From: Bacillus salipaludis
GTDB lineage: Bacteria; Bacillota; Bacilli; Bacillales_B; DSM-18226
DNA: 64,000 nucleotides
Direction: 5' to 3'
NCBI RefSeq assembly: GCF_004358205.1
Contig: NZ_SMYO01000006.1
Coordinates: 186,001-250,000, forward strand
The notes under the pieces are model-generated. The model saw only the letters and a list, made by a program, of their open reading frames with translations, was not told the origin of the DNA and did no database searches. Shown here one piece after another: positions 1 through 64,000 of this stretch (its first letter is position 1; every line of letters starts with the position of its first letter). Position numbers and translations under genes: made by a program.

Positions 1-311
1 ACAAGTTTACTGTTTACCGAATCTACACTGTTACCGGAGGCTTTTACGATCTCATTTAATTCCTCGCGCGCGGCTTCAATTGTTTCAAACCTTTCAAAAA
101 ACTTTACACCGATATGGTTTACATATTCTTTTCCTTCAAATTCTTCGAACAACTTAATCTTAATTTTTTCATCCAACACTTTGGCAATCGTATACTTCGC
201 CTTTAATTTATCAAAGAAATAGAAATGGTAGGTTTCGACAGGTTCTAGGCCATCGTTCTCGAGACTTGTTTGAAAGGTATCTTTATTCGTTAATACTATA
301 TATTTTCCCAA
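1..311 (-). CDS. Hypothetical protein, 3' end beyond window
   Basis: An open frame runs leftward from a TTG at 311 off the left edge, giving about 103 visible residues. AGGAG at 320-324 (minus strand) sits 8 nt from the TTG; an in-frame GTG at 320 overlaps that ribosome binding site and is less likely. The protein begins MGKYIVLTNKD, is rich in charged and aromatic residues, and has no signal peptide or membrane segment. I do not recognise the family. It is divergent from the ferredoxin at 645 and shares a gap that holds a GTATAC operator and a cre-like site, so it may belong to the same oxidative island. Function unknown. Confidence 0.6.
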   Translation of the reverse strand, partial: MGKYIVLTNKDTFQTSLENDGLEPVETYHFYFFDKLKAKYTIAKVLDEKIKIKLFEEFEGKEYVNHIGVKFFERFETIEAAREELNEIVKASGNSVDSVNSKL

Positions 312-342
312 TTTCTTCACTCCTTTAAATTAATTCAATAGT

Positions 343-356
343 TTTAAACGCTTACA
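343..356 (-). promoter_or_regulatory. cre-like site
   Basis: Read on the minus strand this is TGTAAGCGTTTAAA, one mismatch from the CcpA consensus (WTGNAANCGNWNNCW). It lies between two divergent genes, which suggests carbon catabolite control. Inference from sequence match only. Confidence 0.4.
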
Positions 357-397
357 AATTGGAGAGTAGTAATATGTCCAAACACCTCCTCGGAACA

Positions 398-410
398 TTG
401 TATACCAAAA
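398..410. promoter_or_regulatory. GTATAC operator 1
   Basis: TTGTATACCAAAA is a palindrome-like site of the type bound by FadR/FCD GntR regulators. It is the reverse-complement form of the sites at 1001-1014 and 1979-1993. The likely binder is the GntR/FCD protein encoded at 6168-6872. Confidence 0.6.
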
Positions 411-644
411 CTACTTAATTTGTATTTTATATCAAGGAGACAAAATATTCAACATTATATTCTAAATATTTAAATAATTACTTTTTAAAAAGCTATGGTA
501 GATAGATTTTCAGCGGAAAATTTGGATAAAAATTTTATAAAGCGAGTTAAAAATAAAAAATTTTTAGTTTACTTATCTACCAAAAAGATTGTATACTTCA
601 GAAAAGTATCAAAATTTTTAGAAAAAACAGAAAGGGGCTATTTT

Positions 645-980
645 ATGCCGAAAGTTATCCTGCACGTTGATGGAACTACAGTGGAGCAAGAAGTAAAAGA
701 CAATGCAAACTTAGTAGTATTAGCAGCAACACGTCTATTACCAAAGTTAAAATATGGCTGTGGAATGGGGCGTTGTACAAAGTGTACATGTCAGGTGATT
801 AACGGTGCAGAAGATTTAGCAGCGCCGAATTGGAAAGAAGTAAAAATGCTTGGAGATAAAGTGAATGAGGGGTACCGATTAACGTGCCAATTAACGATCC
901 AGCGGGATATTGAAATTTCGCAAGAAAATATTTCAGTCCAGGTTCCTAAAAAGCAATCACCGATTCAAATTAATGGATGA
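645..980 (+). CDS. [2Fe-2S] ferredoxin
   Basis: A 111-residue plant-type ferredoxin. Cys39, Cys44, Cys47 and Cys81 form the C-x4-C-x2-C...C cluster-binding pattern within YGCGMGRCTKCTC. The ATG at 645 was chosen because AAAGGGG lies just upstream; the in-frame extension to 495 has no ribosome binding site and odd composition. Such proteins pass single electrons to oxygenases or reductases. The nearby haem-oxygenase-fold protein (2051) is a candidate acceptor, by inference from position and shared operators. A second ferredoxin is encoded at 6911. Confidence 0.85.
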   Translation: MPKVILHVDGTTVEQEVKDNANLVVLAATRLLPKLKYGCGMGRCTKCTCQVINGAEDLAAPNWKEVKMLGDKVNEGYRLTCQLTIQRDIEISQENISVQVPKKQSPIQING

Positions 981-1000
981 TTATTTTTTTAACTTATTTA

Positions 1001-1014
1001 TTGGTATACAAAAT
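1001..1014. promoter_or_regulatory. GTATAC operator 2
   Basis: TTGGTATACAAAAT lies 27 nt upstream of the creatininase-family start at 1041, where a repressor would block transcription. It is identical in core to the site at 1979-1993. Confidence 0.6.
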
Positions 1015-1040
1015 ACATTGATTTTCAAAGGAGATTTGTG

Positions 1041-1811
1041 ATGGAGGGTTATGATTTAACCAGGATGACATGGAAAGAGGTTGAAGGAGCATTAAAAAGT
1101 GTTCAGGTTGCAATTATCCCGGTTGGCGCACATGAACAGCATGGTCCCCATATGGTGGAAAGCTGTGATGCTGTTCTGGCTGAAAGGATGGCCAAGCGGC
1201 TTGGGGAGAGAATGTTTCCCTATGCGGTAGTTACGCCAACGGTGAATATGGGTGTTTCGGAACACCATATGAATTTTCCTGGAACCATTTCACTGAATCC
1301 ATCTACACTCATTGCGATTTTACATGATATGATTTCCTCTTTGAAGCATCATGGAATTAAGAAATTTTTATTATTAAACTCACATGGCGGGAATCAATCT
1401 ACACTCAATGTTGCTTCACTGACTTTAACAAAAGAACTGGATGTAGAAGTTTACTATGCAAAAACAACTGCATCTGCAAAAAAATCGATTCAGAACTATA
1501 TTGGTTCAAGCTTATTTGGCCATAGCTGTGAACGTGAAGTTTCGGAAGCTTTATATTTAGCACCAGAGATTGTCCGAATGGACCAACTAGAAAAAGGGGA
1601 TATTCAAGAAGAAGGTAGATGGAAACAGCTAAGACCTGGGAAAGCAATACAAGGATTTTATCGTTACGAGGAAATGACCCAAAATGGTTGTATTGGTGAC
1701 GCAACAAAAGCCAGTTTTGCAATAGGCCGTGAGATCGTAGAGGAGTCCCTGGATAATCTTTCAGCAGAGCTCTTTAAATTATTAAATATACATGTGGATG
1801 TCCATTCCTAA
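1041..1811 (+). CDS. Creatininase-family amidohydrolase
   Basis: A 256-residue protein of the creatininase superfamily: metal-dependent amidohydrolases acting on cyclic amides, formamides or similar C-N bonds. Visible motifs are PVGAHEQHGPHM near residue 28 (metal ligands Glu32 and His34), SCD (Asp43), NSHGGN near residue 115 and CEREVSEA near residue 155, matching the binuclear metal site of the family. AAAGGAG ends 7 nt before the ATG at 1041; a GTG three bases upstream is too close. GTATAC operators flank the gene, placing it in the island's regulon. The substrate cannot be read from sequence; creatinine itself is not implied. Confidence 0.8.
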   Translation: MEGYDLTRMTWKEVEGALKSVQVAIIPVGAHEQHGPHMVESCDAVLAERMAKRLGERMFPYAVVTPTVNMGVSEHHMNFPGTISLNPSTLIAILHDMISSLKHHGIKKFLLLNSHGGNQSTLNVASLTLTKELDVEVYYAKTTASAKKSIQNYIGSSLFGHSCEREVSEALYLAPEIVRMDQLEKGDIQEEGRWKQLRPGKAIQGFYRYEEMTQNGCIGDATKASFAIGREIVEESLDNLSAELFKLLNIHVDVHS

Positions 1812-1906
1812 ATCGAAAATAGAGAAAATTAAGTATTTTTCAATAATCTTTAAAAAATTCTAAAAATTGTGTTTACAAGTAGTCATTTATCGGTTACTAT
1901 TAAATC

Positions 1907-1920
1907 AAGGTATACCAAAT
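1907..1920. promoter_or_regulatory. GTATAC operator 3
   Basis: AAGGTATACCAAAT, with a perfect GGTATACC core, lies about 130 nt upstream of the diiron-type gene at 2051 and 72 nt from operator 4, a spacing that would allow paired occupancy or looping. Confidence 0.6.
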
Positions 1921-1978
1921 ACACTATTAACACAGTGGAAACGGTAAAAAACTAGTAAACTTTATTTTTTTATCGAAG

Positions 1979-1993
1979 TTTGGTATACAAAAT
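1979..1993. promoter_or_regulatory. GTATAC operator 4
   Basis: TTTGGTATACAAAAT, essentially identical to operator 2, is about 60 nt upstream of the start at 2051. A GntR/FCD protein (6168) is the presumed ligand-responsive regulator. Confidence 0.6.
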
Positions 1994-2050
1994 ATCAAAT
2001 GCCAATAGCAGCATTGAAAATCTACATAAAAACTAAGGAGGAGATTTAAA

Positions 2051-2782
2051 ATGGCAGAATTATTATCAAAAGATGAGTTTCGCAAGGAATTAGAGGAAGC
2101 AATTAAAGGAAATCATAGCCAAAAGGCACCGTTTACATTAGCTTGGGCTGAAGGTAAATTGGAAAGAAAACACTTTGCTAGATGGGCAGAAAACCATTAC
2201 CACTACGTTGGCCCATTCGCTGATTACTTAGCGTATATTTATCACAATACTCCAACCAATCCAAAATTCGAAGCTGCTAAAGATTTCACCTTACAAAACA
2301 TGTATGAAGAAGAAATCGCTGCTGACCGCCACACGGATCTCCTTATTCGTTTTGCTGAGGCATGTGGAACTACTCGTGAACGAGTAATGAATCCTGAAAA
2401 TATGGCTCCAACTACATTAGGATTACAGAGCTGGTGTTTCGCGGTTGCAGCACGTGAGAATTTCGTTGTTGCCACTGCAGCATTAGTAGTTGGACTTGAG
2501 TCGCAGGTTCCAGATATTTACCGTAAACAAACTCCAGCGTTACGTGAGCAATACAACTTTACAGATGAAGAAATTGAATTCTTCGATCTACACATTGTTT
2601 CAGATGAAATCCATGGTGAGCGCGGTTATAAAATTGTGCTTGACCACGCAGACACACCAGAATTACAACAGCGCTGCCTAGAAATTGTACGTACTGGAGC
2701 AAAAATGCGTCGTATGTACATGGATGGCTTATGGAAGGAATACTTAGAACAAGATTTAGGCGCATTAGTAGAAACAAAATAA
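2051..2782 (+). CDS. Haem-oxygenase-fold (PqqC/TenA-like) putative diiron oxidase
   Basis: A 243-residue all-helical protein resembling the PqqC/CADD/TenA group, which includes the haem-oxygenase-like diiron oxidases (UndA, CADD, SznF, BesC types). Candidate metal ligands are Glu86-88 with His94 (YEEEIAADRH), Glu150, and the His181/Asp185/His188 cluster (DLHIVSDEIHGE). It has its own promoter region with two GTATAC operators, AAGGAGGAG before the ATG, and a terminator at 2830. With two ferredoxins, an aldehyde dehydrogenase and an amidohydrolase nearby it is the best candidate for the oxygen-activating step of an unknown catabolic route. Diiron chemistry is inferred from the residue pattern, and the substrate is unknown. 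Confidence 0.7.
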   Translation: MAELLSKDEFRKELEEAIKGNHSQKAPFTLAWAEGKLERKHFARWAENHYHYVGPFADYLAYIYHNTPTNPKFEAAKDFTLQNMYEEEIAADRHTDLLIRFAEACGTTRERVMNPENMAPTTLGLQSWCFAVAARENFVVATAALVVGLESQVPDIYRKQTPALREQYNFTDEEIEFFDLHIVSDEIHGERGYKIVLDHADTPELQQRCLEIVRTGAKMRRMYMDGLWKEYLEQDLGALVETK

Positions 2783-2829
2783 TATCAGTATATGAAAATA
2801 TAAATAAGTCATTACTTTCCTAATTTGTA

Positions 2830-2880
2830 GGCCGTCAGAATAATCTTGTAGTTAAAGGTTTAATTGACGGCCGCTTTTAT
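2830..2880 (+). terminator. Probable terminator after the diiron-type gene
   Basis: GGCCGTCA (2830-2837) pairs with TGACGGCC (2865-2872), followed by GCTTTTATT. The loop is long (27 nt), so termination may be partial and allow read-through into the aldehyde dehydrogenase gene. Confidence 0.5.
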
Positions 2881-2919
2881 TAGAAAGTTTTACTTAAATA
2901 AACGAAAAAGGTGATCGTA

Positions 2920-4383
2920 GTGATAACTACAAAAGTAGAAACATTTAATAACTATATAGATGGGATTTGGCAGGAATCGGTAAGCAAAAAAACGTTTAAT
3001 AGTTTAAATCCTGCCAATAAAGAAGAAGTTGTCGGGGTTTTCCAAGCGTCTAATGAAGACGACGTAAATTTAGCCATTGAAGCTGCCCAAAAGGCGTTCC
3101 CAGGTTGGGCTAAAACAGCGCCATCCAAACGAGCAGCCATTTTAAATCAAGCAGCAAATATTCTGGAGCAAAAAGCTGATCAGTTAGCCGAAGAGTTAAC
3201 ACGTGAAGAAGGTAAGCATGTTAATGATGCTAAGAATGAAGTGTTACGCTCTGCCCAAACACTTCGATACTATGCTGTTGAGGGGCAAAGTTTTACAGGT
3301 GAAACATTTCCAAACGATGATCCAAACATGAAGGTATCCACGGAAAGAGAACCGCTTGGAGTGGTGAGTGTCATAACTCCTTGGAACTTTCCTCTATCGA
3401 TTCCTGCCCGAAAAATCGCTCCCGCTTTAATCACAGGTAATACGGTGGTTTTTAAGCCCTCTTCTGATACACCACTCATTGCCGTACGCCTTGTTGAAGC
3501 ACTTTACGAAGCAGGCATTCCAAATGGTGTTATTAATTTCGTAACGGGCAAGGCAAGTGACATTGGTGACCGATTGGTAACCCATCCGTCCGTCAGGGCT
3601 GTCACGTTTACAGGCTCAACTGCAGCCGGTGAAGATATTCATCGAAAAGCTTCTATGACAACTCGAACGCAGATGGAACTGGGCGGAAAAAACCCATTAA
3701 TTGTCATGGATGATGCTGACCTCGATTTAGCCGCAACCCTGACAGTAAATGGTGGATTCTCCTTAACAGGGCAAGCTTGCACCGGAACGAGCCGGGTCAT
3801 TGTATTGAAGGAAGTAAAAGAAGCATTTATTCAAAAGCTTGTTGATAAAACTAGCGTCCTAAAAATAGGAAATGGTTTTGAGGCGGGGGTGAAAATTGGA
3901 CCGCTTGCAAACGAAAAACAAATGAAAAATGTTTTAAATTATATCGAATTTGGTAAAGAAGATGGCGCCGAATTAGTCTATGGCGGCGAGCCATTAACAA
4001 CAGGGGAATTCGAAAAGGGCTACTTTGTAAGACCTGCCATTTTTACAAATGTAAAGCCGAATCATCGAATTGCAAAAGAAGAAATTTTTGGACCTGTCGT
4101 GGCCGTTATTGAAGTGGATACATATGAAGAGGCCATCGCTGTTGCCAATGATGTTGAGTACGGATTATCTGCTTCTATCGTGACCAATAATTTGAAGATT
4201 GCCAACCAATTTACAAAAGATATTCAGGCCGGAACGGTCAAAGTCAATCGGACGACGACTGGTAATTTAATGAATGCACCTTTTGGCGGTTTGAAAAAAT
4301 CAAGTACTTCAACATTCCGTGAATCTGGAAGAGTGGGTCTTGAATTCTTTTCACAATTGAAAACAGTATATATCGGTTATTAA
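2920..4383 (+). CDS. Aldehyde dehydrogenase (NAD(P)-dependent)
   Basis: A 487-residue full-length ALDH oxidising an aldehyde to a carboxylate. Asn156 (PWNF), general base Glu253 (ELGGKNP) and nucleophile Cys287 (GQACTGTSR) are all present. It resembles the ketoglutarate-semialdehyde / succinate-semialdehyde dehydrogenase group more than the betaine-aldehyde group, but substrate cannot be fixed. The GTG at 2920 has AAAAAGGTG 6 nt upstream and is preferred to the GTG at 2911. It heads the run 2920-6118 with the GlcG-like protein and ChrA-type transporter, and probably removes an aldehyde formed by the upstream oxidase. Confidence 0.85.
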   Translation: MITTKVETFNNYIDGIWQESVSKKTFNSLNPANKEEVVGVFQASNEDDVNLAIEAAQKAFPGWAKTAPSKRAAILNQAANILEQKADQLAEELTREEGKHVNDAKNEVLRSAQTLRYYAVEGQSFTGETFPNDDPNMKVSTEREPLGVVSVITPWNFPLSIPARKIAPALITGNTVVFKPSSDTPLIAVRLVEALYEAGIPNGVINFVTGKASDIGDRLVTHPSVRAVTFTGSTAAGEDIHRKASMTTRTQMELGGKNPLIVMDDADLDLAATLTVNGGFSLTGQACTGTSRVIVLKEVKEAFIQKLVDKTSVLKIGNGFEAGVKIGPLANEKQMKNVLNYIEFGKEDGAELVYGGEPLTTGEFEKGYFVRPAIFTNVKPNHRIAKEEIFGPVVAVIEVDTYEEAIAVANDVEYGLSASIVTNNLKIANQFTKDIQAGTVKVNRTTTGNLMNAPFGGLKKSSTSTFRESGRVGLEFFSQLKTVYIGY

Positions 4384-4406
4384 AAAAATGAAAAGGAGAA
4401 CATAAA

Positions 4407-4886
4407 ATGAAAACAGCATTGAAATTAGAATTAGAAGAAGCAAAATTAATGATTGAGGCGGCCAAGAAAAAATCAGAAGAAATTAATGTTCTCGAAACCA
4501 TTGCAATTGTGGATGACGGAGGAAATCTCATTGCACTTGAGCGAATGAATGGAGCACGAATTACCGGTCCGGAAATTTCCATCGCCAAAGCCTACACTGC
4601 AGCAGGACATAAGCGATCTACTCACCTCTTTAATAAAGAACCAAATGGTCCTGCACTGCCGGGAAATGAGGCATTTGGTATCAACCAAATGCTTCCAGGG
4701 AAATTTGCAATTTTTGTAGGTGGATTCCCGATTGTGGTAAACGGTGAAGTGATTGGCGGCATTGGGGTAAGCGGTGGAAACGGTGAACAAGATACAGCAG
4801 TTGGAACGGCAGCTCTTCAAGCATTACAACACTATGTAGAAAAAGATGGATTTGAAGTCATCACTACAGCAGATATTAAAAAATAG
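4407..4886 (+). CDS. GlcG/HbpS family protein
   Basis: A 159-residue protein of the GlcG/HbpS (haem-degrading, DUF336) family. Typical features are IAIVDDGGNLIALERM near residue 35, the central AYTAA helix, and the GG(I/V)GVSGG loop near residue 118. Members occur with dehydrogenases and oxygenases in catabolic operons; some bind haem or cobalamin, and the role of most is unknown. No signal peptide, so cytoplasmic. AAAGGAG precedes the ATG, and the gene starts 23 nt after the aldehyde dehydrogenase stop, suggesting one transcript. Confidence 0.8.
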   Translation: MKTALKLELEEAKLMIEAAKKKSEEINVLETIAIVDDGGNLIALERMNGARITGPEISIAKAYTAAGHKRSTHLFNKEPNGPALPGNEAFGINQMLPGKFAIFVGGFPIVVNGEVIGGIGVSGGNGEQDTAVGTAALQALQHYVEKDGFEVITTADIKK

Positions 4887-4994
4887 TGAGCTCATTCAAT
4901 TAAAAGCTTGGACAGAATGAGGCCCATGTTCATTCAACCGGAAGGGATTGTTATCAAAGAAATAGATGATTGGTTGAAGAAAGGGGATACACAT

Positions 4995-5591
4995 GTGAAA
5001 CCGTATGTTGATTTAGCGATTGGGTTTGCCCGCACTGGTATAACAGGCTACGGGGGCGGGCCCTCAACAATTCCGTTGATTGAATATGAAGCGGTCAAAA
5101 AATATCATTGGACATCTGAAGAAGAATTTTCCGAGATTTTGGCGATGGCCAATACATTGCCAGGGCCAATTGCGACAAAAATGGCGGCCTATATTGGATT
5201 TAAAGTGAAGGGTACATTAGGAGCAACCGTGGCCATTCTTGCTCATATCCTGCCATCGATCATTGCAATGTTTGCCTTATTAACTGCACTTTATTCGTTT
5301 CGGAATTCCCCGATTGTGAGTGGAATGGTGCAAGGGGTTACGCCTGTAATTGGATTTATGCTCGCGGAAATGGCTTACCGGTTTTTCCAAAATGGTCGAA
5401 AAGGACTTGGTTTATCGAAAATGATTAGCCTATCTGTCCTATCATTAATTGTAGTCCAGTTCCTAGGATTACATCCAGGAATCTTAATCGCTATTTTTCT
5501 AATTACTGCCTTTATTATTGCAGACCGTAAAGAAAAAGCTGCCGCCAAACAGGCCGAAGTTGTTGTTAAAAGAGAGGAAAAAAGTTCATGA
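4995..5591 (+). CDS. ChrA-type transporter, first half
   Basis: A chromate-transporter (CHR) family half-protein of about 198 residues with five to six hydrophobic segments and the family signature GYGGGPSTIPLIE near residue 17, then LPGPIATKMAAYIG. The GTG at 4995 has AAAGGGG 8 nt upstream and begins right at the first family helix; further in-frame starts (4908, 4917) add about 29 residues but lack a ribosome binding site. It overlaps the second half by ATGA at 5588, so the two probably form a heterodimer. In this catabolic context the substrate may be an organic or inorganic anion rather than chromate (inference). Confidence 0.75.
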   Translation: MKPYVDLAIGFARTGITGYGGGPSTIPLIEYEAVKKYHWTSEEEFSEILAMANTLPGPIATKMAAYIGFKVKGTLGATVAILAHILPSIIAMFALLTALYSFRNSPIVSGMVQGVTPVIGFMLAEMAYRFFQNGRKGLGLSKMISLSVLSLIVVQFLGLHPGILIAIFLITAFIIADRKEKAAAKQAEVVVKREEKSS

Positions 5592-6118
5592 TCTATTTGC
5601 ATATTTTTTGGGCATTTTTAATTTCGAATTTACTGGGCTACGGGGGCGGTCCTGCTACAATTCCATTATACCAAAATGAAGTCGTTAATCATTATCATTG
5701 GATGTCAGCATCTGAATTTGGGAATATATTAGCGATTGCGAATGCCCTGCCTGGTCCGATTGCAACCAAAATTGGCGGGTTTATCGGCTATCAAGTGGGT
5801 GGTCCGATTGGCGCAATTGTTGGGCTGGCAGCTACAATCCTTCCCTCTGCCATAGCTGTAATAATATTGTTTAAATTTGTAAATTTATTTAAAGATAACG
5901 CAAGAGTCAAGCTCATGACCAAGTCTGTACAGCCCATTATCGCTATCTTGCTGGGCGTAATGGCTTATCAATTTTTCTTAACGGCTTTTGAAAAAAGCGG
6001 TGTCTTTCATTTAGTTTTGTTAGCTGTAGTGAGTTATTTCGCTTTAATTAAAATCAAGCTCCATCCATCATTACTGATTCTTGGAGCGCTAATCTATGGC
6101 GGGGTATTTTTATCATAA
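5588..6118 (+). CDS. ChrA-type transporter, second half
   Basis: A 176-residue membrane protein homologous to the preceding gene, with the same GYGGGPATIPLYQ and LPGPIATKIGGFIGY motifs and about five membrane segments. Start and upstream stop overlap by four bases (ATGA), a translational-coupling arrangement typical of split CHR transporters. It closes the aldehyde dehydrogenase operon; the GntR gene follows 49 nt later. Confidence 0.8.
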   Translation: MIYLHIFWAFLISNLLGYGGGPATIPLYQNEVVNHYHWMSASEFGNILAIANALPGPIATKIGGFIGYQVGGPIGAIVGLAATILPSAIAVIILFKFVNLFKDNARVKLMTKSVQPIIAILLGVMAYQFFLTAFEKSGVFHLVLLAVVSYFALIKIKLHPSLLILGALIYGGVFLS

Positions 6119-6167
6119 TTTTGATAAAAGGGAATGAAAATACTTAAGAAATAAGAGGGTGTGATGA

Positions 6168-6872
6168 ATGGATATTAGGTGGGAGGAAAACAATCTTTTA
6201 TCAGTACGAGAACATGCATATTTATACTTAAAAGATATGATTCTTGAAGGTGAATATAAAGCCGGTGATCGGTTGATTGAAAGAGAACTCGCAGGGAAAC
6301 TGAATATTAGTCGCACCCCAATCCGAGAGGCTCTGTTCCGTTTGGAATCTCAAGGATTTGTAAAAACCGTACCCAGAAAAGGGGTAGTAGTTTCCAATAT
6401 ATCAGAAACTGAAGTTATCGAAGTGTTTACGATTCTTTCTTCTTTAGAAGTTCTCGCTGTCAAATTAGCCGCAGAAAAAATGGATGAGGATATCAAAGTA
6501 GAACTTGATCAAAAAATCCAAGAACTGATGGAACTCGAAGCAGGAGCGGAAGAAAATTATAATCTTGAACATATTCAAATGAACCGTCTTATCAACAAAG
6601 CATCGAAAAGCCCAAAATTGTTTGAAATTCTTTCCAGTTTGATTGATTTTATTCATATGGCTGCCAATATGGGATACGAAACACCAGGGAGACGTAAAGA
6701 TTCTCTAAGGGAACATATTGAAATCATGAAAGCATTGCGTAATCAAGAAACAGAATTAGCAGAGTATTTTATGAGAATTCATATCGAAAACTCAAAAAAA
6801 GCGTATATCACCTATATACAGAACCGGAAAGAGAAGCTAAATAAAAAGAAAATGGAAATCCCCTCTAAATGA
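6168..6872 (+). CDS. GntR family regulator, FCD (FadR) type
   Basis: A 234-residue regulator with an N-terminal winged helix (about residues 13-78, with RELAGKLNISRTPIREAL typical of GntR proteins) and a C-terminal all-helical FCD ligand domain (about 90-225). FCD regulators usually sense carboxylates or acyl compounds and bind palindromes with a GTAnnnAC or GTATAC core. The repeated TTGGTATACAAAAT sites at 398, 1001, 1907 and 1979 fit that class, so this is the presumed local regulator of the island. Confidence 0.85.
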   Translation: MDIRWEENNLLSVREHAYLYLKDMILEGEYKAGDRLIERELAGKLNISRTPIREALFRLESQGFVKTVPRKGVVVSNISETEVIEVFTILSSLEVLAVKLAAEKMDEDIKVELDQKIQELMELEAGAEENYNLEHIQMNRLINKASKSPKLFEILSSLIDFIHMAANMGYETPGRRKDSLREHIEIMKALRNQETELAEYFMRIHIENSKKAYITYIQNRKEKLNKKKMEIPSK

Positions 6873-6910
6873 ATTACTAATAAGAAGATAAAAAAGGGAG
6901 GACTTGGGAG

Positions 6911-7258
6911 ATGCCGAAAATTCATTTTGTTAACAATGATAAACAATTAGATGTGCCGGAAAATTCGAATATTTTAAGAATGTCCCTTCGCTATGACGGA
7001 GAGCTTCCAAACCGGTGCGGCGGAGGAATTTGCGGAACATGTGTTTTTAAAGCGATTGAAGGAGCAGAATACCTGGATAAAGTAAAAATTCAAGAAAAAA
7101 GAAAATTAGGGGAAGAATGGCTTGAAAAAGGCTACCGCCTTGGCTGTCAAACCTTTGTAACCAACGGAGATGTTTCCCTTTCTTGGGATGAAGAGGTAAC
7201 AAAACAGGTAATCAAAAGAAAACCTGATAAACTGCAAAAGGAAGTAACATCGGTTTAA
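6911..7258 (+). CDS. [2Fe-2S] ferredoxin 2
   Basis: A 115-residue ferredoxin with Cys36, Cys41, Cys44 and Cys79 in the C-x4-C-x2-C-x34-C pattern (NRCGGGICGTC). The ATG has AAAGGGAGG upstream. It is related to the ferredoxin at 645 and lies 38 nt after the GntR gene. Two different ferredoxins in one island suggest either two redox partners or two oxygenase systems, the second lying elsewhere. Confidence 0.85.
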   Translation: MPKIHFVNNDKQLDVPENSNILRMSLRYDGELPNRCGGGICGTCVFKAIEGAEYLDKVKIQEKRKLGEEWLEKGYRLGCQTFVTNGDVSLSWDEEVTKQVIKRKPDKLQKEVTSV

Positions 7259-7318
7259 TATTTCTCTAAAATTAGTATTGTAGCAGATTCATATTAAGAA
7301 GGATTGGCGGGTGATCTT

Positions 7319-7495
7319 ATGTGGGTATGTAACAGTCATATGAAGGAGATCATTGCATTAATGGATACTCCCCATATTAGTAAAGCATCATATCAAATAA
7401 AATGCTCGGCTTGTGATAACCGTGCTATTGCAAAGGTGTATTTTGCGCATAAACCATTCCGTCTTCAAAAAAATCAGAAGGAACTTGTAAAATGA
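7319..7495 (+). CDS. Small zinc-ribbon-like protein
   Basis: A 58-residue protein beginning MWVCNSHMKEI and carrying CSAC near residue 32. The C-x2-H ... C-x2-C spacing is compatible with a small zinc ribbon. Similar small proteins are familiar from Bacillaceae genomes, but no function is known to me. The ATG at 7319 is preferred; an upstream TTG at 7304 abuts the purine-rich GAAGG. A good terminator follows at 7511. Confidence 0.55.
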   Translation: MWVCNSHMKEIIALMDTPHISKASYQIKCSACDNRAIAKVYFAHKPFRLQKNQKELVK

Positions 7496-7510
7496 TTCAT
7501 AAATGAAAAC

Positions 7511-7535
7511 AAGGCGCATAATGCGCCTTTTTATT
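7511..7535 (+). terminator. Rho-independent terminator
   Basis: AAGGCGCA pairs with TGCGCCTT around a 3-nt loop, followed by TTTATTATTTT. It ends the 6168-7495 run. Confidence 0.8.
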
Positions 7536-7541
7536 ATTTTA

Positions 7542-7723
7542 GCTCTGTTAAAGGAAAATGTGGATTTTTGAACAACGTTGATTGGAGCGGAGGGCACGAA
7601 GACTCCTGTGGGAGTACGGGACAGGGGAGACCCCGCAGGAGCGAAGCGACGAGGAGGCTCCCCGAACCGCCCACGGAAAGCGAAGTGCCTGGAGCGGAAA
7701 TCAACATCCAAGTGTAACAGAGC
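7542..7723. repeat. Dispersed imperfect palindrome (Bacillaceae REP/MITE-like)
   Basis: A GC-rich block of about 180 nt in an AT-rich gap, bounded by the inverted repeat GCTCTGTTA (7542-7550) / TAACAGAGC (7715-7723), with GTTGATT / AATCAAC just inside and several internal hairpins. Elements with this core are common repeats in Bacillus-type genomes. Open frames across it on both strands are shadows of the palindrome. The remaining gap (7724-7877) shows nothing else clear. Confidence 0.7.
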
Positions 7724-7880
7724 CATTATTTTAAGAAGGTTATCTTACATACTTTTGCTTAGATATGAAATTTCTATGTTATGAAAGCTTACATAATTTA
7801 AGATTCACTTCCTCTAATATGGCATACTTAAATCATATAAATCAGATTTATTCACGTAGCTATCAGGAGGTGTTGGGTTG

Positions 7881-8258
7881 ATGCTTCGTTATTTTGTTCA
7901 ATTTTTCACAATACTGCTGTTCTATTCAATCGGGAATGGAATGGTATCATGGTTACAGCTTTCGATACCTGGAAGCATTGCTGGATTATTTCTTTTATTT
8001 ATTGCACTGAACTTTAGAGTTTGCCAACTCAAGTGGGTAGAAACAATTGCCCAATTGCATATTAAGCATATTACGCTGTTATTTATTCCTTTTACTGTCG
8101 GTATATGGAATAATATTGGGATTTTCCAATTGGAGGGAGCAAAGCTTGCGATCGTTCTGGCTATAAGCAGTTTGGTCGTCCTGCTGGCAACTGCAGTTAT
8201 TGCAGAAACAATTGAAACAAGAACACAAAGGAGGAAACAAGGTGGAAAAATGGATTGA
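7881..8258 (+). CDS. lrgA: LrgA/CidA family holin-like protein
   Basis: A small membrane protein of about 125 residues with four hydrophobic helices and the family motif LQLSIPGSIAGLFLLFIAL. LrgA/CidA proteins act with LrgB partners in control of murein hydrolase export, cell lysis or, in several Bacilli, pyruvate uptake. AGGAGG at 7865-7870 serves either the TTG at 7878 or the ATG at 7881. The 3' end overlaps lrgB by 17 nt, so translation is coupled. Confidence 0.85.
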   Translation: MLRYFVQFFTILLFYSIGNGMVSWLQLSIPGSIAGLFLLFIALNFRVCQLKWVETIAQLHIKHITLLFIPFTVGIWNNIGIFQLEGAKLAIVLAISSLVVLLATAVIAETIETRTQRRKQGGKMD

Positions 8259-8934
8259 AAGTTTATTCATATGTACAGGGATCACATTACTAAGCTACAT
8301 TGCAGGTGTTCGTGTTTTTCAAAAATTTAATAAGCCTTGGCTAAATCCAATGTATACTGTGTCTGTTTTTATTGTTAGTGTACTGTCTTTGCTTCACATG
8401 AATATGAAGATTTATACTTCCGGGACGGGGATTTTTTCACTTCTATTAGGAACTGCCACTGTTTCTCTTGCCATACCTTTATATAAGCAGATTCTTCTCA
8501 TAAAAAAATATCTACCTGTGATTCTTTCGAGTGTATTTCCTGGAACGGTATTGGGCGTTGCTTCAATTGTTGTTTTAACAAAAGCACTCCATTTAAACCA
8601 AAAAATCATGGTTTCCTTACTACCCAAATCAGTTACCGCTCCTATTGCTCTGTCGATTTCCAACTCACTTGGAGGGATTCCTTCACTAACAGTCCTTTTT
8701 GTTTTCACCTCAGCCATTTTTTCACTGATCATCGGTCCACTCCTTTTAAAACATGCCCGGATCAAAAGTGGTGTTGCAAAAGGACTTGCATTAGGAACAT
8801 CAGCACAGGCAATAGGAGCCAACCGTGCCTTTGAGTGGGGAGAATTTGAGGGTGCGATGGGAAGTATTGCGATGATCATTGCAGGTGTGGTGATGTCACT
8901 ATTAACACCGCTTCTTATAATGCTATATCTTTAA
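8242..8934 (+). CDS. lrgB: LrgB family membrane protein
   Basis: A 230-residue polytopic protein with LrgB signatures (LLPKSVTAPIALSISNSLGG near residue 133 and ALGTSAQAIGANRAFE near residue 187). The GTG at 8242 has AAAGGAGG ending 7 nt upstream; longer in-frame versions would extend into lrgA without a ribosome binding site. Works with the adjacent LrgA. No LytSR two-component pair is adjacent. Confidence 0.88.
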   Translation: MEKWIESLFICTGITLLSYIAGVRVFQKFNKPWLNPMYTVSVFIVSVLSLLHMNMKIYTSGTGIFSLLLGTATVSLAIPLYKQILLIKKYLPVILSSVFPGTVLGVASIVVLTKALHLNQKIMVSLLPKSVTAPIALSISNSLGGIPSLTVLFVFTSAIFSLIIGPLLLKHARIKSGVAKGLALGTSAQAIGANRAFEWGEFEGAMGSIAMIIAGVVMSLLTPLLIMLYL

Positions 8935-9003
8935 TGATTGCATAAACCATGATTTCCCATATACAATTAGGTTAGTTTATTTCCTGATGAAGGAGGGGAA
9001 ACG

Positions 9004-9477
9004 ATGCTATTATCAATGGAAACAAAACTCCAATATCACCACTGGGCCAACCGTACATTATTAGAACATATTAATCAATTAGATGAGGAGCTTTTTATTA
9101 AAGAAGTTAACAGCATTTTTCCATCGCTTGCAGCTATATTTGAACATATTTATTCAGTCGATTCTATGTGGCGGAAACGAATCTCCGGAGAAAAAGCACC
9201 CGTTTTAGAGACAATAAAATTTGATTCACCGACCATGGCCATTCAATCATTTGATCAACTTTACCAACTCTACAAACAGCTATATATAATAGAAGGAAAA
9301 ATTTCATACCAAAATTCAAAAGGCGAAATGTTTCAAAATGAGCTTTACGAAATCATTGAACACCTCAGCAATCATGGGACCTACCATCGCGGGAATGCCT
9401 CAGCAGTGCTCCATCAACTCGGACATAATAGTGTTTCCACCGATTTAATCTTTTTCCTTAGAATGGTTACCAAATGA
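9004..9477 (+). CDS. DinB-like four-helix-bundle protein
   Basis: A 157-residue DinB/YfiT-type protein. Candidate metal-binding histidines lie in AAIFEHIYSVDSMWRKRI near residue 47 and in EHLSNHGTYHRGNASAVLHQLG near residues 122-132, the usual triad of this superfamily. Members include thiol-dependent transferases and many uncharacterised stress proteins. AGGAGGGG precedes the ATG and a terminator follows, so it is monocistronic. Confidence 0.75.
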   Translation: MLLSMETKLQYHHWANRTLLEHINQLDEELFIKEVNSIFPSLAAIFEHIYSVDSMWRKRISGEKAPVLETIKFDSPTMAIQSFDQLYQLYKQLYIIEGKISYQNSKGEMFQNELYEIIEHLSNHGTYHRGNASAVLHQLGHNSVSTDLIFFLRMVTK

Positions 9478-9517
9478 TTAAGATTAAATACTATTCAATT
9501 AATAATAAATTACAAAC

Positions 9518-9550
9518 AAAAGGGCATCAGGCGTTGTTGCCCTTTTTTCA
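9518..9550 (+). terminator. Rho-independent terminator
   Basis: AAAAGGGCA pairs with TGCCCTTTT around an 11-nt loop, with the T-run continuing into TTTC. It ends the DinB-like gene. Confidence 0.8.
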
Positions 9551-9785
9551 TTTTGTCATATCTTCTTGCAGAATTATTTTACAATTTGTCTAATGAATGC
9601 GCTTTCTCACTTGGATATAATATTTAAAAAGAATAACAATTTGGAATGTTGGGATATTGGTCGCATTCCAAATGACTTCACCGTTGGTAAAATAATATTG
9701 TAGTAGAAAGTAGGTGATACTTCCCGATTTATATTTGTCGAAATAAAGGAAACATAAAAGTTTTAAATTTCGGACAAAGGGTGTG
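9551..9785 (+). promoter_or_regulatory. Permease upstream region with inverted repeat
   Basis: This gap contains a 10-bp perfect inverted repeat, ATTTGGAATG (9639-9648) / CATTCCAAAT (9664-9673), separated by 15 nt. No T-run follows, so it is more likely an operator or leader hairpin than a terminator. No T-box or known riboswitch motif was recognised. Confidence 0.35.
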
Positions 9786-11201
9786 TTGAATTTGAGTCAA
9801 AACCAAGAGAATTTAAAAAAAGAGTTAAAAATTCGCCATATTACGATGATTTCCATCGGGGGAGTAATCGGTGCTGGCCTTTTTATGGGAAGTGGTGCTG
9901 TTATCCACTCTGCTGGCCCTGGTTCGATTATCTCTTATGGACTAGCCGGGCTGCTTGTCATTTTCATCATGAGAATGCTTGGGGAAATGGCTACTGTTAA
10001 TCCGACGAGTGGATCTTTTTCTACATATGCACGTGAAGCAATCGGCCCATGGGCCGGATATACCATAGGTTGGCTTTATTGGTTCTTCTGGGTGATCGTA
10101 ATTGCGATCGAAGCAACAGCAGGAGCAGCCAATATACAGTACTGGTTCCCCAATATCCCGGCATGGCTATTAAGCTTAGTTTTAACGATTTTATTAACCC
10201 TCACCAATGTTTACTCTGTAAAATCTTTTGGTGAATTTGAATATTGGTTTTCTTTCATCAAAGTTGCAACCATCACTTTGTTTCTAATTGTCGGTCTCGC
10301 GGTTATATCTGGTCTTATGCCAGGCGTGACAGCTCCAGGGGCTTCTAACTTAACCGGGTTAGGCGGATTTATGCCGCACGGGATCAGTTCCATTCTTCTT
10401 GGAATTACCGTTGTCATTTTCTCGTTTATGGGTACCGAGATTGTTGCTGTTGCCGCAGGGGAATCCGCAGAACCTGCAAAAGCCGTTCGAATTGCCACAA
10501 ACAGTGTTATTTGGCGGATTCTTATTTTTTATATCGGATCGATTGCCGTTGTTGTTACCTTGCTTCCTTGGAATTCTGCTAATCTTTTAAAAAGTCCATT
10601 CGTTGCCGTCCTTGAGCATGTTGGAATTCCTGCGGCAGCACAAATAATGAATTTCGTCGTGCTAACAGCCGTCCTTTCCTGTTTGAATTCAGGTCTTTAT
10701 ACGAATTCCCGGATGTTATATGGTATGGCAAAAACGGGGGATGCTCCAAAAGCATTCTTAAAGCTTAGTAAGAAAGGGGTTCCGGCAAATGCTGTGCTTT
10801 TTGGAACAGTCTTTGCCTATATAGGAGTCATCTTCAATTATTTTTCACCTGATAAAGTCTTCCTCTTCCTAGTCAATGCTTCAGGGGGAATTGCGCTATT
10901 AGTATACCTTGTAATTGCCGTTTCTCATTTGAAAATGCGTCGTAATGTACAGCGTGAGAATCCAGAACTGCTTAAGGTAAAAATGTGGTTATTTCCTTAC
11001 TTAACCTATGTGACCATCGCAGGGATTGTCGCCATTTTAGTCGCAATGGTCTTTATTGATTCCATGCGATCACAAGTATTTTTAACCTTACTCATTGCTG
11101 TACTTGTAGTGGCATCTTATTTCTTTATTCGACGCAAGAAAGGCGATTCGGCTGAAATCGATGACAGCGATCTTACAACTTCAAAAATCATCAAAACATA
11201 G
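9786..11201 (+). CDS. Amino-acid permease, APC family (GABA/aromatic type)
   Basis: A transporter of about 471 residues with twelve predicted membrane helices and the AAT-family N-terminus (HITMISIGGVIGAGLFMGSG), consistent with proton-coupled amino-acid import. It resembles GabP-like permeases, but the substrate is not determinable. TTG starts at 9786 or 9792 fit the AAAGGG ribosome binding site at 9776-9781 better than the GTG at 9783. It is monocistronic, with a strong terminator 20 nt after the stop. Confidence 0.8.
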   Translation: MNLSQNQENLKKELKIRHITMISIGGVIGAGLFMGSGAVIHSAGPGSIISYGLAGLLVIFIMRMLGEMATVNPTSGSFSTYAREAIGPWAGYTIGWLYWFFWVIVIAIEATAGAANIQYWFPNIPAWLLSLVLTILLTLTNVYSVKSFGEFEYWFSFIKVATITLFLIVGLAVISGLMPGVTAPGASNLTGLGGFMPHGISSILLGITVVIFSFMGTEIVAVAAGESAEPAKAVRIATNSVIWRILIFYIGSIAVVVTLLPWNSANLLKSPFVAVLEHVGIPAAAQIMNFVVLTAVLSCLNSGLYTNSRMLYGMAKTGDAPKAFLKLSKKGVPANAVLFGTVFAYIGVIFNYFSPDKVFLFLVNASGGIALLVYLVIAVSHLKMRRNVQRENPELLKVKMWLFPYLTYVTIAGIVAILVAMVFIDSMRSQVFLTLLIAVLVVASYFFIRRKKGDSAEIDDSDLTTSKIIKT

Positions 11202-11220
11202 TTCAATTTTGATAAAGTTT

Positions 11221-11253
11221 AAGACTCAGGTGTTTGGGCACCTGAGTCTTTTT
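11221..11253 (+). terminator. Strong Rho-independent terminator
   Basis: AAGACTCAGGTG pairs perfectly with CACCTGAGTCTT (12 bp) around TTTGGG, followed by TTT. Confidence 0.9.
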
Positions 11254-11375
11254 CCATTGCTTTATTTAATGCTAGTCTTATTAACTACACATTTCAAAAG
11301 GTCTTTACATAGATTGTTATAATAACAGGGTTTGATTCAAACCTTGTTTCTTTATAAATGAAGGAGGGGATTTAC

Positions 11376-11543
11376 TTGGGATGTAATTGTGGTGGTAATA
11401 AAAAAATAGTTGCTCAACCAACTACCGTTTATAAATCAACACCAATTTATAAAACAACATCCATTTATAAGGCGGCACAAGACGCAGTAAATAAAAAAAT
11501 GCAAAGTATTTCTAACCAAAACCAAGAAGATTCTCGGAAATAA
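11376..11543 (+). CDS. Small Cys/Lys-rich hypothetical protein
   Basis: A 55-residue protein starting MGCNCGGNKK with a repeated (V/I)YK(S/T)(T/A) pattern (TVYKST, PIYKTT, SIYKAA). The TTG at 11376 is preceded by AAGGAGGGG. Not recognised. Its place at the edge of the surface-glycoprotein group and its small, basic, Cys-containing character would fit a spore-associated protein (inference only). Confidence 0.5.
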   Translation: MGCNCGGNKKIVAQPTTVYKSTPIYKTTSIYKAAQDAVNKKMQSISNQNQEDSRK

Positions 11544-11566
11544 CATATCCGTAAAATAAACAATGA

Positions 11567-11607
11567 TAAAGGGTGAGGATTCATAAAGAATGTACCTCCC
11601 CTTTTTC
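11567..11607 (+). terminator. Weak terminator-like hairpin
   Basis: AAAGGGTGAGG pairs with CCTCCCCTTTTT with one mismatch, followed by T-rich sequence. Confidence 0.45.
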
Positions 11608-11669
11608 AATAAAAAAAGCATCAGTTAATAAAACACTAATTGTTAATAGAAAATTTGGTTTGAAAAAAT

Positions 11670-12011
11670 TTATTTCTTTCCATGATGTTCATGACATTCC
11701 GATTGTTCACAGGCCTTAATTGCATCTTGAATTAACAGTTCGAGAATAATTTCTTTTTTGATTGCCAATCGAATTAGTTCTTCCAATTTTTCTGTGAGAA
11801 AAGATACTTGACCTGGAGAAAGGTGTTCTCTTCTAAGAAGTTCTGTTTCAGCATTTATTGCATTAGCCAATGCTTTTTCAATCTCAGCAACTGAAGAGAG
11901 AATTTCATTTATTTTTTTCTGACACTTTCTTTGTGAGCATTTACGAGACTTGTGATGTTCATCCTTTGCATGATGATCATGAGGCTCATGATGTTCATGA
12001 TGGGGGGGCAT
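11670..12011 (-). CDS. His-rich protein with shared C-terminal helical module
   Basis: A 113-residue protein on the minus strand. The N-terminal 30 residues are His-rich (MPPHHEHHEPHDHH) and followed by CSQRKC; a helical region EIEKALANAINAETELL comes next, then LEELIRLAIKKEIILELLIQDAI, and a HEHHGKK tail. The last two segments match a module in the genes at 12266 and 12607. The ATG at 12011 was preferred to that at 12029 because AGAGGTG lies 5 nt upstream. The His clusters suggest metal binding. Likely structural or spore-related; function unknown. Confidence 0.6.
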   Translation of the reverse strand: MPPHHEHHEPHDHHAKDEHHKSRKCSQRKCQKKINEILSSVAEIEKALANAINAETELLRREHLSPGQVSFLTEKLEELIRLAIKKEIILELLIQDAIKACEQSECHEHHGKK

Positions 12012-12265
12012 AAGCACACCTCTTTTCATTTGTTACTTTAAATTTATGTTCATTTTTATTAAATGTTTGTACGTTTGCCCAGTTTCAGATTAGTTATAGA
12101 CGGATATGTAAAGTAAACGCTATGGATTAATTTAGGTTTGTGAAAAGATAAGACACTTTGTTTATGAAAAGTATTTTTTTCAATTTTTAAGAACTTAGAC
12201 ATTTGCTTAGGCAATTATATTCACCCAACATATGATAAAGCAGTAAACAGAAAGGGGTGGTAAGC

Positions 12266-12454
12266 TTGGCATCACCACAGGATGATTTTAGAACTGCAGC
12301 CGCTGCAATGGAGCAGGCATTAGCAGATGCTTTGAATGCAGCAGTAAAAGTTCAGAACCCTGACACAGGCTTTATCGAGAGGTTATTAAAGCTTATAATT
12401 AAAAAGGAGATCGTTCTTGAATTACTATTAGAGGAATTTAATAACGCAGGTTAA
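12266..12454 (+). CDS. Small protein consisting of the shared helical module
   Basis: A 62-residue protein that is almost only the module found in its two neighbours: AAMEQALADALNAA followed by LLKLIIKKEIVLELLLEE. The TTG at 12266 has AAAGGGG 8 nt upstream. It may be a stand-alone assembly or anchoring partner for the module-bearing surface proteins. A hairpin terminator follows at 12474. Confidence 0.6.
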   Translation: MASPQDDFRTAAAAMEQALADALNAAVKVQNPDTGFIERLLKLIIKKEIVLELLLEEFNNAG

Positions 12455-12473
12455 TAGTTTTTTAAATTTGAGG

Positions 12474-12516
12474 AGGAGCTCGTTCATTTGGTTAATGAAT
12501 GAGCTTCTTAATTTAT
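12474..12516 (+). terminator. Hairpin terminator
   Basis: GAGCTCGTTCATT pairs with AATGAATGAGCTTC with one mismatch, followed by TTAATTTAT. It ends the small module gene. Confidence 0.5.
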
Positions 12517-12560
12517 AACATTTTTATAAAGTCAGCTTTTAATTGATTTTCTTATGCAGA

Positions 12561-12592
12561 AAAAGCCCTTCGCAAAAGCGATGGGCCTTTTC
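12561..12592. terminator. Bidirectional terminator
   Basis: AAAAGCCCTTCGC pairs with GCGATGGGCCTTTT around AAAA. It has T-runs on both strands and separates the convergent genes at 12266 and 12607. Confidence 0.75.
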
Positions 12593-12606
12593 TAAACTAA
12601 CTTGTC

Positions 12607-13509
12607 TTAATCATCTTCAAAACCAGGACATTCTTCAAGTAACAATTCTAACAGAATTTCTTTTTTAATGATTAGCTTTAAGATTTGCTCAATTTCCTCT
12701 ACAGTTCCATTTTGGTTAAAAACGTGTAACGTTTCTGCAAGTGCAGCTTCCATATTTGCTATAGGCTGAAGAAGCGGACATGCAGTCGTCGTTGGCGGTG
12801 GTGTAGTAGTCGGAGCCGCAGTAGTAGTCGGAGCCGCAGTAGTAGTCGGAGCCGCAGTAGTAGTCGGAGCCGCAGTAGTAGTCGGAGCCGCAGTAGTAGT
12901 CGGAGCCGCAGTAGTAGTCGGAGCCGCAGTAGTAGTCGGAGCCGCAGTAGTAGTTGGAGCCGCAGTAGTAGTTGGAGCCGCAGTAGTAGTCGGTGCGGCA
13001 GTAGTAGTCGGAGCTGCGGTCGTAGTTGCTGGCGGAAGACAGGAAGGACCTGGAATTGTGACCCCTGGTGGGGTTTGGGAAAGACTTCCACCCGCAAATG
13101 TAGCTGCTTGAACACACCCTAAAGAAACGGTTACACTGTTGGAAAATGTGACGCAAAAAGTTGCTGAATTACCTACAGTAAGCCCGGAAACATCTGCGAA
13201 GCTGATTCCTACAAATGGATTTGGACCATTAGGATTTGTAATGATAGAGCATTGAGCTGTTACAGGCATTAAAGGGTTTGTAGGTGTTACAGAAATGAAC
13301 ACATTTGAACCACACATTAAACCATTAACAAAGTTCTGAGCATCAGGGCAATCTACTCCAATATTAAAGTGACTTAATTGGTTTTGAGAACTTACATTTG
13401 TTACGAGGTAACAAAATTGTTGGGGGTTAGTTTGTGGAAGAAAAGTTATTTGGAACCCGCCAAGGTTAACCGTGTCATTTGAACAAGGCAACGGCATAGA
13501 TTTTTTCAC
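12607..13509 (-). CDS. Mucin-like Thr-rich repeat surface protein
   Basis: A 300-residue protein in three parts. Residues 1-160 are a Cys- and Asn-rich beta-type domain without a Sec signal. Residues about 161-245 are twelve TTTAAP hexapeptides plus a TTTPPP variant. The last 50 residues carry the helical module (ANMEAALAETLHVF ... LKLIIKKEILLELLLEE). The absence of a signal peptide, the low-complexity Thr/Pro tract and neighbouring glycosyltransferases parallel exosporium glycoproteins such as BclA, whose GPT repeats are O-glycosylated. The Thr residues are therefore probable O-glycan sites (inference). AAAGGAG precedes the ATG. Confidence 0.7.
   Translation of the reverse strand: MKKSMPLPCSNDTVNLGGFQITFLPQTNPQQFCYLVTNVSSQNQLSHFNIGVDCPDAQNFVNGLMCGSNVFISVTPTNPLMPVTAQCSIITNPNGPNPFVGISFADVSGLTVGNSATFCVTFSNSVTVSLGCVQAATFAGGSLSQTPPGVTIPGPSCLPPATTTAAPTTTAAPTTTAAPTTTAAPTTTAAPTTTAAPTTTAAPTTTAAPTTTAAPTTTAAPTTTAAPTTTAAPTTTPPPTTTACPLLQPIANMEAALAETLHVFNQNGTVEEIEQILKLIIKKEILLELLLEECPGFEDD
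12803..13018. repeat. Twelve 18-nt tandem repeats inside the mucin-like gene
   Basis: Twelve consecutive 18-nt units, GTAGTAGTCGGAGCCGCA on the plus strand, encode TTTAAP on the minus strand. Only the units near 12950-13018 show point changes, which suggests recent expansion. Copy number is expected to vary between strains. The other frames across this tract are artefacts of the repeat. Confidence 0.9.
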
Positions 13510-13694
13510 TCCTTTATAATGATTAATTCAGGAAGTTACCAACCTGTCCATATACAATATGATATGTTATAAAATTTGCTTAGACGATTATGGAAAAACG
13601 AATAATTTGGTAACTATCCCTATGTCCATTTTTCACACCTACATAATTTCTTGTACATATACATATTCAAGAAGATAATTAAAGGAGTGTTTAC

Positions 13695-14582
13695 ATGGAT
13701 GCCGAAGGAAGAAAGCCTTTCGTTTCTATCATAATTCCAGTTAAAAATGAAGGGGAACACATAAAAAATACGCTGGAATCATTATTTAATGTTAAAACAG
13801 ATGCCGATTATGAGATTATTGTTGTAGATGATTATTCAGAGGATGGATGCTGTACTTTTCTGGACAACACCCCAAATGAAAAAATCAGAATGATTCGTAC
13901 AGAAGGACTTGGTCTTGCAAATGCAAAAAATGCGGGAGCTGACATCGCTAAAGGGGATATTTTTATTTTTTGCGATGCTCATCTTTTCTTTGAAGATTAT
14001 TGGATTGAACGTTTAATAGATCCGATAAAAAATGGAAAAGCAGCTGCCGCCAATCCTGGTATTGCTGATGCGGCCAATCCCAGCAACATTGGTTATGGAT
14101 ATACTTGGAGTAAGGATTTAGAACCAAAATGGAATACGGATAGAAAAAAGGATCCTTATCCTGTCCCATTATTGGCTGGAGGCTGTATGGCGATTTCAAA
14201 AGAGGCATACTTGGATGTTGATGGGTTTGATAGGGGATTTGTTGTCTGGGGACATGAGGATGAAGAAATTTCATTTAAGTTGTGGCTGTTTGGCTATCAA
14301 TGCTACATTGTTCCAGAGGTTACAATTTTACATGTATTTCGACCGTCGGCACCATTTGAATTAAAATGGGATTTTATTAATTATAACTTAATGAGAATGG
14401 CTTTGTTACATTTGAATTTAGTACGAGTTGCAAAGCTTTCTAGTTTAATAAAATATAGCGATAAAGAAAAAATATTGGATGATGTCCTTTCAGGCAATGT
14501 ACTAGAGAAGCGAGCCTTATATTTTAAAAAGAGAAAACATGATGATAACTGGTTTATGGAGAAGTTTAATATATCATTTTAA
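13695..14582 (+). CDS. Glycosyltransferase, polypeptide GalNAc-transferase-like
   Basis: A 295-residue GT-A enzyme starting with VSIIIPVKNEGEHIKNTLESL, with VVDDYSEDG near residue 45 and a D-A-H metal motif (FCDAH) near residue 98. Residues about 155-205 (GGCMAISKEAYLDVDGFDRG then VWGHEDEEISFKLW) strongly recall the second conserved block of GT27 polypeptide GalNAc-transferases and related GT2 enzymes. Such enzymes attach the first sugar to Ser/Thr. Next to a TTTAAP-repeat protein this suggests initiation of O-glycosylation there (inference). AAAGGAG precedes the ATG. Confidence 0.75.
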   Translation: MDAEGRKPFVSIIIPVKNEGEHIKNTLESLFNVKTDADYEIIVVDDYSEDGCCTFLDNTPNEKIRMIRTEGLGLANAKNAGADIAKGDIFIFCDAHLFFEDYWIERLIDPIKNGKAAAANPGIADAANPSNIGYGYTWSKDLEPKWNTDRKKDPYPVPLLAGGCMAISKEAYLDVDGFDRGFVVWGHEDEEISFKLWLFGYQCYIVPEVTILHVFRPSAPFELKWDFINYNLMRMALLHLNLVRVAKLSSLIKYSDKEKILDDVLSGNVLEKRALYFKKRKHDDNWFMEKFNISF

Positions 14583-14650
14583 ATAGCAATTAATTCTCAC
14601 ATATTGATTTATCTAGAACTCTCTTTTATTTTTATCAATTCAAAGAAAAG

Positions 14651-14687
14651 GGAACATGGTTTAAATTTGACCATGTTCCTTTTTTTA
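14651..14687. terminator. Strong bidirectional terminator
   Basis: GGAACATGGT pairs with ACCATGTTCC around 9 nt, followed by a run of seven T; A-rich on the other side. It separates the convergent genes at 13695 and 14727. Confidence 0.85.
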
Positions 14688-14726
14688 GGTTGCATAATAA
14701 TTTTCTGGCTAATACAGGAATTGGTT

Positions 14727-15572
14727 TTAAAGACCAATCCGTTCTTGCTTAGCCTTTAAGGCAATAAAAAGACAATAATCTTTTACAATTGATTGATCAA
14801 GTTCCTCCAATTTAATGTGGTCATAGTAACCAAGTTCGAAAGCAAACTTTGAGAACATTTCAGCTGTGTGCCAGCAGTGTATGTGTGGGTGGTCTAAAGT
14901 AGATTCAGATGATGTAGAAAAATAATCTAACTTATTTCCGTCGATAATCACTTTGTCTACAAGATGGTTAACCGCAATTTCATTGCTATACATGGATACA
15001 ACTCCCTTGTACCATCCTGGCCATATACCATATCCGTTGCTAAATTCATTATTGATAATATATTTCGCTGCTGCTAATGAATGTATGCAAACGTTCCTGA
15101 CTAATGGAGCCCAGCCGTAATGGGTAGAGCCAATATTATGATGTCCCTGGTGTCGATATCCAAGTTTTTGAGCGATCGTTTTTAAATTTCCGCTTACTTC
15201 AGAATCGTTAACATACCCTCCGCCACCCACCGTATAATAATCTGGAAAAAAATCTTTCCAAGCAGGTGTTAGGAATGTATCAACATCCGTCCGAAGAAGC
15301 AGATCATATTGATTAAGAAATGCCGCACTATCATCGGCCACACAAGCAATTGAATTGATGTAGTGATAATTTTGCCATTCCTTATTATAACTAATGGGGC
15401 TTTGTTCAATTTTAATACAATCATCAGGAATCTTTTTTAAAGCATTTTTTGTTCCAAAAACCACTAAATCTGTATCATCCGCTTCAATATATTTTAAAGA
15501 AGTATAAAGCCAGCCAAACTGCATTAATAAACTGGGCTTATCCTCAACATAAACGACCAATGCCCTTTTCAT
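14727..15572 (-). CDS. Glycosyltransferase-like protein
   Basis: A 281-residue protein, no membrane segments, with a predicted nucleotide-sugar fold: the N-terminus MKRALVVYVEDK, a D-x-D motif in LLRTDVDTFLTP near residue 97, and a His/Trp-rich C-terminal half (HPHIHCWHTAEMF). It resembles uncharacterised glycosyltransferase-like families (DUF7164 type; recalled, not searched). AGGTGA precedes the ATG. It is the only minus-strand gene among the glycosyltransferases and shares a 319-nt divergent promoter gap with 15892. Confidence 0.55.
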   Translation of the reverse strand: MKRALVVYVEDKPSLLMQFGWLYTSLKYIEADDTDLVVFGTKNALKKIPDDCIKIEQSPISYNKEWQNYHYINSIACVADDSAAFLNQYDLLLRTDVDTFLTPAWKDFFPDYYTVGGGGYVNDSEVSGNLKTIAQKLGYRHQGHHNIGSTHYGWAPLVRNVCIHSLAAAKYIINNEFSNGYGIWPGWYKGVVSMYSNEIAVNHLVDKVIIDGNKLDYFSTSSESTLDHPHIHCWHTAEMFSKFAFELGYYDHIKLEELDQSIVKDYCLFIALKAKQERIGL

Positions 15573-15891
15573 TTAATCACCTCAACTTATAAAAATATTA
15601 CTTGATAAAGTATGCCTTTGTTATAATATGGCACTTAAAAACTTTACGTACTGTATGTTTTAAAATTCACATATAAATGGGTTTTTTCAATAAAAATTTA
15701 AGATTCATTGGATGCAATTATTAATGTTAATTATAACGCTTACAATCTTTTTATTTTTCACCTAATGAAAAAGTTTAGCCAAGCATTAAGGCAGAGCATA
15801 CATTATTAGTACTTTTCAAAGCGATTGCAATTATATTCCGATTTATTTCCTTCATACTAGAGAATAGTTTAATAAAAGGAGGGAGATCTTT
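15573..15891. promoter_or_regulatory. Divergent promoter gap with cre-like site
   Basis: An AT-rich, 319-nt gap between divergent glycosyltransferase genes. TTATAACGCTTACA at 15731-15744 is, on the minus strand, one mismatch from the cre consensus. No other gene or terminator was seen. Confidence 0.4.
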
Positions 15892-17103
15892 TTGCCTTAT
15901 TATAGCTTTGTTATTTTATGCTTTAACAATTGGAGTCTAAGTAAGCAGGCGATTACATCATTAATAGAATCTTTAGATGTTTCTTATTTTCAAAAGGGGA
16001 TTGAATTAATAATAATAAATAATGGATCAGAGGATTACACCACACTAGGGATCTTGGAAATGGAAAGGCAATATCAAGGTCAAATTCATATTATACCAGT
16101 GCATAAACATGAAAACATGGGGTATCCCGTAGGCATAAATTGTGGATTAGAGCATTGCAGTGGAGAAATAATTAGTATCTTAAGTAATGATTTAGTTTTT
16201 CCAGAGAATTGGTTTGATGGCATCAGAAAAACAATGGAAGAAGACCCTGCTATTGGGGTTGCTGTTCCCTATCTTTCCTATGGGTCTGGTCCCCAACACT
16301 TGGGAGTCACCTTTCATTCCTTAGATGCAATGAAGGAATTTGCCAAAAATTTTATGGAAAGCCATAAAGAAAATACGATTTACCTTGATAGAGTTATAGG
16401 CGCTTGTATGGTTTTTAAAAAAAATGTAATTGAATTAATAGGGGGAAATGACTTTTGGTATGGAATTGGAAACTATGATGATGATGATTGGTCACTAAGA
16501 GTAAGGATTGCAGGCTTTAAACTTGCACTTGTTGGTGGCTCATTCGTACACCATATTGGTTGTATTACCTTTAATCAAGACCCACAATCATTAAACTCTG
16601 CTTTGACATCTAACTATTATAAATTTCAAAATAAGTGGAAGCTTTATACCCACGATGAAAAAGCTAGAGAACAACTTATTACTACAACCCGTTTTAATAA
16701 AGACCTTCACTTTTATCCGGTAAAAATTGGACAATTTCGGGAACCCATTATAAATAGAAACCCTCAATCGGGCCAATTAAATATTATTGTTGTTGCTGAC
16801 TGGTCAAGTCAAATATCGAACTGGAAAGAGAAAATAGGTGAGATTGCATCTAATAATCAAGAAAATTCCAGATTTACCTTTTGGATACCTTCTAAATACT
16901 ATGGGTTTTGGAACTATGAATTGGAAATAAAACAAGGATTAGGAAAACAAGAATTAGATGTCACTTTTCTAAATGATGACATTCCACATATTAATTTATT
17001 ACAATTTTTATCTCAATTTGATAAGTTTGTAACTTTTGAAAAGGATCATGTAAATAGGTATTTGAAATCTTTAGCTCAACATTGTTTATTAGATTTAATT
17101 TAG
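15892..17103 (+). CDS. Family 2 glycosyltransferase with C-terminal extension
   Basis: A 403-residue protein. The N-terminal 230 residues form a GT2 domain: FVILCFNNWSLSKQ, IIINNGSEDY, then SNDLVFPENW as the D-x-D equivalent, GACMVFKKNVIELIGGND and DDDDWSLRVRIAGFKL. Residues 240-403 are an additional domain without recognised motifs, possibly a second degenerate transferase domain. TTG start with AAAGGAGGG upstream. It is likely to extend the glycan of the neighbouring surface protein or polymer. Confidence 0.8.
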   Translation: MPYYSFVILCFNNWSLSKQAITSLIESLDVSYFQKGIELIIINNGSEDYTTLGILEMERQYQGQIHIIPVHKHENMGYPVGINCGLEHCSGEIISILSNDLVFPENWFDGIRKTMEEDPAIGVAVPYLSYGSGPQHLGVTFHSLDAMKEFAKNFMESHKENTIYLDRVIGACMVFKKNVIELIGGNDFWYGIGNYDDDDWSLRVRIAGFKLALVGGSFVHHIGCITFNQDPQSLNSALTSNYYKFQNKWKLYTHDEKAREQLITTTRFNKDLHFYPVKIGQFREPIINRNPQSGQLNIIVVADWSSQISNWKEKIGEIASNNQENSRFTFWIPSKYYGFWNYELEIKQGLGKQELDVTFLNDDIPHINLLQFLSQFDKFVTFEKDHVNRYLKSLAQHCLLDLI

Positions 17104-17199
17104 AATTATTAAGTAGAGCGAAAAAACGCCTATAAAATTTTCCTGAGTTATTTTCTTACAGTGAAATTGTTATTGTTGAAAAATGAAAGGTGGAAAATG

Positions 17200-17979
17200 A
17201 TGAAGAATATTTGCATAGCAATTCCAGTCCATGAAAATAGGGACGTGATAATTCAATTGTTAGAAAATATTAAGTATTTCTGCCCAAATTCGTCCGTTGT
17301 TTTATTTCAAAGCGGCCAAGATCCTAATCTCTGTAAAAATCTTGGCGTGCCGATATGTCCAACCTCATTTCCATTAACATGGGGACAAGACCTTTCTTGG
17401 TTTTTGTTAAATGTGATGGAATGGCTTGAGAAAATCCAATATCCGTATGATTATTTAGTAAATTTGGATTCCGATGCATTATTTGTTAAAAAAGGATTTG
17501 AGGAGTTTGTTATTGCAGAAATGCAAGGGGTTGATTATATGGCTGCCCGCTTCTCGGAACCGGAAGATTGGTGGCAGCCAGGACAAACTATGATGAAGGT
17601 GTGGCCGCTTTGGCAGCCAATATTTAATAGGAATCATTTTCTTGCAGGTTTTATGGGGGGGCAAGTTTTTAGTAAGAATTACGTAAAGGCTATAATGGAT
17701 TTTGATAAATTGGATGAGATAAAAAAATTAATGAAACAACACGAGAAAGACATTTTTGCCCTCGAAGAAATGCTATTTGCCACTTTAACTCATACGCTCG
17801 GGATGAAAGCAAAACGTTACCCTAAGGATATAGACCTCTGGAATAGAGCGTACCCTCAAATCACTTTGGAAGAAGTAGAATCGATTATGAGTAGTAATGA
17901 AGAAACTTATTTTATTCATCCAGTTTATAGGGATATAAATAATCCAGTCAGGAAATACGTAAAGACACTTCAAATCTAA
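17200..17979 (+). CDS. Glycosyltransferase-like protein
   Basis: A 259-residue protein starting MKNICIAIPVHENRD, with a D-x-D motif in LVNLDSDALFVKKG near residue 90 and conserved Trp residues (EDWWQPGQ, VWPLWQP). It has the shape of a GT-A glycosyltransferase but no close named family. GAAAGGTGG sits 6-7 nt before the ATG pair at 17197/17200; an upstream GTG at 17161 lacks a ribosome binding site. It is followed 40 nt later by the CDP-sugar operon, so it may use the product of that pathway. Confidence 0.65.
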   Translation: MKNICIAIPVHENRDVIIQLLENIKYFCPNSSVVLFQSGQDPNLCKNLGVPICPTSFPLTWGQDLSWFLLNVMEWLEKIQYPYDYLVNLDSDALFVKKGFEEFVIAEMQGVDYMAARFSEPEDWWQPGQTMMKVWPLWQPIFNRNHFLAGFMGGQVFSKNYVKAIMDFDKLDEIKKLMKQHEKDIFALEEMLFATLTHTLGMKAKRYPKDIDLWNRAYPQITLEEVESIMSSNEETYFIHPVYRDINNPVRKYVKTLQI

Positions 17980-18019
17980 TTCCAAGCCATATGGGAATCG
18001 TAAAGAAGGGATGTTATAA

Positions 18020-19348
18020 ATGGAAAAAAGTCCTCAGGACCTTCGAAAAGAGATCGTTGACTTAACAAAACTGTACTATAAAGCCAAGTGGCAGAAAAAG
18101 GACTTTGAACCCGGTATTGATTATATTCCTGTGAGCGGAAAGGTTTTTGATGAGCAAGAATTAGCTTTTTTAATAGATTCTTCATTAGATTTTTGGTTAA
18201 CTGCAGGACGATATTCGAATGAATTCGAAAAAAAATTCGCAAAATATATGAATAATCGTTATGCCGTTTTAACAAATTCCGGTTCAAGTGCGAATTTATT
18301 AGCTCTTTCCGCTTTGACATCTGAACAATTAGGTGATCGTCGTATCGTATCAGGTGATGAAGTAATAACTGTAGCGGCCGGGTTTCCGACTACGGTTAAC
18401 CCAATTATCCAAAATGGACTAATCCCGGTATTCGTGGATGTCGATATTCCAACCTATAATATTCAAGTGAAGTCACTAGAAGCTGCTGTTTCGGATAAAA
18501 CGAAAGCGATCATGATTGCCCATACTCTTGGGAACCCATTCGACTTAAGCGAAGTAAAACGAATTGCAGAAAAATATAATCTTTGGTTAATTGAAGATAC
18601 CTGTGATGCTGTTGGATCTGAATATAATGGAAAAAAGGTCGGCACATGTGGCGACTTGGCAACTGTAAGCTTCTATCCAGCACATCATATTACAATGGGG
18701 GAGGGCGGCGCAGTATTAACTTCTAATCCACTTTTAAAAAAGATTGTCGAATCCTTTAGAGATTGGGGGCGTGATTGTTGGTGCGGACCTGGTAAGGACA
18801 ACACATGCAAGAAAAGGTTCGGTTGGAACCTGGGGACACTTCCAAATGGATACGACCATAAATACACCTACAGCCATATCGGTTATAACTTAAAGGTTAC
18901 AGATATGCAGGCAGCCGTGGGACTTGCACAGTTAGAGAAACTGGATGCATTTATTGAATCCCGCCGTGAAAATTATGCTTATTTAAAAAAAGGGTTATCA
19001 GATCTTCAGGATTTCCTCATCCTACCAGAAGATACACCAAATAGCCGTCCAAGCTACTTCGGTTTTCCAATAACCGTTCATGAAAAATCCCCAAAAACAC
19101 GCAATGAAATCACTCAGTTCCTGGAAAAAAATATGATTGGTACTCGATTATTGTTTGCAGGAAATCTTTTAAGGCAACCTGCCTATCAAAATATTAATCA
19201 CAAAGTAATAGGCAGCCTCAAGAATACTGACATCATCATGAACCAAACCTTTTGGATTGGGGTTTATCCGGGTTTAACGAGCGAAATGCTGGATTATATG
19301 ATAGAAACATTACATCGTGCATTTGAATCAGAGGTGGAAGAAAATTGA
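18020..19348 (+). CDS. rfbH: CDP-4-keto-6-deoxyglucose 3-dehydrase (E1)
   Basis: A 442-residue PMP-dependent [2Fe-2S] enzyme that removes the C3 hydroxyl of CDP-4-keto-6-deoxyglucose. The diagnostic cluster pattern C-x57-C-x-C-x7-C is complete at Cys195, Cys253, Cys255 and Cys263. The usual PLP lysine is replaced by His in [12 protein letters not shown] (His222/223), as known for RfbH/AscC-type enzymes. E1 needs a ferredoxin-type reductase (E3, RfbI/AscD), which is not encoded anywhere in this window. It is the first gene of an operon with rfbF and rfbG; stop and next start overlap. Confidence 0.92.
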
Positions 19349-20121
19349 AGGTCGTTATACTAGCAGGAGGTTACGGAACTAGAATAAGTGAAGAATCTCA
19401 CCTAAAACCTAAACCAATGATTGAAATTGGAGAGTACCCAATTCTTTGGCATATCATGAAAATTTATTCCAGTTATGGATTTAATGATTTTATTATTTGT
19501 TTGGGTTATAAAGGCTATAAGATTAAAGATTATTTTTTAAACTACTATCTCTACAAATCTGACGTGACACTGGATTTTACCCATGGAAACCAAAGTATTA
19601 TGCATAACCAAAAGGCTGAGCCATGGAAGATCACCCTGGCAGAAACAGGATTAGAAACGATGACAGCAGGCCGCATTAAACAGATTCAAAAATATGTTGG
19701 CAATGAGCCATTTTTATTAACCTATGGGGACGGATTGGGAGATATCAATATCAAAGAACTCGTAGAATTCCATGAATCACATGGAAAAATTGCCACTCTT
19801 ACTACAGTACAGCCTGCTGGCAGATTTGGGTCTTTAGAGCTTTCAAATAATAATGAAGTAATGGCTTTCAAGGAAAAGGTAAAAGGTGATGGTGGGTGGA
19901 TTAACGGTGGATTTTTTGTTTTTCAACCAGAATTTTTTGATTTTATTGATGGTGAGACTACGGTTCTAGAGAAAGAACCGCTCGAAAAGCTTGCGGGATT
20001 GGGCCAACTTATGGCGTACAAGCATGACGGCTTTTGGCATCCTATGGATACACTTAGAGATAAAAATTATTTAGAACAGTATTGGAAATCAGGTAAAGCA
20101 CCTTGGAAAATTTGGAGTTGA
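19345..20121 (+). CDS. rfbF: Glucose-1-phosphate cytidylyltransferase
   Basis: A 258-residue nucleotidyltransferase making CDP-glucose. The N-terminal signature [20 protein letters not shown] and the family-typical [11 protein letters not shown] (residue about 130) and [12 protein letters not shown] are present. The TTG start overlaps the rfbH stop (TTGA at 19345), with GAGGTGG upstream. First committed step of the CDP-3,6-dideoxyhexose route. Confidence 0.93.
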
Positions 20122-20135
20122 AATGAGGTTTCTTA

Positions 20136-21239
20136 ATGATTCAGCAGTCATTTTGGAAAGGAAAGAAAGTATTTATTACTGGTCATACAGGATTTAAAGG
20201 ATCGTGGCTTTGTTTATGGTTACATTCTTTAGGAGCGGAAATTACCGGTTATTCTTTAGAGCCACCTACTATTCCAAGTTTATTTGAGCAATGTAAAGTA
20301 AATGAATTAGTATATTCCATTATCGGTGATATAAGAGACTACAATTTTCTTAGTTCGGTAATTAAAGATTTTGACCCTGACATCATTTTTCATTTGGCTG
20401 CCCAGCCTCTTGTTAGACAATCTTACTCTAATCCAATTGAAACCTATGAAACAAATGTTATAGGTACTGTTAATTTGTTAGACGCTGTACGAAAATTAAC
20501 GAATACTTCATCAAAAAAGAGGGCGCTTGTGAATATTACTTCTGATAAATGCTATGAAAACAAAGAATGGTTATGGGGATATCGTGAACCGGACACTTTA
20601 GGAGGATATGATCCTTATTCAAATAGCAAAGCATGCGCTGAACTAGCAACCTCCTGTTATACCCATTCATTTTTTAATCCAAATAATTATTCAAGGCATC
20701 TATTAGCTCTGGCTTCAGCGAGAGCGGGCAACGTAATAGGAGGTGGAGATTGGGCGAGTGATCGGTTAGTCCCAGATTGTTTGAGTGCAATATTGAATAA
20801 AAAAGAAATAAGAATAAGAAATCCGCAATCCATTCGTCCTTGGCAACATGTTCTAGAGCCCTTAAATGGTTATATCTCCCTAGCAGAAAAATTATATAGG
20901 GATGGAGTGCGGTATAACGGTCCGTGGAATTTTGGTCCAAATGATGAAGATGTAATTTCTGTTGAAGGGATTGTTCACTTACTTTATGAAACTTGGGGAG
21001 AAAAGGAAAAACTTCAAATTTTAAACGAGGAGCAACCGCATGAAGCAAATCTATTAAAGTTGGACTGTTCTAAAGCTAAAAGTATACTAAATTGGAAACC
21101 ACGTTGGAACATTGCTCAATCCATCTTAAAAGTGGTGGAGTGGACAAAAGCATATCAAAACCAAAAGGATCTGAGGGAACTATGTTTAGTCCAAATTACT
21201 GAATATGAAAATGCAGGGGTATCGGTATATGAAGGTTGA
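20136..21239 (+). CDS. rfbG: CDP-glucose 4,6-dehydratase
   Basis: A 367-residue short-chain dehydrogenase-type dehydratase. GHTGFKGSWLCLWL forms the NAD-binding turn, TSDKCYEN carries the active-site Asp region, and the catalytic Tyr/Lys pair is in DPYSNSKACAE near residue 160. It converts CDP-glucose to CDP-4-keto-6-deoxyglucose, the substrate of RfbH. It overlaps the next gene by 11 nt. Confidence 0.93.
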   Translation: MIQQSFWKGKKVFITGHTGFKGSWLCLWLHSLGAEITGYSLEPPTIPSLFEQCKVNELVYSIIGDIRDYNFLSSVIKDFDPDIIFHLAAQPLVRQSYSNPIETYETNVIGTVNLLDAVRKLTNTSSKKRALVNITSDKCYENKEWLWGYREPDTLGGYDPYSNSKACAELATSCYTHSFFNPNNYSRHLLALASARAGNVIGGGDWASDRLVPDCLSAILNKKEIRIRNPQSIRPWQHVLEPLNGYISLAEKLYRDGVRYNGPWNFGPNDEDVISVEGIVHLLYETWGEKEKLQILNEEQPHEANLLKLDCSKAKSILNWKPRWNIAQSILKVVEWTKAYQNQKDLRELCLVQITEYENAGVSVYEG

Positions 21240-21795
21240 AGAGACAAAGCTCAAAGGATGTTATGAGATTATATCTAACGTATATCCGGATGAAAGAGGA
21301 GTATTTGTAAAAACATTTCATAATGAAATATTTAAAAAATTTAATCTCCAAACAGAATATAAAGAAGAGTATTTTTCATTATCACATAAAGGGGTCTTGA
21401 GAGGTCTGCATTTTCAGTTACCCCCTTATGATCACGATAAATTGGTTTATTGTACTTATGGAAGTGTTATTGACGCTGTAGTGGATTTACGAAAAGGGTC
21501 AGCTACGTATGGAAAATTTGAATTGTTTTACTTAAATTCTCAAAATGGTAAGAGCATTCTTATTCCAAAAGGAATGGCACATGGTTTTTATGTACTAAGT
21601 GAGAAGGCGATAATGGTTTATAACGTATCAGAAGTTTATTCCCCTGCTCACGACAGTGGTATCAGATGGGATTCGGTTGGAATTCCATGGCCCGATCAAC
21701 ATCCAATTCTTTCAGATAGAGATAGACAACTTGCCTCATTTTCAGATTTCATTACCCCATTTGAATATAGAGAAGAAGAAAATAATGAAAAATAA
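21229..21795 (+). CDS. RmlC-type hexulose epimerase
   Basis: A 188-residue cupin of the dTDP-4-dehydrorhamnose 3,5-epimerase family, with the catalytic GVLRGLHFQ (His) and the C-terminal VYNVSEVYSP and GIRWDSVGIPWP. The ATG at 21229 has CAGGGG 8 nt upstream. In this operon the expected substrate is CDP-3,6-dideoxy-4-keto-hexulose, where C5 epimerisation leads to the L-series (ascarylose route). That is inference from neighbours, since RmlC-like sequences alone do not fix the nucleotide. Confidence 0.8.
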   Translation: MKVEETKLKGCYEIISNVYPDERGVFVKTFHNEIFKKFNLQTEYKEEYFSLSHKGVLRGLHFQLPPYDHDKLVYCTYGSVIDAVVDLRKGSATYGKFELFYLNSQNGKSILIPKGMAHGFYVLSEKAIMVYNVSEVYSPAHDSGIRWDSVGIPWPDQHPILSDRDRQLASFSDFITPFEYREEENNEK

Positions 21796-22687
21796 AAAAA
21801 CAATTATAGTTACTGGTGCAACGGGGTTTATCGGGTCACATCTCACAAACCAACTTGTATCAGCAGGTTGGAATACGCATATAATTATACGTCCAAACTC
21901 TAACACTTCCCTTTTAAAAGATGTACTCACAAAGGTAACAATACATGTTCATGACGGAACAACTGAAAACTTAATTGAAATTATGAGTAAGACTAAGCCG
22001 GATGTTGTCATTCATTTAGCTTCTTTGTTTTTAGCAAATCATTCACCGCATGATATTGATCCAATGATTAAAAGTAACATTTTATATTCAACCCAATTAG
22101 TTGAAGCTATGGTAAAGAGCAATATTTATCATTTAATTAATACTGGGACTTCATGGCAGCATTTCAACAATCAGCCATATAATCCTGTTTGCTTGTATGC
22201 AGCTACTAAGGAAGCGTTTAATGCAATATTGACCTATTATACGGAAGTTACATCTCTAAATGTAACAACATTAAAATTATTTGATACGTATGGTCCAAAT
22301 GATTCTAGATCAAAGTTGATTTCCCTACTCCAAAAAACAGTGAAAGAAGAGAAACAATTAGCAATGTCAAATGGTGAGCAATTAATTGACCTTGTTTACA
22401 TTGATGATGTGGTAAATGCTTATATGGTCACAATTGACCGTCATTTAGACGGGATATGTGCAAAAAAGGAAGAATTTGCAATAAGTTCAAATAATCCAAT
22501 GTCATTAAGAGAAATTGTAAAAATTTACGAAAAAGTGATTGGGAAATCTCTGCCGATAGAATGGGGGAAACGACCCTATCGAATACGTGAAGTGATGGTT
22601 CCTTGGAATCAAGGTATCATTCTACCCAATTGGTACCCAAAATTCGATTTAGAAACTGGAATTAAGAAGATAGCATTTGAACATTAA
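21785..22687 (+). CDS. NAD-dependent epimerase/reductase (CDP-sugar finishing step)
   Basis: A 300-residue extended SDR with TGATGFIGSHL at the N-terminus and a YAATK catalytic pair near residue 139. It sits last in the CDP-sugar operon and overlaps the epimerase gene by 11 nt, so it is the presumed 4-keto reductase giving the final CDP-3,6-dideoxyhexose (abequose/paratose/ascarylose type). The Thr-Gly-Thr-Ser stretch replaces the usual SSS before the active site. Product stereochemistry is unknown. Confidence 0.75.
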   Translation: MKNKKTIIVTGATGFIGSHLTNQLVSAGWNTHIIIRPNSNTSLLKDVLTKVTIHVHDGTTENLIEIMSKTKPDVVIHLASLFLANHSPHDIDPMIKSNILYSTQLVEAMVKSNIYHLINTGTSWQHFNNQPYNPVCLYAATKEAFNAILTYYTEVTSLNVTTLKLFDTYGPNDSRSKLISLLQKTVKEEKQLAMSNGEQLIDLVYIDDVVNAYMVTIDRHLDGICAKKEEFAISSNNPMSLREIVKIYEKVIGKSLPIEWGKRPYRIREVMVPWNQGIILPNWYPKFDLETGIKKIAFEH

Positions 22688-22702
22688 TGATAGTTGCTTT
22701 TT

Positions 22703-22740
22703 AAATCACTTTCAATATTAATTGGAAAGTGATTTTTATT
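22703..22740 (+). terminator. Rho-independent terminator of the glycan operon
   Basis: AAATCACTTTCAAT pairs with ATTGGAAAGTGATTT (one mismatch) and is followed by TTATTTTT. Confidence 0.8.
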
Positions 22741-22797
22741 TTTAACAATTTGAATATTCCTTACAATCTCTTAATAAAGTAATACAAATTATTCATG

Positions 22798-22826
22798 TTT
22801 GTTTCATATCGGCTTTACTTTGTTTC
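22798..22826 (+). promoter_or_regulatory. Direct repeat upstream of the importer operon
   Basis: TTTGTTTC occurs at 22798-22805 and 22819-22826, a 21-nt (two-turn) spacing, about 65 nt upstream of the binding-protein start. It is a candidate operator for the DeoR-type protein encoded in the same operon (27515). Speculative. Confidence 0.3.
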
Positions 22827-22890
22827 GGTACGATTTAAAGTGTAAAACAAATCTAAAAAGGCATGAAAAAAACACGAAGGGGGATTGATT

Positions 22891-23991
22891 ATGGGGAAAA
22901 GGTCACTGTTTAAGATGGCCGCGGTTGGATTACTATCCGTTTCACTTATTGCAGGATGTTCTAGTTCATCATCATCGGGGACAAAAAAGGATGACAGCAG
23001 CAAGAATCTTTCCATTGAGGAGATTACGAAAAAGGCACAAAAAGAAGGAGAAATAAATTCAGTTGGAATGCCGGATGCATGGGCAAACTGGAAACAAACT
23101 TGGTACGATTTAAAATCGAAATACAATATTAAACACACCGATACCGATATGTCGAGCGCAGAGGAACTTGCGAAATTTGAATCAGAAAAGGATAATGCGA
23201 CTGCTGATATTGGCGATGTAGGGATTAACTTTGGTCCGCTTGCAAAAGAAAAAGGCTTGACGCTTCCATATAAAACCTCTTATTGGAATGATGTCCCAGA
23301 TTGGGCAAAGGATGATGAGGGTCACTGGATGGTGGGTTATACCGGTACCATCGCTTTCATTACAGATAAAACAAATGTAAAAAACCCACCAAAAACCTGG
23401 AAGGATTTAGTGAATGGCGATTATAAAGTAACGGTTGGGGATGTATTGAAAGCAAGCCAAGCCCAATTTGCCGTATTGGCTGCTGCCTTTGCTAATGGGG
23501 GAGATGAAAAAAACATCCAGCCAGGTGTAGACTTCTTTAAAGATTTAGCTAAAAAGGGCCGTTTAGTCACAACAGATCCTAAGTTAACCGCTTTAGAAAA
23601 AGGAGAAGTCGACGTTGCTTTAGTTTGGGACTTTAATGGTCTTGGTTACCGTGACCAAATTGATCCGAATCGTTTTGATGTAGTCATTCCTGAAGAAACA
23701 TCGGTCATGTCAGGCTATGCTTCTGTTATTAATAAATATGCCAAACATCCTAATGCCGCCAAACTTGCTAGAGAATATATTTTCTCAGATGCAGGGCAGG
23801 CAAACCTTGCACGAGGCTACGCACGACCAATTCGTCAAAATGTAAAACTTCCGGAGGATGCCAAAGCAAAGCTTCTACCGGATGACATGTACAAAAATGT
23901 AAGACCGGTAAAAGATATGAAGGCGTGGGAACAAACGGTTCAACAATTATTAGATTTATGGCAAAGTCAGGTGCTTGTTAATGTCAAATAA
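22891..23991 (+). CDS. ABC importer substrate-binding lipoprotein (Fe/polyamine/AEP class)
   Basis: A 366-residue lipoprotein with signal peptide and lipobox LIAGC near residue 23, then a Ser-rich linker and a bilobal binding domain of the iron/polyamine/2-aminoethylphosphonate type. The ATG at 22891 has AAGGGGG 7 nt upstream. It is followed by a phosphohydrolase, two permeases, an ATPase, a DeoR regulator and a PHP phosphatase, which suggests an organophosphorus ligand (inference). The next gene starts 11 nt before its stop. Confidence 0.8.
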   Translation: MGKRSLFKMAAVGLLSVSLIAGCSSSSSSGTKKDDSSKNLSIEEITKKAQKEGEINSVGMPDAWANWKQTWYDLKSKYNIKHTDTDMSSAEELAKFESEKDNATADIGDVGINFGPLAKEKGLTLPYKTSYWNDVPDWAKDDEGHWMVGYTGTIAFITDKTNVKNPPKTWKDLVNGDYKVTVGDVLKASQAQFAVLAAAFANGGDEKNIQPGVDFFKDLAKKGRLVTTDPKLTALEKGEVDVALVWDFNGLGYRDQIDPNRFDVVIPEETSVMSGYASVINKYAKHPNAAKLAREYIFSDAGQANLARGYARPIRQNVKLPEDAKAKLLPDDMYKNVRPVKDMKAWEQTVQQLLDLWQSQVLVNVK

Positions 23992-24814
23992 GCTTATTTT
24001 TATCATGTTGGATGGGTTACGCTATGATACTGCTAGCAGCCAGATGGGCTATATGCATCATCTGATAGAAAAAGGAAACGCTTCACGGTTTAAGGTGAAG
24101 TCGGAGTTACCGAGTCTATCACGCCCGTTATATGAGGTGTTACTAACCGGGACTCCTGTCGTTAAAAATGGAATTACCACCAATCAAACAGTCAGGTTGT
24201 CACATGAAGAAAGTTTATTCCACTTAACAAAGAAAAATGGACTGAAAAATGCAACGGCATCTTATTATTGGGTAAGTGAACTTTATAATTCAGCTCCGTT
24301 TAATCCAGGTACTGATCGGATTCAATTAGATGGCCAGAAAACGATTGAAAGAGGAATTTTCTACTGGGAGGACCATTATCCTGATTCGCATTTATTTGCC
24401 GATGCTAATTATCTTCTTCAATCATATGGACCAGATTTCCTCTATGTTCATTCGATGAATATTGATGATGATGGCCATAAATATACGGCAGATTCTGCGC
24501 AGTATCGAAATCGCGCGATTGCCGTTGATATGATTCTAGCAAGTGTGCTGCCAAAATGGCTGGAGGCCGGCTACCAAATCATTGTTACTGCCGATCATGG
24601 GATGAATGATGATGGCCAGCATGGTGGTACGACTGCGGCCGAGCGCGAGGTTCCTTTGTTTATTGTTAGTCCCCGGGTAAAAGCCGGAATATACAAAGAG
24701 GAAATACCACAATTGCAGATCGCGCCTTTAGCATGTGAATTATTGTCGATTCAACCTTCTGCGGCGATGCAAAAGCTATCCATACCTATCCTAAAAGGGG
24801 CGCCTTCTTTGTAA
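23981..24814 (+). CDS. Alkaline-phosphatase-superfamily phosphohydrolase
   Basis: A 277-residue cytoplasmic member of the nucleotide pyrophosphatase/phosphodiesterase branch. Metal ligands are visible: Asp11 (IFIMLDGLRYD), nucleophile position Ser47 (LPSLSRP, where many relatives have Thr), D-x3-H in NIDDDGHKY near residue 164, and ADHGMNDDGQHGG near residue 206. The superfamily includes phosphonoacetate hydrolase and phosphodiesterases. Coupled with an importer, it probably releases phosphate from the imported compound. The ATG at 23981 overlaps the upstream gene. Confidence 0.8.
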   Translation: MSNKLIFIMLDGLRYDTASSQMGYMHHLIEKGNASRFKVKSELPSLSRPLYEVLLTGTPVVKNGITTNQTVRLSHEESLFHLTKKNGLKNATASYYWVSELYNSAPFNPGTDRIQLDGQKTIERGIFYWEDHYPDSHLFADANYLLQSYGPDFLYVHSMNIDDDGHKYTADSAQYRNRAIAVDMILASVLPKWLEAGYQIIVTADHGMNDDGQHGGTTAAEREVPLFIVSPRVKAGIYKEEIPQLQIAPLACELLSIQPSAAMQKLSIPILKGAPSL

Positions 24815-24828
24815 GAAGGCGTTTCTTA
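24801..24828 (+). terminator. Internal hairpin between hydrolase and permease
   Basis: CGCCTTCTT (24801-24809) pairs with AAGAAGGCG (24813-24821) across the stop codon, followed by TTTCTTA. It probably attenuates transcription so that binding protein and hydrolase exceed the membrane subunits. A second weak A/T-flanked hairpin lies at about 24846-24873. Confidence 0.55.
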
Positions 24829-24890
24829 CTAAAAATGGTTTTCCCTAAAAAAACCACCGTGCTTGCGGTTTTTAGAAAGGAGTTTTCCGA

Positions 24891-25736
24891 TTGAAACGTC
24901 TTAATGGCATGTTGATTGCCAGTATCATTCCTTTTTTTCTCATCATTCTTCTCTTCTTATTTATTCCGCTATTTTTTATGATTGTAAGCAGCTTTCAGGG
25001 GAATGGGGGAACAGGTTTTACCTTTGATCAATATAAAGAAATTATTAAAAATGTTTATTATCATCAAGCCTTTAAAAATAGTATTTTAATATCCCTTTTT
25101 TCAAGTCTAATAGCCATTATTCTAGCCGTGTTCGCAACCTATTCGATCACTCTTTTTTCTAAAAGAATTCAGGATCGTATTTTAGTATTTGCCAATATGA
25201 CCGCTAATTTTGCCGGGATTCCGCTCGCATTTGCATTTATTGTTTTATTAGGTAACAGCGGATTATTTACCCTGTTATTTAAATATTTTGGCTGGGACAT
25301 GCTGAGTCGCTTTAATTTATATTCTTGGTCGGGAATGGTCCTTATTTATGTTTATTTCCAGTTGCCACTAGCGGTTATGATGCTTTATCCCATCTATCAA
25401 GGAATTCAGGCACAGTGGAAGGAAGCCGCCTTCCTGCTGGGCGCCTCGCCTGCACAATTTTGGCTGAAAATCGGGGTTCCAATTATCAGCCCAAGTATCG
25501 CCGGAACTTTTAGTATTCTATTTGCAAATGCCATGGGCGCCTATGCTTCAGCGTATGCCCTGGCTGGAAGTACGTATAATCTCGTTACCATCAGGATTGG
25601 TGCTCTAACGACCGGTGATATTTTTGCTAAACCGGAGCTGGGAAGTGCCGTTGCCTGTATTTTAGGAATTACATTAGTGATTGCCTTGCTAATTAATGAA
25701 TGGTTAACCAGAAAAATACGGAGGGATTTATCATGA
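24891..25736 (+). CDS. ABC importer permease 1
   Basis: A 281-residue inner-membrane subunit with six hydrophobic segments and the EAA-loop EAAFLLGASPAQFWLKIGVP near residue 180 that contacts the ATPase. It belongs to the polyamine/iron/AEP permease class. The TTG at 24891 has AAAGGAG upstream. Its stop overlaps the next start (ATGA at 25733). Confidence 0.88.
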   Translation: MKRLNGMLIASIIPFFLIILLFLFIPLFFMIVSSFQGNGGTGFTFDQYKEIIKNVYYHQAFKNSILISLFSSLIAIILAVFATYSITLFSKRIQDRILVFANMTANFAGIPLAFAFIVLLGNSGLFTLLFKYFGWDMLSRFNLYSWSGMVLIYVYFQLPLAVMMLYPIYQGIQAQWKEAAFLLGASPAQFWLKIGVPIISPSIAGTFSILFANAMGAYASAYALAGSTYNLVTIRIGALTTGDIFAKPELGSAVACILGITLVIALLINEWLTRKIRRDLS

Positions 25737-26512
25737 AAAAACCATTCTATCATTATATTACAATTACAATCGTCCTCCTGTATTTATTGGTCCCGTTATT
25801 AGGAACGTTTCTCTATTCATTTGCTACTTCCTGGCACAAAACAATTCTTCCTGAAGGACTTACTTTTAAATGGTATCTCGATCTATTTGGCGATGTTCGC
25901 TTTTTAAGCTCCTTAGGCCGGTCCCTGATCATGTCTTTAGGTTCAACGATTATTACACTAGTGATTATGGTTCCCGCGATATTTTCGATTGTTCTATATG
26001 CGCCAAAATTAGAAAAATTAATTCAGTCACTGATTGTAATGACCTATGCGATGCCGGGAATTATTTTGGCGGTAGGTTTAATCCGCGCTTACACAAATAG
26101 CGGCATTTCGATGGTAGTTGTGACCATGGGGGCCTATTTTGTAGGGATTCTTCCTTATATGTACCAAGGGACGCGGAATTCCTTGCGAAACATTCACGCT
26201 GAATCTTTAATGGAAGCAGCAGAAATGCTGGGAGCAAGCCGTTTAACCGCATTTTTAAAAGTAGTTATACCAAATATCATGTCTGGAATACTTGTATCCG
26301 CTTTGCTTTCGTTTTCCATCCTGTTCGGGGAATTCGTCCTGGTAAATCTATTAGTTGGAGGAAGCTTTGAAACAGTTCAAGTCTATTTATATCAAAAATT
26401 AAACCAAAGCGGGCATATCGCAAGTGCTATAGTCGTTTGTTACTTTGTGTTAATTAGTATTCTTTCTGCGATTATGGTGAAAGCGACTCGTACGAAAAAG
26501 GAGACTGTCTAA
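25733..26512 (+). CDS. ABC importer permease 2
   Basis: A 259-residue partner permease with six membrane segments and EAAEMLGASRLTAFLKVVIP as EAA loop. The ATG at 25733 has GGAGGG upstream. With the preceding gene it forms the transport pore. Confidence 0.88.
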   Translation: MKKPFYHYITITIVLLYLLVPLLGTFLYSFATSWHKTILPEGLTFKWYLDLFGDVRFLSSLGRSLIMSLGSTIITLVIMVPAIFSIVLYAPKLEKLIQSLIVMTYAMPGIILAVGLIRAYTNSGISMVVVTMGAYFVGILPYMYQGTRNSLRNIHAESLMEAAEMLGASRLTAFLKVVIPNIMSGILVSALLSFSILFGEFVLVNLLVGGSFETVQVYLYQKLNQSGHIASAIVVCYFVLISILSAIMVKATRTKKETV

Positions 26513-26513
26513 T

Positions 26514-27518
26514 ATGAGTTTTGTAACGATCGAAAATCTAAAAAAATCGTTTCATCAAGAAACTGTGTTACATTCGATCAACCTTTCGATTAAGGAGGGG
26601 GAATTCGTTACCTTGCTAGGTCCGAGCGGCTGCGGAAAAAGTACACTATTACGCTCGATTGCCGGGCTGTTAACGCCTGAAGAAGGATTGATTTATATTG
26701 ACGGTAAGAATGTGACAAATGTGAAACCTAAAGACCGGCAAGTGGGGATGGTTTTTCAATCGTATGCATTGTTTCCTAATATGACAGTTCAAGAGAATAT
26801 CGAATTTGGCTTAAAAATGAAGAAGCATGATCAGCAAACGATCAAAAGGAAAGTGGCGCGTATTGTTGAATTAGTAGAATTGGGTGGGAAGGAAGCGTCC
26901 TATCCCCGTGAGTTGTCAGGGGGACAGCAGCAGCGGGTTGCACTCGCACGTTCCCTTGTGACTGAACCGAAAGTTTTGTTACTAGATGAGCCGCTAAGTG
27001 CCCTTGATGCACAAATTCGAAAAAATTTACAAAAACAGCTGCGGGCAATTCAACAAGAGCTCAATATGACCACTGTTCTTGTCACCCATGACCAGGAGGA
27101 AGCGATGGCAGTAAGTGATTATATTTATATTTTAAATAATGGAGTAATTGCTCAAAGCGGTACTCCTCATGAAATTTATACCCGTCCGGCAAACGAATTT
27201 GTTGCAAGATTTATTGGAAATTACAATGTTCTAACAGGTGAGCAATTATCAAAATTATTTGGGAACCAGGAGACTTTTTTAAATAATTTGTATGCGATTA
27301 GACCGGAAGCATTCAGTCCAGACCCTTTGCACGAGGCCTATGAATTTTCCGGTGAAATTCAAGCTGCCATGATGCTTGGAAATATAACACGTTACGAACT
27401 TGATGCCAATGGAGTAACGGTTACGGCCGATCATTTACATAAAAATGATGCGAGTCTGCAAAGAAACCAATTCCAAAAACTCTATCTTCATCGGAAGGAT
27501 GTGATTCCATTATCATGA
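26514..27518 (+). CDS. ABC importer ATP-binding protein
   Basis: A 334-residue PotA-type ATPase. Walker A is GPSGCGKST, the signature motif [14 protein letters not shown], Walker [12 protein letters not shown], and the switch His is in VTHDQEEA. The C-terminal 90 residues form a TOBE/OB-like regulatory domain. It is translationally coupled to the DeoR gene (ATGA at 27515). Confidence 0.92.
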   Translation: MSFVTIENLKKSFHQETVLHSINLSIKEGEFVTLLGPSGCGKSTLLRSIAGLLTPEEGLIYIDGKNVTNVKPKDRQVGMVFQSYALFPNMTVQENIEFGLKMKKHDQQTIKRKVARIVELVELGGKEASYPRELSGGQQQRVALARSLVTEPKVLLLDEPLSALDAQIRKNLQKQLRAIQQELNMTTVLVTHDQEEAMAVSDYIYILNNGVIAQSGTPHEIYTRPANEFVARFIGNYNVLTGEQLSKLFGNQETFLNNLYAIRPEAFSPDPLHEAYEFSGEIQAAMMLGNITRYELDANGVTVTADHLHKNDASLQRNQFQKLYLHRKDVIPLS

Positions 27519-28318
27519 GCGTAGTGTTAAATGAACGGCAGCAATACATTTTGGAGCAGCTGGACCGTGAAAAAAAGGTTCTTGTAGCCTCGCTTGCAGA
27601 GAAATTGGGAGTTGCTCCTGAGACCATTCGACGGGATTTGGATACCTTAGAGAAAGAGAAAAAATTAAAACGGGTGCACGGTGGTGCAGTAAAATTTCAT
27701 CATGTTAATCATGAGCCGCATTTTGTGAAAAAAATGAATGTAAAAACAAAGGCGAAAAAGGCGATTGGAAAAAAAGCCGCAGCGTTCATTGAAGACGGGG
27801 ACACGATTATGATCGATGTCGGTACAACCACGATTCATGTTGCCAAGGCAATTTCTGGGGTAAAAGATGTCACGATAGTGACAAATTCCTTGGCGGCTGC
27901 AGAAGAGTTAAATACCCGTTTAGAGAACCAAGATTTTGATGGGAAAATTATTGTTCTTGGTGGTATTACCAATCCAACCCAAAAATCAATTGTTGGAGCT
28001 ATGACCTGTAAAATGTTGAAAGGCTTCCGATTTGACAAATTATTTTTATCGTGTGGCGGCATTACGATGGAAGATGTGAGTGATTTTGATTTTGAAGAAT
28101 GTTTGGTTTCATCGACGATGATTGAGCGGGCGAATCAAGTATTTCTTCTACTAGATTCCTCAAAAGTTGGTCATGAATCTTTTTATAAAATTTGTTCATT
28201 ATCATCGGTCGATTGTATTATTTGTGATGTAGAGATGCCCGCAGCATGGAAACAAATCAAATTCGATCAAATGATAAAATGGGTCCGTGTAGAAGGTGGG
28301 GAAGAGGATGAAGGTTGA
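27515..28318 (+). CDS. DeoR family transcriptional regulator
   Basis: A 267-residue regulator with an N-terminal winged helix (LAEKLGVAPETIRRDLDTLE near residue 25) and a DeoR sensor domain (DVGTTTIHVAK near residue 91; LLLDSSKVG near residue 208). DeoR sensors normally bind a phosphorylated metabolite, which fits an operon with two phosphohydrolases. It ends inside the next gene's start region (overlap at 28308-28318). Confidence 0.88.
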   Translation: MSVVLNERQQYILEQLDREKKVLVASLAEKLGVAPETIRRDLDTLEKEKKLKRVHGGAVKFHHVNHEPHFVKKMNVKTKAKKAIGKKAAAFIEDGDTIMIDVGTTTIHVAKAISGVKDVTIVTNSLAAAEELNTRLENQDFDGKIIVLGGITNPTQKSIVGAMTCKMLKGFRFDKLFLSCGGITMEDVSDFDFEECLVSSTMIERANQVFLLLDSSKVGHESFYKICSLSSVDCIICDVEMPAAWKQIKFDQMIKWVRVEGGEEDEG

Positions 28319-29306
28319 TTATCATTTGCATTTAGAAGAGGGGCCATATTCATTTCGCTGGCTTGAACGGACAAAAAGGGCCATGGACCATTTCTCCCCC
28401 ATTAATGAGAAGGCTCACACAATTGAGTGGATGTATCAAAGTATGACACGTTTAATAGAGCGTGTCCAAAAGGGAGCGTACGACTCCTCTTGGATTGATT
28501 TATATTTAAAAGAAGCAAAAAGAAAAGGATTGCGGGAAGTAGGGATTGTCGATCATTTGTATCGTTTTAAAGAAACAAGGGCGTATTTTGAAAAGTATTT
28601 GGATTTAGGGGAAACCGACCTTGGAAAGATGCAGCGAAAATGGCTGGACCAAGTGATGACAGTATCAATGGGGGATTTTGTTCAGGTGATTGCGGAAGCG
28701 AAAAAACGCTGGGAAGCAGAAGGGATTACTCTTCGTTTAGGAATTGAGGCGGATTATTTTCCCGGGGGAGAGGAATGGCTGCAGGAACTGCTTGGGTCTT
28801 ACGAATGGGATTATGTGATTGGTTCTGTTCATTATCTGTATGGCTGGGGCTCCGACAATCCAGAAACGCAGCAGCGATTTTCTGAGTTTCAATTGGAGGC
28901 CCTTTATGAGGATTTTTTCAATGTAGTAGAGAAGGCAATCCGCAGTAAGCTTTTTTCCTTTCTCGCTCATTTGGATAACTTAAAGGTGTTTAATTATCGT
29001 CCGGAGGAAAGCCTTCTATTAGCTCATTACGAAAAAATCGCCAAAGCTCTGGTGGAAACGGATACAGCAACAGAAATAAATGCCGGACTATATTACCGAT
29101 ATCCTGTTAAGGAAATGTGTCCTAGTCGAACCTTTTTAGATGTATTAATTCAAAAAGGTGTTCGCTTTACCACCTCATCCGATTCCCATTTTCCAGATGA
29201 TATCGGTGCCTATATCGATTTGAACACAAAAACACTTTTGGAGAAAGGGATAAAAGAAATTGCAACCTTTGAAAAAGGGAAAAGAATTATGAAACCACTA
29301 GGCTGA
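28308..29306 (+). CDS. PHP-domain phosphatase (histidinol-phosphatase-like)
   Basis: A 332-residue PHP-superfamily phosphoesterase with the expected metal-binding motifs: DYHLHLEEGP (residue 4 on), GIVDHLYRF, GIEADYFPGG, VIGSVHYLYG, FLAHLDNLKVF and SSDSHFPDDIG. The gene lies in a transport operon, not with his genes, so a role in phosphate release from an imported organophosphate is more likely than histidine synthesis (inference). GAAGAGG precedes the ATG. Confidence 0.8.
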   Translation: MKVDYHLHLEEGPYSFRWLERTKRAMDHFSPINEKAHTIEWMYQSMTRLIERVQKGAYDSSWIDLYLKEAKRKGLREVGIVDHLYRFKETRAYFEKYLDLGETDLGKMQRKWLDQVMTVSMGDFVQVIAEAKKRWEAEGITLRLGIEADYFPGGEEWLQELLGSYEWDYVIGSVHYLYGWGSDNPETQQRFSEFQLEALYEDFFNVVEKAIRSKLFSFLAHLDNLKVFNYRPEESLLLAHYEKIAKALVETDTATEINAGLYYRYPVKEMCPSRTFLDVLIQKGVRFTTSSDSHFPDDIGAYIDLNTKTLLEKGIKEIATFEKGKRIMKPLG

Positions 29307-29312
29307 TCAACG

Positions 29313-29358
29313 CAGTGCCTGGCACCATGTGAAAAATTCACATTGGTGCCAGGCACTG
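29313..29358. repeat. Dispersed long hairpin, copy 1
   Basis: CAGTGCCTGGCACC-A-TGTGAA pairs with TTCACA-TTGGTGCCAGGCACTG around AAA, a nearly perfect 21-bp stem. A close relative is at 38875-38921. It sits just after the PHP gene and can act as a terminator of the importer operon. Confidence 0.75.
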
Positions 29359-29450
29359 TGTTCAACTTTTCACTAAGTAAGTTTCCGATATAATGAATTA
29401 TTTTGGATTACGAAACAATTATGAATTTAATAACTTTTCTGAAAAATATA

Positions 29451-29466
29451 TTGAAATCGATTTCAA
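29451..29466. promoter_or_regulatory. LacI-type operator O1
   Basis: The perfect 16-bp palindrome TTGAAATCGATTTCAA with central CG is typical of LacI/GalR operators. It lies upstream of the lacI-type gene at 29557 and is 46 nt (start to start) from O2. Confidence 0.85.
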
Positions 29467-29496
29467 AATGAATTAAAGTGGAGTTGTATCGATTGA

Positions 29497-29512
29497 TTGA
29501 AATCGATTTCAA
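29497..29512. promoter_or_regulatory. LacI-type operator O2
   Basis: The same 16-bp palindrome, 45 nt upstream of the regulator start. It implies autoregulation. Confidence 0.85.
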
Positions 29513-29556
29513 CGCTCAAACCAACTTGAATAAAGGGGGGAGAAGGGGGGATTTGT

Positions 29557-30570
29557 TTGGCAACAATTGCCGATGTAGCAAAGAGAGCAGGGCTTTCACG
29601 AGCGACCGTTTCAAGGGTGCTCAACAATCATCCAAATGTAACGGAGGATAAAAAGAGATTGGTTCGTGAGGCAATGGAGGCATTAAATTATGTCCCCAAC
29701 ACAACTGCTCAGCGGCTGCGAAATCAAAAAACAGATACCATTGCCATTTTAGTTCCAGTTCTGACAAATCCGTTTTTTGCGTACCTGCTGGAAGCGATGG
29801 ATATGGTCGCAACTCAGAATCATCTTCAGTTACTGATTTGCCAAACGAGATACAGCAAACAGAAGGAACTAGATTTTCTCGAGTTATTACGAACAAAACA
29901 GGTGGATGGATTAATCCTAACCTCGTACGAAAATGAATGGAAAAAAATTGAGCCATATGCAGAACTTGGTCCTATGGTGTTATGCAATGAATATGAAAGA
30001 CAAACAAAGGTGCCGGTTGTCCGAATGGATCAAGTGGAGGCAAGCTACATAGGGACAAGGCATTTGATTGAGCAAGGTCATGAACGAATTGCTTGTACAA
30101 ATGGTGATAAAAGTAATCTTGGAAAGGATCGCCAAGCGGGTTATCGGCGAGCATTGGAGGAATATGATCTTCCGATCCACCAAGAATGGGTATTTTCCAA
30201 TGTTTACGATATTGAGGATGGAAAAAGGACCTTGAGAACCATCATGAATATGAAGGACAGGCCAACAGCCGTATTTACTGGCAGTGATCAGGTAGCAGCA
30301 GGAATGATCATGGCAGCGAAGGCTCTTGGAAAAAAGGTTCCGGCCGATATCGCAATAATTGGTTTTGATGATCAACCCATTGCTCGTGTTGTCGAACCCG
30401 CTTTGACAACCATTCGACAGCCCATTGAAGAGATGGGAAAAACAGCAATGGATGTGATGATAGATGCCATTGCCCATAAAAATCAAGATAGCCACCTAGA
30501 GATTCTATTACCTTTTGATTTGGTAATCAGAGATTCAACCATGTCAAAATTGAAATCGATTTCAAAATAG
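29557..30570 (+). CDS. LacI/GalR family regulator
   Basis: A 337-residue repressor with the N-terminal HTH and hinge (ATIADVAKRAGLSRATVSRV) and a periplasmic-binding-like effector domain. The TTG start has AAGGGGGG upstream. Two identical palindromes precede it, and a third lies within its own last codons, in front of the sugar importer. It therefore probably represses itself and the 30581-38860 operon, released by a sugar or sugar derivative. Confidence 0.92.
   Translation: MATIADVAKRAGLSRATVSRVLNNHPNVTEDKKRLVREAMEALNYVPNTTAQRLRNQKTDTIAILVPVLTNPFFAYLLEAMDMVATQNHLQLLICQTRYSKQKELDFLELLRTKQVDGLILTSYENEWKKIEPYAELGPMVLCNEYERQTKVPVVRMDQVEASYIGTRHLIEQGHERIACTNGDKSNLGKDRQAGYRRALEEYDLPIHQEWVFSNVYDIEDGKRTLRTIMNMKDRPTAVFTGSDQVAAGMIMAAKALGKKVPADIAIIGFDDQPIARVVEPALTTIRQPIEEMGKTAMDVMIDAIAHKNQDSHLEILLPFDLVIRDSTMSKLKSISK
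30550..30565. promoter_or_regulatory. LacI-type operator O3 inside the regulator gene
   Basis: TTGAAATCGATTTCAA is embedded in the last codons of the regulator, which it makes read ...LKSISK, 16 nt before the binding-protein ATG. Bound repressor here would act as a roadblock between the two genes. Confidence 0.8.
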
Positions 30571-30580
30571 GGGGAAAAAC

Positions 30581-31897
30581 ATGAAAAAGTCGAAAAAAGC
30601 GAAACTGTTAGCTGTATTTGCCACATTATCACTGGCACTAGCTGCCTGTAGTTCAGACTCTGCATCAACCACAAAGGAAAAGCCAGCTAATGACAAAAAT
30701 AAACCGGCTTCTGAGCAAAAAGTGAAACTGATCTATGCTCGTGGAAAGGATGTTACACAGGGAACAGCCAAAATGGTGGAAGCCTTTGAAGCATCCCATC
30801 CTAATATTGATGTAGAATTCCGGGAAATGCCTTCCGATACCGGTCAGCAACATGATGCATATATTACGGCTTTTAACGCAAAATCTTCTGAAATTGATGT
30901 CATTGATATGGACGTTATTTGGCCTGCCGAATTCGCCCAGGCAGGATATGTACTTCCGCTCGACCGCTTTATCCAGCAGGATGGAATTGATTTAAATGAA
31001 TACAATCAGGGTGCTTTAGGTGCTGCCCAGTTTAATGGGAAGCAATGGGCCTTGCCAAAATTTGTCGATGCTGGCCTATTATTCTATCGGAAAGATCTTG
31101 TAAAACCAAATGAAGTCCCAAAAACATGGGATGATTTATTGAAACAAGCAAAGGCCAAAAAAGGTCAAGGGAACACGAAATTTGGTTACGTGTTTCAATC
31201 CAAGCAATACGAGGGACTTGTTTGTAATGCTGTAGAATTTGTTGGAGCATACGGCGGTGCCTTCATTGATAAAGACGGTAAAGTTGCCGTAAATAGCCCT
31301 CAAGCCATTAAAGGATTGAAAAAACTAGTTGAGATTGCTAAATCAGATGCTGTACCTGGAAACGTAACGACTTTTACTGAAATTGAGTCTGACCAAGCCT
31401 TTATCGAAGGTCAAACCGTATTTTTACGCAACTGGCCATATGAATATGCCAGTGCAAACGATAAAACAAAATCTAAAATTGCGGGTAAAGTTGGCGTAGC
31501 GCCGCTTCCGGCAGGTGACAAAGGCTCTGCAGCAGCATTAGGCGGCTGGATGGCTGGGATTAACAAGTATTCGAAGCATCCGAAAGAAGCATGGGAATTC
31601 TTGAAGTTTATGGCAGGTGCGGAAGGACAAAAAATCGACGCAATTTACGGAGGGCATGCTCCAACAATCACCAAGCTTTATCAAGATCCGGAAGTTCTGA
31701 AAGCGAACCCGACTTTTGCAGATAAAGGGTTTGTTGATGGTTTAAGTGCTGCGATTTCCCGTCCGGTTGCACCAAACTATCCTGAAATCTCTGAGATTAT
31801 CCAAGTCAATGTTTCAAAAGCCATTGCCGGCGAGCAAACGGTCGAACAAGCAGTGAAGAATATGGAAAAAGAGATGAAGGAAAAGATGGGACAATAA
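30581..31897 (+). CDS. CUT1-type sugar ABC importer, binding lipoprotein
   Basis: A 438-residue lipoprotein with signal peptide and lipobox LAAC near residue 23, a Lys/Asp/Pro-rich linker, and a maltose/trehalose-type binding domain. It is the first gene of the LacI-controlled operon. A 12-bp hairpin after the stop (31913-31942) probably stabilises its message relative to the permeases. Confidence 0.88.
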   Translation: MKKSKKAKLLAVFATLSLALAACSSDSASTTKEKPANDKNKPASEQKVKLIYARGKDVTQGTAKMVEAFEASHPNIDVEFREMPSDTGQQHDAYITAFNAKSSEIDVIDMDVIWPAEFAQAGYVLPLDRFIQQDGIDLNEYNQGALGAAQFNGKQWALPKFVDAGLLFYRKDLVKPNEVPKTWDDLLKQAKAKKGQGNTKFGYVFQSKQYEGLVCNAVEFVGAYGGAFIDKDGKVAVNSPQAIKGLKKLVEIAKSDAVPGNVTTFTEIESDQAFIEGQTVFLRNWPYEYASANDKTKSKIAGKVGVAPLPAGDKGSAAALGGWMAGINKYSKHPKEAWEFLKFMAGAEGQKIDAIYGGHAPTITKLYQDPEVLKANPTFADKGFVDGLSAAISRPVAPNYPEISEIIQVNVSKAIAGEQTVEQAVKNMEKEMKEKMGQ

Positions 31898-31912
31898 GTT
31901 TTTTTAGAAGTA

Positions 31913-31942
31913 GGATTAGCCTTCAGAAGCGAAGGCTAATCC
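31913..31942 (+). terminator. Intercistronic stem-loop
   Basis: GGATTAGCCTTC pairs with GAAGGCTAATCC around AGAAGC. Only CTTTCCTC follows, so it is more likely an mRNA-stabilising or attenuating hairpin than a full terminator. Confidence 0.6.
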
Positions 31943-31980
31943 CTTTCCTCAAAAAGCCAAAGGAGGGATAGGCCCTGAGA

Positions 31981-33321
31981 ATGAATCCTGAATCCCAAAA
32001 TAAACCAGCGATAAAATCAGTTGCATCATCAAAGAAACGGAAAGGCATGTTTACAGAAAAAACAGCGGGCTATTATCTCGTTGCACCTGCTATGATTTTA
32101 ATTTTTATAATCGCCATCTGGCCAGTAATCCAATCCTTTTATTTCAGCTTGTTTGATTTAAAATTAAACAATCCTGCTAAATCAGAAGTACATTTAAGTT
32201 ATCAGGTGGATCTTGAACGATATCTAAATAACTTTCCATTTTTTATTGGGGCACTTAATACTGAAATTACGAAAGGAAATGCTTCCGATAAACTTACAGC
32301 CATTAAAGAAAACCTGCAAAAACTAGACCAAAAACTCCAAAGTGATTCCAACCTCAAAAAGCAATATAAAACTGTAAATGATAAACTCATGAATTTTGAG
32401 CAAGTTCCAAGCGAGCTTAGTTTAGCCAAGATTGACCAGAGAACGGCCGAAGAGTTGAATAAAACAGCTAAATCCGTCAGCAGTGAGCTACTCAAAATCT
32501 CAAAAACTGTAAATTTCACACAAGAGAAAAAACTCCTTGGTTTAGCCTCAGGGTATGGGGATGCAATCATTGAACCGAATTTTATCGGCTTAAAACATTA
32601 TAAGGATGATTTAACAAGTCCACGCATGTGGAAGGCAATGGGAAATACAACTACCTTTACCGTCATTTCTGTTTTTGTGGAATTAGTCTTAGGACTTGCC
32701 ATTGCCCTTTTGATTAATAAAGCGTTTTTTGGAAGAGGGCTCATTCGCGCTAGTATTTTGATCCCATGGGCGATTCCAACTGCGGTATCTGCTCTCATGT
32801 GGAAGTTTTTATATGATGGTCAAAATGGCATCGTTGCAAAACTTTTTGAAGCCTTCGGGTTGGTAGATAAAATGGAAAAGCTGCTTGTAACCGATACAGG
32901 AGCGATGTTTTCCGTGATTTTTTCAGATGTATGGAAGACCACTCCTTATATGGCTTTGCTGCTATTGGCAGGCTTACAGACAATTCCGTCATCCCTCTAC
33001 GAAGCAGCTTCGATTGATGGGGCTGGAAGATGGAAGCAGTTTTTCAAAATTACTTTACCACTGTTAAAGTCTAGTATTCTTGTTGCTCTTTTGTTTAGAA
33101 CGCTCGATGCATTCCGTGTTTTTGACTTAGTGTATGTTCTTACCGGCGGTGGGCCTGCTAACTCTACAGAAACGATTTCGATTCTCGCTTATAAAGTCAT
33201 GTTCTCTCAAACGAATTTTGGTCACGGTTCAGCCCTCTCTGTCATTGTATTTATTTGCGTAGCGATTATTTCGATGGTTTATATCAAGTTTTTAGGCAGG
33301 GATTTATTAAATGACAGGTAA
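31981..33321 (+). CDS. CUT1 permease (MalF type) with large extracytoplasmic insertion
   Basis: A 446-residue permease, about 140 residues longer than a usual Gram-positive MalF-type subunit. After the first membrane helix (residues about 31-60) comes a Lys/Glu/Leu-rich, coiled-coil-like stretch of about 130 residues (about 62-195), and then the normal core resumes (FIGLKHYKDDL..., TTTFTVISVFVEL). The EAA loop is EAASIDGAGRWKQFFKITLP. The insertion is in frame and compositionally soluble, so it is probably an extracytoplasmic helical domain that contacts the binding protein, analogous in place to the MalF P2 loop (inference). Confidence 0.85.
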   Translation: MNPESQNKPAIKSVASSKKRKGMFTEKTAGYYLVAPAMILIFIIAIWPVIQSFYFSLFDLKLNNPAKSEVHLSYQVDLERYLNNFPFFIGALNTEITKGNASDKLTAIKENLQKLDQKLQSDSNLKKQYKTVNDKLMNFEQVPSELSLAKIDQRTAEELNKTAKSVSSELLKISKTVNFTQEKKLLGLASGYGDAIIEPNFIGLKHYKDDLTSPRMWKAMGNTTTFTVISVFVELVLGLAIALLINKAFFGRGLIRASILIPWAIPTAVSALMWKFLYDGQNGIVAKLFEAFGLVDKMEKLLVTDTGAMFSVIFSDVWKTTPYMALLLLAGLQTIPSSLYEAASIDGAGRWKQFFKITLPLLKSSILVALLFRTLDAFRVFDLVYVLTGGGPANSTETISILAYKVMFSQTNFGHGSALSVIVFICVAIISMVYIKFLGRDLLNDR

Positions 33322-33365
33322 GGGAGATTTACTTGAACAGCAAATTTTAAGGGAGGAAGTTTAAC

Positions 33366-34193
33366 ATGGAGAAAAAAGCGAGTCCATTCTTTTATGTGTT
33401 TCTAATTGGGTTTGTATTTGTTGTCATGTTTCCATTTTTATGGATGCTGATGAGCTCCGTAAAACCGCCATCAGAGTTATTTGGCGACAAAGCATTTACT
33501 CCCTACACGACACACCCGACATTGGAGAATTACATATCTGTTTTTGCCAAGCACCCATTTTTACATTATTTATGGAACAGTACCGTTGTGGCAACCGTTA
33601 CAACCGTTTATACCATTAGTGTGGCTTCATTTGCCGCCTATGCGATTGCCAGGCTGCAGTTTAAAGGAAAAACCGTAATCCTTGGAATTGTTTTGTCCGT
33701 ATCCATGTTTCCGCAAATCGCAACCATTTCACCAATCTATATTTTTTTAAAAAACGTTGGTCTTACAAACTCTTATTTAGGGTTAATTATTCCGTATACT
33801 ACATTTACACTTCCACTTTCCATTTGGATTCTGGTGACTTTTTTTAGAAAGATACCGCTGGATCTGGAGGAGGCAGCTAAAATTGACGGTGCTTCTTTAA
33901 TGCAAACTTTTTGGAAAGTGATCATGCCGCTCGCGGTACCAGGAATCTTTACAACAGCCATCCTTGTCTTTATCGCAGCCTGGAATGAGTTTTTATTTGC
34001 GCTTACCATCAATACGGATGAAAAATACAAAACAGTCCCAATAGGAATTGCGATGTTCCAAGGGCAGTTTACGATTCCATGGGGAGAGATTGCCGCTGCA
34101 ACAGTGATTGTAACCATTCCACTAGTCATCATGGTCCTTGTTTTCCAAAGGAGAATTGTTTCAGGGCTAACGAGTGGATCTGTGAAAGAATAG
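33366..34193 (+). CDS. CUT1 permease (MalG type)
   Basis: A 275-residue partner permease with six membrane segments and the EAA loop EEAAKIDGASLMQTFWKVIMP. GGGAGGAAG precedes the ATG. No ATP-binding gene is present in the operon, so a shared ATPase (MsmX/MsmK type) encoded elsewhere is expected. Confidence 0.9.
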   Translation: MEKKASPFFYVFLIGFVFVVMFPFLWMLMSSVKPPSELFGDKAFTPYTTHPTLENYISVFAKHPFLHYLWNSTVVATVTTVYTISVASFAAYAIARLQFKGKTVILGIVLSVSMFPQIATISPIYIFLKNVGLTNSYLGLIIPYTTFTLPLSIWILVTFFRKIPLDLEEAAKIDGASLMQTFWKVIMPLAVPGIFTTAILVFIAAWNEFLFALTINTDEKYKTVPIGIAMFQGQFTIPWGEIAAATVIVTIPLVIMVLVFQRRIVSGLTSGSVKE

Positions 34194-34213
34194 TAGATTA
34201 GGAGATGAATAGA

Positions 34214-34936
34214 ATGGTGAATGTGACAGTTTGGAATGAAAATCGCCATGAGCAAAAAAATCCGGTTGTGAAGGAAATTTATCCACAAGGGATTCATGGG
34301 GCAATTGCCGGATTCTTAACTGGTGCTGGTTTTGATGTAAAAACCGCTACATTGGATGAACCAGAAAATGGTTTAACGGTTGAGGTTCTAGGGAGCACGG
34401 ATGTCCTTGTTTGGTGGGGGCATCTTGCCCATCATGAAGTATCCGATGAAATTGTCGAAAAGGTGCATCAACGGGTTTTGGATGGAATGGGCTTAATTAT
34501 CCTACATTCCGGTCATTTCTCAAAGATTTTCAAAAAATTAATGGGTACCTCCTGCGATTTAAAGTGGCGGGAAGCGGATGATAAGGAACGAATCTGGGTG
34601 GTCGACCCAAGCCATCCCATCGTAGATGGTCTAGGGGAAACAATCGAACTTGAAAAAGAAGAAATGTATGGGGAGCATTTTGATATCCCCGCGCCAGATC
34701 AATTAGTTTTCGTCAGCTGGTTCGAAGGCGGGGAGGTATTCCGCAGCGGCTGCACCTATCATCGAGGGAACGGCAGGATTTTTTATTTTCGACCTGGTCA
34801 TGAAACCTACCCAACCTACCATCATCCTGATATTCAAAAAGTGATCACCAATGCGGTGAAATGGGCAGAGCCGATGAAACGAAATCGACCTGTTTATGGG
34901 AATGCCAAGCCATTAGAAACGATTTCAGTAAAATAA
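34214..34936 (+). CDS. ThuA-like protein
   Basis: A 240-residue ThuA family protein with a glutamine-amidotransferase-like fold. Visible features are [13 protein letters not shown] at the start, [14 protein letters not shown] near residue 67, [16 protein letters not shown] near residue 99 and [16 protein letters not shown] near residue 198. ThuA homologues accompany trehalose and other disaccharide catabolic genes and are associated with 3-keto-sugar metabolism. The ATG at 34214 is 9 nt from AGGAG; the ATG at 34205 abuts it. Confidence 0.85.
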
Positions 34937-34955
34937 CGAAAGAGGAGGAAAGCAA

Positions 34956-36002
34956 ATGAGTAAATTAAGAATTGCCGTTATTGGTTGCGGAAGTATTGCC
35001 AGGCACCGTCATTTACCGGAATACGCTGCCAATTCAAAGGTTCAGATTGTTGCAGTGTGTGACATTGTCAAGGAAAGGGCAGAAGAAATAGGTGGCCAAT
35101 TTGGGGCGAGGGTTTTTAGTAATTTTGAGGAATTGCTTTTAGAAGCGGAGATTGATGCTGTATCCGTTTGCACCCCCAATTACCTGCATGCTCCGATTTC
35201 AATCGCTGCATTAAATGCAGGCAAACATGTTCTTTGTGAAAAGCCAATGGCTACCTCACAAGCAGAAGCGTTAGCAATGATTGAAGCAGCAAAGTCTAAC
35301 GGAAAAAAACTAATGATCGCTCATAATCAACGTTTTGTTCCTTCACATGTAAAGGCCAGAAAACTAATAGAGACCGGGGAAGTTGGAAAAATCTACAGCT
35401 TTAGAACGGCATTTGGCCATCCAGGTCCGGAAAAATGGAGTGCAGATGGAGCGCGCAGCTGGTTTTTCAAAAAAGAACAGGCATTTATTGGTGCGATGGG
35501 TGATCTCGGTGTCCATAAAACGGATTTAATCCGCTATTTACTTGGCGAGGAAATCGTTGAGGTCGCCTCATTTGTCGAAACCAGCGCAAAAACGAATAGT
35601 GATGTTGACGATAATGCGGTTTGTATTTTGAAAACAGAATCGGGAATCGTCGGTACACTCGCAGCAAGCTGGTCCTATGTGTCGAAGGAAGATAATTCAA
35701 CCATTATCTATGGAGAAAATGCGATTCTTAGATTGGAGGAGGATCCTATTTTCTCATTGATTGTTCAGTATAAGAATGGGGAAAACGTTAAATATGAACT
35801 TGGGAAAATCCAATCAAATGAGGAAGGTGGACAGGGTAGTTCACACGTAATCGAGAATTTTGTTACCAGTATAGTAAATGATACAGAGCCGGTGATCTCG
35901 GGTGAGGAAGGGATGAAATCTTTACAAGTCATTTTAGCTGCCCTTGAATCGAATGAAACGAAACAAATTGTGAAGCCTGGCACAAAGTCCGTGGCTAAAT
36001 GA
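34956..36002 (+). CDS. Gfo/Idh/MocA oxidoreductase 1
   Basis: A 348-residue NAD(P)-dependent sugar dehydrogenase with Rossmann motif AVIGCGSIARHRH and the family EKPMA motif (HVLCEKPMATS near residue 90). With ThuA and a second MocA enzyme it probably oxidises or reduces a keto-sugar intermediate. Confidence 0.9.
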   Translation: MSKLRIAVIGCGSIARHRHLPEYAANSKVQIVAVCDIVKERAEEIGGQFGARVFSNFEELLLEAEIDAVSVCTPNYLHAPISIAALNAGKHVLCEKPMATSQAEALAMIEAAKSNGKKLMIAHNQRFVPSHVKARKLIETGEVGKIYSFRTAFGHPGPEKWSADGARSWFFKKEQAFIGAMGDLGVHKTDLIRYLLGEEIVEVASFVETSAKTNSDVDDNAVCILKTESGIVGTLAASWSYVSKEDNSTIIYGENAILRLEEDPIFSLIVQYKNGENVKYELGKIQSNEEGGQGSSHVIENFVTSIVNDTEPVISGEEGMKSLQVILAALESNETKQIVKPGTKSVAK

Positions 36003-36012
36003 GGTGTTTTAG

Positions 36013-37035
36013 ATGAGTAAACTACGAATTGGGATTGTCGGTACCGGTGGAATTGCGGTCACCCGCCATATCCCAACCTTCCTACAATTAAGTGAATCGA
36101 CCACGATTGAGGGAGTCTATGATGTTGATCATGCACGAGCCGAACAGATTGCTTCGCAGTTTAATAGTTTTAAAGTGTATCCATCCTATCAAGAACTGTT
36201 TGACGATGTTGATGTTATTGTAATTTGTACACCAAATAAGTTCCATGCAGAAATTGCCATTGCAGCTCTTGAGGCTGGAAAGCACGTCCTATGTGAAAAA
36301 CCAATGGCGCTGACCGTTACAGAATGCCAGCAAATGGAATCAGCAGCAAAAAAATCAGGAAAGGTTTTAGCTGTCGCCTATCATTACCGTTTTATGAAAG
36401 AAGCTCTCGCTGCTAAAAATATCATCGAAGCAGGTGAAATTGGCAACCCTCTTGTAGTTCGCGTTCAGGCATTACGCCGCCGTAAAGTGCCGGGCTGGGG
36501 TGTTTTTACCAATAAAGAATTACAGGGGGGCGGCAGCTTAATCGATTATGGCTGTCATCTCCTTGATTTAGCACTTTGGTTAATGGGGGATGTAGAACCG
36601 ATAGAGGTTTCCGGGACTACATATAATGCTTTAAGTAAAACTGCTGGACAGGTAAACCAGTGGGGTTCTTTTGATCATCAAACCTTCAATGTCGATGATC
36701 ATGTTTCTGCCTATATCAAATTTGCAAACGGAGCTTCAATGCTTTTTGAAACATCATGGTCGAATAATATTAAAGAAGATGTCGTTGAAAATATCAGCAT
36801 ATCAGGTGACAAAGGCGGCTTAGAAGTTTTTCCTCTTCGTTTGAACTATGCCAAACATGGTATGTTGTTTAATAGTCAAGCTGTTTGGATTCCTGGAGAA
36901 GATAAGCCAGATCTCCCTCAAGCAGAGAATTTTGTTGCGGCCTGCCTTGGGCACGCTGAGCTGGTGGTAAAACCTGAGCAAGCAATTAGAGTATCCCAAG
37001 TAATAGAAGAGATTTATAGGAGCAGTCAGATTTAG
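36013..37035 (+). CDS. Gfo/Idh/MocA oxidoreductase 2
   Basis: A 340-residue paralogue of the preceding gene, with GIVGTGGIAVTRHIP and HVLCEKPMALTV. It starts 10 nt after the first. A pair of different MocA enzymes next to ThuA and a TIM-barrel isomerase resembles pathways in which a glycoside is 3-oxidised, cleaved or isomerised, and re-reduced (inference). Confidence 0.9.
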   Translation: MSKLRIGIVGTGGIAVTRHIPTFLQLSESTTIEGVYDVDHARAEQIASQFNSFKVYPSYQELFDDVDVIVICTPNKFHAEIAIAALEAGKHVLCEKPMALTVTECQQMESAAKKSGKVLAVAYHYRFMKEALAAKNIIEAGEIGNPLVVRVQALRRRKVPGWGVFTNKELQGGGSLIDYGCHLLDLALWLMGDVEPIEVSGTTYNALSKTAGQVNQWGSFDHQTFNVDDHVSAYIKFANGASMLFETSWSNNIKEDVVENISISGDKGGLEVFPLRLNYAKHGMLFNSQAVWIPGEDKPDLPQAENFVAACLGHAELVVKPEQAIRVSQVIEEIYRSSQI

Positions 37036-37074
37036 GGCAGGATTCATTTTTAATCGAAAGGTAGTGAGTACAGT

Positions 37075-38043
37075 ATGCAGCTTGGTGTATTTACGGTATT
37101 GTTTGCCGAAAAGAAATTTGAAGAAATGCTTGATTATGTGAAAGATTCTGGACTAAATGCAGTAGAAATTGGGACCGGGAACTATCCAGGTAACGCCCAT
37201 TGCGACCTTGATGGGTTGCTTGAAAGCAAGGGCAAGCGTGAAGACTATCTGAAAGAGATTGATAAACGAGGCTTAACGATTAGTGCCTTTAGCTGTCACG
37301 GTAATCCGCTCTCGCCTGATAGGGAATTTGCTAAAACATCACATGAAACGTATGTAAAGACCGTACAACTAGCAGAATTAATGGGGGTTCCCGTTGTGAA
37401 TTGTTTTTCTGGAACTGCCGGTGACCATGAAGGTGCAAAATATCCAAACTGGCCAGTTGCCCCGTGGCCAAATGAATATGGTGAAGTATTAAAATGGCAA
37501 TGGGAAGAAAAGCTTATCCCCTATTGGAAGGAATGGGGGAAATTTGCTGAGGATCGGAAGGTGAAAATTGGTCTTGAGCTCCATGGCGGTTTTCTCGTCC
37601 ATACCCCCTATACGCTGTTAAAGCTAAGGGAACACACCTGTGAAGCGATTGGTGCGAATTTGGATCCGAGTCATTTGTGGTGGCAGGGGATTGATCCGGT
37701 TGCCGCGATTAAAATCCTTGGCAAAGAAAAGGCCATTCATCATTTTCATGCAAAAGATACGTATATTGATCAGGAAAATGTCAATATGTACGGTCTTACT
37801 GATATGCAACCGTATGGAAGTGTGCAGACAAGGGCCTGGTCCTTCCGCTCAGTTGGCTGCGGTCACAGTCTGCATGATTGGTCCGACATGATGAGTTCAC
37901 TAAGAACATTTGGTTATGATTATGTTGTCAGCATTGAACATGAAGATCCATTAATGTCCATTGAAGAGGGATTCAGGCGGGCTGTTCGCAACTTAAAAGC
38001 TGTTTTGATTGAAGAAAAACCATCTTCTATGTGGTGGGTATAA
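37075..38043 (+). CDS. Sugar phosphate isomerase/epimerase (AP-endonuclease-2 fold)
   Basis: A 322-residue TIM-barrel metalloenzyme. Likely metal ligands are Glu in GLELHGGF near residue 164, Asp/His in NLDPSHLWW near residue 197, His in HHFHAKDTY near residue 223, and Glu in VVSIEHEDPLM near residue 285. The family includes xylose isomerase-like, IolE and 3-keto-sugar-acting enzymes. A hairpin follows at 38051. Confidence 0.85.
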   Translation: MQLGVFTVLFAEKKFEEMLDYVKDSGLNAVEIGTGNYPGNAHCDLDGLLESKGKREDYLKEIDKRGLTISAFSCHGNPLSPDREFAKTSHETYVKTVQLAELMGVPVVNCFSGTAGDHEGAKYPNWPVAPWPNEYGEVLKWQWEEKLIPYWKEWGKFAEDRKVKIGLELHGGFLVHTPYTLLKLREHTCEAIGANLDPSHLWWQGIDPVAAIKILGKEKAIHHFHAKDTYIDQENVNMYGLTDMQPYGSVQTRAWSFRSVGCGHSLHDWSDMMSSLRTFGYDYVVSIEHEDPLMSIEEGFRRAVRNLKAVLIEEKPSSMWWV

Positions 38044-38050
38044 GATTGTT

Positions 38051-38087
38051 TTGGCTCGCTATAGTTAAAGCGGGCCTGTTATTTTTT
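38051..38087 (+). terminator. Hairpin, possible attenuator
   Basis: GGCTCGCT pairs with AGCGGGCC (one wobble/mismatch), followed by TGTTATTTTTT. It lies between the isomerase and the broken SDR gene. Confidence 0.45.
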
Positions 38088-38103
38088 AAAGAGGAGGTTT
38101 GTT

Positions 38104-38860
38104 ATGTCAAAACTAAAAGGCCAAATTGCTATTGTTACGGGAGTAAGTCACGAATTGGGCATTGGTGCTGCGATTTGCCGTAAGCTTGCCACTGGCGGGG
38201 CCGATCTATTTTTTACTCATTGGAGAGCAGCCCGGGATTGGACAACTAGGTTTCAGGAAGAAATGCGTGGGTTGGGAGTCACCTGTAAACATAAGGAGAT
38301 TGATTTAGCAAAATCAAATGCTGCTTGTGAAATGATGGACAGTGTCCTGGATGAACTAGGATGCCCGACCATTCTCGTTAATAATGCGGCGCATTCTGAG
38401 AGGGATGGGTTATAAGAGCTTAACTGCAAAATGTCTTGATGAGCACTATGCAGTGAACATGAGAAGTACCTTCCTGCTTTGCTGCGAATTTGCCCGACAT
38501 TTCGAACTGAATGATAAGTCTTTTGGCCGGATAATTAACATTACATCCGGTCAAGGATTAGGACCGATGCCCGGTGAGTTGGCTTATGCTGCGACGAAAG
38601 GTGCTATTTCTGCCTTTACAATCACCCTGTCTGCAGAGTTAGCACCAAAGGGAATTACCGTGAATGCCGTAAACCCTGGTCCAACTGATACGGGTTGGAT
38701 GACAGAAGATTTAAAAGCGGAACTAGCAGGGAAATTTTTAATGGGACGGATTGGCCATCCCGAGGATGCGGCCCAAATAGTCGCCTTTCTGGCATCAAAA
38801 GAAGCAGAATGGATAACCGGCCAGGTCATCCATTCAGAAGGCGGTTTTTTGAGGAATTAA
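38104..38860 (+). pseudogene. SDR oxidoreductase broken by a +1 frameshift
   Basis: Two overlapping frames together make one short-chain dehydrogenase of about 251 residues. The 5' frame (38104-38415) has IAIVTGVSHELGIGAAI and ILVNNAAHSE; the 3' frame has the remaining Rossmann fold with the YAATK catalytic pair and the C-terminal ITGQVIHSEGG. The switch falls at the GGG of 38407-38409: deleting one G restores ...SERDGYKSLTA.... It is either a real recent pseudogenisation or a sequencing error; the downstream half shows no further decay. Confidence 0.85.
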
Positions 38861-38874
38861 TCATAATAGAGTAG

Positions 38875-38921
38875 AAAGTGCCAGGCGCTATGTGAAAAAT
38901 TCACATGGTGCCTGGCACTTT
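38875..38921. repeat. Dispersed long hairpin, copy 2
   Basis: AAAGTGCCAGGC...TATGTGAA pairs with TTCACATGGTGCCTGGCACTTT, related in sequence and design to the element at 29313-29358. It lies after the broken SDR gene and can terminate transcription both ways. Confidence 0.75.
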
Positions 38922-38930
38922 GCTCATTAT

Positions 38931-39085
38931 TAGCAGGAAGGACATTTTTATAGGTATCAAGCGGATTTTGTCCCTCCGGTGTAGCAGGAAGGACGTTTTT
39001 ATAGGTATCAAGCGGATTTTGTCCCTCCGGTGTAGCAGGAAGGACATTTTTTTAGATTTCCAGTAGATTTTGTCCCTCCAAGGAG
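38931..39085. repeat. Tandem hairpin array C (three 51-nt units)
   Basis: Units start TAGCAGGAAGGAC at 38931, 38982 and 39033, an exact 51-nt period. Each junction forms GTCCCTCC-N9-GGAAGGAC, a mismatched hairpin. Units 1 and 2 are nearly identical and unit 3 is diverged. The GGAAGGACA motif and period resemble array B at 55132. Confidence 0.8.
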
Positions 39086-39211
39086 TTCACTTAGTATCTG
39101 GACAATACCTATTAAATTATTAATAGAGCAGAAAAAGTATGACAGAACAAAAAGAAAAAAGGAAAAACAAATAAAATGTGTTGCAATTACTTGTTTTTCG
39201 TTTTATATTTA

Positions 39212-39236
39212 GTTTAAATATTAAGAATATTTAAAC
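39212..39236. promoter_or_regulatory. Perfect 25-nt palindrome upstream of the AEP importer
   Basis: GTTTAAATATT-AAG-AATATTTAAAC has 11-bp perfect arms. It is a good operator candidate for the phosphonate-locus regulator (DeoR type, 46988). Confidence 0.5.
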
Positions 39237-39326
39237 ATCTATTAATAGAAAGAGGGATGAACGTGTTTAGCAAACTAACAAAAATTAGGCAATTTGACGC
39301 ACCAGGTTAAGATTTTAGTAGGAATT

Positions 39327-39340
39327 TGTAAGCGCTCACA
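39327..39340 (+). promoter_or_regulatory. cre site (perfect match)
   Basis: TGTAAGCGCTCACA matches the Bacillus cre consensus TGWAANCGNTNWCA at every position. It is 160 nt upstream of the AEP-binding protein gene, so CcpA repression by preferred carbon sources is expected; this would fit use of AEP as a carbon source rather than only as a phosphate source. Confidence 0.65.
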
Positions 39341-39499
39341 CCTTCTGTCTACCTGAAGAAATCAAGTAATTCCAACCACTGCATGAATCCCAATCACGAA
39401 ACCATTCATCTAAAAAACTCATTTCTTCCAGATCCTTCATTTTCCCAATAATGGGTGCACTTATCTTGGAAACAAAAAAATTAAAAAGGGGTTGTATCA

Positions 39500-40549
39500 A
39501 TGAAAAAATTGGCCTTACTTATGACTGCTATTCTGATTTTCTCCATTTTTGCTGCCGGATGCAGTTCGAAAAGTTCGTCAGGAGGGAAAAAGGAGGTAAT
39601 AACAGTTTACACGGCGATTGAAGATAATCAGATTCCTGCCTATATCGAGTTATTCAATAAGGTCCATCCAAATATTGAGGTAAAGCTGGTCAGGGACTCA
39701 ACCGGTATTATTGCTGCGAAGCTGTTAGCGGAAAAAGATAATCCTGTTGCCGATGTGGTCTGGGGCCAAGGAATCACCAGCTTAATTCCACTCGATGAGG
39801 CTGGTTTGCTAGAAGCATATAACCCGAAAAATATCGACCAAATTATGCCGACCTTTAAGGATACAGCAAATCCTGTACACTGGGTCGGAATGGATGGATA
39901 TATGGCTACTTTTGCAGTTAATACCGTTGAATTAAAGAAAAAAGGCTTGCCAATTCCACAATCCTATCAAGATCTGTTAGATCCAAAATATAAAGGACTC
40001 ATTTCCATGCCAAATCCGGCTTCAAGTGGTACTGGATTTTTAACGGTCTCAGCACTATTACAGTTAATGGGTGAAGACCAAGCCTGGGATTATATGAATA
40101 AGCTCCATGAGAATATCGGTATTTATACCCATTCCGGTTCCAAGCCGGCGAAACAAGCAGGAGAGGGAGAATTTCCAATCGGGATTTCATTTGACTACCC
40201 AAGCTTTAAAGAAAAAGAGTCAGGTGCACCAGTCGAAGTGGTATTCCCTAAAGAAGGTTCAGGTTGGGAAATGGAAGCAACCGCACTCATCAAGAAGCCA
40301 AAAATCAAAAAGGCAGCTAAAACCTTTATGGATTGGGTAACAACAAAGGATTTCTTGCAGCTGGTGAATAAAAACTTTGCCGTTGTCTCAGAAGACTTAG
40401 GTAACCCGCTGCCAAATGGTTATCCTCAAGATCTACTAGATAAACAATTAATTAAAAACGACTTCCAATGGGCTGGAAAACAACGTGAGGCTATTTTAGC
40501 AGAATGGACGAAACGTTACGATTCGAAGAGTGAACCAAAAGAAGAGTAA
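39500..40549 (+). CDS. 2-Aminoethylphosphonate ABC importer, binding lipoprotein
   Basis: A 349-residue lipoprotein (signal peptide, lipobox FAAGC near residue 21) of the iron/AEP-binding PhnS-like class, with EVITVYTAIEDNQIPAYIELF at the mature N-terminus, VADVVWGQG near residue 84 and SSGTGFLTVSALLQLMG near residue 175. The assignment to AEP rests on the downstream phnW and phnX genes as well as family resemblance. AAAAAGGGG precedes the ATG. Confidence 0.85.
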   Translation: MKKLALLMTAILIFSIFAAGCSSKSSSGGKKEVITVYTAIEDNQIPAYIELFNKVHPNIEVKLVRDSTGIIAAKLLAEKDNPVADVVWGQGITSLIPLDEAGLLEAYNPKNIDQIMPTFKDTANPVHWVGMDGYMATFAVNTVELKKKGLPIPQSYQDLLDPKYKGLISMPNPASSGTGFLTVSALLQLMGEDQAWDYMNKLHENIGIYTHSGSKPAKQAGEGEFPIGISFDYPSFKEKESGAPVEVVFPKEGSGWEMEATALIKKPKIKKAAKTFMDWVTTKDFLQLVNKNFAVVSEDLGNPLPNGYPQDLLDKQLIKNDFQWAGKQREAILAEWTKRYDSKSEPKEE

Positions 40550-40580
40550 AGTGTAATAAACAATACCATCTAAAAAAGGA

Positions 40581-40635
40581 AAGAAAACTTTGCATGGTTG
40601 GATTTTTCATACACTTTGCGAAGTTTTCTTTTCCG
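40581..40635 (+). terminator. Attenuator-like hairpin after the binding-protein gene
   Basis: AAGAAAACTTTGC pairs with GCGAAGTTTTCTT (one mismatch) across a 24-nt loop, followed by TTCC. It probably lowers expression of the ATPase and permease relative to the binding protein. Confidence 0.5.
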
Positions 40636-40666
40636 ATATGAACGTAATAGGGAAAGGGGACTTTTG

Positions 40667-41665
40667 ATGGAACAGCTACTAGGTATTCAAAATGTAACGA
40701 AAACCTTCGGGAAATTTGTTGCGCTTGACCATGTTAATTTTTCCGTTAGCAAAAAGGAATTTGTCTGTTTATTAGGGCCGAGCGGCTGTGGGAAAACGAC
40801 GTTACTGCGGATTATTGCCGGCCTCGAGGAACCAAATTTTGGTTCGAAAATTTTATTAGAGGGAAAGGATATTACTTCATCTCCTCCTTCAAAAAGAAAT
40901 TTTGGAATTGTTTTTCAATCCTATGCCTTATTTCCCAATTTGACGGCCTATCAAAATATTGCCTATGGTTTAAAAAACAAGAAGTTATCGAAAAAAGTAA
41001 TCGACGAAAAAGTTCGTGAAGCACTTTCTCTTGTTCATTTAGAGCATATTAAGGACCGTTATCCGGCGCAATTATCGGGGGGGCAGCAGCAGCGGATTGC
41101 CTTAGCAAGAGCGCTAGCGTTATCACCAACATTCCTGCTCTTAGATGAACCATTATCAGCACTTGATGCAAAGGTTCGACTAAAATTGCGAATTGAGATT
41201 CGTAAATTACAAGAAAAGCTGGGAATCACCACCATTATGGTAACGCATGATCAAGACGAAGCATTGACAATGGCGGATAAAATTGTCGTAATGAACAACG
41301 CAAGATTGGAGCAAATCGGAACACCGCAGGAAATCTATGAAAATCCGAAAACTCCATTTGTAGCGGATTTCATCGGGACAGTCAATATGCTGGCCCATGA
41401 AGGAACAACCGCTGCCATTCGGCCAGAACATATTCAAATTTCAGAAACTGTCTCAACAAATAGTATCCAAACGATTGTAAAAGCAATGGAATTTCGCGGG
41501 GCTTTTTATCGGTTATTCTTGGACATTACCGATCCGAACTATCTGGTTGCTGACGGATTACTAGCCGTCGATGTTCCCGCTTCAATAATTAAAAAGCTAA
41601 ATATTGATAAAGAAAGTGTTTTGAATGCGGAGCTGCCGCAAAACCATCTCGTTACATACGCCTGA
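40667..41665 (+). CDS. AEP importer ATP-binding protein
   Basis: A 332-residue ABC ATPase (PhnT-like). Walker A is GPSGCGKTT, the signature [14 protein letters not shown], Walker [12 protein letters not shown], and the switch region VTHDQDEA; the C-terminal domain is TOBE-like. The ATG at 40667 has AAAGGGG 6 nt upstream; the in-frame stretch back to 40598 lies in the hairpin and is not coding. Confidence 0.92.
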
Positions 41666-41724
41666 ACGGTACAAGTAAATCTGACAATCGGGTAGAGGTG
41701 GAAAAGAATGTTGAGGTGATCTAG

Positions 41725-43527
41725 TTGATTAGTGAGGAACAGGTAATAAATCCAACAGAGGTTCCGGTACAATCTAATGTACATCGAAAGAAAATCCGTC
41801 AAAAGACCGGTAAGACGGAATGGTTTCATAAATCCTTAATTGTCTTGATGCTTTTAGGACTAATCATTGGAATTGTCCTGCCGTTAATTCAGTTATTTTT
41901 TGAAGCGCTAAAGGATAAAAACGGTGCCTATGCCGGGTTTGTCAATTTTGTCCATTATTTTCAAACCCCATCTCTCGTTCAGTCTATGTACAATACCTTA
42001 TTTATTTCGATTATAACCGGAGTAATCTCGGTAGTGCTGGCGTTTTTTTATGCTTATGCATTAACTCGGACGCAAATCCGCTGGAAAGGATTTTTTAAAT
42101 ATATCGCTTTTCTCCCTTTGTTTGCCCCTACGATGATGCATGGAATTGCACTGATATATTTATTTGGGAATAAAGGGGCATTCACTACCGGTTTTTTTGG
42201 ATTTTTTGAAAAAATATTTGGAACGGCTTTAGGAATTGATATCCATTTATATGGCCCTGTGGGAATTGTCATCTCTGAAGTCATCTATACATTCCCGCAA
42301 GCGTTTTTAATTTTGATGGTGGCGATATCTGTAACAGATTACAGACTATACGAGGCAGCCGAGACGCTTGGGTCCGGGAAAATGAAAAAGTTTTTTACGG
42401 TAACGATTCCAAGTATTAAATATGGTTTGGTTAGTGCCTTTTTTGTAGCCTTTATTTTAAGCTTTACCGATTTTGGCGCGCCAAAGGTGGTCGGGGCCCA
42501 ATACAATGTGCTTGCAACGGATATTTATAAGCAAGTGGTCGGACAGCAGAATTTAAGCATGGGTTCAACCGTTGGGATTATTTTAATCATTCCGGCATTG
42601 ATCGCGTTTCTTGCCGACCGAATGATGCAAAGGAAACAAAGTGCTTCCTTTTCTTCAAAATCCGTTTCCTATAAAATTAAGAAAAATCCATGGCGTGACA
42701 GGACTTACTTTGTATATTGCCTTCTGATTTCCTTGGGTGTTTTATCCTTAATCGGTGCTATCATTGCTGCTTCCCTTGTGAAGGTCTGGCCATACAATTT
42801 TTCTTTGACGCTTGAGCATTTAACTTTTAAAAATGTCGCAGGGAATGGGCTTGAGCCTTATTTTAATAGCCTTTACGTATCGCTTATTACCGCTATTATT
42901 GGTACGATGGTCATTTTCTTTGGGGCATATCTCATTGAAAAAACGCGGTTTATGAAGGTAACGAGGCAGGTAAGTTACTTTTTATCGATTTTACCGCTGG
43001 CATTGCCTGGACTTGTTATTGGGTTAGCGTATATCTTTTTCTTTAATAAACCGGAATTTAATTTTTGGGGGTTGACGATTGTTAATCCGTTTCAATCCCT
43101 ATATGGAACATTTATGATCATCATCATAGCGAATATTATCCATTTTTATTCGGTCAATCTCATTACGGCAACAACGGCTTTGAAAAAATTAGACAAGGAA
43201 TTTGAGCCGGTTTCTGAATCAATGAATATTCCGTTTTATAAAACTTTTTTCAATGTAACGGTTCCTATGTCGATTCCTGCAATTTTGGAGATTGGAATTT
43301 ATCTGTTTGTTAACTCAATGACTACAATCTCGGCGGTCATTTTCCTTTACACTGCAGATACTAAGCTTGCATCGATCTCAATTGTGAATATGACAGATGC
43401 GGGGGACACCGCTCCAGCCGCTGCCATGTCTTTCATCATTGTTCTCACGAATATTTTTGTTCGGGTCGCTTATGAATTTGCTACCAAGAAAATTAGAAAA
43501 CGAACGCAAGCCTGGCAGCAGCGGTAA
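41725..43527 (+). CDS. AEP importer double-domain permease
   Basis: A 600-residue permease carrying two transport domains in one chain with about twelve membrane helices. The EAA loops are EAAETLGSGKMKKFFTVTIP near residue 210 and SESMNIPFYKTFFNVTVP near residue 490. It corresponds to fused PhnU and PhnV. The TTG at 41725 has GAGGTGAT 6 nt upstream. It is followed directly by a strong terminator, so the transporter forms its own operon. Confidence 0.9.
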   Translation: MISEEQVINPTEVPVQSNVHRKKIRQKTGKTEWFHKSLIVLMLLGLIIGIVLPLIQLFFEALKDKNGAYAGFVNFVHYFQTPSLVQSMYNTLFISIITGVISVVLAFFYAYALTRTQIRWKGFFKYIAFLPLFAPTMMHGIALIYLFGNKGAFTTGFFGFFEKIFGTALGIDIHLYGPVGIVISEVIYTFPQAFLILMVAISVTDYRLYEAAETLGSGKMKKFFTVTIPSIKYGLVSAFFVAFILSFTDFGAPKVVGAQYNVLATDIYKQVVGQQNLSMGSTVGIILIIPALIAFLADRMMQRKQSASFSSKSVSYKIKKNPWRDRTYFVYCLLISLGVLSLIGAIIAASLVKVWPYNFSLTLEHLTFKNVAGNGLEPYFNSLYVSLITAIIGTMVIFFGAYLIEKTRFMKVTRQVSYFLSILPLALPGLVIGLAYIFFFNKPEFNFWGLTIVNPFQSLYGTFMIIIIANIIHFYSVNLITATTALKKLDKEFEPVSESMNIPFYKTFFNVTVPMSIPAILEIGIYLFVNSMTTISAVIFLYTADTKLASISIVNMTDAGDTAPAAAMSFIIVLTNIFVRVAYEFATKKIRKRTQAWQQR

Positions 43528-43538
43528 TAAAAATCTTG

Positions 43539-43571
43539 TAGATGTAGAGAACCTCTACATCTAATTTTTTT
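43539..43571 (+). terminator. Strong Rho-independent terminator
   Basis: TAGATGTAGAG pairs perfectly with CTCTACATCTA (11 bp) around AAC, followed by a run of T. Confidence 0.9.
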
Positions 43572-43610
43572 ATATTTTGCTTTGCTACCCATCTTTGTTG
43601 GTGCATAGTC

Positions 43611-44145
43611 AGGCATGAAGGCTAAAACTTTTAAAGATCTCGGTAGAAATGGTCTTCATAGTTGGGATGAAGACTAAAACTAAGGAGGCCCACAGAAGAA
43701 ATGGTCTTCAAAGACGGGATGAAGACCAAAACTCAAGAGGTCCGCAGTGGAAATGGTCTTCAAAAGAGGGATGAAGACCAAAACTCAAGAGGCCCGCAGT
43801 GGAAATGGTCTTCAAGAGAGGGATGAAGACCAAAACTCATATTGTTCGCTGAAGAAATGGTCTTCAAAAGAGGGATGAAGACCAAAACTCATAATGTTCG
43901 CGGAAGAAATGGTCTTCAAAGGAGGGATGAAGACCAAAGCTCAAGAGGCCCGCAGTGGAAATGGTCTTCAAAAGAGGGATGAGGACCAAAGCTCATAATG
44001 TTCGCTGAAGAAATGGTCTTCAAAGACGGGATGAAGACCAAAACTCAAGAGGCCCGCAGTGGAAATGGTCTTCAAAGGAGGGATGAAGACCAAAACTCAT
44101 AATGTTCACTGAAGAAATGGTCTTCAAAGGATACGCCAAGTCCAA
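43611..44145. repeat. Tandem hairpin array A (ten 52-nt units)
   Basis: GGTCTTC recurs at 43651, 43703, 43755, 43807, 43859, 43911, 43963, 44015, 44067 and 44119, an exact 52-nt period. Each unit forms GGTCTTCA-N9-TGAAGACC (8-bp stem). Two linker types alternate, one ending in GGCCCGCAGTGG and one in ATGTTCGCTGAAG. Half a unit precedes the first copy. There are no variable spacers, so this is not CRISPR. No open frame spans it. Confidence 0.92.
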
Positions 44146-44349
44146 AACGCTTGAAGGCATAAAGAAAACCAAAAAAATTGAAATACTAGGGCCTATTTCT
44201 TAAAAAGTACCAATAAAAACAAATAAAAACAAACTAAATATCGAAAAAACTATTCACAATTATCTGAAAACATGGTATTCTTATTTACAAGATACGTAAC
44301 GAAAGCGTTTGCAGACGTAGCTTAGTCCCAGAAAAACAGGAGGTTGTAT
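44146..44349 (+). promoter_or_regulatory. Upstream region of the MHS transporter gene with cre-like site
   Basis: An AT-rich region. ACGAAAGCGTTTGCA at 44299-44313 is one mismatch from the cre consensus WTGNAANCGNWNNCW. No terminator or other gene was seen. Confidence 0.4.
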
Positions 44350-45684
44350 ATGACGACAAAAGTTCATTCAAAGAAGGTGAGGGTAAAAGCATTAGTTGCT
44401 AGTTTGATAGGGAGTTCAATCGAATATTATGATTACCTTCTCTATGGTACAGTAGCTGCACTTGTGTTTAACAAACTTTTTTTTCCAAACTTCGATCCGA
44501 CGGTAGGGCTTCTGATTGCATTAGCATCGTTTGGAATTCCTTACTTCTTCCGACCGCTTGGAGGAGTAATCTTCAGTCATATCGGTGATCGGCTTGGGAG
44601 GAAAAAATCATTAGTTTTAACCCTTGGAATCATGGGAATAAGCACTGCACTTATTGGAGTATTACCGGTCTATGAAAATATCGGTGCATGGGCTCCGATA
44701 TTACTTGTTGCACTGAGGCTCATTCAAGGGATTGCCGTCGGCGGTGAATGGGGAGGCGCTGTCCTTTTAGCAGTGGAATATTCCGAGAAAAAGAAGCGCG
44801 GGTTTGCCGGCAGTGTACCAATGATGGGCGCAGCAGTCGGGATGATATTAGCCACGGCTACCATCTCTTTAATGAGATTACTGCCGGATGCACAGTTCCT
44901 GGCATGGGGCTGGAGAGTTCCGTTTGTCGCAAGCCTATTACTTGTTATTCTTGGCTTGTGGATTCGGAATGGTTTAGAAGAGACACCGGATTTCCAAAAG
45001 GCAAAAGATGAAGGAAACGTCTCCAAATTACCGATTGCGGATACCTTTAAAAATCACTGGAAAGAAGTGATCTTAACAACTGGTGCAAAGGCCATCGAGA
45101 CCGCACCCTTTTATATCTTTGCAACCTTTGGAATTTCTTACGCCACCAATACACTGAAGATGCCTGAAGGCCCTGTTTTAAATGCTGTAACCATTGGCAC
45201 ACTGATTTCCTTGGTCATGATTCCCACCATGGGACATTTGTCTGACCGGTTTGGACGAAAAAAAATATTCGTTATCGGGACAATCAGTGTCATTTTATTT
45301 TCCATGCCTTACTTCTTTTTGCTTTCAAAAAAATCAATCCTCTTATTAACCATTGCCGTTATGATCGGATATGCCATCTGGTCGATCATCACCTCAGTTT
45401 TAGGTACCATGTTTTCAGAAATGTTTCGTGCAGAAGTTCGCTATACCGGTATTTCAATGGGCTATCAGCTTGGAGCTGCCATCTTTGGCGGTACCGCCCC
45501 ATTGATTGCTACATCATTGGTCACCGCTTTCCATGGTTCCTGGATTCCGGCTTCCATTTATTTGATGCTTCTCGGAGTCATGTCCCTTATTTGTGTGAGT
45601 CTTATGAAAACCATGAGTGATAAAGAAAAAAATAAGCCAAGAAAACAATCGAAACCATTGCTCACAAAGGCGGCTAATAAATAA
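44350..45684 (+). CDS. MFS transporter, metabolite:H+ symporter (MHS) family
   Basis: A 444-residue transporter with twelve membrane helices. The N-terminus SLIGSSIEYYDYLLYGTVAAL and the loop GDRLGRKKSLV are typical of the MHS group (ShiA/ProP/YhjE-like), which takes up organic acids, betaines and similar solutes. The ATG at 44350 has CAGGAGG 6 nt upstream. It directly precedes phnW, so it may carry a phosphonate or a related carboxylate (inference), giving the locus two uptake systems. Confidence 0.85.
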   Translation: MTTKVHSKKVRVKALVASLIGSSIEYYDYLLYGTVAALVFNKLFFPNFDPTVGLLIALASFGIPYFFRPLGGVIFSHIGDRLGRKKSLVLTLGIMGISTALIGVLPVYENIGAWAPILLVALRLIQGIAVGGEWGGAVLLAVEYSEKKKRGFAGSVPMMGAAVGMILATATISLMRLLPDAQFLAWGWRVPFVASLLLVILGLWIRNGLEETPDFQKAKDEGNVSKLPIADTFKNHWKEVILTTGAKAIETAPFYIFATFGISYATNTLKMPEGPVLNAVTIGTLISLVMIPTMGHLSDRFGRKKIFVIGTISVILFSMPYFFLLSKKSILLLTIAVMIGYAIWSIITSVLGTMFSEMFRAEVRYTGISMGYQLGAAIFGGTAPLIATSLVTAFHGSWIPASIYLMLLGVMSLICVSLMKTMSDKEKNKPRKQSKPLLTKAANK

Positions 45685-45728
45685 AGAAACCTTGACCCTA
45701 AATAATATTTTTAAAGGAGAATATACGA

Positions 45729-46862
45729 ATGAATAAAAATGATTTCACAAACAACCCATACTTATTGCTGACCCCGGGTCCCTTAACTACGACGGATACA
45801 GTAAAACTTGCGATGATGAAGGACTGGTGTACATGGGATGACGACTACAATAATATTGTCCAAGACATCCGAAAAAGGCTTGTTGGGCTTGCAACCGAAT
45901 CAATTGATCAGTATTCAGCAGTATTAATGCAGGGAAGCGGGACCTTTAGTGTAGAATCCGTTATTGGTACGGTTTTACCTCGGGACGGAAAATTATTGGT
46001 CATTGCAAACGGAGTCTATGGAAGCCGAATCGTTAAAATCGCTAAAACGCTTGGGATAAATACTGTTGTTTTAGAAAGCGGTGAGGTGGAGGCTCTTGAT
46101 TTAAATCGTTTAACAAATGAGCTGGAAAATGATTCGAAGATTTCCCATGTGGCGATCGTTCATTGCGAAACCACAACAGGCATGCTGAATCCAATTGAAA
46201 AAGTAAGTGAAATTGTTAAACGATACAACCGCGTGTTTATTGTCGATGCGATGAGCAGCTTCGGCGGTGTTGAAATGGATATCGCCTCGCTTAATATTGA
46301 TTACCTCATCAGCAGTGCCAATAAATGTATTGAAGGTGTCCCTGGATTCGGGTTTGCGATTGTCAAAAAGGATGAATTTGAGAAGTGTAAAAATAATGCC
46401 AGGTCTGTTTCTTTAGATTTATATGATCAATGGAAAACGATGGAGGAACAAAATGGGAAGTGGCGCTTTACTTCGCCGACGCATGTTGTTCGTGCCTTTG
46501 CTCAAGCCTTAAAAGAGTTAGAGGTTGAAGGCGGAATCAAAATTAGAGCAAGCAGGTATAAGAATAATCAAATGGTTCTCTCCGAAGGAATGAAAAAGCT
46601 TCAATTTGAGCCAATCCTTCCTGGAGAATTGCAATCTCCAATCATTACTTCCTTTTATTATCCGGAGTCTGAAAAGTTCAACTTTAAAGTGTTCTATCAA
46701 AGGTTAAAAGAAAAAGGATTCGTGATTTATCCTGGAAAGGTTTCAGCCTTAGATACCTTCCGGATTGGGAATATCGGAAACGTTCATCAGAAGGATATTG
46801 AGGGTTTATTACAAGCAATCGAACAAAGCAGCTTTTGGCTCGACGCTGTTTCTAAGAATTAA
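45729..46862 (+). CDS. phnW: 2-Aminoethylphosphonate--pyruvate transaminase
   Basis: A 377-residue fold-type-I PLP enzyme converting AEP and pyruvate to phosphonoacetaldehyde and alanine. Family-typical [18 protein letters not shown] at the N-terminus, Asp173 ([11 protein letters not shown]) and Schiff-base Lys199 ([13 protein letters not shown]) are present. AAAGGAG precedes the ATG. Together with PhnX at 50063 this is the classical AEP route; here the two are separated by the regulator, an MgtC-like gene and a saccharopine-dehydrogenase-like gene. Confidence 0.93.
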
Positions 46863-46885
46863 TCACCCAAAATCGATCTGTTTTT

Positions 46886-46961
46886 CACTATAATTTTGTT
46901 TTAGCAAATAAATAATCAAAATCATTCAATCTTTTTCCAATGTTATAGTAAAATTATAGTG
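46886..46961. promoter_or_regulatory. Inverted and direct repeats upstream of the DeoR gene
   Basis: CACTATAATTTT (46886-46897) and its exact complement AAAATTATAGTG (46950-46961) are separated by 52 nt. TTATAGT is also directly repeated at 46943 and 46954 (11-nt step). The layout suits autoregulation by a multimeric DeoR repressor binding two sites. Confidence 0.5.
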
Positions 46962-46987
46962 GATATTTATATCGTGGGGTGAATGAG

Positions 46988-47779
46988 TTGTCATTAGCTG
47001 GGGAAGAAAGAAAAAGGAAAATACTTGAACTCCTTGAAATCAGCGGCAAAGTTAAAGTTAATGAATTGGCAGAAATATTGGAAGTTTCAACTGAAACCAT
47101 TCGTAAATATTTAGATGAGTTACAGCAGGAAGAAAAATTAAAAAAGGTTTATGGCGGGGCAATCAATATATCCTTTTTTAATGAGGAGCCTCCAACTGTA
47201 GAAAGAGAGGTGACCCACTCTGAAGCCAAACAACGAATCGGAGAGTACGCAGCAAGCTTAATTACTGATAATGACGTCATTGCGATTGATGACGGAAGCA
47301 CACCGCTGCAGCTCGTTAAAAACTTGCGTAAAAAGCGGAATTTAACGATTTTTACTACCTCAATTTCGGCTCTATCGGTGTTAATCGACTTGCACCAGCA
47401 AAATATTTTCACAGGTAAGATTATCATGCTTGGCGGGGAGATAAACACCACTCATCATCGTGTAACGGGGAGCTTTACGATCGAAATGCTGGAAAATCTA
47501 TATGTAGATAAATATTTTATCTCAGCCGACGGTTTAACAAAAGAAACCGGAATTACCAGCTTTGATTCTTCTAAAGGAATGGTAACGAGAAAGTTAATTG
47601 ATCATTCCAGCAAATCAATTGTCCTGATTGACCATTCCAAAGTGGGCAAACGGACTCATTATAAGATGGCTGATTTGCAGGATATTGATATCATCATTTC
47701 TGATAAAGAACACCCACAGGAATGGGAATATCTATTAAAAGAAAATCATGTAAAATGGCTAGTTGCCGACAAGAAATAA
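46988..47779 (+). CDS. DeoR family regulator of the phosphonate locus
   Basis: A 263-residue DeoR protein with a winged helix (LAEILEVSTETIRKYLDEL near residue 24) and sensor domain (IAIDDGSTPLQLVK near residue 95; VLIDHSKVG near residue 212). The TTG at 46988 has GGGGTGA 5-6 nt upstream; a GTG at 46979 overlaps that site. DeoR sensors bind phosphorylated metabolites, so phosphonoacetaldehyde, AEP or acetyl-phosphate are reasonable effector candidates (inference). It is paralogous to 27515. Confidence 0.85.
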   Translation: MSLAGEERKRKILELLEISGKVKVNELAEILEVSTETIRKYLDELQQEEKLKKVYGGAINISFFNEEPPTVEREVTHSEAKQRIGEYAASLITDNDVIAIDDGSTPLQLVKNLRKKRNLTIFTTSISALSVLIDLHQQNIFTGKIIMLGGEINTTHHRVTGSFTIEMLENLYVDKYFISADGLTKETGITSFDSSKGMVTRKLIDHSSKSIVLIDHSKVGKRTHYKMADLQDIDIIISDKEHPQEWEYLLKENHVKWLVADKK

Positions 47780-47837
47780 ATGATCAATAGACTCTCTAAA
47801 CCATTGGCAAACGAGCTCCCTGAAAAGGAGGATTAGA

Positions 47838-48356
47838 ATGGAGCATTTGGGAGTCTTTTACGAAGAGCATCTTTTTAAAAATATTGAGATTTATCTTCGT
47901 TTAGTGATTAGCGCCCTCCTTGGGATGTTTATTGGCTGGGACCGCAGTGCCAAAAATAAGCCAGCGGGTTTAAAAACTTTTACCTATGTTTCCGTTTCAT
48001 GTACACTCATTACACTCGTTTCCATTTATAGTGTGGAGGTTTTTGGCAGCTCTAACCCCAATAATCGTATGGATCCGATGAGGCTGACAGCGCAAATTGT
48101 TTCCGGGCTTGGCTTTTTGGGGGCTGGCTTGATTTTAAAGGATGGATTGCAGGTTAAAGGTTTAACATCTGCGGCGATGATTTTTTTTGCAGGTGGTGTT
48201 GGGATTGGTATAGGGGCTGGTTTTTATGGCTTGGTTTTTGCTTCGGTCCTAATTACTTTTATCCTAGCAAAAATAAGCCAGGTAATTGAACATCGTCATC
48301 TAATGACTATGGAAAAAGAAGAGGAAAAACACGGCTACCATCGAAGTTCAGGATAA
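47838..48356 (+). CDS. MgtC/SapB family membrane protein
   Basis: A 172-residue protein with four to five membrane helices and the MgtC signature (LRLVISALLGMFIGWDRSAKNKPAGLKTFTYVS; GLGFLGAGLIL). It lacks the C-terminal ACT-like domain of enterobacterial MgtC. MgtC-like proteins are linked to Mg2+/phosphate homeostasis; a role in balancing phosphate released by PhnX is possible but unproven. AAAGGAGG precedes the ATG and a very strong terminator follows. Confidence 0.85.
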   Translation: MEHLGVFYEEHLFKNIEIYLRLVISALLGMFIGWDRSAKNKPAGLKTFTYVSVSCTLITLVSIYSVEVFGSSNPNNRMDPMRLTAQIVSGLGFLGAGLILKDGLQVKGLTSAAMIFFAGGVGIGIGAGFYGLVFASVLITFILAKISQVIEHRHLMTMEKEEEKHGYHRSSG

Positions 48357-48360
48357 AAGA

Positions 48361-48397
48361 AACGGCAGATTCTAGAATACTAGAATCTGCCGTTTTT
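48361..48397. terminator. Very strong bidirectional terminator
   Basis: AACGGCAGATTCTAG pairs perfectly with CTAGAATCTGCCGTT (15 bp) around AATA, followed by TTTC. Confidence 0.92.
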
Positions 48398-48515
48398 CAA
48401 TTTAAAAAACTCAACTGAAACAACAAATCAAAACCAAGTAAAATCGAATGAAAAAAATTAAAAAATAACAATTAAAACCAAGACAATCCAAATATTTTAT
48501 GATACAATCAAATCA

Positions 48516-48530
48516 ACTCAATAATTGAGT
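48516..48530. promoter_or_regulatory. Palindromic operator candidate
   Basis: ACTCAAT-A-ATTGAGT, 30 nt upstream of the saccharopine-dehydrogenase-like start, is a perfect odd palindrome in the right place for a regulator. No protein can be assigned. Confidence 0.4.
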
Positions 48531-48560
48531 GAATATTTTAAATCTTCAGGGGGCGAAAAA

Positions 48561-49757
48561 ATGAAAGTCTTTTGTTTGGGTGGAGCAGGGAGAATTTGCC
48601 GGGAAGCCGTTTTGGATCTTGTCGAGCATTCTGATTTTGATGTCATTACCATTGGTGACTTTAATGAGGAACTAGGCCTTGATTTAGTAAAGGAACTGAA
48701 TGACCCCCGAGTGAATTTTGTAAAGGTAAATGTATTTAACCATGAGGAAACAGTTAAACAATTGAAAGGCTACGATATTGTCATGGATGGAACTACGATC
48801 ACATTAAACGGCCTTTCTACTGCCTCTATTGCAGAAGCCGGCTGCCATGGAATCAATTTAAACGGCTTTGGAGCAGAGGATGAATTTTCCGAAATCTTTA
48901 AGAAACATAATCGAACCGCAGTTCCCGGTTTTGGAATGACCCCGGGTGTTACACAAATGATGGCGATGCACGCTGCCAACCAATTAGATGAGGTAGAAAC
49001 AGTGCGAGTAAGCCATGGCTCTTTCCGTCCAATTGCATTTTCAAAATCGATTACCGAAACCACCACCTACGAATACGACCCAGACCTTCCTGGACGAATC
49101 GTTTTTGAAAAAGGCGAATTCGTTCAAGTCCCTCCTTTCGCAAGACCAAGAAAAATTCAGCTTCCAGAGCCTTATGGCGAAACCATTCAATATATTATTC
49201 CGCATTCAGAAACTCGTACCCTAGCAAAAGCGCTTGCGAATAAAGGTGTAGAGCTGATTGAAGTGCGGGGAACCTGGCCAAAACAGAACATGCAATTAGT
49301 TCGTGCCCTCTATGATTACGGAATTATGCGCAACCCAAAGGTTGAAATCAACGGTCAAGAGGTTGGTGTCATGGATGTAATAGGTGAGTATCTCCTTCAA
49401 TCAAAAGAAGGCCAAGAAACAGAGCTGTACGGATATTCGCTGCATATTGAAGCCGTTGGGAAAAAGGATGGAATACGGAAACGCCATATTTTATACCATA
49501 CGCATCCTGCTAGTGACGGTTCTGTTAAAGGATGGGAAAAATTACGTGCGTATACCCGCAATGTCGGAATTCCAATGGCAATTGCGACCGAGTTAATTGC
49601 TAAAGGATTGGTTGAAAAAACAGGTGTACTTATTCCGGAAGAAGCATTTGAACCAACCGTCATTTTTGAAGAACTGAAAAAACGCGGCATCTATATTCAC
49701 GAAGAAATTGAAATCGTTACCGAAAGCGTTGAAGAAGAAACAACGATCCAAGCATAA
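48561..49757 (+). CDS. Saccharopine-dehydrogenase-like oxidoreductase
   Basis: A 398-residue protein with an N-terminal NAD(P)-binding Rossmann fold (VFCLGGAGRICREAVLDLV) and a saccharopine dehydrogenase C-terminal-type domain (PGFGMTPGVTQMMA near residue 124). Enzymes of this superfamily act on imino/amino-acid adducts. The ATG at 48561 has AGGGGGCG upstream. It lies in the phosphonate locus between phnW and phnX with its own promoter. A part in handling amino compounds or reducing a reactive aldehyde adduct is conceivable, but no substrate is visible. Confidence 0.75.
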   Translation: MKVFCLGGAGRICREAVLDLVEHSDFDVITIGDFNEELGLDLVKELNDPRVNFVKVNVFNHEETVKQLKGYDIVMDGTTITLNGLSTASIAEAGCHGINLNGFGAEDEFSEIFKKHNRTAVPGFGMTPGVTQMMAMHAANQLDEVETVRVSHGSFRPIAFSKSITETTTYEYDPDLPGRIVFEKGEFVQVPPFARPRKIQLPEPYGETIQYIIPHSETRTLAKALANKGVELIEVRGTWPKQNMQLVRALYDYGIMRNPKVEINGQEVGVMDVIGEYLLQSKEGQETELYGYSLHIEAVGKKDGIRKRHILYHTHPASDGSVKGWEKLRAYTRNVGIPMAIATELIAKGLVEKTGVLIPEEAFEPTVIFEELKKRGIYIHEEIEIVTESVEEETTIQA

Positions 49758-50062
49758 CAATCTATAACTAGTCACAAGGCAGGTATTACATAAAAATAAT
49801 TTTAAATGCCTGCCTTTAATAAAGAACTACCAACCAATAATTTATTTTTCCTTTTGCACATCTACGTGACGAAGACGATCGTATTGGTTGTTGATCCCGA
49901 ATTAACGGGCAGTAAGACCCCCCATTCAAATCTTTGAGGGAACTAATAAGCTAAGTGGGGGATCAACTGCCGTAAAATCACGATTGGTTCAACTAACAAT
50001 CAGTAGGGGATGAAAGGTACCCCCCACTGATTGAGTTTCACCTTATAAAGGAGGTTCGTCTT
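49758..50062. other. Gap upstream of phnX, mostly a dispersed palindromic element
   Basis: A 305-nt gap. Apart from the repeat at 49902-50034 it holds the phnX ribosome binding site (AAAGGAGG at 50047-50054). No clear terminator for the preceding gene was seen, other than hairpins within the repeat. Confidence 0.5.
49902..50034. repeat. Dispersed palindromic element, copy 1
   Basis: It contains a hairpin formed by ACGGGCAGT and ACTGCCGT and a second formed by CAATCAGTAGGGGA and CCCCCCACTGATTG. A homologous element with the same two hairpins is at 60441-60580. It is a MITE/REP-like repeat of this genome. Confidence 0.75.
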
Positions 50063-50875
50063 TTGAGTAATCCATCTCCCCAAATTGAAGCAGTTATTTT
50101 TGATTGGGCAGGAACCACAGTGGACTATGGCTGTTTTGCGCCATTGAATGTATTTTTAGAGATTTTTAGAAAAAGAGGAATCGAAGTAACGGATGAGGAG
50201 GCACGGGCACCAATGGGGCTTTTAAAATGGGATCATATTCGCGCCATGTGCGATATGGACCGGATTGCCCAATTGTGGAACGTAAAATTCGGCAAAGTAC
50301 CAACGGATAAGGATGTCGATGATTTATATGCCGATTTTGAACCAATGCTGTTCGCAAGCCTCCGCAATTATTGCACACCAATCCCAGGGGCACTGGATTT
50401 AGTCGGAAGACTAAGACAGAAGGGAATAAAAATTGGGTCGACAACCGGTTATACATCGGAAATGATGGCGGTTGTTGCCCCTGAAGCAAAGAAAAAAGGC
50501 TATGCTCCAGATTACCTGTTTACACCTGATGATGCACCGGCAGGACGCCCGTATCCATGGATGTGTTACTTAAATGCTATGAATTTAGGGGTATTCCCAA
50601 TGAAACATATTATCAAGGTTGGAGATACGGTTAGTGATATTAAAGAAGGCGTCAATGCTGGGGCTTGGAGCGTTGGTGTGATTAAAGGCGGAAGTGAACT
50701 AGGTTTAAAGGAAGAAGAAGTCAATTCAATGGATCCGGATTTATTGGCAGATAAGATGGAGGGTGTGGCGAAGCGTTTTAAAGACGCAGGTGCTCATTAT
50801 GTGCTTGATAGTATTGGTGAATTAGATAAACTCATTCCGAAAATTAATCTGCGCCTGGCAAATGGTGATGATTAA
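50063..50875 (+). CDS. phnX: Phosphonoacetaldehyde hydrolase (phosphonatase)
   Basis: A 270-residue HAD-superfamily enzyme that cleaves the C-P bond of phosphonoacetaldehyde to acetaldehyde and phosphate. Nucleophile Asp14 (VIFDWAGTTVD) and the phosphonatase-specific Schiff-base Lys55 (MGLLKWDHIRAMC) are present, as is GRPYPWMCYLNAM near residue 165. TTG start with AAAGGAGG upstream. A BMC shell gene follows 63 nt later and the run continues through the whole shell operon, so acetaldehyde is formed next to or within the compartment. No obvious extra encapsulation tail was seen. Confidence 0.95.
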   Translation: MSNPSPQIEAVIFDWAGTTVDYGCFAPLNVFLEIFRKRGIEVTDEEARAPMGLLKWDHIRAMCDMDRIAQLWNVKFGKVPTDKDVDDLYADFEPMLFASLRNYCTPIPGALDLVGRLRQKGIKIGSTTGYTSEMMAVVAPEAKKKGYAPDYLFTPDDAPAGRPYPWMCYLNAMNLGVFPMKHIIKVGDTVSDIKEGVNAGAWSVGVIKGGSELGLKEEEVNSMDPDLLADKMEGVAKRFKDAGAHYVLDSIGELDKLIPKINLRLANGDD

Positions 50876-50938
50876 GTGAAGTTTTTAAACTATAGGCCTT
50901 TGGTGGAATGATTCTATAAAAAGCCAAAAGGTGAAGAG

Positions 50939-51457
50939 GTGAATGGATTGCAAAAACATGCCTATGCACTGGGGATGATCGAAACAATAGGCTTTCCGGC
51001 ACTGATTGCTGCGGCAGATGCTGCTTCAAAGGCAGCGGATGTAAGGGTTGTCACCTACCAGGGAGCAGATTCGGGTATAGTGACTATTTACATCATCGGC
51101 GATGTCGCAAGCGTAAAATCAGCTGTCGAGGTTGGGACAGAAGCTGCCAAAAGGGTTGGTCAACTACGTCATTCTCATGTCATTGCCAGACCAGATGACC
51201 ATATCATTCAAATGCTTTTTCCGTCGCTATTAAAGAAAGCCGAGGAAAAATCGGAACCGTCAGAGCCTAAAGTAGTAAAAAATATAGACCAAGAAAAACC
51301 AAAGGAATGGACTAAAACTAGTCTTCAAGAGCTAAGAGAACTTGCTAATTCATACGAAGGTTTTCCTTTATCACTCCAAGAAATTTCTTCGGCTAAAAAA
51401 GAGGATTTAGTAAAACAGATTAGCAGGTTCCTAGCTGAGAAAGGTGGCGACAATTGA
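50939..51457 (+). CDS. BMC-H shell protein with C-terminal SAP/Rho-N-like extension
   Basis: A 172-residue shell subunit. Residues about 9-92 are a BMC-H domain (YALGMIETIGFPALIAAADAA ... HSHVIARPDDHIIQ). A charged linker (about 95-122) leads to a helical tail, WTKTSLQELRELANSYEGFP...EDLVKQISRFL, which resembles SAP/Rho-N-type helical hairpins. Extended BMC-H proteins (PduK/EutK-like) are known, EutK having an HTH tail. The tail may recruit cargo or nucleic acid. The GTG at 50939 follows AAAAGGTG; a TTG at 50948 is an alternative. It ends at the next ATG. Confidence 0.85.
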   Translation: MNGLQKHAYALGMIETIGFPALIAAADAASKAADVRVVTYQGADSGIVTIYIIGDVASVKSAVEVGTEAAKRVGQLRHSHVIARPDDHIIQMLFPSLLKKAEEKSEPSEPKVVKNIDQEKPKEWTKTSLQELRELANSYEGFPLSLQEISSAKKEDLVKQISRFLAEKGGDN

Positions 51458-52932
51458 TGTACTTGGATCAGGATCTGGAATCGATGCAAGAGGGGAGACG
51501 AAATCTCGAGCAAGCGAAACAAGCACAGAAAACGCTTGGCACTTTGACACAGGACCAAGTGGATCAAATTGTTCACAGAATGGCCCAAGCGGCCATCAGG
51601 GAAGCAGGCAGGCTTGCGGCATTAGCGGTGGAAGAAACAGGGTATGGAAAGGTTGAGGATAAGAGGGTCAAAAACCTTTTTGCAGCGAATGAAGTGTATG
51701 AATCGATAAAAGATAAGAAAACAGTGGGAATCATTGCCCGTAACGAGGAGAAGCAGGTTTGGGAAGTGGCTGAACCAGTGGGCACGATTGCAGCGGTTAT
51801 TCCTTCGACAAACCCAACTTCAACTGTGATATTTAAAGCTTTGATTGCAATGAAATCAAGAAATGCCATCGTTTTTAGCCCGCATCCTTCTGCAGCAAAA
51901 TGTACGAATGAAGCGGTAAAGGTGATGAAGGAAGCAGCAGTGGCAGCAGGTGCACCCGATGGAGCCATTTCCTGTATTTCAAACCCGACGCTATCTTCGG
52001 TCCAGGAAGTCATGAATCATACACTGACTGATTTGATTTTAGCGACGGGTGGTCCGGGTATGGTAAAGGCAGCCTATAGCTCAGGGAAACCTGCCTATGG
52101 AGTTGGACCCGGGAATGTACCAGTGTATATCCACTCAAGTGCAAATATTGGGAAAGCAGTCAGTCAAATTGTTCAGAGTAAAACCTTTGATTATGGAATC
52201 ATCTGCGCCTCAGAACAGGCACTAGTGGTGGACGGGTCCGTTAAACGAAAGGTTAAAGCGGTTCTAGAAAAACAAGGAGCGTATTTCCTTGATGACTATG
52301 AAAAGAAAAAGCTAGAAGAGCTTATTTTGAAGAATGGAAGTTTGAATCCGGCGATTGTTGGAAAATCCCCGCAAGAATTAGCACAATTGGCGGGAATACT
52401 CATTTCAGAGGATACAAGATTGCTAGTGGCAGAGGAGGCCAAGGTTGGTAAAGCATACCCGTTTTCTCTTGAAAAGCTTTCTCCAATTCTTGCTTTTTAT
52501 ACGGTTGAAGGCTGTTCCGAGGCAGGTAAAGTGTGTAATGAATTATTAGAACTCGGTGGTTTAGGGCATACGATGGGGATTCATTGTGAAGATAAACAAA
52601 TTGTTGAAAGCTTTAGTCTTTCACAAAACGTCTCGCGGGTTGTCGTAAATTCAGGGACGACATTTGGTGGAATCGGTGCGACAACCGGTATTTCACCATC
52701 GATGACACTTGGCTGTGGGACCTACGGAAACAATATTTCGTCTGACAATATTGGTCCGGAGCATTTATTGAATATAAAACGGATCGCCTTTGGTATTAGG
52801 GAGATGAAAAATGAAGCCCCAGCAGTGACTTCAGGTTCACAGCAAACAGTTACAAACAATGAGACGCTTATTTCTAAAGCTGAGGTTATGGAAATCGTAA
52901 AGAGTATTTTAAAAGAATTAAATTTTAAATGA
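51457..52932 (+). CDS. BMC-type CoA-acylating aldehyde dehydrogenase
   Basis: A 491-residue EutE/PduP-like enzyme oxidising acetaldehyde with CoA and NAD+ to acetyl-CoA. The catalytic Cys250 is in FDYGIICASEQ; IPSTNPTSTV and GVGPGNVPVYI are family-typical. After a Ser/Thr/Asn-rich linker, the C-terminal 21 residues (LISKAEVMEIVKSILKELNF) form an amphipathic helix of the kind that targets cargo into shells. The ATG at 51457 overlaps the previous stop (TGATG), with AAAGGTGG upstream. Confidence 0.93.
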   Translation: MYLDQDLESMQEGRRNLEQAKQAQKTLGTLTQDQVDQIVHRMAQAAIREAGRLAALAVEETGYGKVEDKRVKNLFAANEVYESIKDKKTVGIIARNEEKQVWEVAEPVGTIAAVIPSTNPTSTVIFKALIAMKSRNAIVFSPHPSAAKCTNEAVKVMKEAAVAAGAPDGAISCISNPTLSSVQEVMNHTLTDLILATGGPGMVKAAYSSGKPAYGVGPGNVPVYIHSSANIGKAVSQIVQSKTFDYGIICASEQALVVDGSVKRKVKAVLEKQGAYFLDDYEKKKLEELILKNGSLNPAIVGKSPQELAQLAGILISEDTRLLVAEEAKVGKAYPFSLEKLSPILAFYTVEGCSEAGKVCNELLELGGLGHTMGIHCEDKQIVESFSLSQNVSRVVVNSGTTFGGIGATTGISPSMTLGCGTYGNNISSDNIGPEHLLNIKRIAFGIREMKNEAPAVTSGSQQTVTNNETLISKAEVMEIVKSILKELNFK

Positions 52933-52945
52933 GGAGGAATAAACA

Positions 52946-53227
52946 ATGAGTGGAGAAGCATTAGGAATGATTGAAACAAAGGGTTTGGTTGGGGCTGTTG
53001 AGGCAGCTGATGCGATGGCAAAGGCAGCAAATGTAAGATTAATTGGAAAGGTTCATGCCGGAGGCGGGCTTGTGACCGTTATGGTTCGCGGAGATGTTGG
53101 AGCGGTAAAAGCTTCCGTAGATGCTGGAGCTGCTGCAGCAGAAAGTGTCGGCGAATTGGTTTCAGTCCATGTAATTCCACGCCCGCATTCGGATATTGAG
53201 TTGATTCTTCCGAAATTGGAAGGATAG
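52946..53227 (+). CDS. BMC-H shell protein (EutM/PduA-like)
   Basis: A 93-residue canonical hexameric shell subunit: [21 protein letters not shown], a pore-region [13 protein letters not shown], and [12 protein letters not shown] at the end. It is expected to be the main facet tile. GAGGAGG precedes the ATG, and it starts 13 nt after the aldehyde dehydrogenase. Confidence 0.95.
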
Positions 53228-53230
53228 ACG

Positions 53231-54013
53231 ATGACGATTATTACGGAATCCAAACTTAGAGCCATGCTGAAAAATGGGATTCCTAATCCTTTCACCCTTG
53301 GCGAGGGGGAAAAACTTACCCCTTCTGCCAGGGATTTTCTTCGCGAAAGACGGATTGTTGTAAAGCAACAGCACAGGATTAAAAAGGCAGCGTCTGTGGA
53401 TGAAAAGGCTGAAAGCCCTTTAATTCCTGTAGGCGTATCTAACCGGCATGTCCATTTATCATTGTCAGATCTGGAGGCCTTATTTGGAAACGGTTATTTG
53501 TTAACACCGTTTCGGGAGTTATCACAACCGGGTCAATTTGCTGCCAAGGAGCAGGTTACCTTATTGGGTCCAAAGGGGATTATCCAAAATGTAAGAATTC
53601 TCGGACCTGCTAGGGGAGAAACACAGGTGGAAATTTCCATAACCGATGGATTTCAAGTAGGAGTCCATCCCCCTGTCCGTTTATCCGGTTCGATTGAAGG
53701 CACACCCGGACTGACTCTTGTCGGTCCAAAAGGGTGTGTGGTGATGGAAAAAGGGGTAATTGTTGCGAAACGCCATGTTCATCTTTCGCCTGATGATGCA
53801 AAAGAACTCAATGTGGAGCAGGGGGATCGACTATTGCTCGAAACCGTCGGAGACCGGCGGATTATTTTTTCGGATGTGGTTGTTCGTGTGAATCCTTCTT
53901 ATCGTAGGGATTTCCATGTAGATCTCGACGAGGGGAATGCGGCGGGTTTAAAAACGGGTGACCTTGTTAAAATCATTGGAAAAAATGATCAGTTTAATTG
54001 GCAAGGGAGGTGA
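53231..54013 (+). CDS. pduL: BMC phosphotransacylase PduL with N-terminal extension
   Basis: A 260-residue PduL enzyme converting acetyl-CoA and phosphate to acetyl-phosphate, regenerating CoA inside the shell. The zinc-binding histidine motifs of the two half-barrels are VGVSNRHVHLS (His73, His75) and VAKRHVHLSPDD (His182, His184). The first 60 residues are an extension with EGEKLTPSARDFLRERRIVV, matching the C-terminus of the next protein and EutT-like proteins; it may aid encapsulation. It starts 3 nt after the shell gene. Confidence 0.92.
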   Translation: MTIITESKLRAMLKNGIPNPFTLGEGEKLTPSARDFLRERRIVVKQQHRIKKAASVDEKAESPLIPVGVSNRHVHLSLSDLEALFGNGYLLTPFRELSQPGQFAAKEQVTLLGPKGIIQNVRILGPARGETQVEISITDGFQVGVHPPVRLSGSIEGTPGLTLVGPKGCVVMEKGVIVAKRHVHLSPDDAKELNVEQGDRLLLETVGDRRIIFSDVVVRVNPSYRRDFHVDLDEGNAAGLKTGDLVKIIGKNDQFNWQGR

Positions 54014-54837
54014 GGAGCATCGATATTCGAGTGATGATTGAGTCGGTTGTGAAGGAAGTTGTCCAATCGATGAAAGTCGAAAAGGAAAAAGAGCAGATCG
54101 GGAAAGTGTTATTCGTTTTTTGTGATAGTTCGGCACATGAGCCGTTTGCTGATCAGTTTATTAAATTAAAGAACCATAAAATCGGGTATGACTTGTTATT
54201 TTTAGATGGTGAAACTTCTTCCTGGCTGGGGATGCAGCGAATTGAGTCAAGCGGTTCTGATCGAATTATCGCGGCTGATGAATATTCTCCTGCTGCGATC
54301 GAACTGCCGCAGGAATACGATGGAATCGTTATTCCGGAAATTGATTTGGATAATGCAGCGAGAATCGTAACCGGCTTAAAAGGTACAATTAAAGCTGAAT
54401 TGATTTTTTCGGCGATTATCTTGGAAAAGTTTCTTATTGTTGGGGATGATACCCCTGGAATTAAGAGAGCCGACCGCCGTTGTTTAAAAGCACTTTCTTT
54501 ACCAGGACCTTACCGGAAACGGTTTGAATCCTATGTGGAAGGGTTGAAGGAGCTAGGTATAGAGTTTTTGCCGCAAATGGAGTTAGCAGATGCGGTAATT
54601 GATAAATTCGGTGATCGCCTGGCAAAGTCGCCAGCTGCTAAAACGGAAGAAATAAATCATGCAGATGATGGAGGTTTGACCTTCACGAAAAAACTTCTCA
54701 CCCCCGAATGGATTAAGGCCCAGCAGGAATTCCCAAATCATATCCTTACCCTTCCAAAAGGCGTTATTATTTCCCCTTTGGCAAAGGATTTGTTAAAGGA
54801 GAAAAAATTGACCATCAAGTATATCGGTAAAGGATGA
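54010..54837 (+). CDS. BMC-associated flavoprotein-like protein
   Basis: A protein of about 275 residues. The N-terminal helix SIDIRVMIESVVKEVVQSMK resembles an encapsulation peptide. A central alpha/beta domain (about 35-200; KVLFVFCDSS, YDGIVIPEIDLDNAARI, IVGDDTPGIKRADRR) recalls the flavoprotein (PF02441-like) fold, and the C-terminus VIISPLAKDLLKEKKLTIKY repeats the motif in the PduL extension. The GTG at 54010 overlaps the pduL stop as GTGA; a TTG at 53998 lacks a ribosome binding site. A redox role, for instance recycling NADH, is a hypothesis, since no alcohol dehydrogenase is present. Confidence 0.65.
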   Translation: MRSIDIRVMIESVVKEVVQSMKVEKEKEQIGKVLFVFCDSSAHEPFADQFIKLKNHKIGYDLLFLDGETSSWLGMQRIESSGSDRIIAADEYSPAAIELPQEYDGIVIPEIDLDNAARIVTGLKGTIKAELIFSAIILEKFLIVGDDTPGIKRADRRCLKALSLPGPYRKRFESYVEGLKELGIEFLPQMELADAVIDKFGDRLAKSPAAKTEEINHADDGGLTFTKKLLTPEWIKAQQEFPNHILTLPKGVIISPLAKDLLKEKKLTIKYIGKG

Positions 54838-54843
54838 TGTAGA

Positions 54844-55119
54844 GTGCGGCTAGCGAGGGTTGAAGGGAGTATCTGGGCGATTCAAAAGGAAAAGGGAATG
54901 GAAAACATCAAACTTCTCATTGTTCAGCCCATAAATGTGGAAAAACAACCTGAGGGAAATGTCATCATTGCGATGGACCGAATTGGTGCCGGAATTGGTG
55001 AATTTGTCATTATTACGCAGGGGACACCCGCACAAAAATTGATGGGCGAAAAGGGCGCCCCCATTGATGCAGCGATTGTGGGAATTGTCGATTCTTTAGA
55101 GGTACCTATTGATCAATAA
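54844..55119 (+). CDS. BMC-P vertex protein (EutN/CcmL family)
   Basis: A 91-residue pentameric vertex subunit that closes shell corners: RLARVEGSIWAIQKEKGMENIKLLIVQPI at the N-terminus and GAPIDAAIVGIVDSLEV at the end are typical. GTG start, with AAAGGATG upstream. It is the only vertex gene in the locus and the last gene of the shell operon. No BMC-T gene is present in the window. Confidence 0.93.
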   Translation: MRLARVEGSIWAIQKEKGMENIKLLIVQPINVEKQPEGNVIIAMDRIGAGIGEFVIITQGTPAQKLMGEKGAPIDAAIVGIVDSLEVPIDQ

Positions 55120-55629
55120 AGTAGGCTTTTGAAGGACAAAACCAGTAGTGAAATCAAAGAAAGTGTCCTTCTATCGGGTCTGGAAGGACAAAACCAGTTG
55201 TGAAACCAAGGAAAGTGTCGTTCTATCGGTTCTGGAAGGACAAAACAAGTAGTGAAACCAAAGAAAATGTCCTTCAAAGGGGTATGGAAGGACAAAACCA
55301 GTATTGAAATCAAAGAAGGAGTCCTTCTACAAAGTCTGGAAGGACAAAACCAGTAGGAAATCAAAGAAAGTGTCCTTCTATCGGGTATGGAAGGACAAAA
55401 CCAGTTGTGAACCCAAGGAAAGTGTCCATCAAAGGGTTCTGGAAGGACAAAACAAGTAGTGAAACCAAGGGAAGTGTCCTTCTATTGTAGCTGGAAGGAC
55501 AAATCTAGTCGCCAAATCAAGAGAAGTTTTCTTAAAAGGAATCTGAAAGGACAAAACAAGCAGTGAATTCAAAGAAGTGTCCTTAAAAAAGCTTTGTTAC
55601 AAAGGTGGTGTTATCAAGGAGTGGCAAAT
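55120..55629. repeat. Tandem hairpin array B (nine 51-52-nt units)
   Basis: AAGGACA(A) recurs at 55132, 55184, 55236, 55288, 55340, 55391, 55443, 55495 and 55547: a 52-nt period with one 51-nt step. Each junction forms TGTCCTTC-N11-GAAGGACA (8-bp stem). Units are more diverged than in array A. It fills most of the gap between the vertex gene and the PbfA-like gene; the last 40 nt hold the AAGGAG of the next gene. It is not coding on either strand. Confidence 0.9.
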
Positions 55630-56976
55630 ATGAGAAACCTTGATTCAGAGCTATTAAGAACAGAAGGAGATATTAATTTATCTCAAAATCGTAAAGAATG
55701 GCAGGAGCGCCATCTAAGTGAGCAAGCCTTTCAACTTTTAGAAGAGGATTCCGAATTTTATCTGCACCAGTCGCTTTCCACCCCTTGCTTAAATGTGATT
55801 GAAAAAAGCTACGGGATTTACCTTGAAGATATTGATGGAAGAAAATATATGGATTTTCATGGGAACAGCGTTCACCAGGTTGGGTATGGAAATCAGTACG
55901 TGATCAAGGCGGTCAAGGATCAGTTGGATGTTCTACCTTTTTCCCCGCGCCGATACACGAACAACACAGCCATTCAACTGGCAAGAAAACTGGTGGAACT
56001 TGCTCCGGGACATTTAAATAAAGTACTTTTAGCGCCAGGCGGGGCATCTGCTGTAAGTATGGCTTTGAAGCTCGTCCGTAAGGCAACCGGAAAGTTTAAG
56101 ACCATTTCAATGTGGGATTCCTTTCATGGAGCTAGTTTGGATGCGATATCTGTCGGCGGCGAAGCTATTTTTCGCAATGGAATGGGTCCGCTTATGCCAG
56201 GAACTCTACAGGTGATGCCGTATAATTCCTATAGATGTTTTTTCGGGGATCGTAATGCCAGCAATGAGAAGGGGCTGGATTATCTTGAGTATGTTATGGA
56301 GCGCGAAGGGGATATAGGTGCAATTATCCTTGAACCGATCAGGTGCACAGATGTACAAATACCACCAAAGGAATATCATCAACGATTAAGACAAATATGT
56401 GATACCCATGGAGTATTGTTGATTTATGACGAAATACCAACGGCACTGGGCCGAACAGGGGAAATGTTTGCCTTTGAAAATTATGGGGTCCTTCCAGATA
56501 TTGTCCTGCTTGGCAAAGGACTTGGTGGAGGGGTATTTCCAATGGCAGCGATGCTTGCCCGCGAGGATTTAGATGTTGCCGGGGATATTGCTTTGGGACA
56601 CTTTACACATGAAAAAAGCTCCCTTGGCTGTGCGGCCGCACTCGCCACCCTCCAGTATATCGAGGACTTCCGTTTGCTAGAGCGAGCAAACTCCTTAGGG
56701 GAATATATGAAAACTCGTTTGTTGGCCATGCAAAACCGATTTGAACTGATTGGGGATGTCCGCGGAATCGGTTTGCTATATGGGGTGGAGCTGGTTCTTA
56801 ACCGTAAGACAAAAGCGAAGGCCGTTTCCGAAGCCGAACGAATCATGTATAAATGCATGGAAAAGGGATTAAGCTTTAAGGTATCACAGGGGAATGTACT
56901 AACCCTTGCCCCGCCATTAACTATTACTGAAAAAGAATTGGAACTGGCAATGGATATACTTGAGAAATCTTTTTAA
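55630..56976 (+). CDS. pbfA: Class-III PLP enzyme, probable (R)-1-hydroxy-2-aminoethylphosphonate ammonia-lyase (PbfA-like)
   Basis: A 448-residue class-III aminotransferase-fold protein: IYLEDIDGRKYMDFHGN, Asp in LIYDEIPTALGRTG, Schiff-base Lys in LLGKGLGGGVFPMAAM, and FTHEKSSLGCAAALATL. PbfA enzymes have this fold and feed hydroxy-AEP into the PhnWX route as phosphonoacetaldehyde and ammonia; their genes sit beside phnW and phnX. Context supports that reading, but an AEP or omega-amino transaminase cannot be excluded from sequence. The ATG at 55630 is 8 nt from AAGGAG. Confidence 0.7.
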   Translation: MRNLDSELLRTEGDINLSQNRKEWQERHLSEQAFQLLEEDSEFYLHQSLSTPCLNVIEKSYGIYLEDIDGRKYMDFHGNSVHQVGYGNQYVIKAVKDQLDVLPFSPRRYTNNTAIQLARKLVELAPGHLNKVLLAPGGASAVSMALKLVRKATGKFKTISMWDSFHGASLDAISVGGEAIFRNGMGPLMPGTLQVMPYNSYRCFFGDRNASNEKGLDYLEYVMEREGDIGAIILEPIRCTDVQIPPKEYHQRLRQICDTHGVLLIYDEIPTALGRTGEMFAFENYGVLPDIVLLGKGLGGGVFPMAAMLAREDLDVAGDIALGHFTHEKSSLGCAAALATLQYIEDFRLLERANSLGEYMKTRLLAMQNRFELIGDVRGIGLLYGVELVLNRKTKAKAVSEAERIMYKCMEKGLSFKVSQGNVLTLAPPLTITEKELELAMDILEKSF

Positions 56977-57001
56977 TGGTGGTACCGCCCGAATTTTACC
57001 G

Positions 57002-57049
57002 AAAAAAGTTGCTGCATTCCCAATCTGGCGGGCAGCAACTTTTTTATTT
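57002..57049 (+). terminator. Strong terminator after the phosphonate locus
   Basis: AAAAAAGTTGCTGC pairs with GCAGCAACTTTTTT across a 16-nt loop. The sequence just before it (TGGTGGTACCGCC at 56977-56989) looks like a T-box core. Confidence 0.85.
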
Positions 57050-57151
57050 GAAAAGGGTGGGGGCATGCATAAAAGTATTTTTTTAGTATGGAAATGGTAT
57101 TGGCTCTAGTTTATGATTAAAGAAGAATATATTAAGTTTGGGTGAATACAT

Positions 57152-58777
57152 TTGATTCTATTAGACTACATTGTAAATCTCTCTATTTTTTCACTCATGG
57201 TCAGTACACCTTTGGTCATTCGTTCATTTAGTAGTCATCGGTCCCTAAAACAGTTAAGAATTTGGGTGGGGGTCTATGCAGGGGTCGTTTCCATTCTATT
57301 AGTAGCATTATCTATCCATCAGCAAGGTTATTCCTATGATATTCGGTATGCCCCGGTTATTTTGGTATTTGCCTATCTTGGACCAATAGCTGGCACCATC
57401 ACCGGCGGATTCGCCCTGTTTGCTAGATTGTTTTCGAGTGGGCACTGGACACCGGCCATTATTGGCTGGATCTTAATTATGATAAGCTTTATCATCATTC
57501 ATATTTTGACAAAGCGTCACCTGCCTGTAAAAAAATGCCTCTATCTATATGTTTCCTATGTGGTCATTTATATCGTCACTGTGCCGATTATCTTTAATGT
57601 TTTAAGACATGAACCTCTTTTTCACTTCCAATACATGCTTTTTGTCTTATTGGGGGTCATTCTTGGAGCATTATTGATTGAGTCATATGAGCGGCTCCAT
57701 CGGATTATTATCGAAAAAAAGCAAATGGAGAAATCTTTAGCAGAGAGTGAATCTAATTATCGTTTAATTGCAGAAAATACTTCTGATCTCATTATGGTAA
57801 TGAAACGCGACCATTCTGTTCAATATTTTTCACCTTCCCATGAACTTGTTTTGGGATATAGTGGAGTCAAGTTGGAAAAATTTGAATTATGTAAGTTCAT
57901 TCACCCTGATGATGTTGGAATGTTTAGAGATACGATTGAGTGGATGTTTGAAAATAAAGCGTCCGTTTCGTTGGAGTTCCGCTTTCATCATAAAGACGGT
58001 AATTGGATTGAGTTTGAATCTCGATGTATGCCGGTTGAATGTGAAAACAATTCTGTTGAACATATTGTGATTATCAGCAGGGATATATCTGAACGTAAAA
58101 AAGCCGAAGAAATTCTTCTTCAATCTGAAAAACTTTCCATTGTAGGGGAGTTAGCGGCCGGAGTGGCACACGAAATCCGAAATCCTTTAACAACAATTAA
58201 AGGCTTTATACAGTTATATAAAAAGGAAAAGGGTCCAATTGAATTTAATGAACTGCTTCTCAGTGAATTAGAGCGGATTGAAACGATAACAAGCGAACTG
58301 CTTTCATTGGGGAAACCGCAGGCCATCCAGCTTAAGAAAACGGATTTACGGGACTTGGTTGAAAGTATTCTTGAGCTTTTGGCACCGCAGGCGTTAATGA
58401 ATAATATTCAATTTAAATTAACGTTCGAAAATCCAGATTTTCTGATTATTTGTGAGCGAAATCAATTAAAACAGGTATTTTTAAATCTCTTAAAAAATGC
58501 CTTTGAAGCGATGCCGGAAGGCGGGGAAATCCATGTCCACTTAAGAAATGGCATCGACGGAACGGTGATTATTTCCGTTCGCGACGAGGGCTGTGGGATT
58601 CCTGAAGAACTGCTGCCGCGCTTAGGTGAGCCTTTTTACACATTAAAGGAAAAAGGGACTGGACTTGGATTAATGATCTGTCACAAACTCATTAAGCAGC
58701 ATCATGGCAGAATACATTATCAAAGTAAAATTGGAGAAGGTACACTGGTCGAAATCACTCTACCTGTAGCTAGCTAA
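57152..58777 (+). CDS. Membrane PAS sensor histidine kinase (sporulation-kinase type)
   Basis: A 541-residue kinase. Residues 1-185 contain about six membrane helices of the 5TMR-LYT type, as in KinB; about 195-315 is a PAS domain (ENTSDLIMVMKRDHSVQYFS ... IVIISRDISERK). The phosphoacceptor H box is GVAHEIRNPLTTIKGF near residue 345, with N box NLLKNAFEAMPEGG, G1 DEGCGIPEE and G2 GTGLGLM. No response regulator is adjacent, as for phosphorelay kinases feeding Spo0F (inference). TTG start with GGGTGA upstream. Confidence 0.88.
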   Translation: MILLDYIVNLSIFSLMVSTPLVIRSFSSHRSLKQLRIWVGVYAGVVSILLVALSIHQQGYSYDIRYAPVILVFAYLGPIAGTITGGFALFARLFSSGHWTPAIIGWILIMISFIIIHILTKRHLPVKKCLYLYVSYVVIYIVTVPIIFNVLRHEPLFHFQYMLFVLLGVILGALLIESYERLHRIIIEKKQMEKSLAESESNYRLIAENTSDLIMVMKRDHSVQYFSPSHELVLGYSGVKLEKFELCKFIHPDDVGMFRDTIEWMFENKASVSLEFRFHHKDGNWIEFESRCMPVECENNSVEHIVIISRDISERKKAEEILLQSEKLSIVGELAAGVAHEIRNPLTTIKGFIQLYKKEKGPIEFNELLLSELERIETITSELLSLGKPQAIQLKKTDLRDLVESILELLAPQALMNNIQFKLTFENPDFLIICERNQLKQVFLNLLKNAFEAMPEGGEIHVHLRNGIDGTVIISVRDEGCGIPEELLPRLGEPFYTLKEKGTGLGLMICHKLIKQHHGRIHYQSKIGEGTLVEITLPVAS

Positions 58778-58839
58778 TGAAACAAAACAAGGAAGTATAT
58801 CTCATAAATTGTAAGTACAACCAAAATAGTTTATATAAA

Positions 58840-58867
58840 AGCCAGGAATCCTCCTGGCTCTATTTTT
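58840..58867 (+). terminator. Rho-independent terminator
   Basis: AGCCAGGA pairs with TCCTGGCT around ATCC, followed by CTATTTTT. It ends the kinase gene. Confidence 0.85.
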
Positions 58868-58910
58868 GCCCAAAATATGGTATAATTTTCTGAAAAAAGG
58901 AGGAGAGAGT

Positions 58911-59393
58911 GTGGTAGAAAAGGTGATCAAAGCGATTCAAGATGAATATCCGGATGATTTTGCCTGGTGTTATGGGTGTGGCCGTTTAAATGAGGAGGGT
59001 CACCATTTTCGCACCGGCTGGCAGGGAGACCAGACGGTAACGATTTATACACCTGAAGCAGCCCATTTGGCACTGCCAGGATTTGTTTATGGAGGGATTA
59101 CTGCCTCTTTGATTGATTGCCATGGAACAGGTTCAGCGGCACTAGCACTACATCGAAAAAATGGTCATGAGGCTGGAGACGGGGTAGAACCGCCTCGATT
59201 TGTAACCGCTTCCTTAAAGGTGGATTTCATACAACCAACTCCGCATGGTGTCCCGTTAAAAGCAGTCGGAACAATTACTGAAATTCATCCGAAAAAGTGG
59301 AAAGTGGATGTAGAGGTCTTTGCAAATGATGAACTTTGTGCCCGCGGTGAAGTTGTTGCAGTTGTTATGCCAAGAACGTTTATAACCAAATAG
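58911..59393 (+). CDS. Hotdog-fold thioesterase (PaaI-like)
   Basis: A 160-residue hotdog protein: CYGCGRLNEEGHHFRTGWQGD near residue 20, the active-site region HLALPGFVYGGITASLIDCHG near residue 54, and SLKVDFIQPTP near residue 103. Such proteins hydrolyse acyl-CoA thioesters. The GTG at 58911 has AAAGGAGGAG upstream; a TATAAT at 58881 suggests its own promoter right after the kinase terminator. Confidence 0.82.
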   Translation: MVEKVIKAIQDEYPDDFAWCYGCGRLNEEGHHFRTGWQGDQTVTIYTPEAAHLALPGFVYGGITASLIDCHGTGSAALALHRKNGHEAGDGVEPPRFVTASLKVDFIQPTPHGVPLKAVGTITEIHPKKWKVDVEVFANDELCARGEVVAVVMPRTFITK

Positions 59394-59402
59394 TTTCATT
59401 AA

Positions 59403-59447
59403 AAAAGCAGTGAACTTCAATTAAGCTGAAATTCACTGCTTTCTTAT
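59403..59447. terminator. Bidirectional terminator
   Basis: AAGCAGTGAACTTCA pairs with TGAAATTCACTGCTT (one mismatch), with A- and T-rich flanks. It separates the convergent thioesterase and TetR genes. Confidence 0.8.
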
Positions 59448-59518
59448 TGGCTGAAAAGTCCACCCCATATGGACATAAGAAGCGAAAAGTCCACGGGCAG
59501 TGCCTGTCACTTATACCG

Positions 59519-60409
59519 TCACCCAAAATGGGCAATAAGCTTCTCCAGTTGCTGAAGTTCTTTTTCAGCAAAGGGTGATTTTTCTGTTTTTAGAGTTGAG
59601 AGGGTACTCTCAATTAAATGTTTGCGTGGAGCTCTTATTTGCATGAGTTCATCTAGAATAAAGTCTAATAATTCAAGATATCTTTCTTGGTCCCCTTCAA
59701 TTGGGCAGTTTTTCGTAATCATTTTCTTTAAAGAAGAACTTAATTGAAGCAGTTGGCCTTTTAATTCCTGTCCATTATTTTTACATTCCGGAATCCATTT
59801 TGCCAAAAGCTCCGGACTAATTAAGTAATCTCCAGCTTCCACGACCTCACCAACTATGCCTACCATCCGCTCAACACTATATCGGACAACCCGGCTGATA
59901 TTGGTATTCGCACCATTAGCAAGGTGGTCGAAGTGGATATTTTGCTGTAGAATCCCCATAAACATGATGGCACAATCCATTAAATAAGCTTTTTTATCCT
60001 CACCAAATAAGTCAATAAATCGGTTATAGAGCCAGCGGAGCATGAAAAATTGTCCTCTTTTGAGAAATTCCTTCATTTCCGCATCATTCGAGAATAATAC
60101 TTCCTCAAAAAGAGTGAAAAGTCGATTCTTTTTATTCGACCGCATTTGTATTTCCATTTGTTTAATAAAAATTTCAATATCAGCTGGGTCTTGTCCGATT
60201 AGTAACTCATTCCGCTCCCTGTCCATGTTTTTAAAGATGGATTTAAAAATGGCTATTAATAATTCGTTTTTCGAAGAAAAATAATTATAGAAGGTTCCTT
60301 TCGAAATTCCGCTAAAATCCAAAATATCCTGAATAGATGTTGCTTGGAATCCCTTCTCAATAAATAATTCATGTGCTTTTTCAATCACGTGCTGCTTTCG
60401 ATCTTTCAT
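59519..60409 (-). CDS. TetR family repressor
   Basis: A 296-residue regulator, longer than the usual 190-210. The N-terminal HTH is textbook (AHELFIEKGFQATSIQDILDFSGISKGTFYNYFSSKNELL), and an extended C-terminal helical ligand domain follows. It is divergent from a drug-efflux MFS gene; an 11-bp inverted repeat lies in front of that gene. A drug-responsive repressor of the pump is the likely role. Confidence 0.88.
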   Translation of the reverse strand: MKDRKQHVIEKAHELFIEKGFQATSIQDILDFSGISKGTFYNYFSSKNELLIAIFKSIFKNMDRERNELLIGQDPADIEIFIKQMEIQMRSNKKNRLFTLFEEVLFSNDAEMKEFLKRGQFFMLRWLYNRFIDLFGEDKKAYLMDCAIMFMGILQQNIHFDHLANGANTNISRVVRYSVERMVGIVGEVVEAGDYLISPELLAKWIPECKNNGQELKGQLLQLSSSLKKMITKNCPIEGDQERYLELLDFILDELMQIRAPRKHLIESTLSTLKTEKSPFAEKELQQLEKLIAHFG

Positions 60410-60440
60410 CTATATCACCTTAAATTCGATTTATCCCGCT

Positions 60441-60580
60441 TTAACGGGCAGTAGGACCATTCTTCGATAATTTAAAAATTGAAGATGCTTAGGTGAAGGT
60501 AACTGCCCGTAAAAGGCCAATTGGTTCAACTAACAATCAGTAGGGGATGGAAAACTCCCCCACTGATTGTTAGTTGAACC
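60441..60580. repeat. Dispersed palindromic element, copy 2
   Basis: It shares ACGGGCAGT...ACTGCCCGT and the long arm GGTTCAACTAACAATCAGT with the element at 49902-50034. Here the second hairpin is nearly perfect over about 24 bp (its partner arm ends ACTGATTGTTAGTTGAACC). Confidence 0.8.
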
Positions 60581-60641
60581 TTGTACCCCTTGTATAATTC
60601 TATAGTACATGATTTCCTTTATTAAAACAAACCTTATAAAA

Positions 60642-60672
60642 AGTTCAATTTTCTTGTTGCAAAAATTGAACT
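60642..60672. promoter_or_regulatory. Probable TetR operator and promoter of the efflux gene
   Basis: AGTTCAATTTT (60642-60652) and AAAATTGAACT (60662-60672) are perfect 11-bp arms, 9 nt apart. A plausible -35 TTGCAA (60656-60661) and -10 TATGAT (60680-60685, spacing 18) place the repressor over the promoter. Confidence 0.65.
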
Positions 60673-60745
60673 GCTGGTATATGATATTGTCTATGTGAAA
60701 TAGCAGTACAAAAAAATGAACTGTTAGTTTATAGGGGGTAATACA

Positions 60746-62272
60746 ATGGAGAATTCTGTTAAACCGATAGATCGTCCACCATGGGGGATTCTGGCAATCC
60801 TGATGATTGGCGCTTTTATTTCCATGCTAAACGAAACATTATTAAATGTAGCTTTACCATCCATAATGAAAGACCTTGAGGTTACTGCATCAACTGTTCA
60901 ATGGCTTTCAACTGGATATATGCTTGTAAATGGAGTCATGATTCCCGCTACAGCCTTTTTAATCCAAAAGTATACAGCAAGACGTTTATTTTTAAGAGCC
61001 ATGAGTTTATTTTTAATTGGTACCATTCTTGCTGGTTTTGCAACTTCCTTTCCTGTTTTACTCGTGGCAAGGATGATTCAAGCCTCTGGATCTGCGATCA
61101 TGATGCCTTTATTAATGAATGTCATGCTAACAAGCTTTCCTCCTGAAAAAAGAGGGGCTGCGATGGGGCTTTTCGGCTTAGTCTTTATTTTCGCTCCTGC
61201 AGTTGGCCCTACCTTATCAGGCTGGTTAATTGAACACTTTGACTGGAGAATGCTCTTCCATTTTGTTACACCGATTGCAGCAATTGTTCTTGTGATTGCA
61301 ATCTTTTTACTAAAAGATAAAAAGAAAGATGTGGAAATCCGTCTTGATTTTCTATCCTTTTTATTATCAAGTATTGGTTTTGGCGGTTTATTGTATGGTC
61401 TTAGTTCCGCAGGGAATAAAGGCTGGGACAGTCAGCAAGTTTATATTACGATTATCGTAGGGGCAATAGCATTAGTCTTATTCATTTGGCGTCAATTAAA
61501 GCTTGAAGTACCGATGCTTAATTTCCGAATTTACAAGTATCCAATGTTCACATTATCATCGGCGATATCGATTGTCATTACGATGGCAATGTTTTCTGCG
61601 ATGTTGCTTTTACCAATCTATGTTCAATCGATCCGCGGTATTTCGCCAATCAAGTCTGGATTACTCATGCTGCCTGGTTCAATTTTAATGGGGATTATGT
61701 CACCGATTACCGGTAAATTATTTGATAAATATGGCGGCCGTTTATTAGCTATTATTGGTTTATCGATTACGATTATCACAAGTTACTTCTTAAGCACTTT
61801 AACACTTCATACTACTTACACTGAGTTAATCCTAATTTACTCAGCAAGGATGTTTGGAATGTCGATGGTGATGATGCCGGTTATGACAAATGGATTAAAC
61901 CAATTGCCTGCCCATCAATATCCGCATGGAACAGCAATGAACAGTACTCTGCAGCAAGTTTCAGGTGCAATTGGCTCGGCATTATTGGTTACCATCATGT
62001 CTAATCGTACAAAAACGCATGCAACTGACTTAGCAGCTTCAGCGATGAAGCATTTGACTGGTAAACCAACTCCTGAGGCAATGGCTGAAATGAAACAGCA
62101 AATTGCTATGAAAGCGATGCTTGAAGGAATTAATGATTCTTTCTTAGTGTCGGTTGGAATTGCTAGTATTGCGCTAATTCTTGCTTTCTTTATTAAAAGG
62201 GTTAAACCAGCAGGTAACCCGCATGGGGGAACAGCAGATAAAAAGGTTGTTACGAAATTAGCTGAAAATTAA
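60746..62272 (+). CDS. MFS drug efflux transporter, DHA2 (EmrB/QacA) family
   Basis: A 508-residue transporter with fourteen predicted membrane helices. The DHA2 features MLNETLLNVALPSIMKDL (motif D1) near residue 27, VLLVARMIQASGSAIMMPLL near residue 107 and GLVFIFAPAVGPTLSGWLIE (motif C) near residue 147 are clear. It uses the proton gradient to export drugs or lipophilic compounds and is probably repressed by the divergent TetR protein. AGGGGG precedes the ATG. Confidence 0.9.
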   Translation: MENSVKPIDRPPWGILAILMIGAFISMLNETLLNVALPSIMKDLEVTASTVQWLSTGYMLVNGVMIPATAFLIQKYTARRLFLRAMSLFLIGTILAGFATSFPVLLVARMIQASGSAIMMPLLMNVMLTSFPPEKRGAAMGLFGLVFIFAPAVGPTLSGWLIEHFDWRMLFHFVTPIAAIVLVIAIFLLKDKKKDVEIRLDFLSFLLSSIGFGGLLYGLSSAGNKGWDSQQVYITIIVGAIALVLFIWRQLKLEVPMLNFRIYKYPMFTLSSAISIVITMAMFSAMLLLPIYVQSIRGISPIKSGLLMLPGSILMGIMSPITGKLFDKYGGRLLAIIGLSITIITSYFLSTLTLHTTYTELILIYSARMFGMSMVMMPVMTNGLNQLPAHQYPHGTAMNSTLQQVSGAIGSALLVTIMSNRTKTHATDLAASAMKHLTGKPTPEAMAEMKQQIAMKAMLEGINDSFLVSVGIASIALILAFFIKRVKPAGNPHGGTADKKVVTKLAEN

Positions 62273-62280
62273 TGAGAAGG

Positions 62281-62325
62281 AAAACAGGGGATAGCGAGAT
62301 TAAATCGTTGTTCCCTGTTTTGTTA
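62281..62325 (+). terminator. Terminator of the efflux gene
   Basis: AAAACAGGG pairs with CCCTGTTTT across a 22-nt loop, followed by GTTATTTTA. Confidence 0.7.
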
Positions 62326-62396
62326 TTTTAAAAGTTGCTATCAAACGATGATTATTGGGATAATATAGTACAGTTAATAGAATTAGGAGGAATACG

Positions 62397-62852
62397 ATGG
62401 CAAATCAACAACTTTTAGAAGATGCTTATATTGAACGCTGTGATAAGGAAACAGAAGAACTGATTGCTAAAGAAACATTTTCGTTTCTAACCCAGCCCCT
62501 TGATTACTTAAAAAAACATAAGAAGGAATTTTTATTCTTAGAGTCTAAACAATTTGATGCTATTCATGTCGATGCTGTTTCTTTAGAAGTAGATGATGTT
62601 TTTGGTACATATGATGTAATGTTAGGCCTTAGGTTTCAAAAGAAATTCGGTAATGTGTTAAAAGAGGAACTAAATCAAAATTTAAAAGGCAGTGAGGCTA
62701 AATTTGATTTATTGTTCAGCAATGAGGACGGGCTGTGGGATTTAAATTTTGCTTTGAATTATGTAGAGGGATTTAGAGAAGATTTATCCATTGGAGAAGC
62801 TTTTGAGCTTATTCATCAATTTTTAGTAAAATTGGTTGAAAAAATCAAGTAA
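62397..62852 (+). CDS. Hypothetical protein
   Basis: A 151-residue soluble, acidic protein without a recognised domain. The N-terminal half is helical (EELIAKETFSFLTQPLDYLKKHKKEFLFLE), and the centre has alternating hydrophobic stretches (VDDVFGTYDVMLGLRF, WDLNFALNYVEGF) compatible with an alpha/beta fold. AGGAGG precedes the ATG. It has its own upstream region after a terminator and is followed 48 nt later by the BtuF-like gene. Function unknown. Confidence 0.7.
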   Translation: MANQQLLEDAYIERCDKETEELIAKETFSFLTQPLDYLKKHKKEFLFLESKQFDAIHVDAVSLEVDDVFGTYDVMLGLRFQKKFGNVLKEELNQNLKGSEAKFDLLFSNEDGLWDLNFALNYVEGFREDLSIGEAFELIHQFLVKLVEKIK

Positions 62853-62900
62853 GCGTCTGATTTTGATCTTAAATTTATAGAAACATTGAGAGGTGAGACC

Positions 62901-63668
62901 GTGCGAGTTATATCTATATGCCCCAGTAACACAGAATTGATGGAATTTCTAGGATTAACACATCTTCTGGTGGGAGTTGATGATTTTTCTGATTGGCCGG
63001 CTCAGGTTGCAAATCTTCCAAGATTAGGTCCGGATTTATCGATTAACATGGATTTGGTCGAAGAGTTGAAACCAGATATGGTTTTAGCTTCTTTAAGTGT
63101 GCCTGGGATGGAAAAAAACGTGGAAGCACTTGTTGAAAGAGGAATCCCCCATCTTGTGTTAAATCCGCAGTCCCTATCTGACATTGAAGAAGATTTGATC
63201 AAAACGGCAGAGGTTCTGCAAAATCGAGAACGCGGAATCGAGGCAGCTAAGGAATTTCGGTCCAGAATAGAAAAGGTAAAAGAAAGGGGGAAGACGATTC
63301 AAGATCGGCCAGCGCTTTATTGGGAATGGTGGCCGAAACCGATTTTTACCCCGGGAAAAATCAATTGGCTGACCGAGATTTCAGAAATAGCGGGAGGAAG
63401 AAACATTTTTGCAGATGTTGAACTTGCTAGCATTCAGACTGATTGGGAGGATGTTTTATCTCGAAAGCCTGATTTTATTTGTCTAGCTTGGGTCGGCGTT
63501 CAAAAAGCGAAGGTTCAAAAAAATGTGGTTACGAAGCGTCCAAGCTTTGAAAAGCTAGATTATAAGAATGAAAGCCAAATTCTGATTTTGGAAGAAGAAT
63601 TGTACTGCCGACCATCACCTCGATTAGTGGAGGGCCTTGAAAAACTTTATAAAATCATTCATCCATAA
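62901..63668 (+). CDS. BtuF-like periplasmic-binding-fold protein without signal peptide
   Basis: A 255-residue protein of the cobalamin/iron-siderophore binding superfamily: VRVISICPSNTELMEFLGLTHLLVGVDDFSDWP, VEELKPDMVLASLS and the C-terminal SPRLVEGLEKLY. It has no signal peptide or lipobox, and no ABC permease or ATPase is nearby, so it is probably a cytoplasmic homologue of unknown ligand. The GTG at 62901 has GAGAGGTGAG upstream; a TTG at 62886 lacks one. Confidence 0.75.
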   Translation: MRVISICPSNTELMEFLGLTHLLVGVDDFSDWPAQVANLPRLGPDLSINMDLVEELKPDMVLASLSVPGMEKNVEALVERGIPHLVLNPQSLSDIEEDLIKTAEVLQNRERGIEAAKEFRSRIEKVKERGKTIQDRPALYWEWWPKPIFTPGKINWLTEISEIAGGRNIFADVELASIQTDWEDVLSRKPDFICLAWVGVQKAKVQKNVVTKRPSFEKLDYKNESQILILEEELYCRPSPRLVEGLEKLYKIIHP

Positions 63669-63674
63669 TAAAAT

Positions 63675-63708
63675 GTCTTTGCGAAAATAAAATCGCAAAG
63701 ACTTTTTT
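63675..63708. terminator. Bidirectional terminator
   Basis: GTCTTTGCGA pairs with TCGCAAAGAC around 8 nt, followed by TTTTTTCTT. It separates convergent genes. Confidence 0.88.
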
Positions 63709-63709
63709 C

Positions 63710-64000
63710 TTAACTTAGGTCTTCATCCTGTATAGCAAAAGGAGACCCCGAAGAGGTATGTTGGTTTACCCAGCCAAGAGACATCTCGGAAACAGCCGCC
63801 CAATTTGGGATTTCATTACTATGCTGTTCAACCCAGCTCATGCAGAACTGTGGATCGATATTGTATTCTAGGCATTGGGATAAAAACGATTGAATGGTTG
63901 TTTCGGTACAGTTTTGCCATGAACCGCATGTATTAAGCCAAACATTTTCCATTTTCGTTTGTAAAGAAAGCTCATTTATAAAATTACTGAATTGATTTTC
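63710..64000 (-). CDS. Hypothetical protein, 5' end beyond window
   Basis: The frame stays open to the right edge, so the true start is outside the window; the internal ATG at 63952 is not necessarily the start. The visible 96 residues are Trp/Cys-rich and soluble (WLNTCGSWQNCTE, CMSWVEQHSNEIPNW) with no recognised domain. Confidence 0.6.
   Translation of the reverse strand, partial: ENQFSNFINELSLQTKMENVWLNTCGSWQNCTETTIQSFLSQCLEYNIDPQFCMSWVEQHSNEIPNWAAVSEMSLGWVNQHTSSGSPFAIQDEDLS

What the first reader, a model, noticed from the sequence alone, without database searches (positions are those of the whole stretch)
39500..56976. Phosphonate (2-AEP) catabolism built into a bacterial microcompartment locus
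Seen: phnX is followed, with short gaps or overlaps, by BMC-H, CoA-acylating aldehyde dehydrogenase, BMC-H, pduL, a flavoprotein-like gene and BMC-P, and lies downstream of an AEP importer and phnW. Known: PhnX releases acetaldehyde, the volatile toxic intermediate that Eut-type shells contain. No ethanolamine lyase, diol dehydratase, glycyl-radical enzyme or aldolase is present. Inferred: a phosphonate-utilising metabolosome with PhnX as signature enzyme, yielding Pi, acetyl-CoA and acetyl-phosphate. I do not recall a described BMC class of this kind, but could not check.
Basis: partly seen in the sequence, partly recalled or inferred. Interest (0 to 1): 0.96.

Follow-up and report, generated by a model that had tools for sequence, protein, structure and literature searches.

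The report
Phosphonate-fed bacterial microcompartment operon
Some soil bacilli carry a protein-shelled organelle kit that looks like the ethanolamine microcompartment with its entry enzyme replaced by the one that splits a natural phosphonate breakdown product into phosphate and acetaldehyde, a pairing not found in the papers searched.

Summary
Observation confirmed. PhnX (50063-50875) is followed by BMC-H, acylating acetaldehyde dehydrogenase, BMC-H, PduL, a flavoprotein-fold cargo and BMC-P, downstream of a PhnS2T2U2 importer and PhnW. Gene 55594-56976 is PbfA, which also makes phosphonoacetaldehyde. In 80 loci with this module, 17 carry PhnX and no EutB/C/L, 61 carry EutB+EutC and no PhnX, none both; 2 contigs cut off at the module have neither. 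The 17 lie in 16 genomes of three families; BMC-linked PhnX form one clade. In two of 13 genomes searched this locus holds the only shell genes, and one of the two lacks ethanolamine lyase, diol dehydratase and glycyl-radical enzyme. An operator-like repeat lies before the phnW-side or phnX-side operon in 10 of 16 loci, before both in 3. Not shown: that PhnX is inside the shell; it lacks the encapsulation-peptide pattern that ACDH carries. No paper found links phosphonates to BMCs; catalogue supplements could not be read. New variant of a known kind.

The parts
39500..40549 (+). phnS2, AEP-binding protein of ABC importer
   Evidence: TIGR03261 464.8 bits, cut-off 392.75
40667..41665 (+). phnT2, importer ATPase
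   Evidence: TIGR03265 464.2 bits, cut-off 457.7
41725..43527 (+). phnU2, importer permease
   Evidence: TIGR03262 751.4 bits, cut-off 593.25
44207..44233 (+). operator-like direct repeat, three AAACMAA half-sites at 10-base spacing, before the MFS-phnW genes
   Evidence: score 19 of 21; 0 of 100 Markov-simulated copies as high; strict pattern hit at 44217. Binding not tested
44344..45684 (+). MFS metabolite/H+ symporter
   Evidence: PF07690; TIGR00883 436.9 bits, just below cut-off 443.45
45729..46862 (+). phnW, 2-AEP:pyruvate transaminase
   Evidence: TIGR02326 578.1 bits, cut-off 400.8
46979..47779 (+). DeoR-family regulator
   Evidence: PF00455, PF08220; homologues in many of the phnX-BMC loci
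47838..48356 (+). MgtC-family membrane protein
   Evidence: PF02308
48421..48491 (+). operator-like direct repeats before the saccharopine-DH-like gene
   Evidence: best site 48421-48447 scores 18 of 21, 3 of 100 simulated copies as high; a second, weaker copy from 48467; no strict pattern hit here
48561..49757 (+). saccharopine dehydrogenase-like protein, role unknown
   Evidence: PF16653, PF03435; no NCBIfam match at 1e-10; also in shell-less phn operons L107, L109
50063..50875 (+). phnX, phosphonoacetaldehyde hydrolase; putative signature enzyme
   Evidence: TIGR01422 366.9 bits, cut-off 220; residues 7-261 of 270 match solved phosphonoacetaldehyde hydrolases such as 2iof and 1rql
50939..51457 (+). 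BMC-H shell protein with C-terminal extension (weak Rho_N resemblance)
   Evidence: PF00936 86.3 bits; Rho_N below its cut-off
51454..52932 (+). CoA-acylating acetaldehyde dehydrogenase with C-terminal encapsulation-peptide pattern
   Evidence: TIGR02518 over cut-off; best solved match 5j78, acetaldehyde dehydrogenase (acetylating); terminal helix
52946..53227 (+). BMC-H, EutM-like major shell protein
   Evidence: PF00936; NF012018 EutM 123.1 bits, just below cut-off 133
53231..54013 (+). PduL-type phosphotransacylase
   Evidence: PF06130; NF011652 over cut-off
53998..54837 (+). flavoprotein-fold protein with N-terminal encapsulation-peptide-like helix, probable cargo
54844..55119 (+). BMC-P shell vertex protein
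   Evidence: PF03319
55594..56976 (+). [quoted passage not shown] second feeder of phosphonoacetaldehyde
   Evidence: NF049939 723.3 bits, cut-off 525; same place in L013 and L014

Best explanation
This is a phosphonate-utilisation metabolosome. AEP is imported (PhnS2T2U2, perhaps the MFS protein); PhnW moves its amino group to pyruvate, giving phosphonoacetaldehyde and alanine; PbfA makes the same aldehyde from (R)-1-hydroxy-AEP; PhnX splits it into phosphate and acetaldehyde; a minimal shell (two BMC-H, one BMC-P, no EutL) confines acetaldehyde while the acylating dehydrogenase turns it into acetyl-CoA and PduL into acetyl phosphate. The module is the EUT module of Bacilli with EutA, EutB, EutC and EutL absent and PhnX in the signature-enzyme place. 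Shown: gene identities by family models, mutual exclusion of PhnX and EutBC, conservation, a candidate shared operator. Inferred: enzyme activities, shell assembly, flux, regulation. Unsettled: whether PhnX sits inside the shell (my estimate about 0.55), attaches to it, or is cytosolic.
For: Same module in 80 loci: PhnX in 17, EutB+EutC in 61, both in 0, neither in 2 contigs cut off at the module. PhnX is otherwise uncommon: over cut-off in 16 of 151 family-sample genomes and 6 of 398 phylum-sample genomes. BMC-linked PhnX form one clade, 98/96 support, and are 65-94% identical to the window's, against 36-60% for the PhnX outside BMC loci (a second PhnX-like gene in L026 is 49%). phn gene order differs among loci, yet PhnX stays with the module. 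Alanine dehydrogenase, which would regenerate PhnW's pyruvate, follows bmcP in 6 of 17 loci. Operator-like repeats: 28 (partly overlapping) hits in 16 PhnX loci, 16 of them within 400 bases upstream of permease/MFS, phnW, saccharopine-DH-like or phnX genes; 5 hits in 39 EutB loci; 0-6 in 20 simulations. In G557 (Scopulibacillus, L026) and G555 (Peribacillus simplex, L022) this locus holds the only BMC-H and BMC-P genes found; G557 has no EutB, PduC or glycyl-radical enzyme.
Against: PhnX shows no encapsulation-peptide pattern (0 of 18 rows), unlike EutC of the sister loci (49 of 62). No alcohol dehydrogenase is in the locus, so NAD recycling is unexplained. In the family sample 15 of 18 PhnX genes have no shell genes in the stretch read, so the chemistry does not need a shell. 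11 of 13 such genomes also carry an EUT shell locus that could share parts, and several carry shell-less EutBC. L024 lacks bmcH1 to most of pduL. The 17 loci may descend from one event, so they are not independent. Most Brevibacillus loci lack the repeat. No expression data.
Confidence: 0.87

Rival explanations
1. PhnX works in the cytosol; the shell takes up the acetaldehyde it releases and only ACDH, PduL and the flavoprotein-fold protein are inside. (A variant of the best explanation.)
For: No encapsulation-peptide pattern on PhnX (0 of 18 rows), PhnW (0 of 16) or alanine dehydrogenase (0 of 6), while ACDH has one in 17 of 17 and the flavoprotein-fold protein in 11 of 18. 15 of 18 PhnX genes in the family sample have no shell genes nearby.
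Against: Acetaldehyde made outside could leak before capture, which defeats the usual purpose (inference). PduL fails the same pattern (0 of 17) though PduL is an accepted cargo elsewhere (recalled), and the PhnX C-terminal helix is as amphipathic as that of ACDH (moment 0.59 vs 0.56). BMC-H1 differs from its EUT counterpart at one near-fixed site, Gln41 (17/17) for Glu (50/55), next to the pore loop, a change that would suit an anionic substrate entering.
Confidence: 0.4
2. The shell really serves ethanolamine lyase encoded elsewhere, and phnX is an incidental neighbour.
For: EutB is encoded in 12 of 13 PhnX-BMC genomes. Besides shell-bearing loci, shell-less EutBC copies were seen in L115, L116, L118, L119, L123, L125 and L126, and beside the EUT locus in L128/L129; G552 has EutABC-EutL without other shell genes (L120). 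The shell-less EutC of L115 and L123, and EutC of L120, begin with helices that look like encapsulation peptides.
Against: 11 of the 12 have a separate EUT locus with its own shell, the nearer home for such EutBC; in G555, where this is the only shell, EutC has no such N-terminus; G557 has no EutB at all; operator-like repeats are shared with the phnW side.
Confidence: 0.05
3. The module is a general acetaldehyde sink fed by other enzymes, PhnX being one minor source.
For: ACDH and PduL are generic for acetaldehyde; no near-fixed ACDH, BMC-H2 or BMC-P difference between PhnX and EutB loci.
Against: PhnX or EutBC is present in 78 of 80 loci, the other 2 being cut off; candidate operator links it to AEP genes. 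Aldolases and other acetaldehyde sources were not searched for genome-wide.
Confidence: 0.06
4. Chance adjacency.
For: None found.
Against: 17 loci in 16 genomes, two diverged copies in one genome.
Confidence: 0.005

Closest known systems
EUT2-like ethanolamine microcompartment of Bacilli (Paenibacillus, Cohnella, Brevibacillus, Geobacillus and other loci found here; the EUT2 label is my inference from ACDH type and PduL)
   Same: Gene order BMC-H, type I ACDH, BMC-H, PduL, flavoprotein-fold protein, BMC-P; C-terminal peptide on ACDH
   Different: PhnX in place of EutA/B/C; no EutL trimer; no EutW-like sensor recognised and only 27-38% identical response regulators in 3 of 17 loci; DeoR regulator, phnW and transport genes instead
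Hydrolytic AEP pathway PhnW-PhnX (with PbfA)
   Same: Same enzyme families
   Different: 15 of 18 PhnX genes of the family sample stand without shell, acylating dehydrogenase or PduL
SPU (sugar phosphate utilisation) microcompartment
   Same: Also a phosphorylated-substrate pathway giving acetaldehyde to a core AldDh (PMC8217296, parts 1-3 of 7 read)
   Different: Signature enzymes are DeoC-type aldolase and RpiB; no C-P cleavage
ARO microcompartment
   Same: Similarly simple shell: two BMC-H kinds and one BMC-P (PMC8217296)
   Different: Aromatic substrate; AldDh without a detectable encapsulation peptide

Membership tests
[quoted passage not shown]
   PF00936 twice, PF03319 once
Metabolosome-type BMC | Core aldehyde dehydrogenase (pfam00171) | tested here: met
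   PF00171, TIGR02518 over cut-off, C-terminal peptide pattern as in type I
Metabolosome-type BMC | Phosphotransacylase (PduL) | tested here: met
   PF06130, NF011652 over cut-off
Metabolosome-type BMC | Signature enzyme that generates an aldehyde, in the locus | tested here: met
   PhnX by family model; activity itself not tested
Metabolosome-type BMC | Alcohol dehydrogenase for cofactor regeneration | tested here: not met
   None among the proteins scanned from 39500 to 59393. A passage of PMC4207490 says that of the EUT2 loci only EUT2A encodes EutG, so the feature is not universal
Metabolosome-type BMC | Encapsulation peptide on cargo | tested here: met
   ACDH 17 of 17, flavoprotein-fold protein 11 of 18; PhnX 0 of 18 rows
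Metabolosome-type BMC | Assembled polyhedral shell | not testable with these tools
   needs microscopy
EUT microcompartment | Ethanolamine ammonia-lyase EutB/EutC in the locus | tested here: not met
   0 of 17 PhnX loci have it
EUT microcompartment | EutL trimer in the locus | tested here: not met
   0 of 17 PhnX loci; 59 of 61 EutB loci have it
Hydrolytic AEP pathway | PhnW and PhnX together | tested here: met
   both over equivalog cut-offs in the window
HFCD flavoproteins (for the protein at 53998-54837) | Flavodoxin-like HFCD fold with flavin | tested here: inconclusive

The most novel reading that the evidence does not exclude
A phosphorus-conserving organelle: PhnX acts inside the shell and the phosphate it frees from the C-P bond is used at once by PduL, so the phosphonate's own phosphorus leaves as acetyl phosphate and then ATP, with CoA cycling inside. 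The compartment would turn a carbon-phosphorus bond into an energy-rich phosphate, and let these bacteria use AEP as carbon, nitrogen, phosphorus and energy source together.
Probability: 0.2. Interest if true: 0.93.

Novelty: new variant of a known kind. Interest (0 to 1): 0.86.

Why it matters
Signature enzymes define what microcompartments do. A shell module that pairs either with a B12-dependent lyase or with a C-P hydrolase, in different species and sometimes in one genome, suggests that a metabolosome can be re-tasked by exchanging its entry enzyme and dropping one shell trimer. It would link organelle biology to the phosphonate part of the phosphorus cycle, add a new substrate class to the catalogue of BMC types, offer a very small shell for engineering, and make it testable why acetaldehyde from AEP is enclosed in some bacteria and not in others.

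Tried and rejected
Own-genome checks: the window's assembly is not held; all genome-wide statements rest on relatives, mostly draft genomes. Encapsulation peptide on PhnX: looked for by alignment with shell-less PhnX, hydrophobic moment and pattern. The pattern was run on 18 rows from 17 loci (two rows are fragments of the broken L025 gene; the window's own gene was not in the count). The PhnX C-terminal helix has a moment (0.59) as high as ACDH's (0.56), but shell-less PhnX have a like helix, so no peptide is claimed. Pore change: only one near-fixed shell difference, Gln41 in BMC-H1, perhaps one event; suggestive only (a later pattern count, missed 9 of 17 and 33 of 57 sequences because the pattern was too strict, and is not used). 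Several independent enzyme swaps: not supported; in the ACDH tree PHN rows need 2 changes, of which well supported branches force 1, the four Brevibacillus rows grouping weakly (SH-aLRT 80) with EUT rows. Rfam: no meaningful match in 38800-57200 (one microRNA family match far below its cut-off is taken as chance). Promoter and terminator scan: counts near chance. PbfF racemase as identity of the saccharopine-DH-like gene: rejected, the paper's passages derive PbfF from D-hydroxyacid dehydrogenases.

Literature: searches (microcompartment or metabolosome with phosphonate, phosphonatase, phosphonoacetaldehyde, phnX or aminoethylphosphonate; ethanolamine utilization with phosphonoacetaldehyde hydrolase); two searches found the catalogue and PbfA papers. 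Listings only were seen for most; opened by passages were PMC3909097, PMC5820359, PMC12366243, PMC8154272, PMC4207490 and PMC9052549. Of the 27 papers with 'microcompartment' and 'phosphonate' two, PMC3909097 and PMC5820359, were opened; the other 25 were judged by title and abstract start. PMC8217296: parts 1-3 of 7 read and its main text searched for terms. None links phosphonate catabolism to a shell. Supplements could not be read, so a PhnX locus filed there under EUT2 or MIC is not excluded.
Full report
WHAT IS THERE. The window holds, all on the + strand, phnS2-phnT2-phnU2 (39500-43527), an MFS symporter, phnW (45729-46862), a DeoR regulator, an MgtC-like gene, a saccharopine-DH-like gene, phnX (50063-50875), BMC-H1, ACDH, BMC-H2, pduL, a flavoprotein-fold gene, BMC-P (to 55119) and pbfA (55594-56976). 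Family assignments pass curated cut-offs for PhnS2, PhnT2, PhnU2, PhnW, PhnX, ACDH, PduL and PbfA; shell domains pass Pfam's. PhnX matches solved phosphonoacetaldehyde hydrolases over residues 7-261 of 270, and ACDH best matches a solved acetylating acetaldehyde dehydrogenase.

IS IT MORE THAN CHANCE. The nearest held genome (G001, sharing 27% of the window's sampled words) has an orthologous locus (genes from phnU2 to the thioesterase 92-100% identical at the protein level) and a second, diverged copy (ACDH 79%, flavoprotein-fold protein 78%, BMC-H1 81%) with phnW, deoR, mgtC and phnX in the same order, besides a separate EUT locus. An alignment of 20 rows, the window's flavoprotein-fold protein and 19 homologues, was used to scan one genome per species: 87 confirmed relatives, the best 80 kept, the 7 weakest not seen. 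Classifying all 80: PhnX without EutB/EutC/EutL in 17; EutB and EutC without PhnX in 61 (59 also with EutL); both in 0; neither in 2, L014 and L052, whose contigs are cut off near the module. L014 has the window's own pbfA-kinase-thioesterase order downstream, so it is probably a PhnX-type locus too. The 17 come from 16 genomes named Bacillus, Neobacillus, Peribacillus, Lysinibacillus, Paenibacillus, Brevibacillus and Scopulibacillus. EutA, EutB, EutC and alanine dehydrogenase were confirmed by Pfam on one representative each; the EutL representative has a BMC domain and is called EutL by eye.

Seen from PhnX rather than from the shell: PhnX is over cut-off in 16 of 151 genomes of the family sample (18 genes) and 6 of 398 of the phylum sample (8 genes). 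Neighbourhoods of all these genes were read, up to about 10 kb each side where the contig allows: 3 of 18 and 2 of 8 are beside a BMC module (the two G001 genes are in both counts). The 18 BMC-linked PhnX rows in the tree are one clade with 98/96 support, within a larger clade that includes shell-less phnS2T2U2-phnX-phnW operons (L107, L109, L110), a plausible source. In the ACDH tree of 75 rows the EutB-type rows form one side of a branch (SH-aLRT 95); the PhnX-type rows need 2 changes, of which supported branches force 1. One acquisition, old and then kept, is the simplest reading; the loci are then not independent trials.

WHAT FEEDS AND WHAT CONTROLS IT. PhnW makes alanine from pyruvate; in 6 of the 17 loci (L015-L019, L021) an alanine dehydrogenase gene follows bmcP and would return the pyruvate. 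In the window, L013 and L014 pbfA stands there instead. A 10-base-spaced direct repeat of AAACMAA, noticed by eye in the window and L026, was tested on 16 PhnX loci (L025, frameshifted, and L014 left out): 28 hits, some overlapping (26 without L026), against 5 in 39 of the 61 EutB loci and 0-6 in 20 first-order Markov simulations; 16 of the 28 lie within 400 bases upstream of the permease/MFS, phnW, saccharopine-DH-like or phnX gene, in 10 of the 16 loci, and on both the phnW and the phnX side in 3 (L015, L018, L022). L024, L033 and L040 have no hit, the L028 and L053 hits are elsewhere (a looser score finds a site before the L053 saccharopine-DH-like gene), and some hits are inside genes. In the window the strict pattern hits before the MFS gene and once inside it; the site before the saccharopine-DH-like gene is weaker. 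In L015, L016 and L026, where no intact saccharopine-DH-like gene intervenes, the repeat precedes phnX and the shell genes directly. DeoR binding is inference.

DOES THE SHELL HAVE ANOTHER CLIENT. Thirteen of the 16 PhnX-BMC genomes were searched. EutB occurs in 12 (20 genes). In 11 there is a separate EUT locus with its own shell; G555 has EutABC without shell genes and with an EutC lacking the N-terminal helix; G557 has none. Told against my reading: shell-less EutBC copies also occur beside full EUT loci in several of these genomes (L115, L116, L118, L119, L123, L126, L128/L129), G552 has an EutABC-EutL module without other shell genes (L120), and EutC of L115, L120 and L123 begin with peptide-like helices; they may join the EUT shell or, in principle, this one. 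[quoted passage not shown] Diol dehydratase is found in 1 of 14 genomes (G556), a glycyl-radical enzyme in 1 of 4 searched (G001). For G557 none of these three kinds of signature enzyme was found; aldolases were not searched for.

RELATION TO WHAT IS KNOWN. It works like an EUT metabolosome but is not one: EutBC and EutL, tested, are absent in 17 of 17. The chemistry upstream is the known PhnW-PhnX (and PbfA) route. The main texts of the 2021 catalogue (PMC8217296; parts 1-3 of 7 read, term search) and the 2014 taxonomy (PMC4207490; term search) do not contain 'phosphon'; literature searches gave no paper that visibly links phosphonates to a microcompartment (most papers seen as listings). Subscription papers, preprints and supplements were out of reach.

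VERDICT. A real, conserved and, as far as the papers searched show, undescribed type of metabolosome locus, with PhnX in the signature place. Confidence 0.87 that it processes acetaldehyde from phosphonates; about even on PhnX being inside the shell.

Noticed in passing
window 43645-44131, 55131-55584, 38931-39079: Intergenic tandem arrays of 51-52-base units; the first two flank the MFS-to-bmcP segment. They may mark the segment as movable or be a genome-wide repeat.
   Followed up: no
window about 49897-50045: A palindrome-rich insert of about 150 bases just before phnX's ribosome site, absent from the otherwise matching leader of L013; a like word with 3 mismatches recurs at 60534. Possibly a small mobile repeat that could alter phnX-BMC expression.
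   Followed up: partly
window 22885-29306: A second SBP_bac_6 binding protein, type I phosphodiesterase/metalloenzyme, ABC permease and ATPase, DeoR and PHP-domain genes: perhaps another organophosphorus uptake cluster.
   Followed up: no
L120 8254-13654 (G552): EutC-EutB-EutA-EutL module without other shell genes, like the satellite EUT modules described in the catalogue paper; the genome also has the phosphonate locus L018 and a full EUT locus L121.
   Followed up: partly
L010 (G001 C4 276-295 kb): Another BMC locus with a class III aminotransferase, two aldehyde dehydrogenase genes, three BMC-P and two BMC-H; signature not identified.
   Followed up: no
L024 9775-10012: Phosphonate BMC locus of Brevibacillus borstelensis from which bmcH1, acdh, bmcH2 and most of pduL are missing; the genome has an EUT locus of the same module type (L039) that might supply them.
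   Followed up: partly
L026 4897-5715 and 6008-6850: Two PhnX-like genes in a row in the Scopulibacillus locus, 49% and 65% identical to the window's; the first groups with a shell-less PhnX (L112) on a long branch.
   Followed up: partly
window 50939-51457, C-terminal third: Extension on BMC-H1 with weak Rho_N resemblance, present in most PhnX loci and in two of three EUT loci printed, shorter and different in the Brevibacillus PhnX loci.
   Followed up: no
window 12803-13026: 18-base tandem repeat, 12.4 copies, inside a reverse-strand ORF 12607-13509 with no Pfam match at 1e-8.
   Followed up: no
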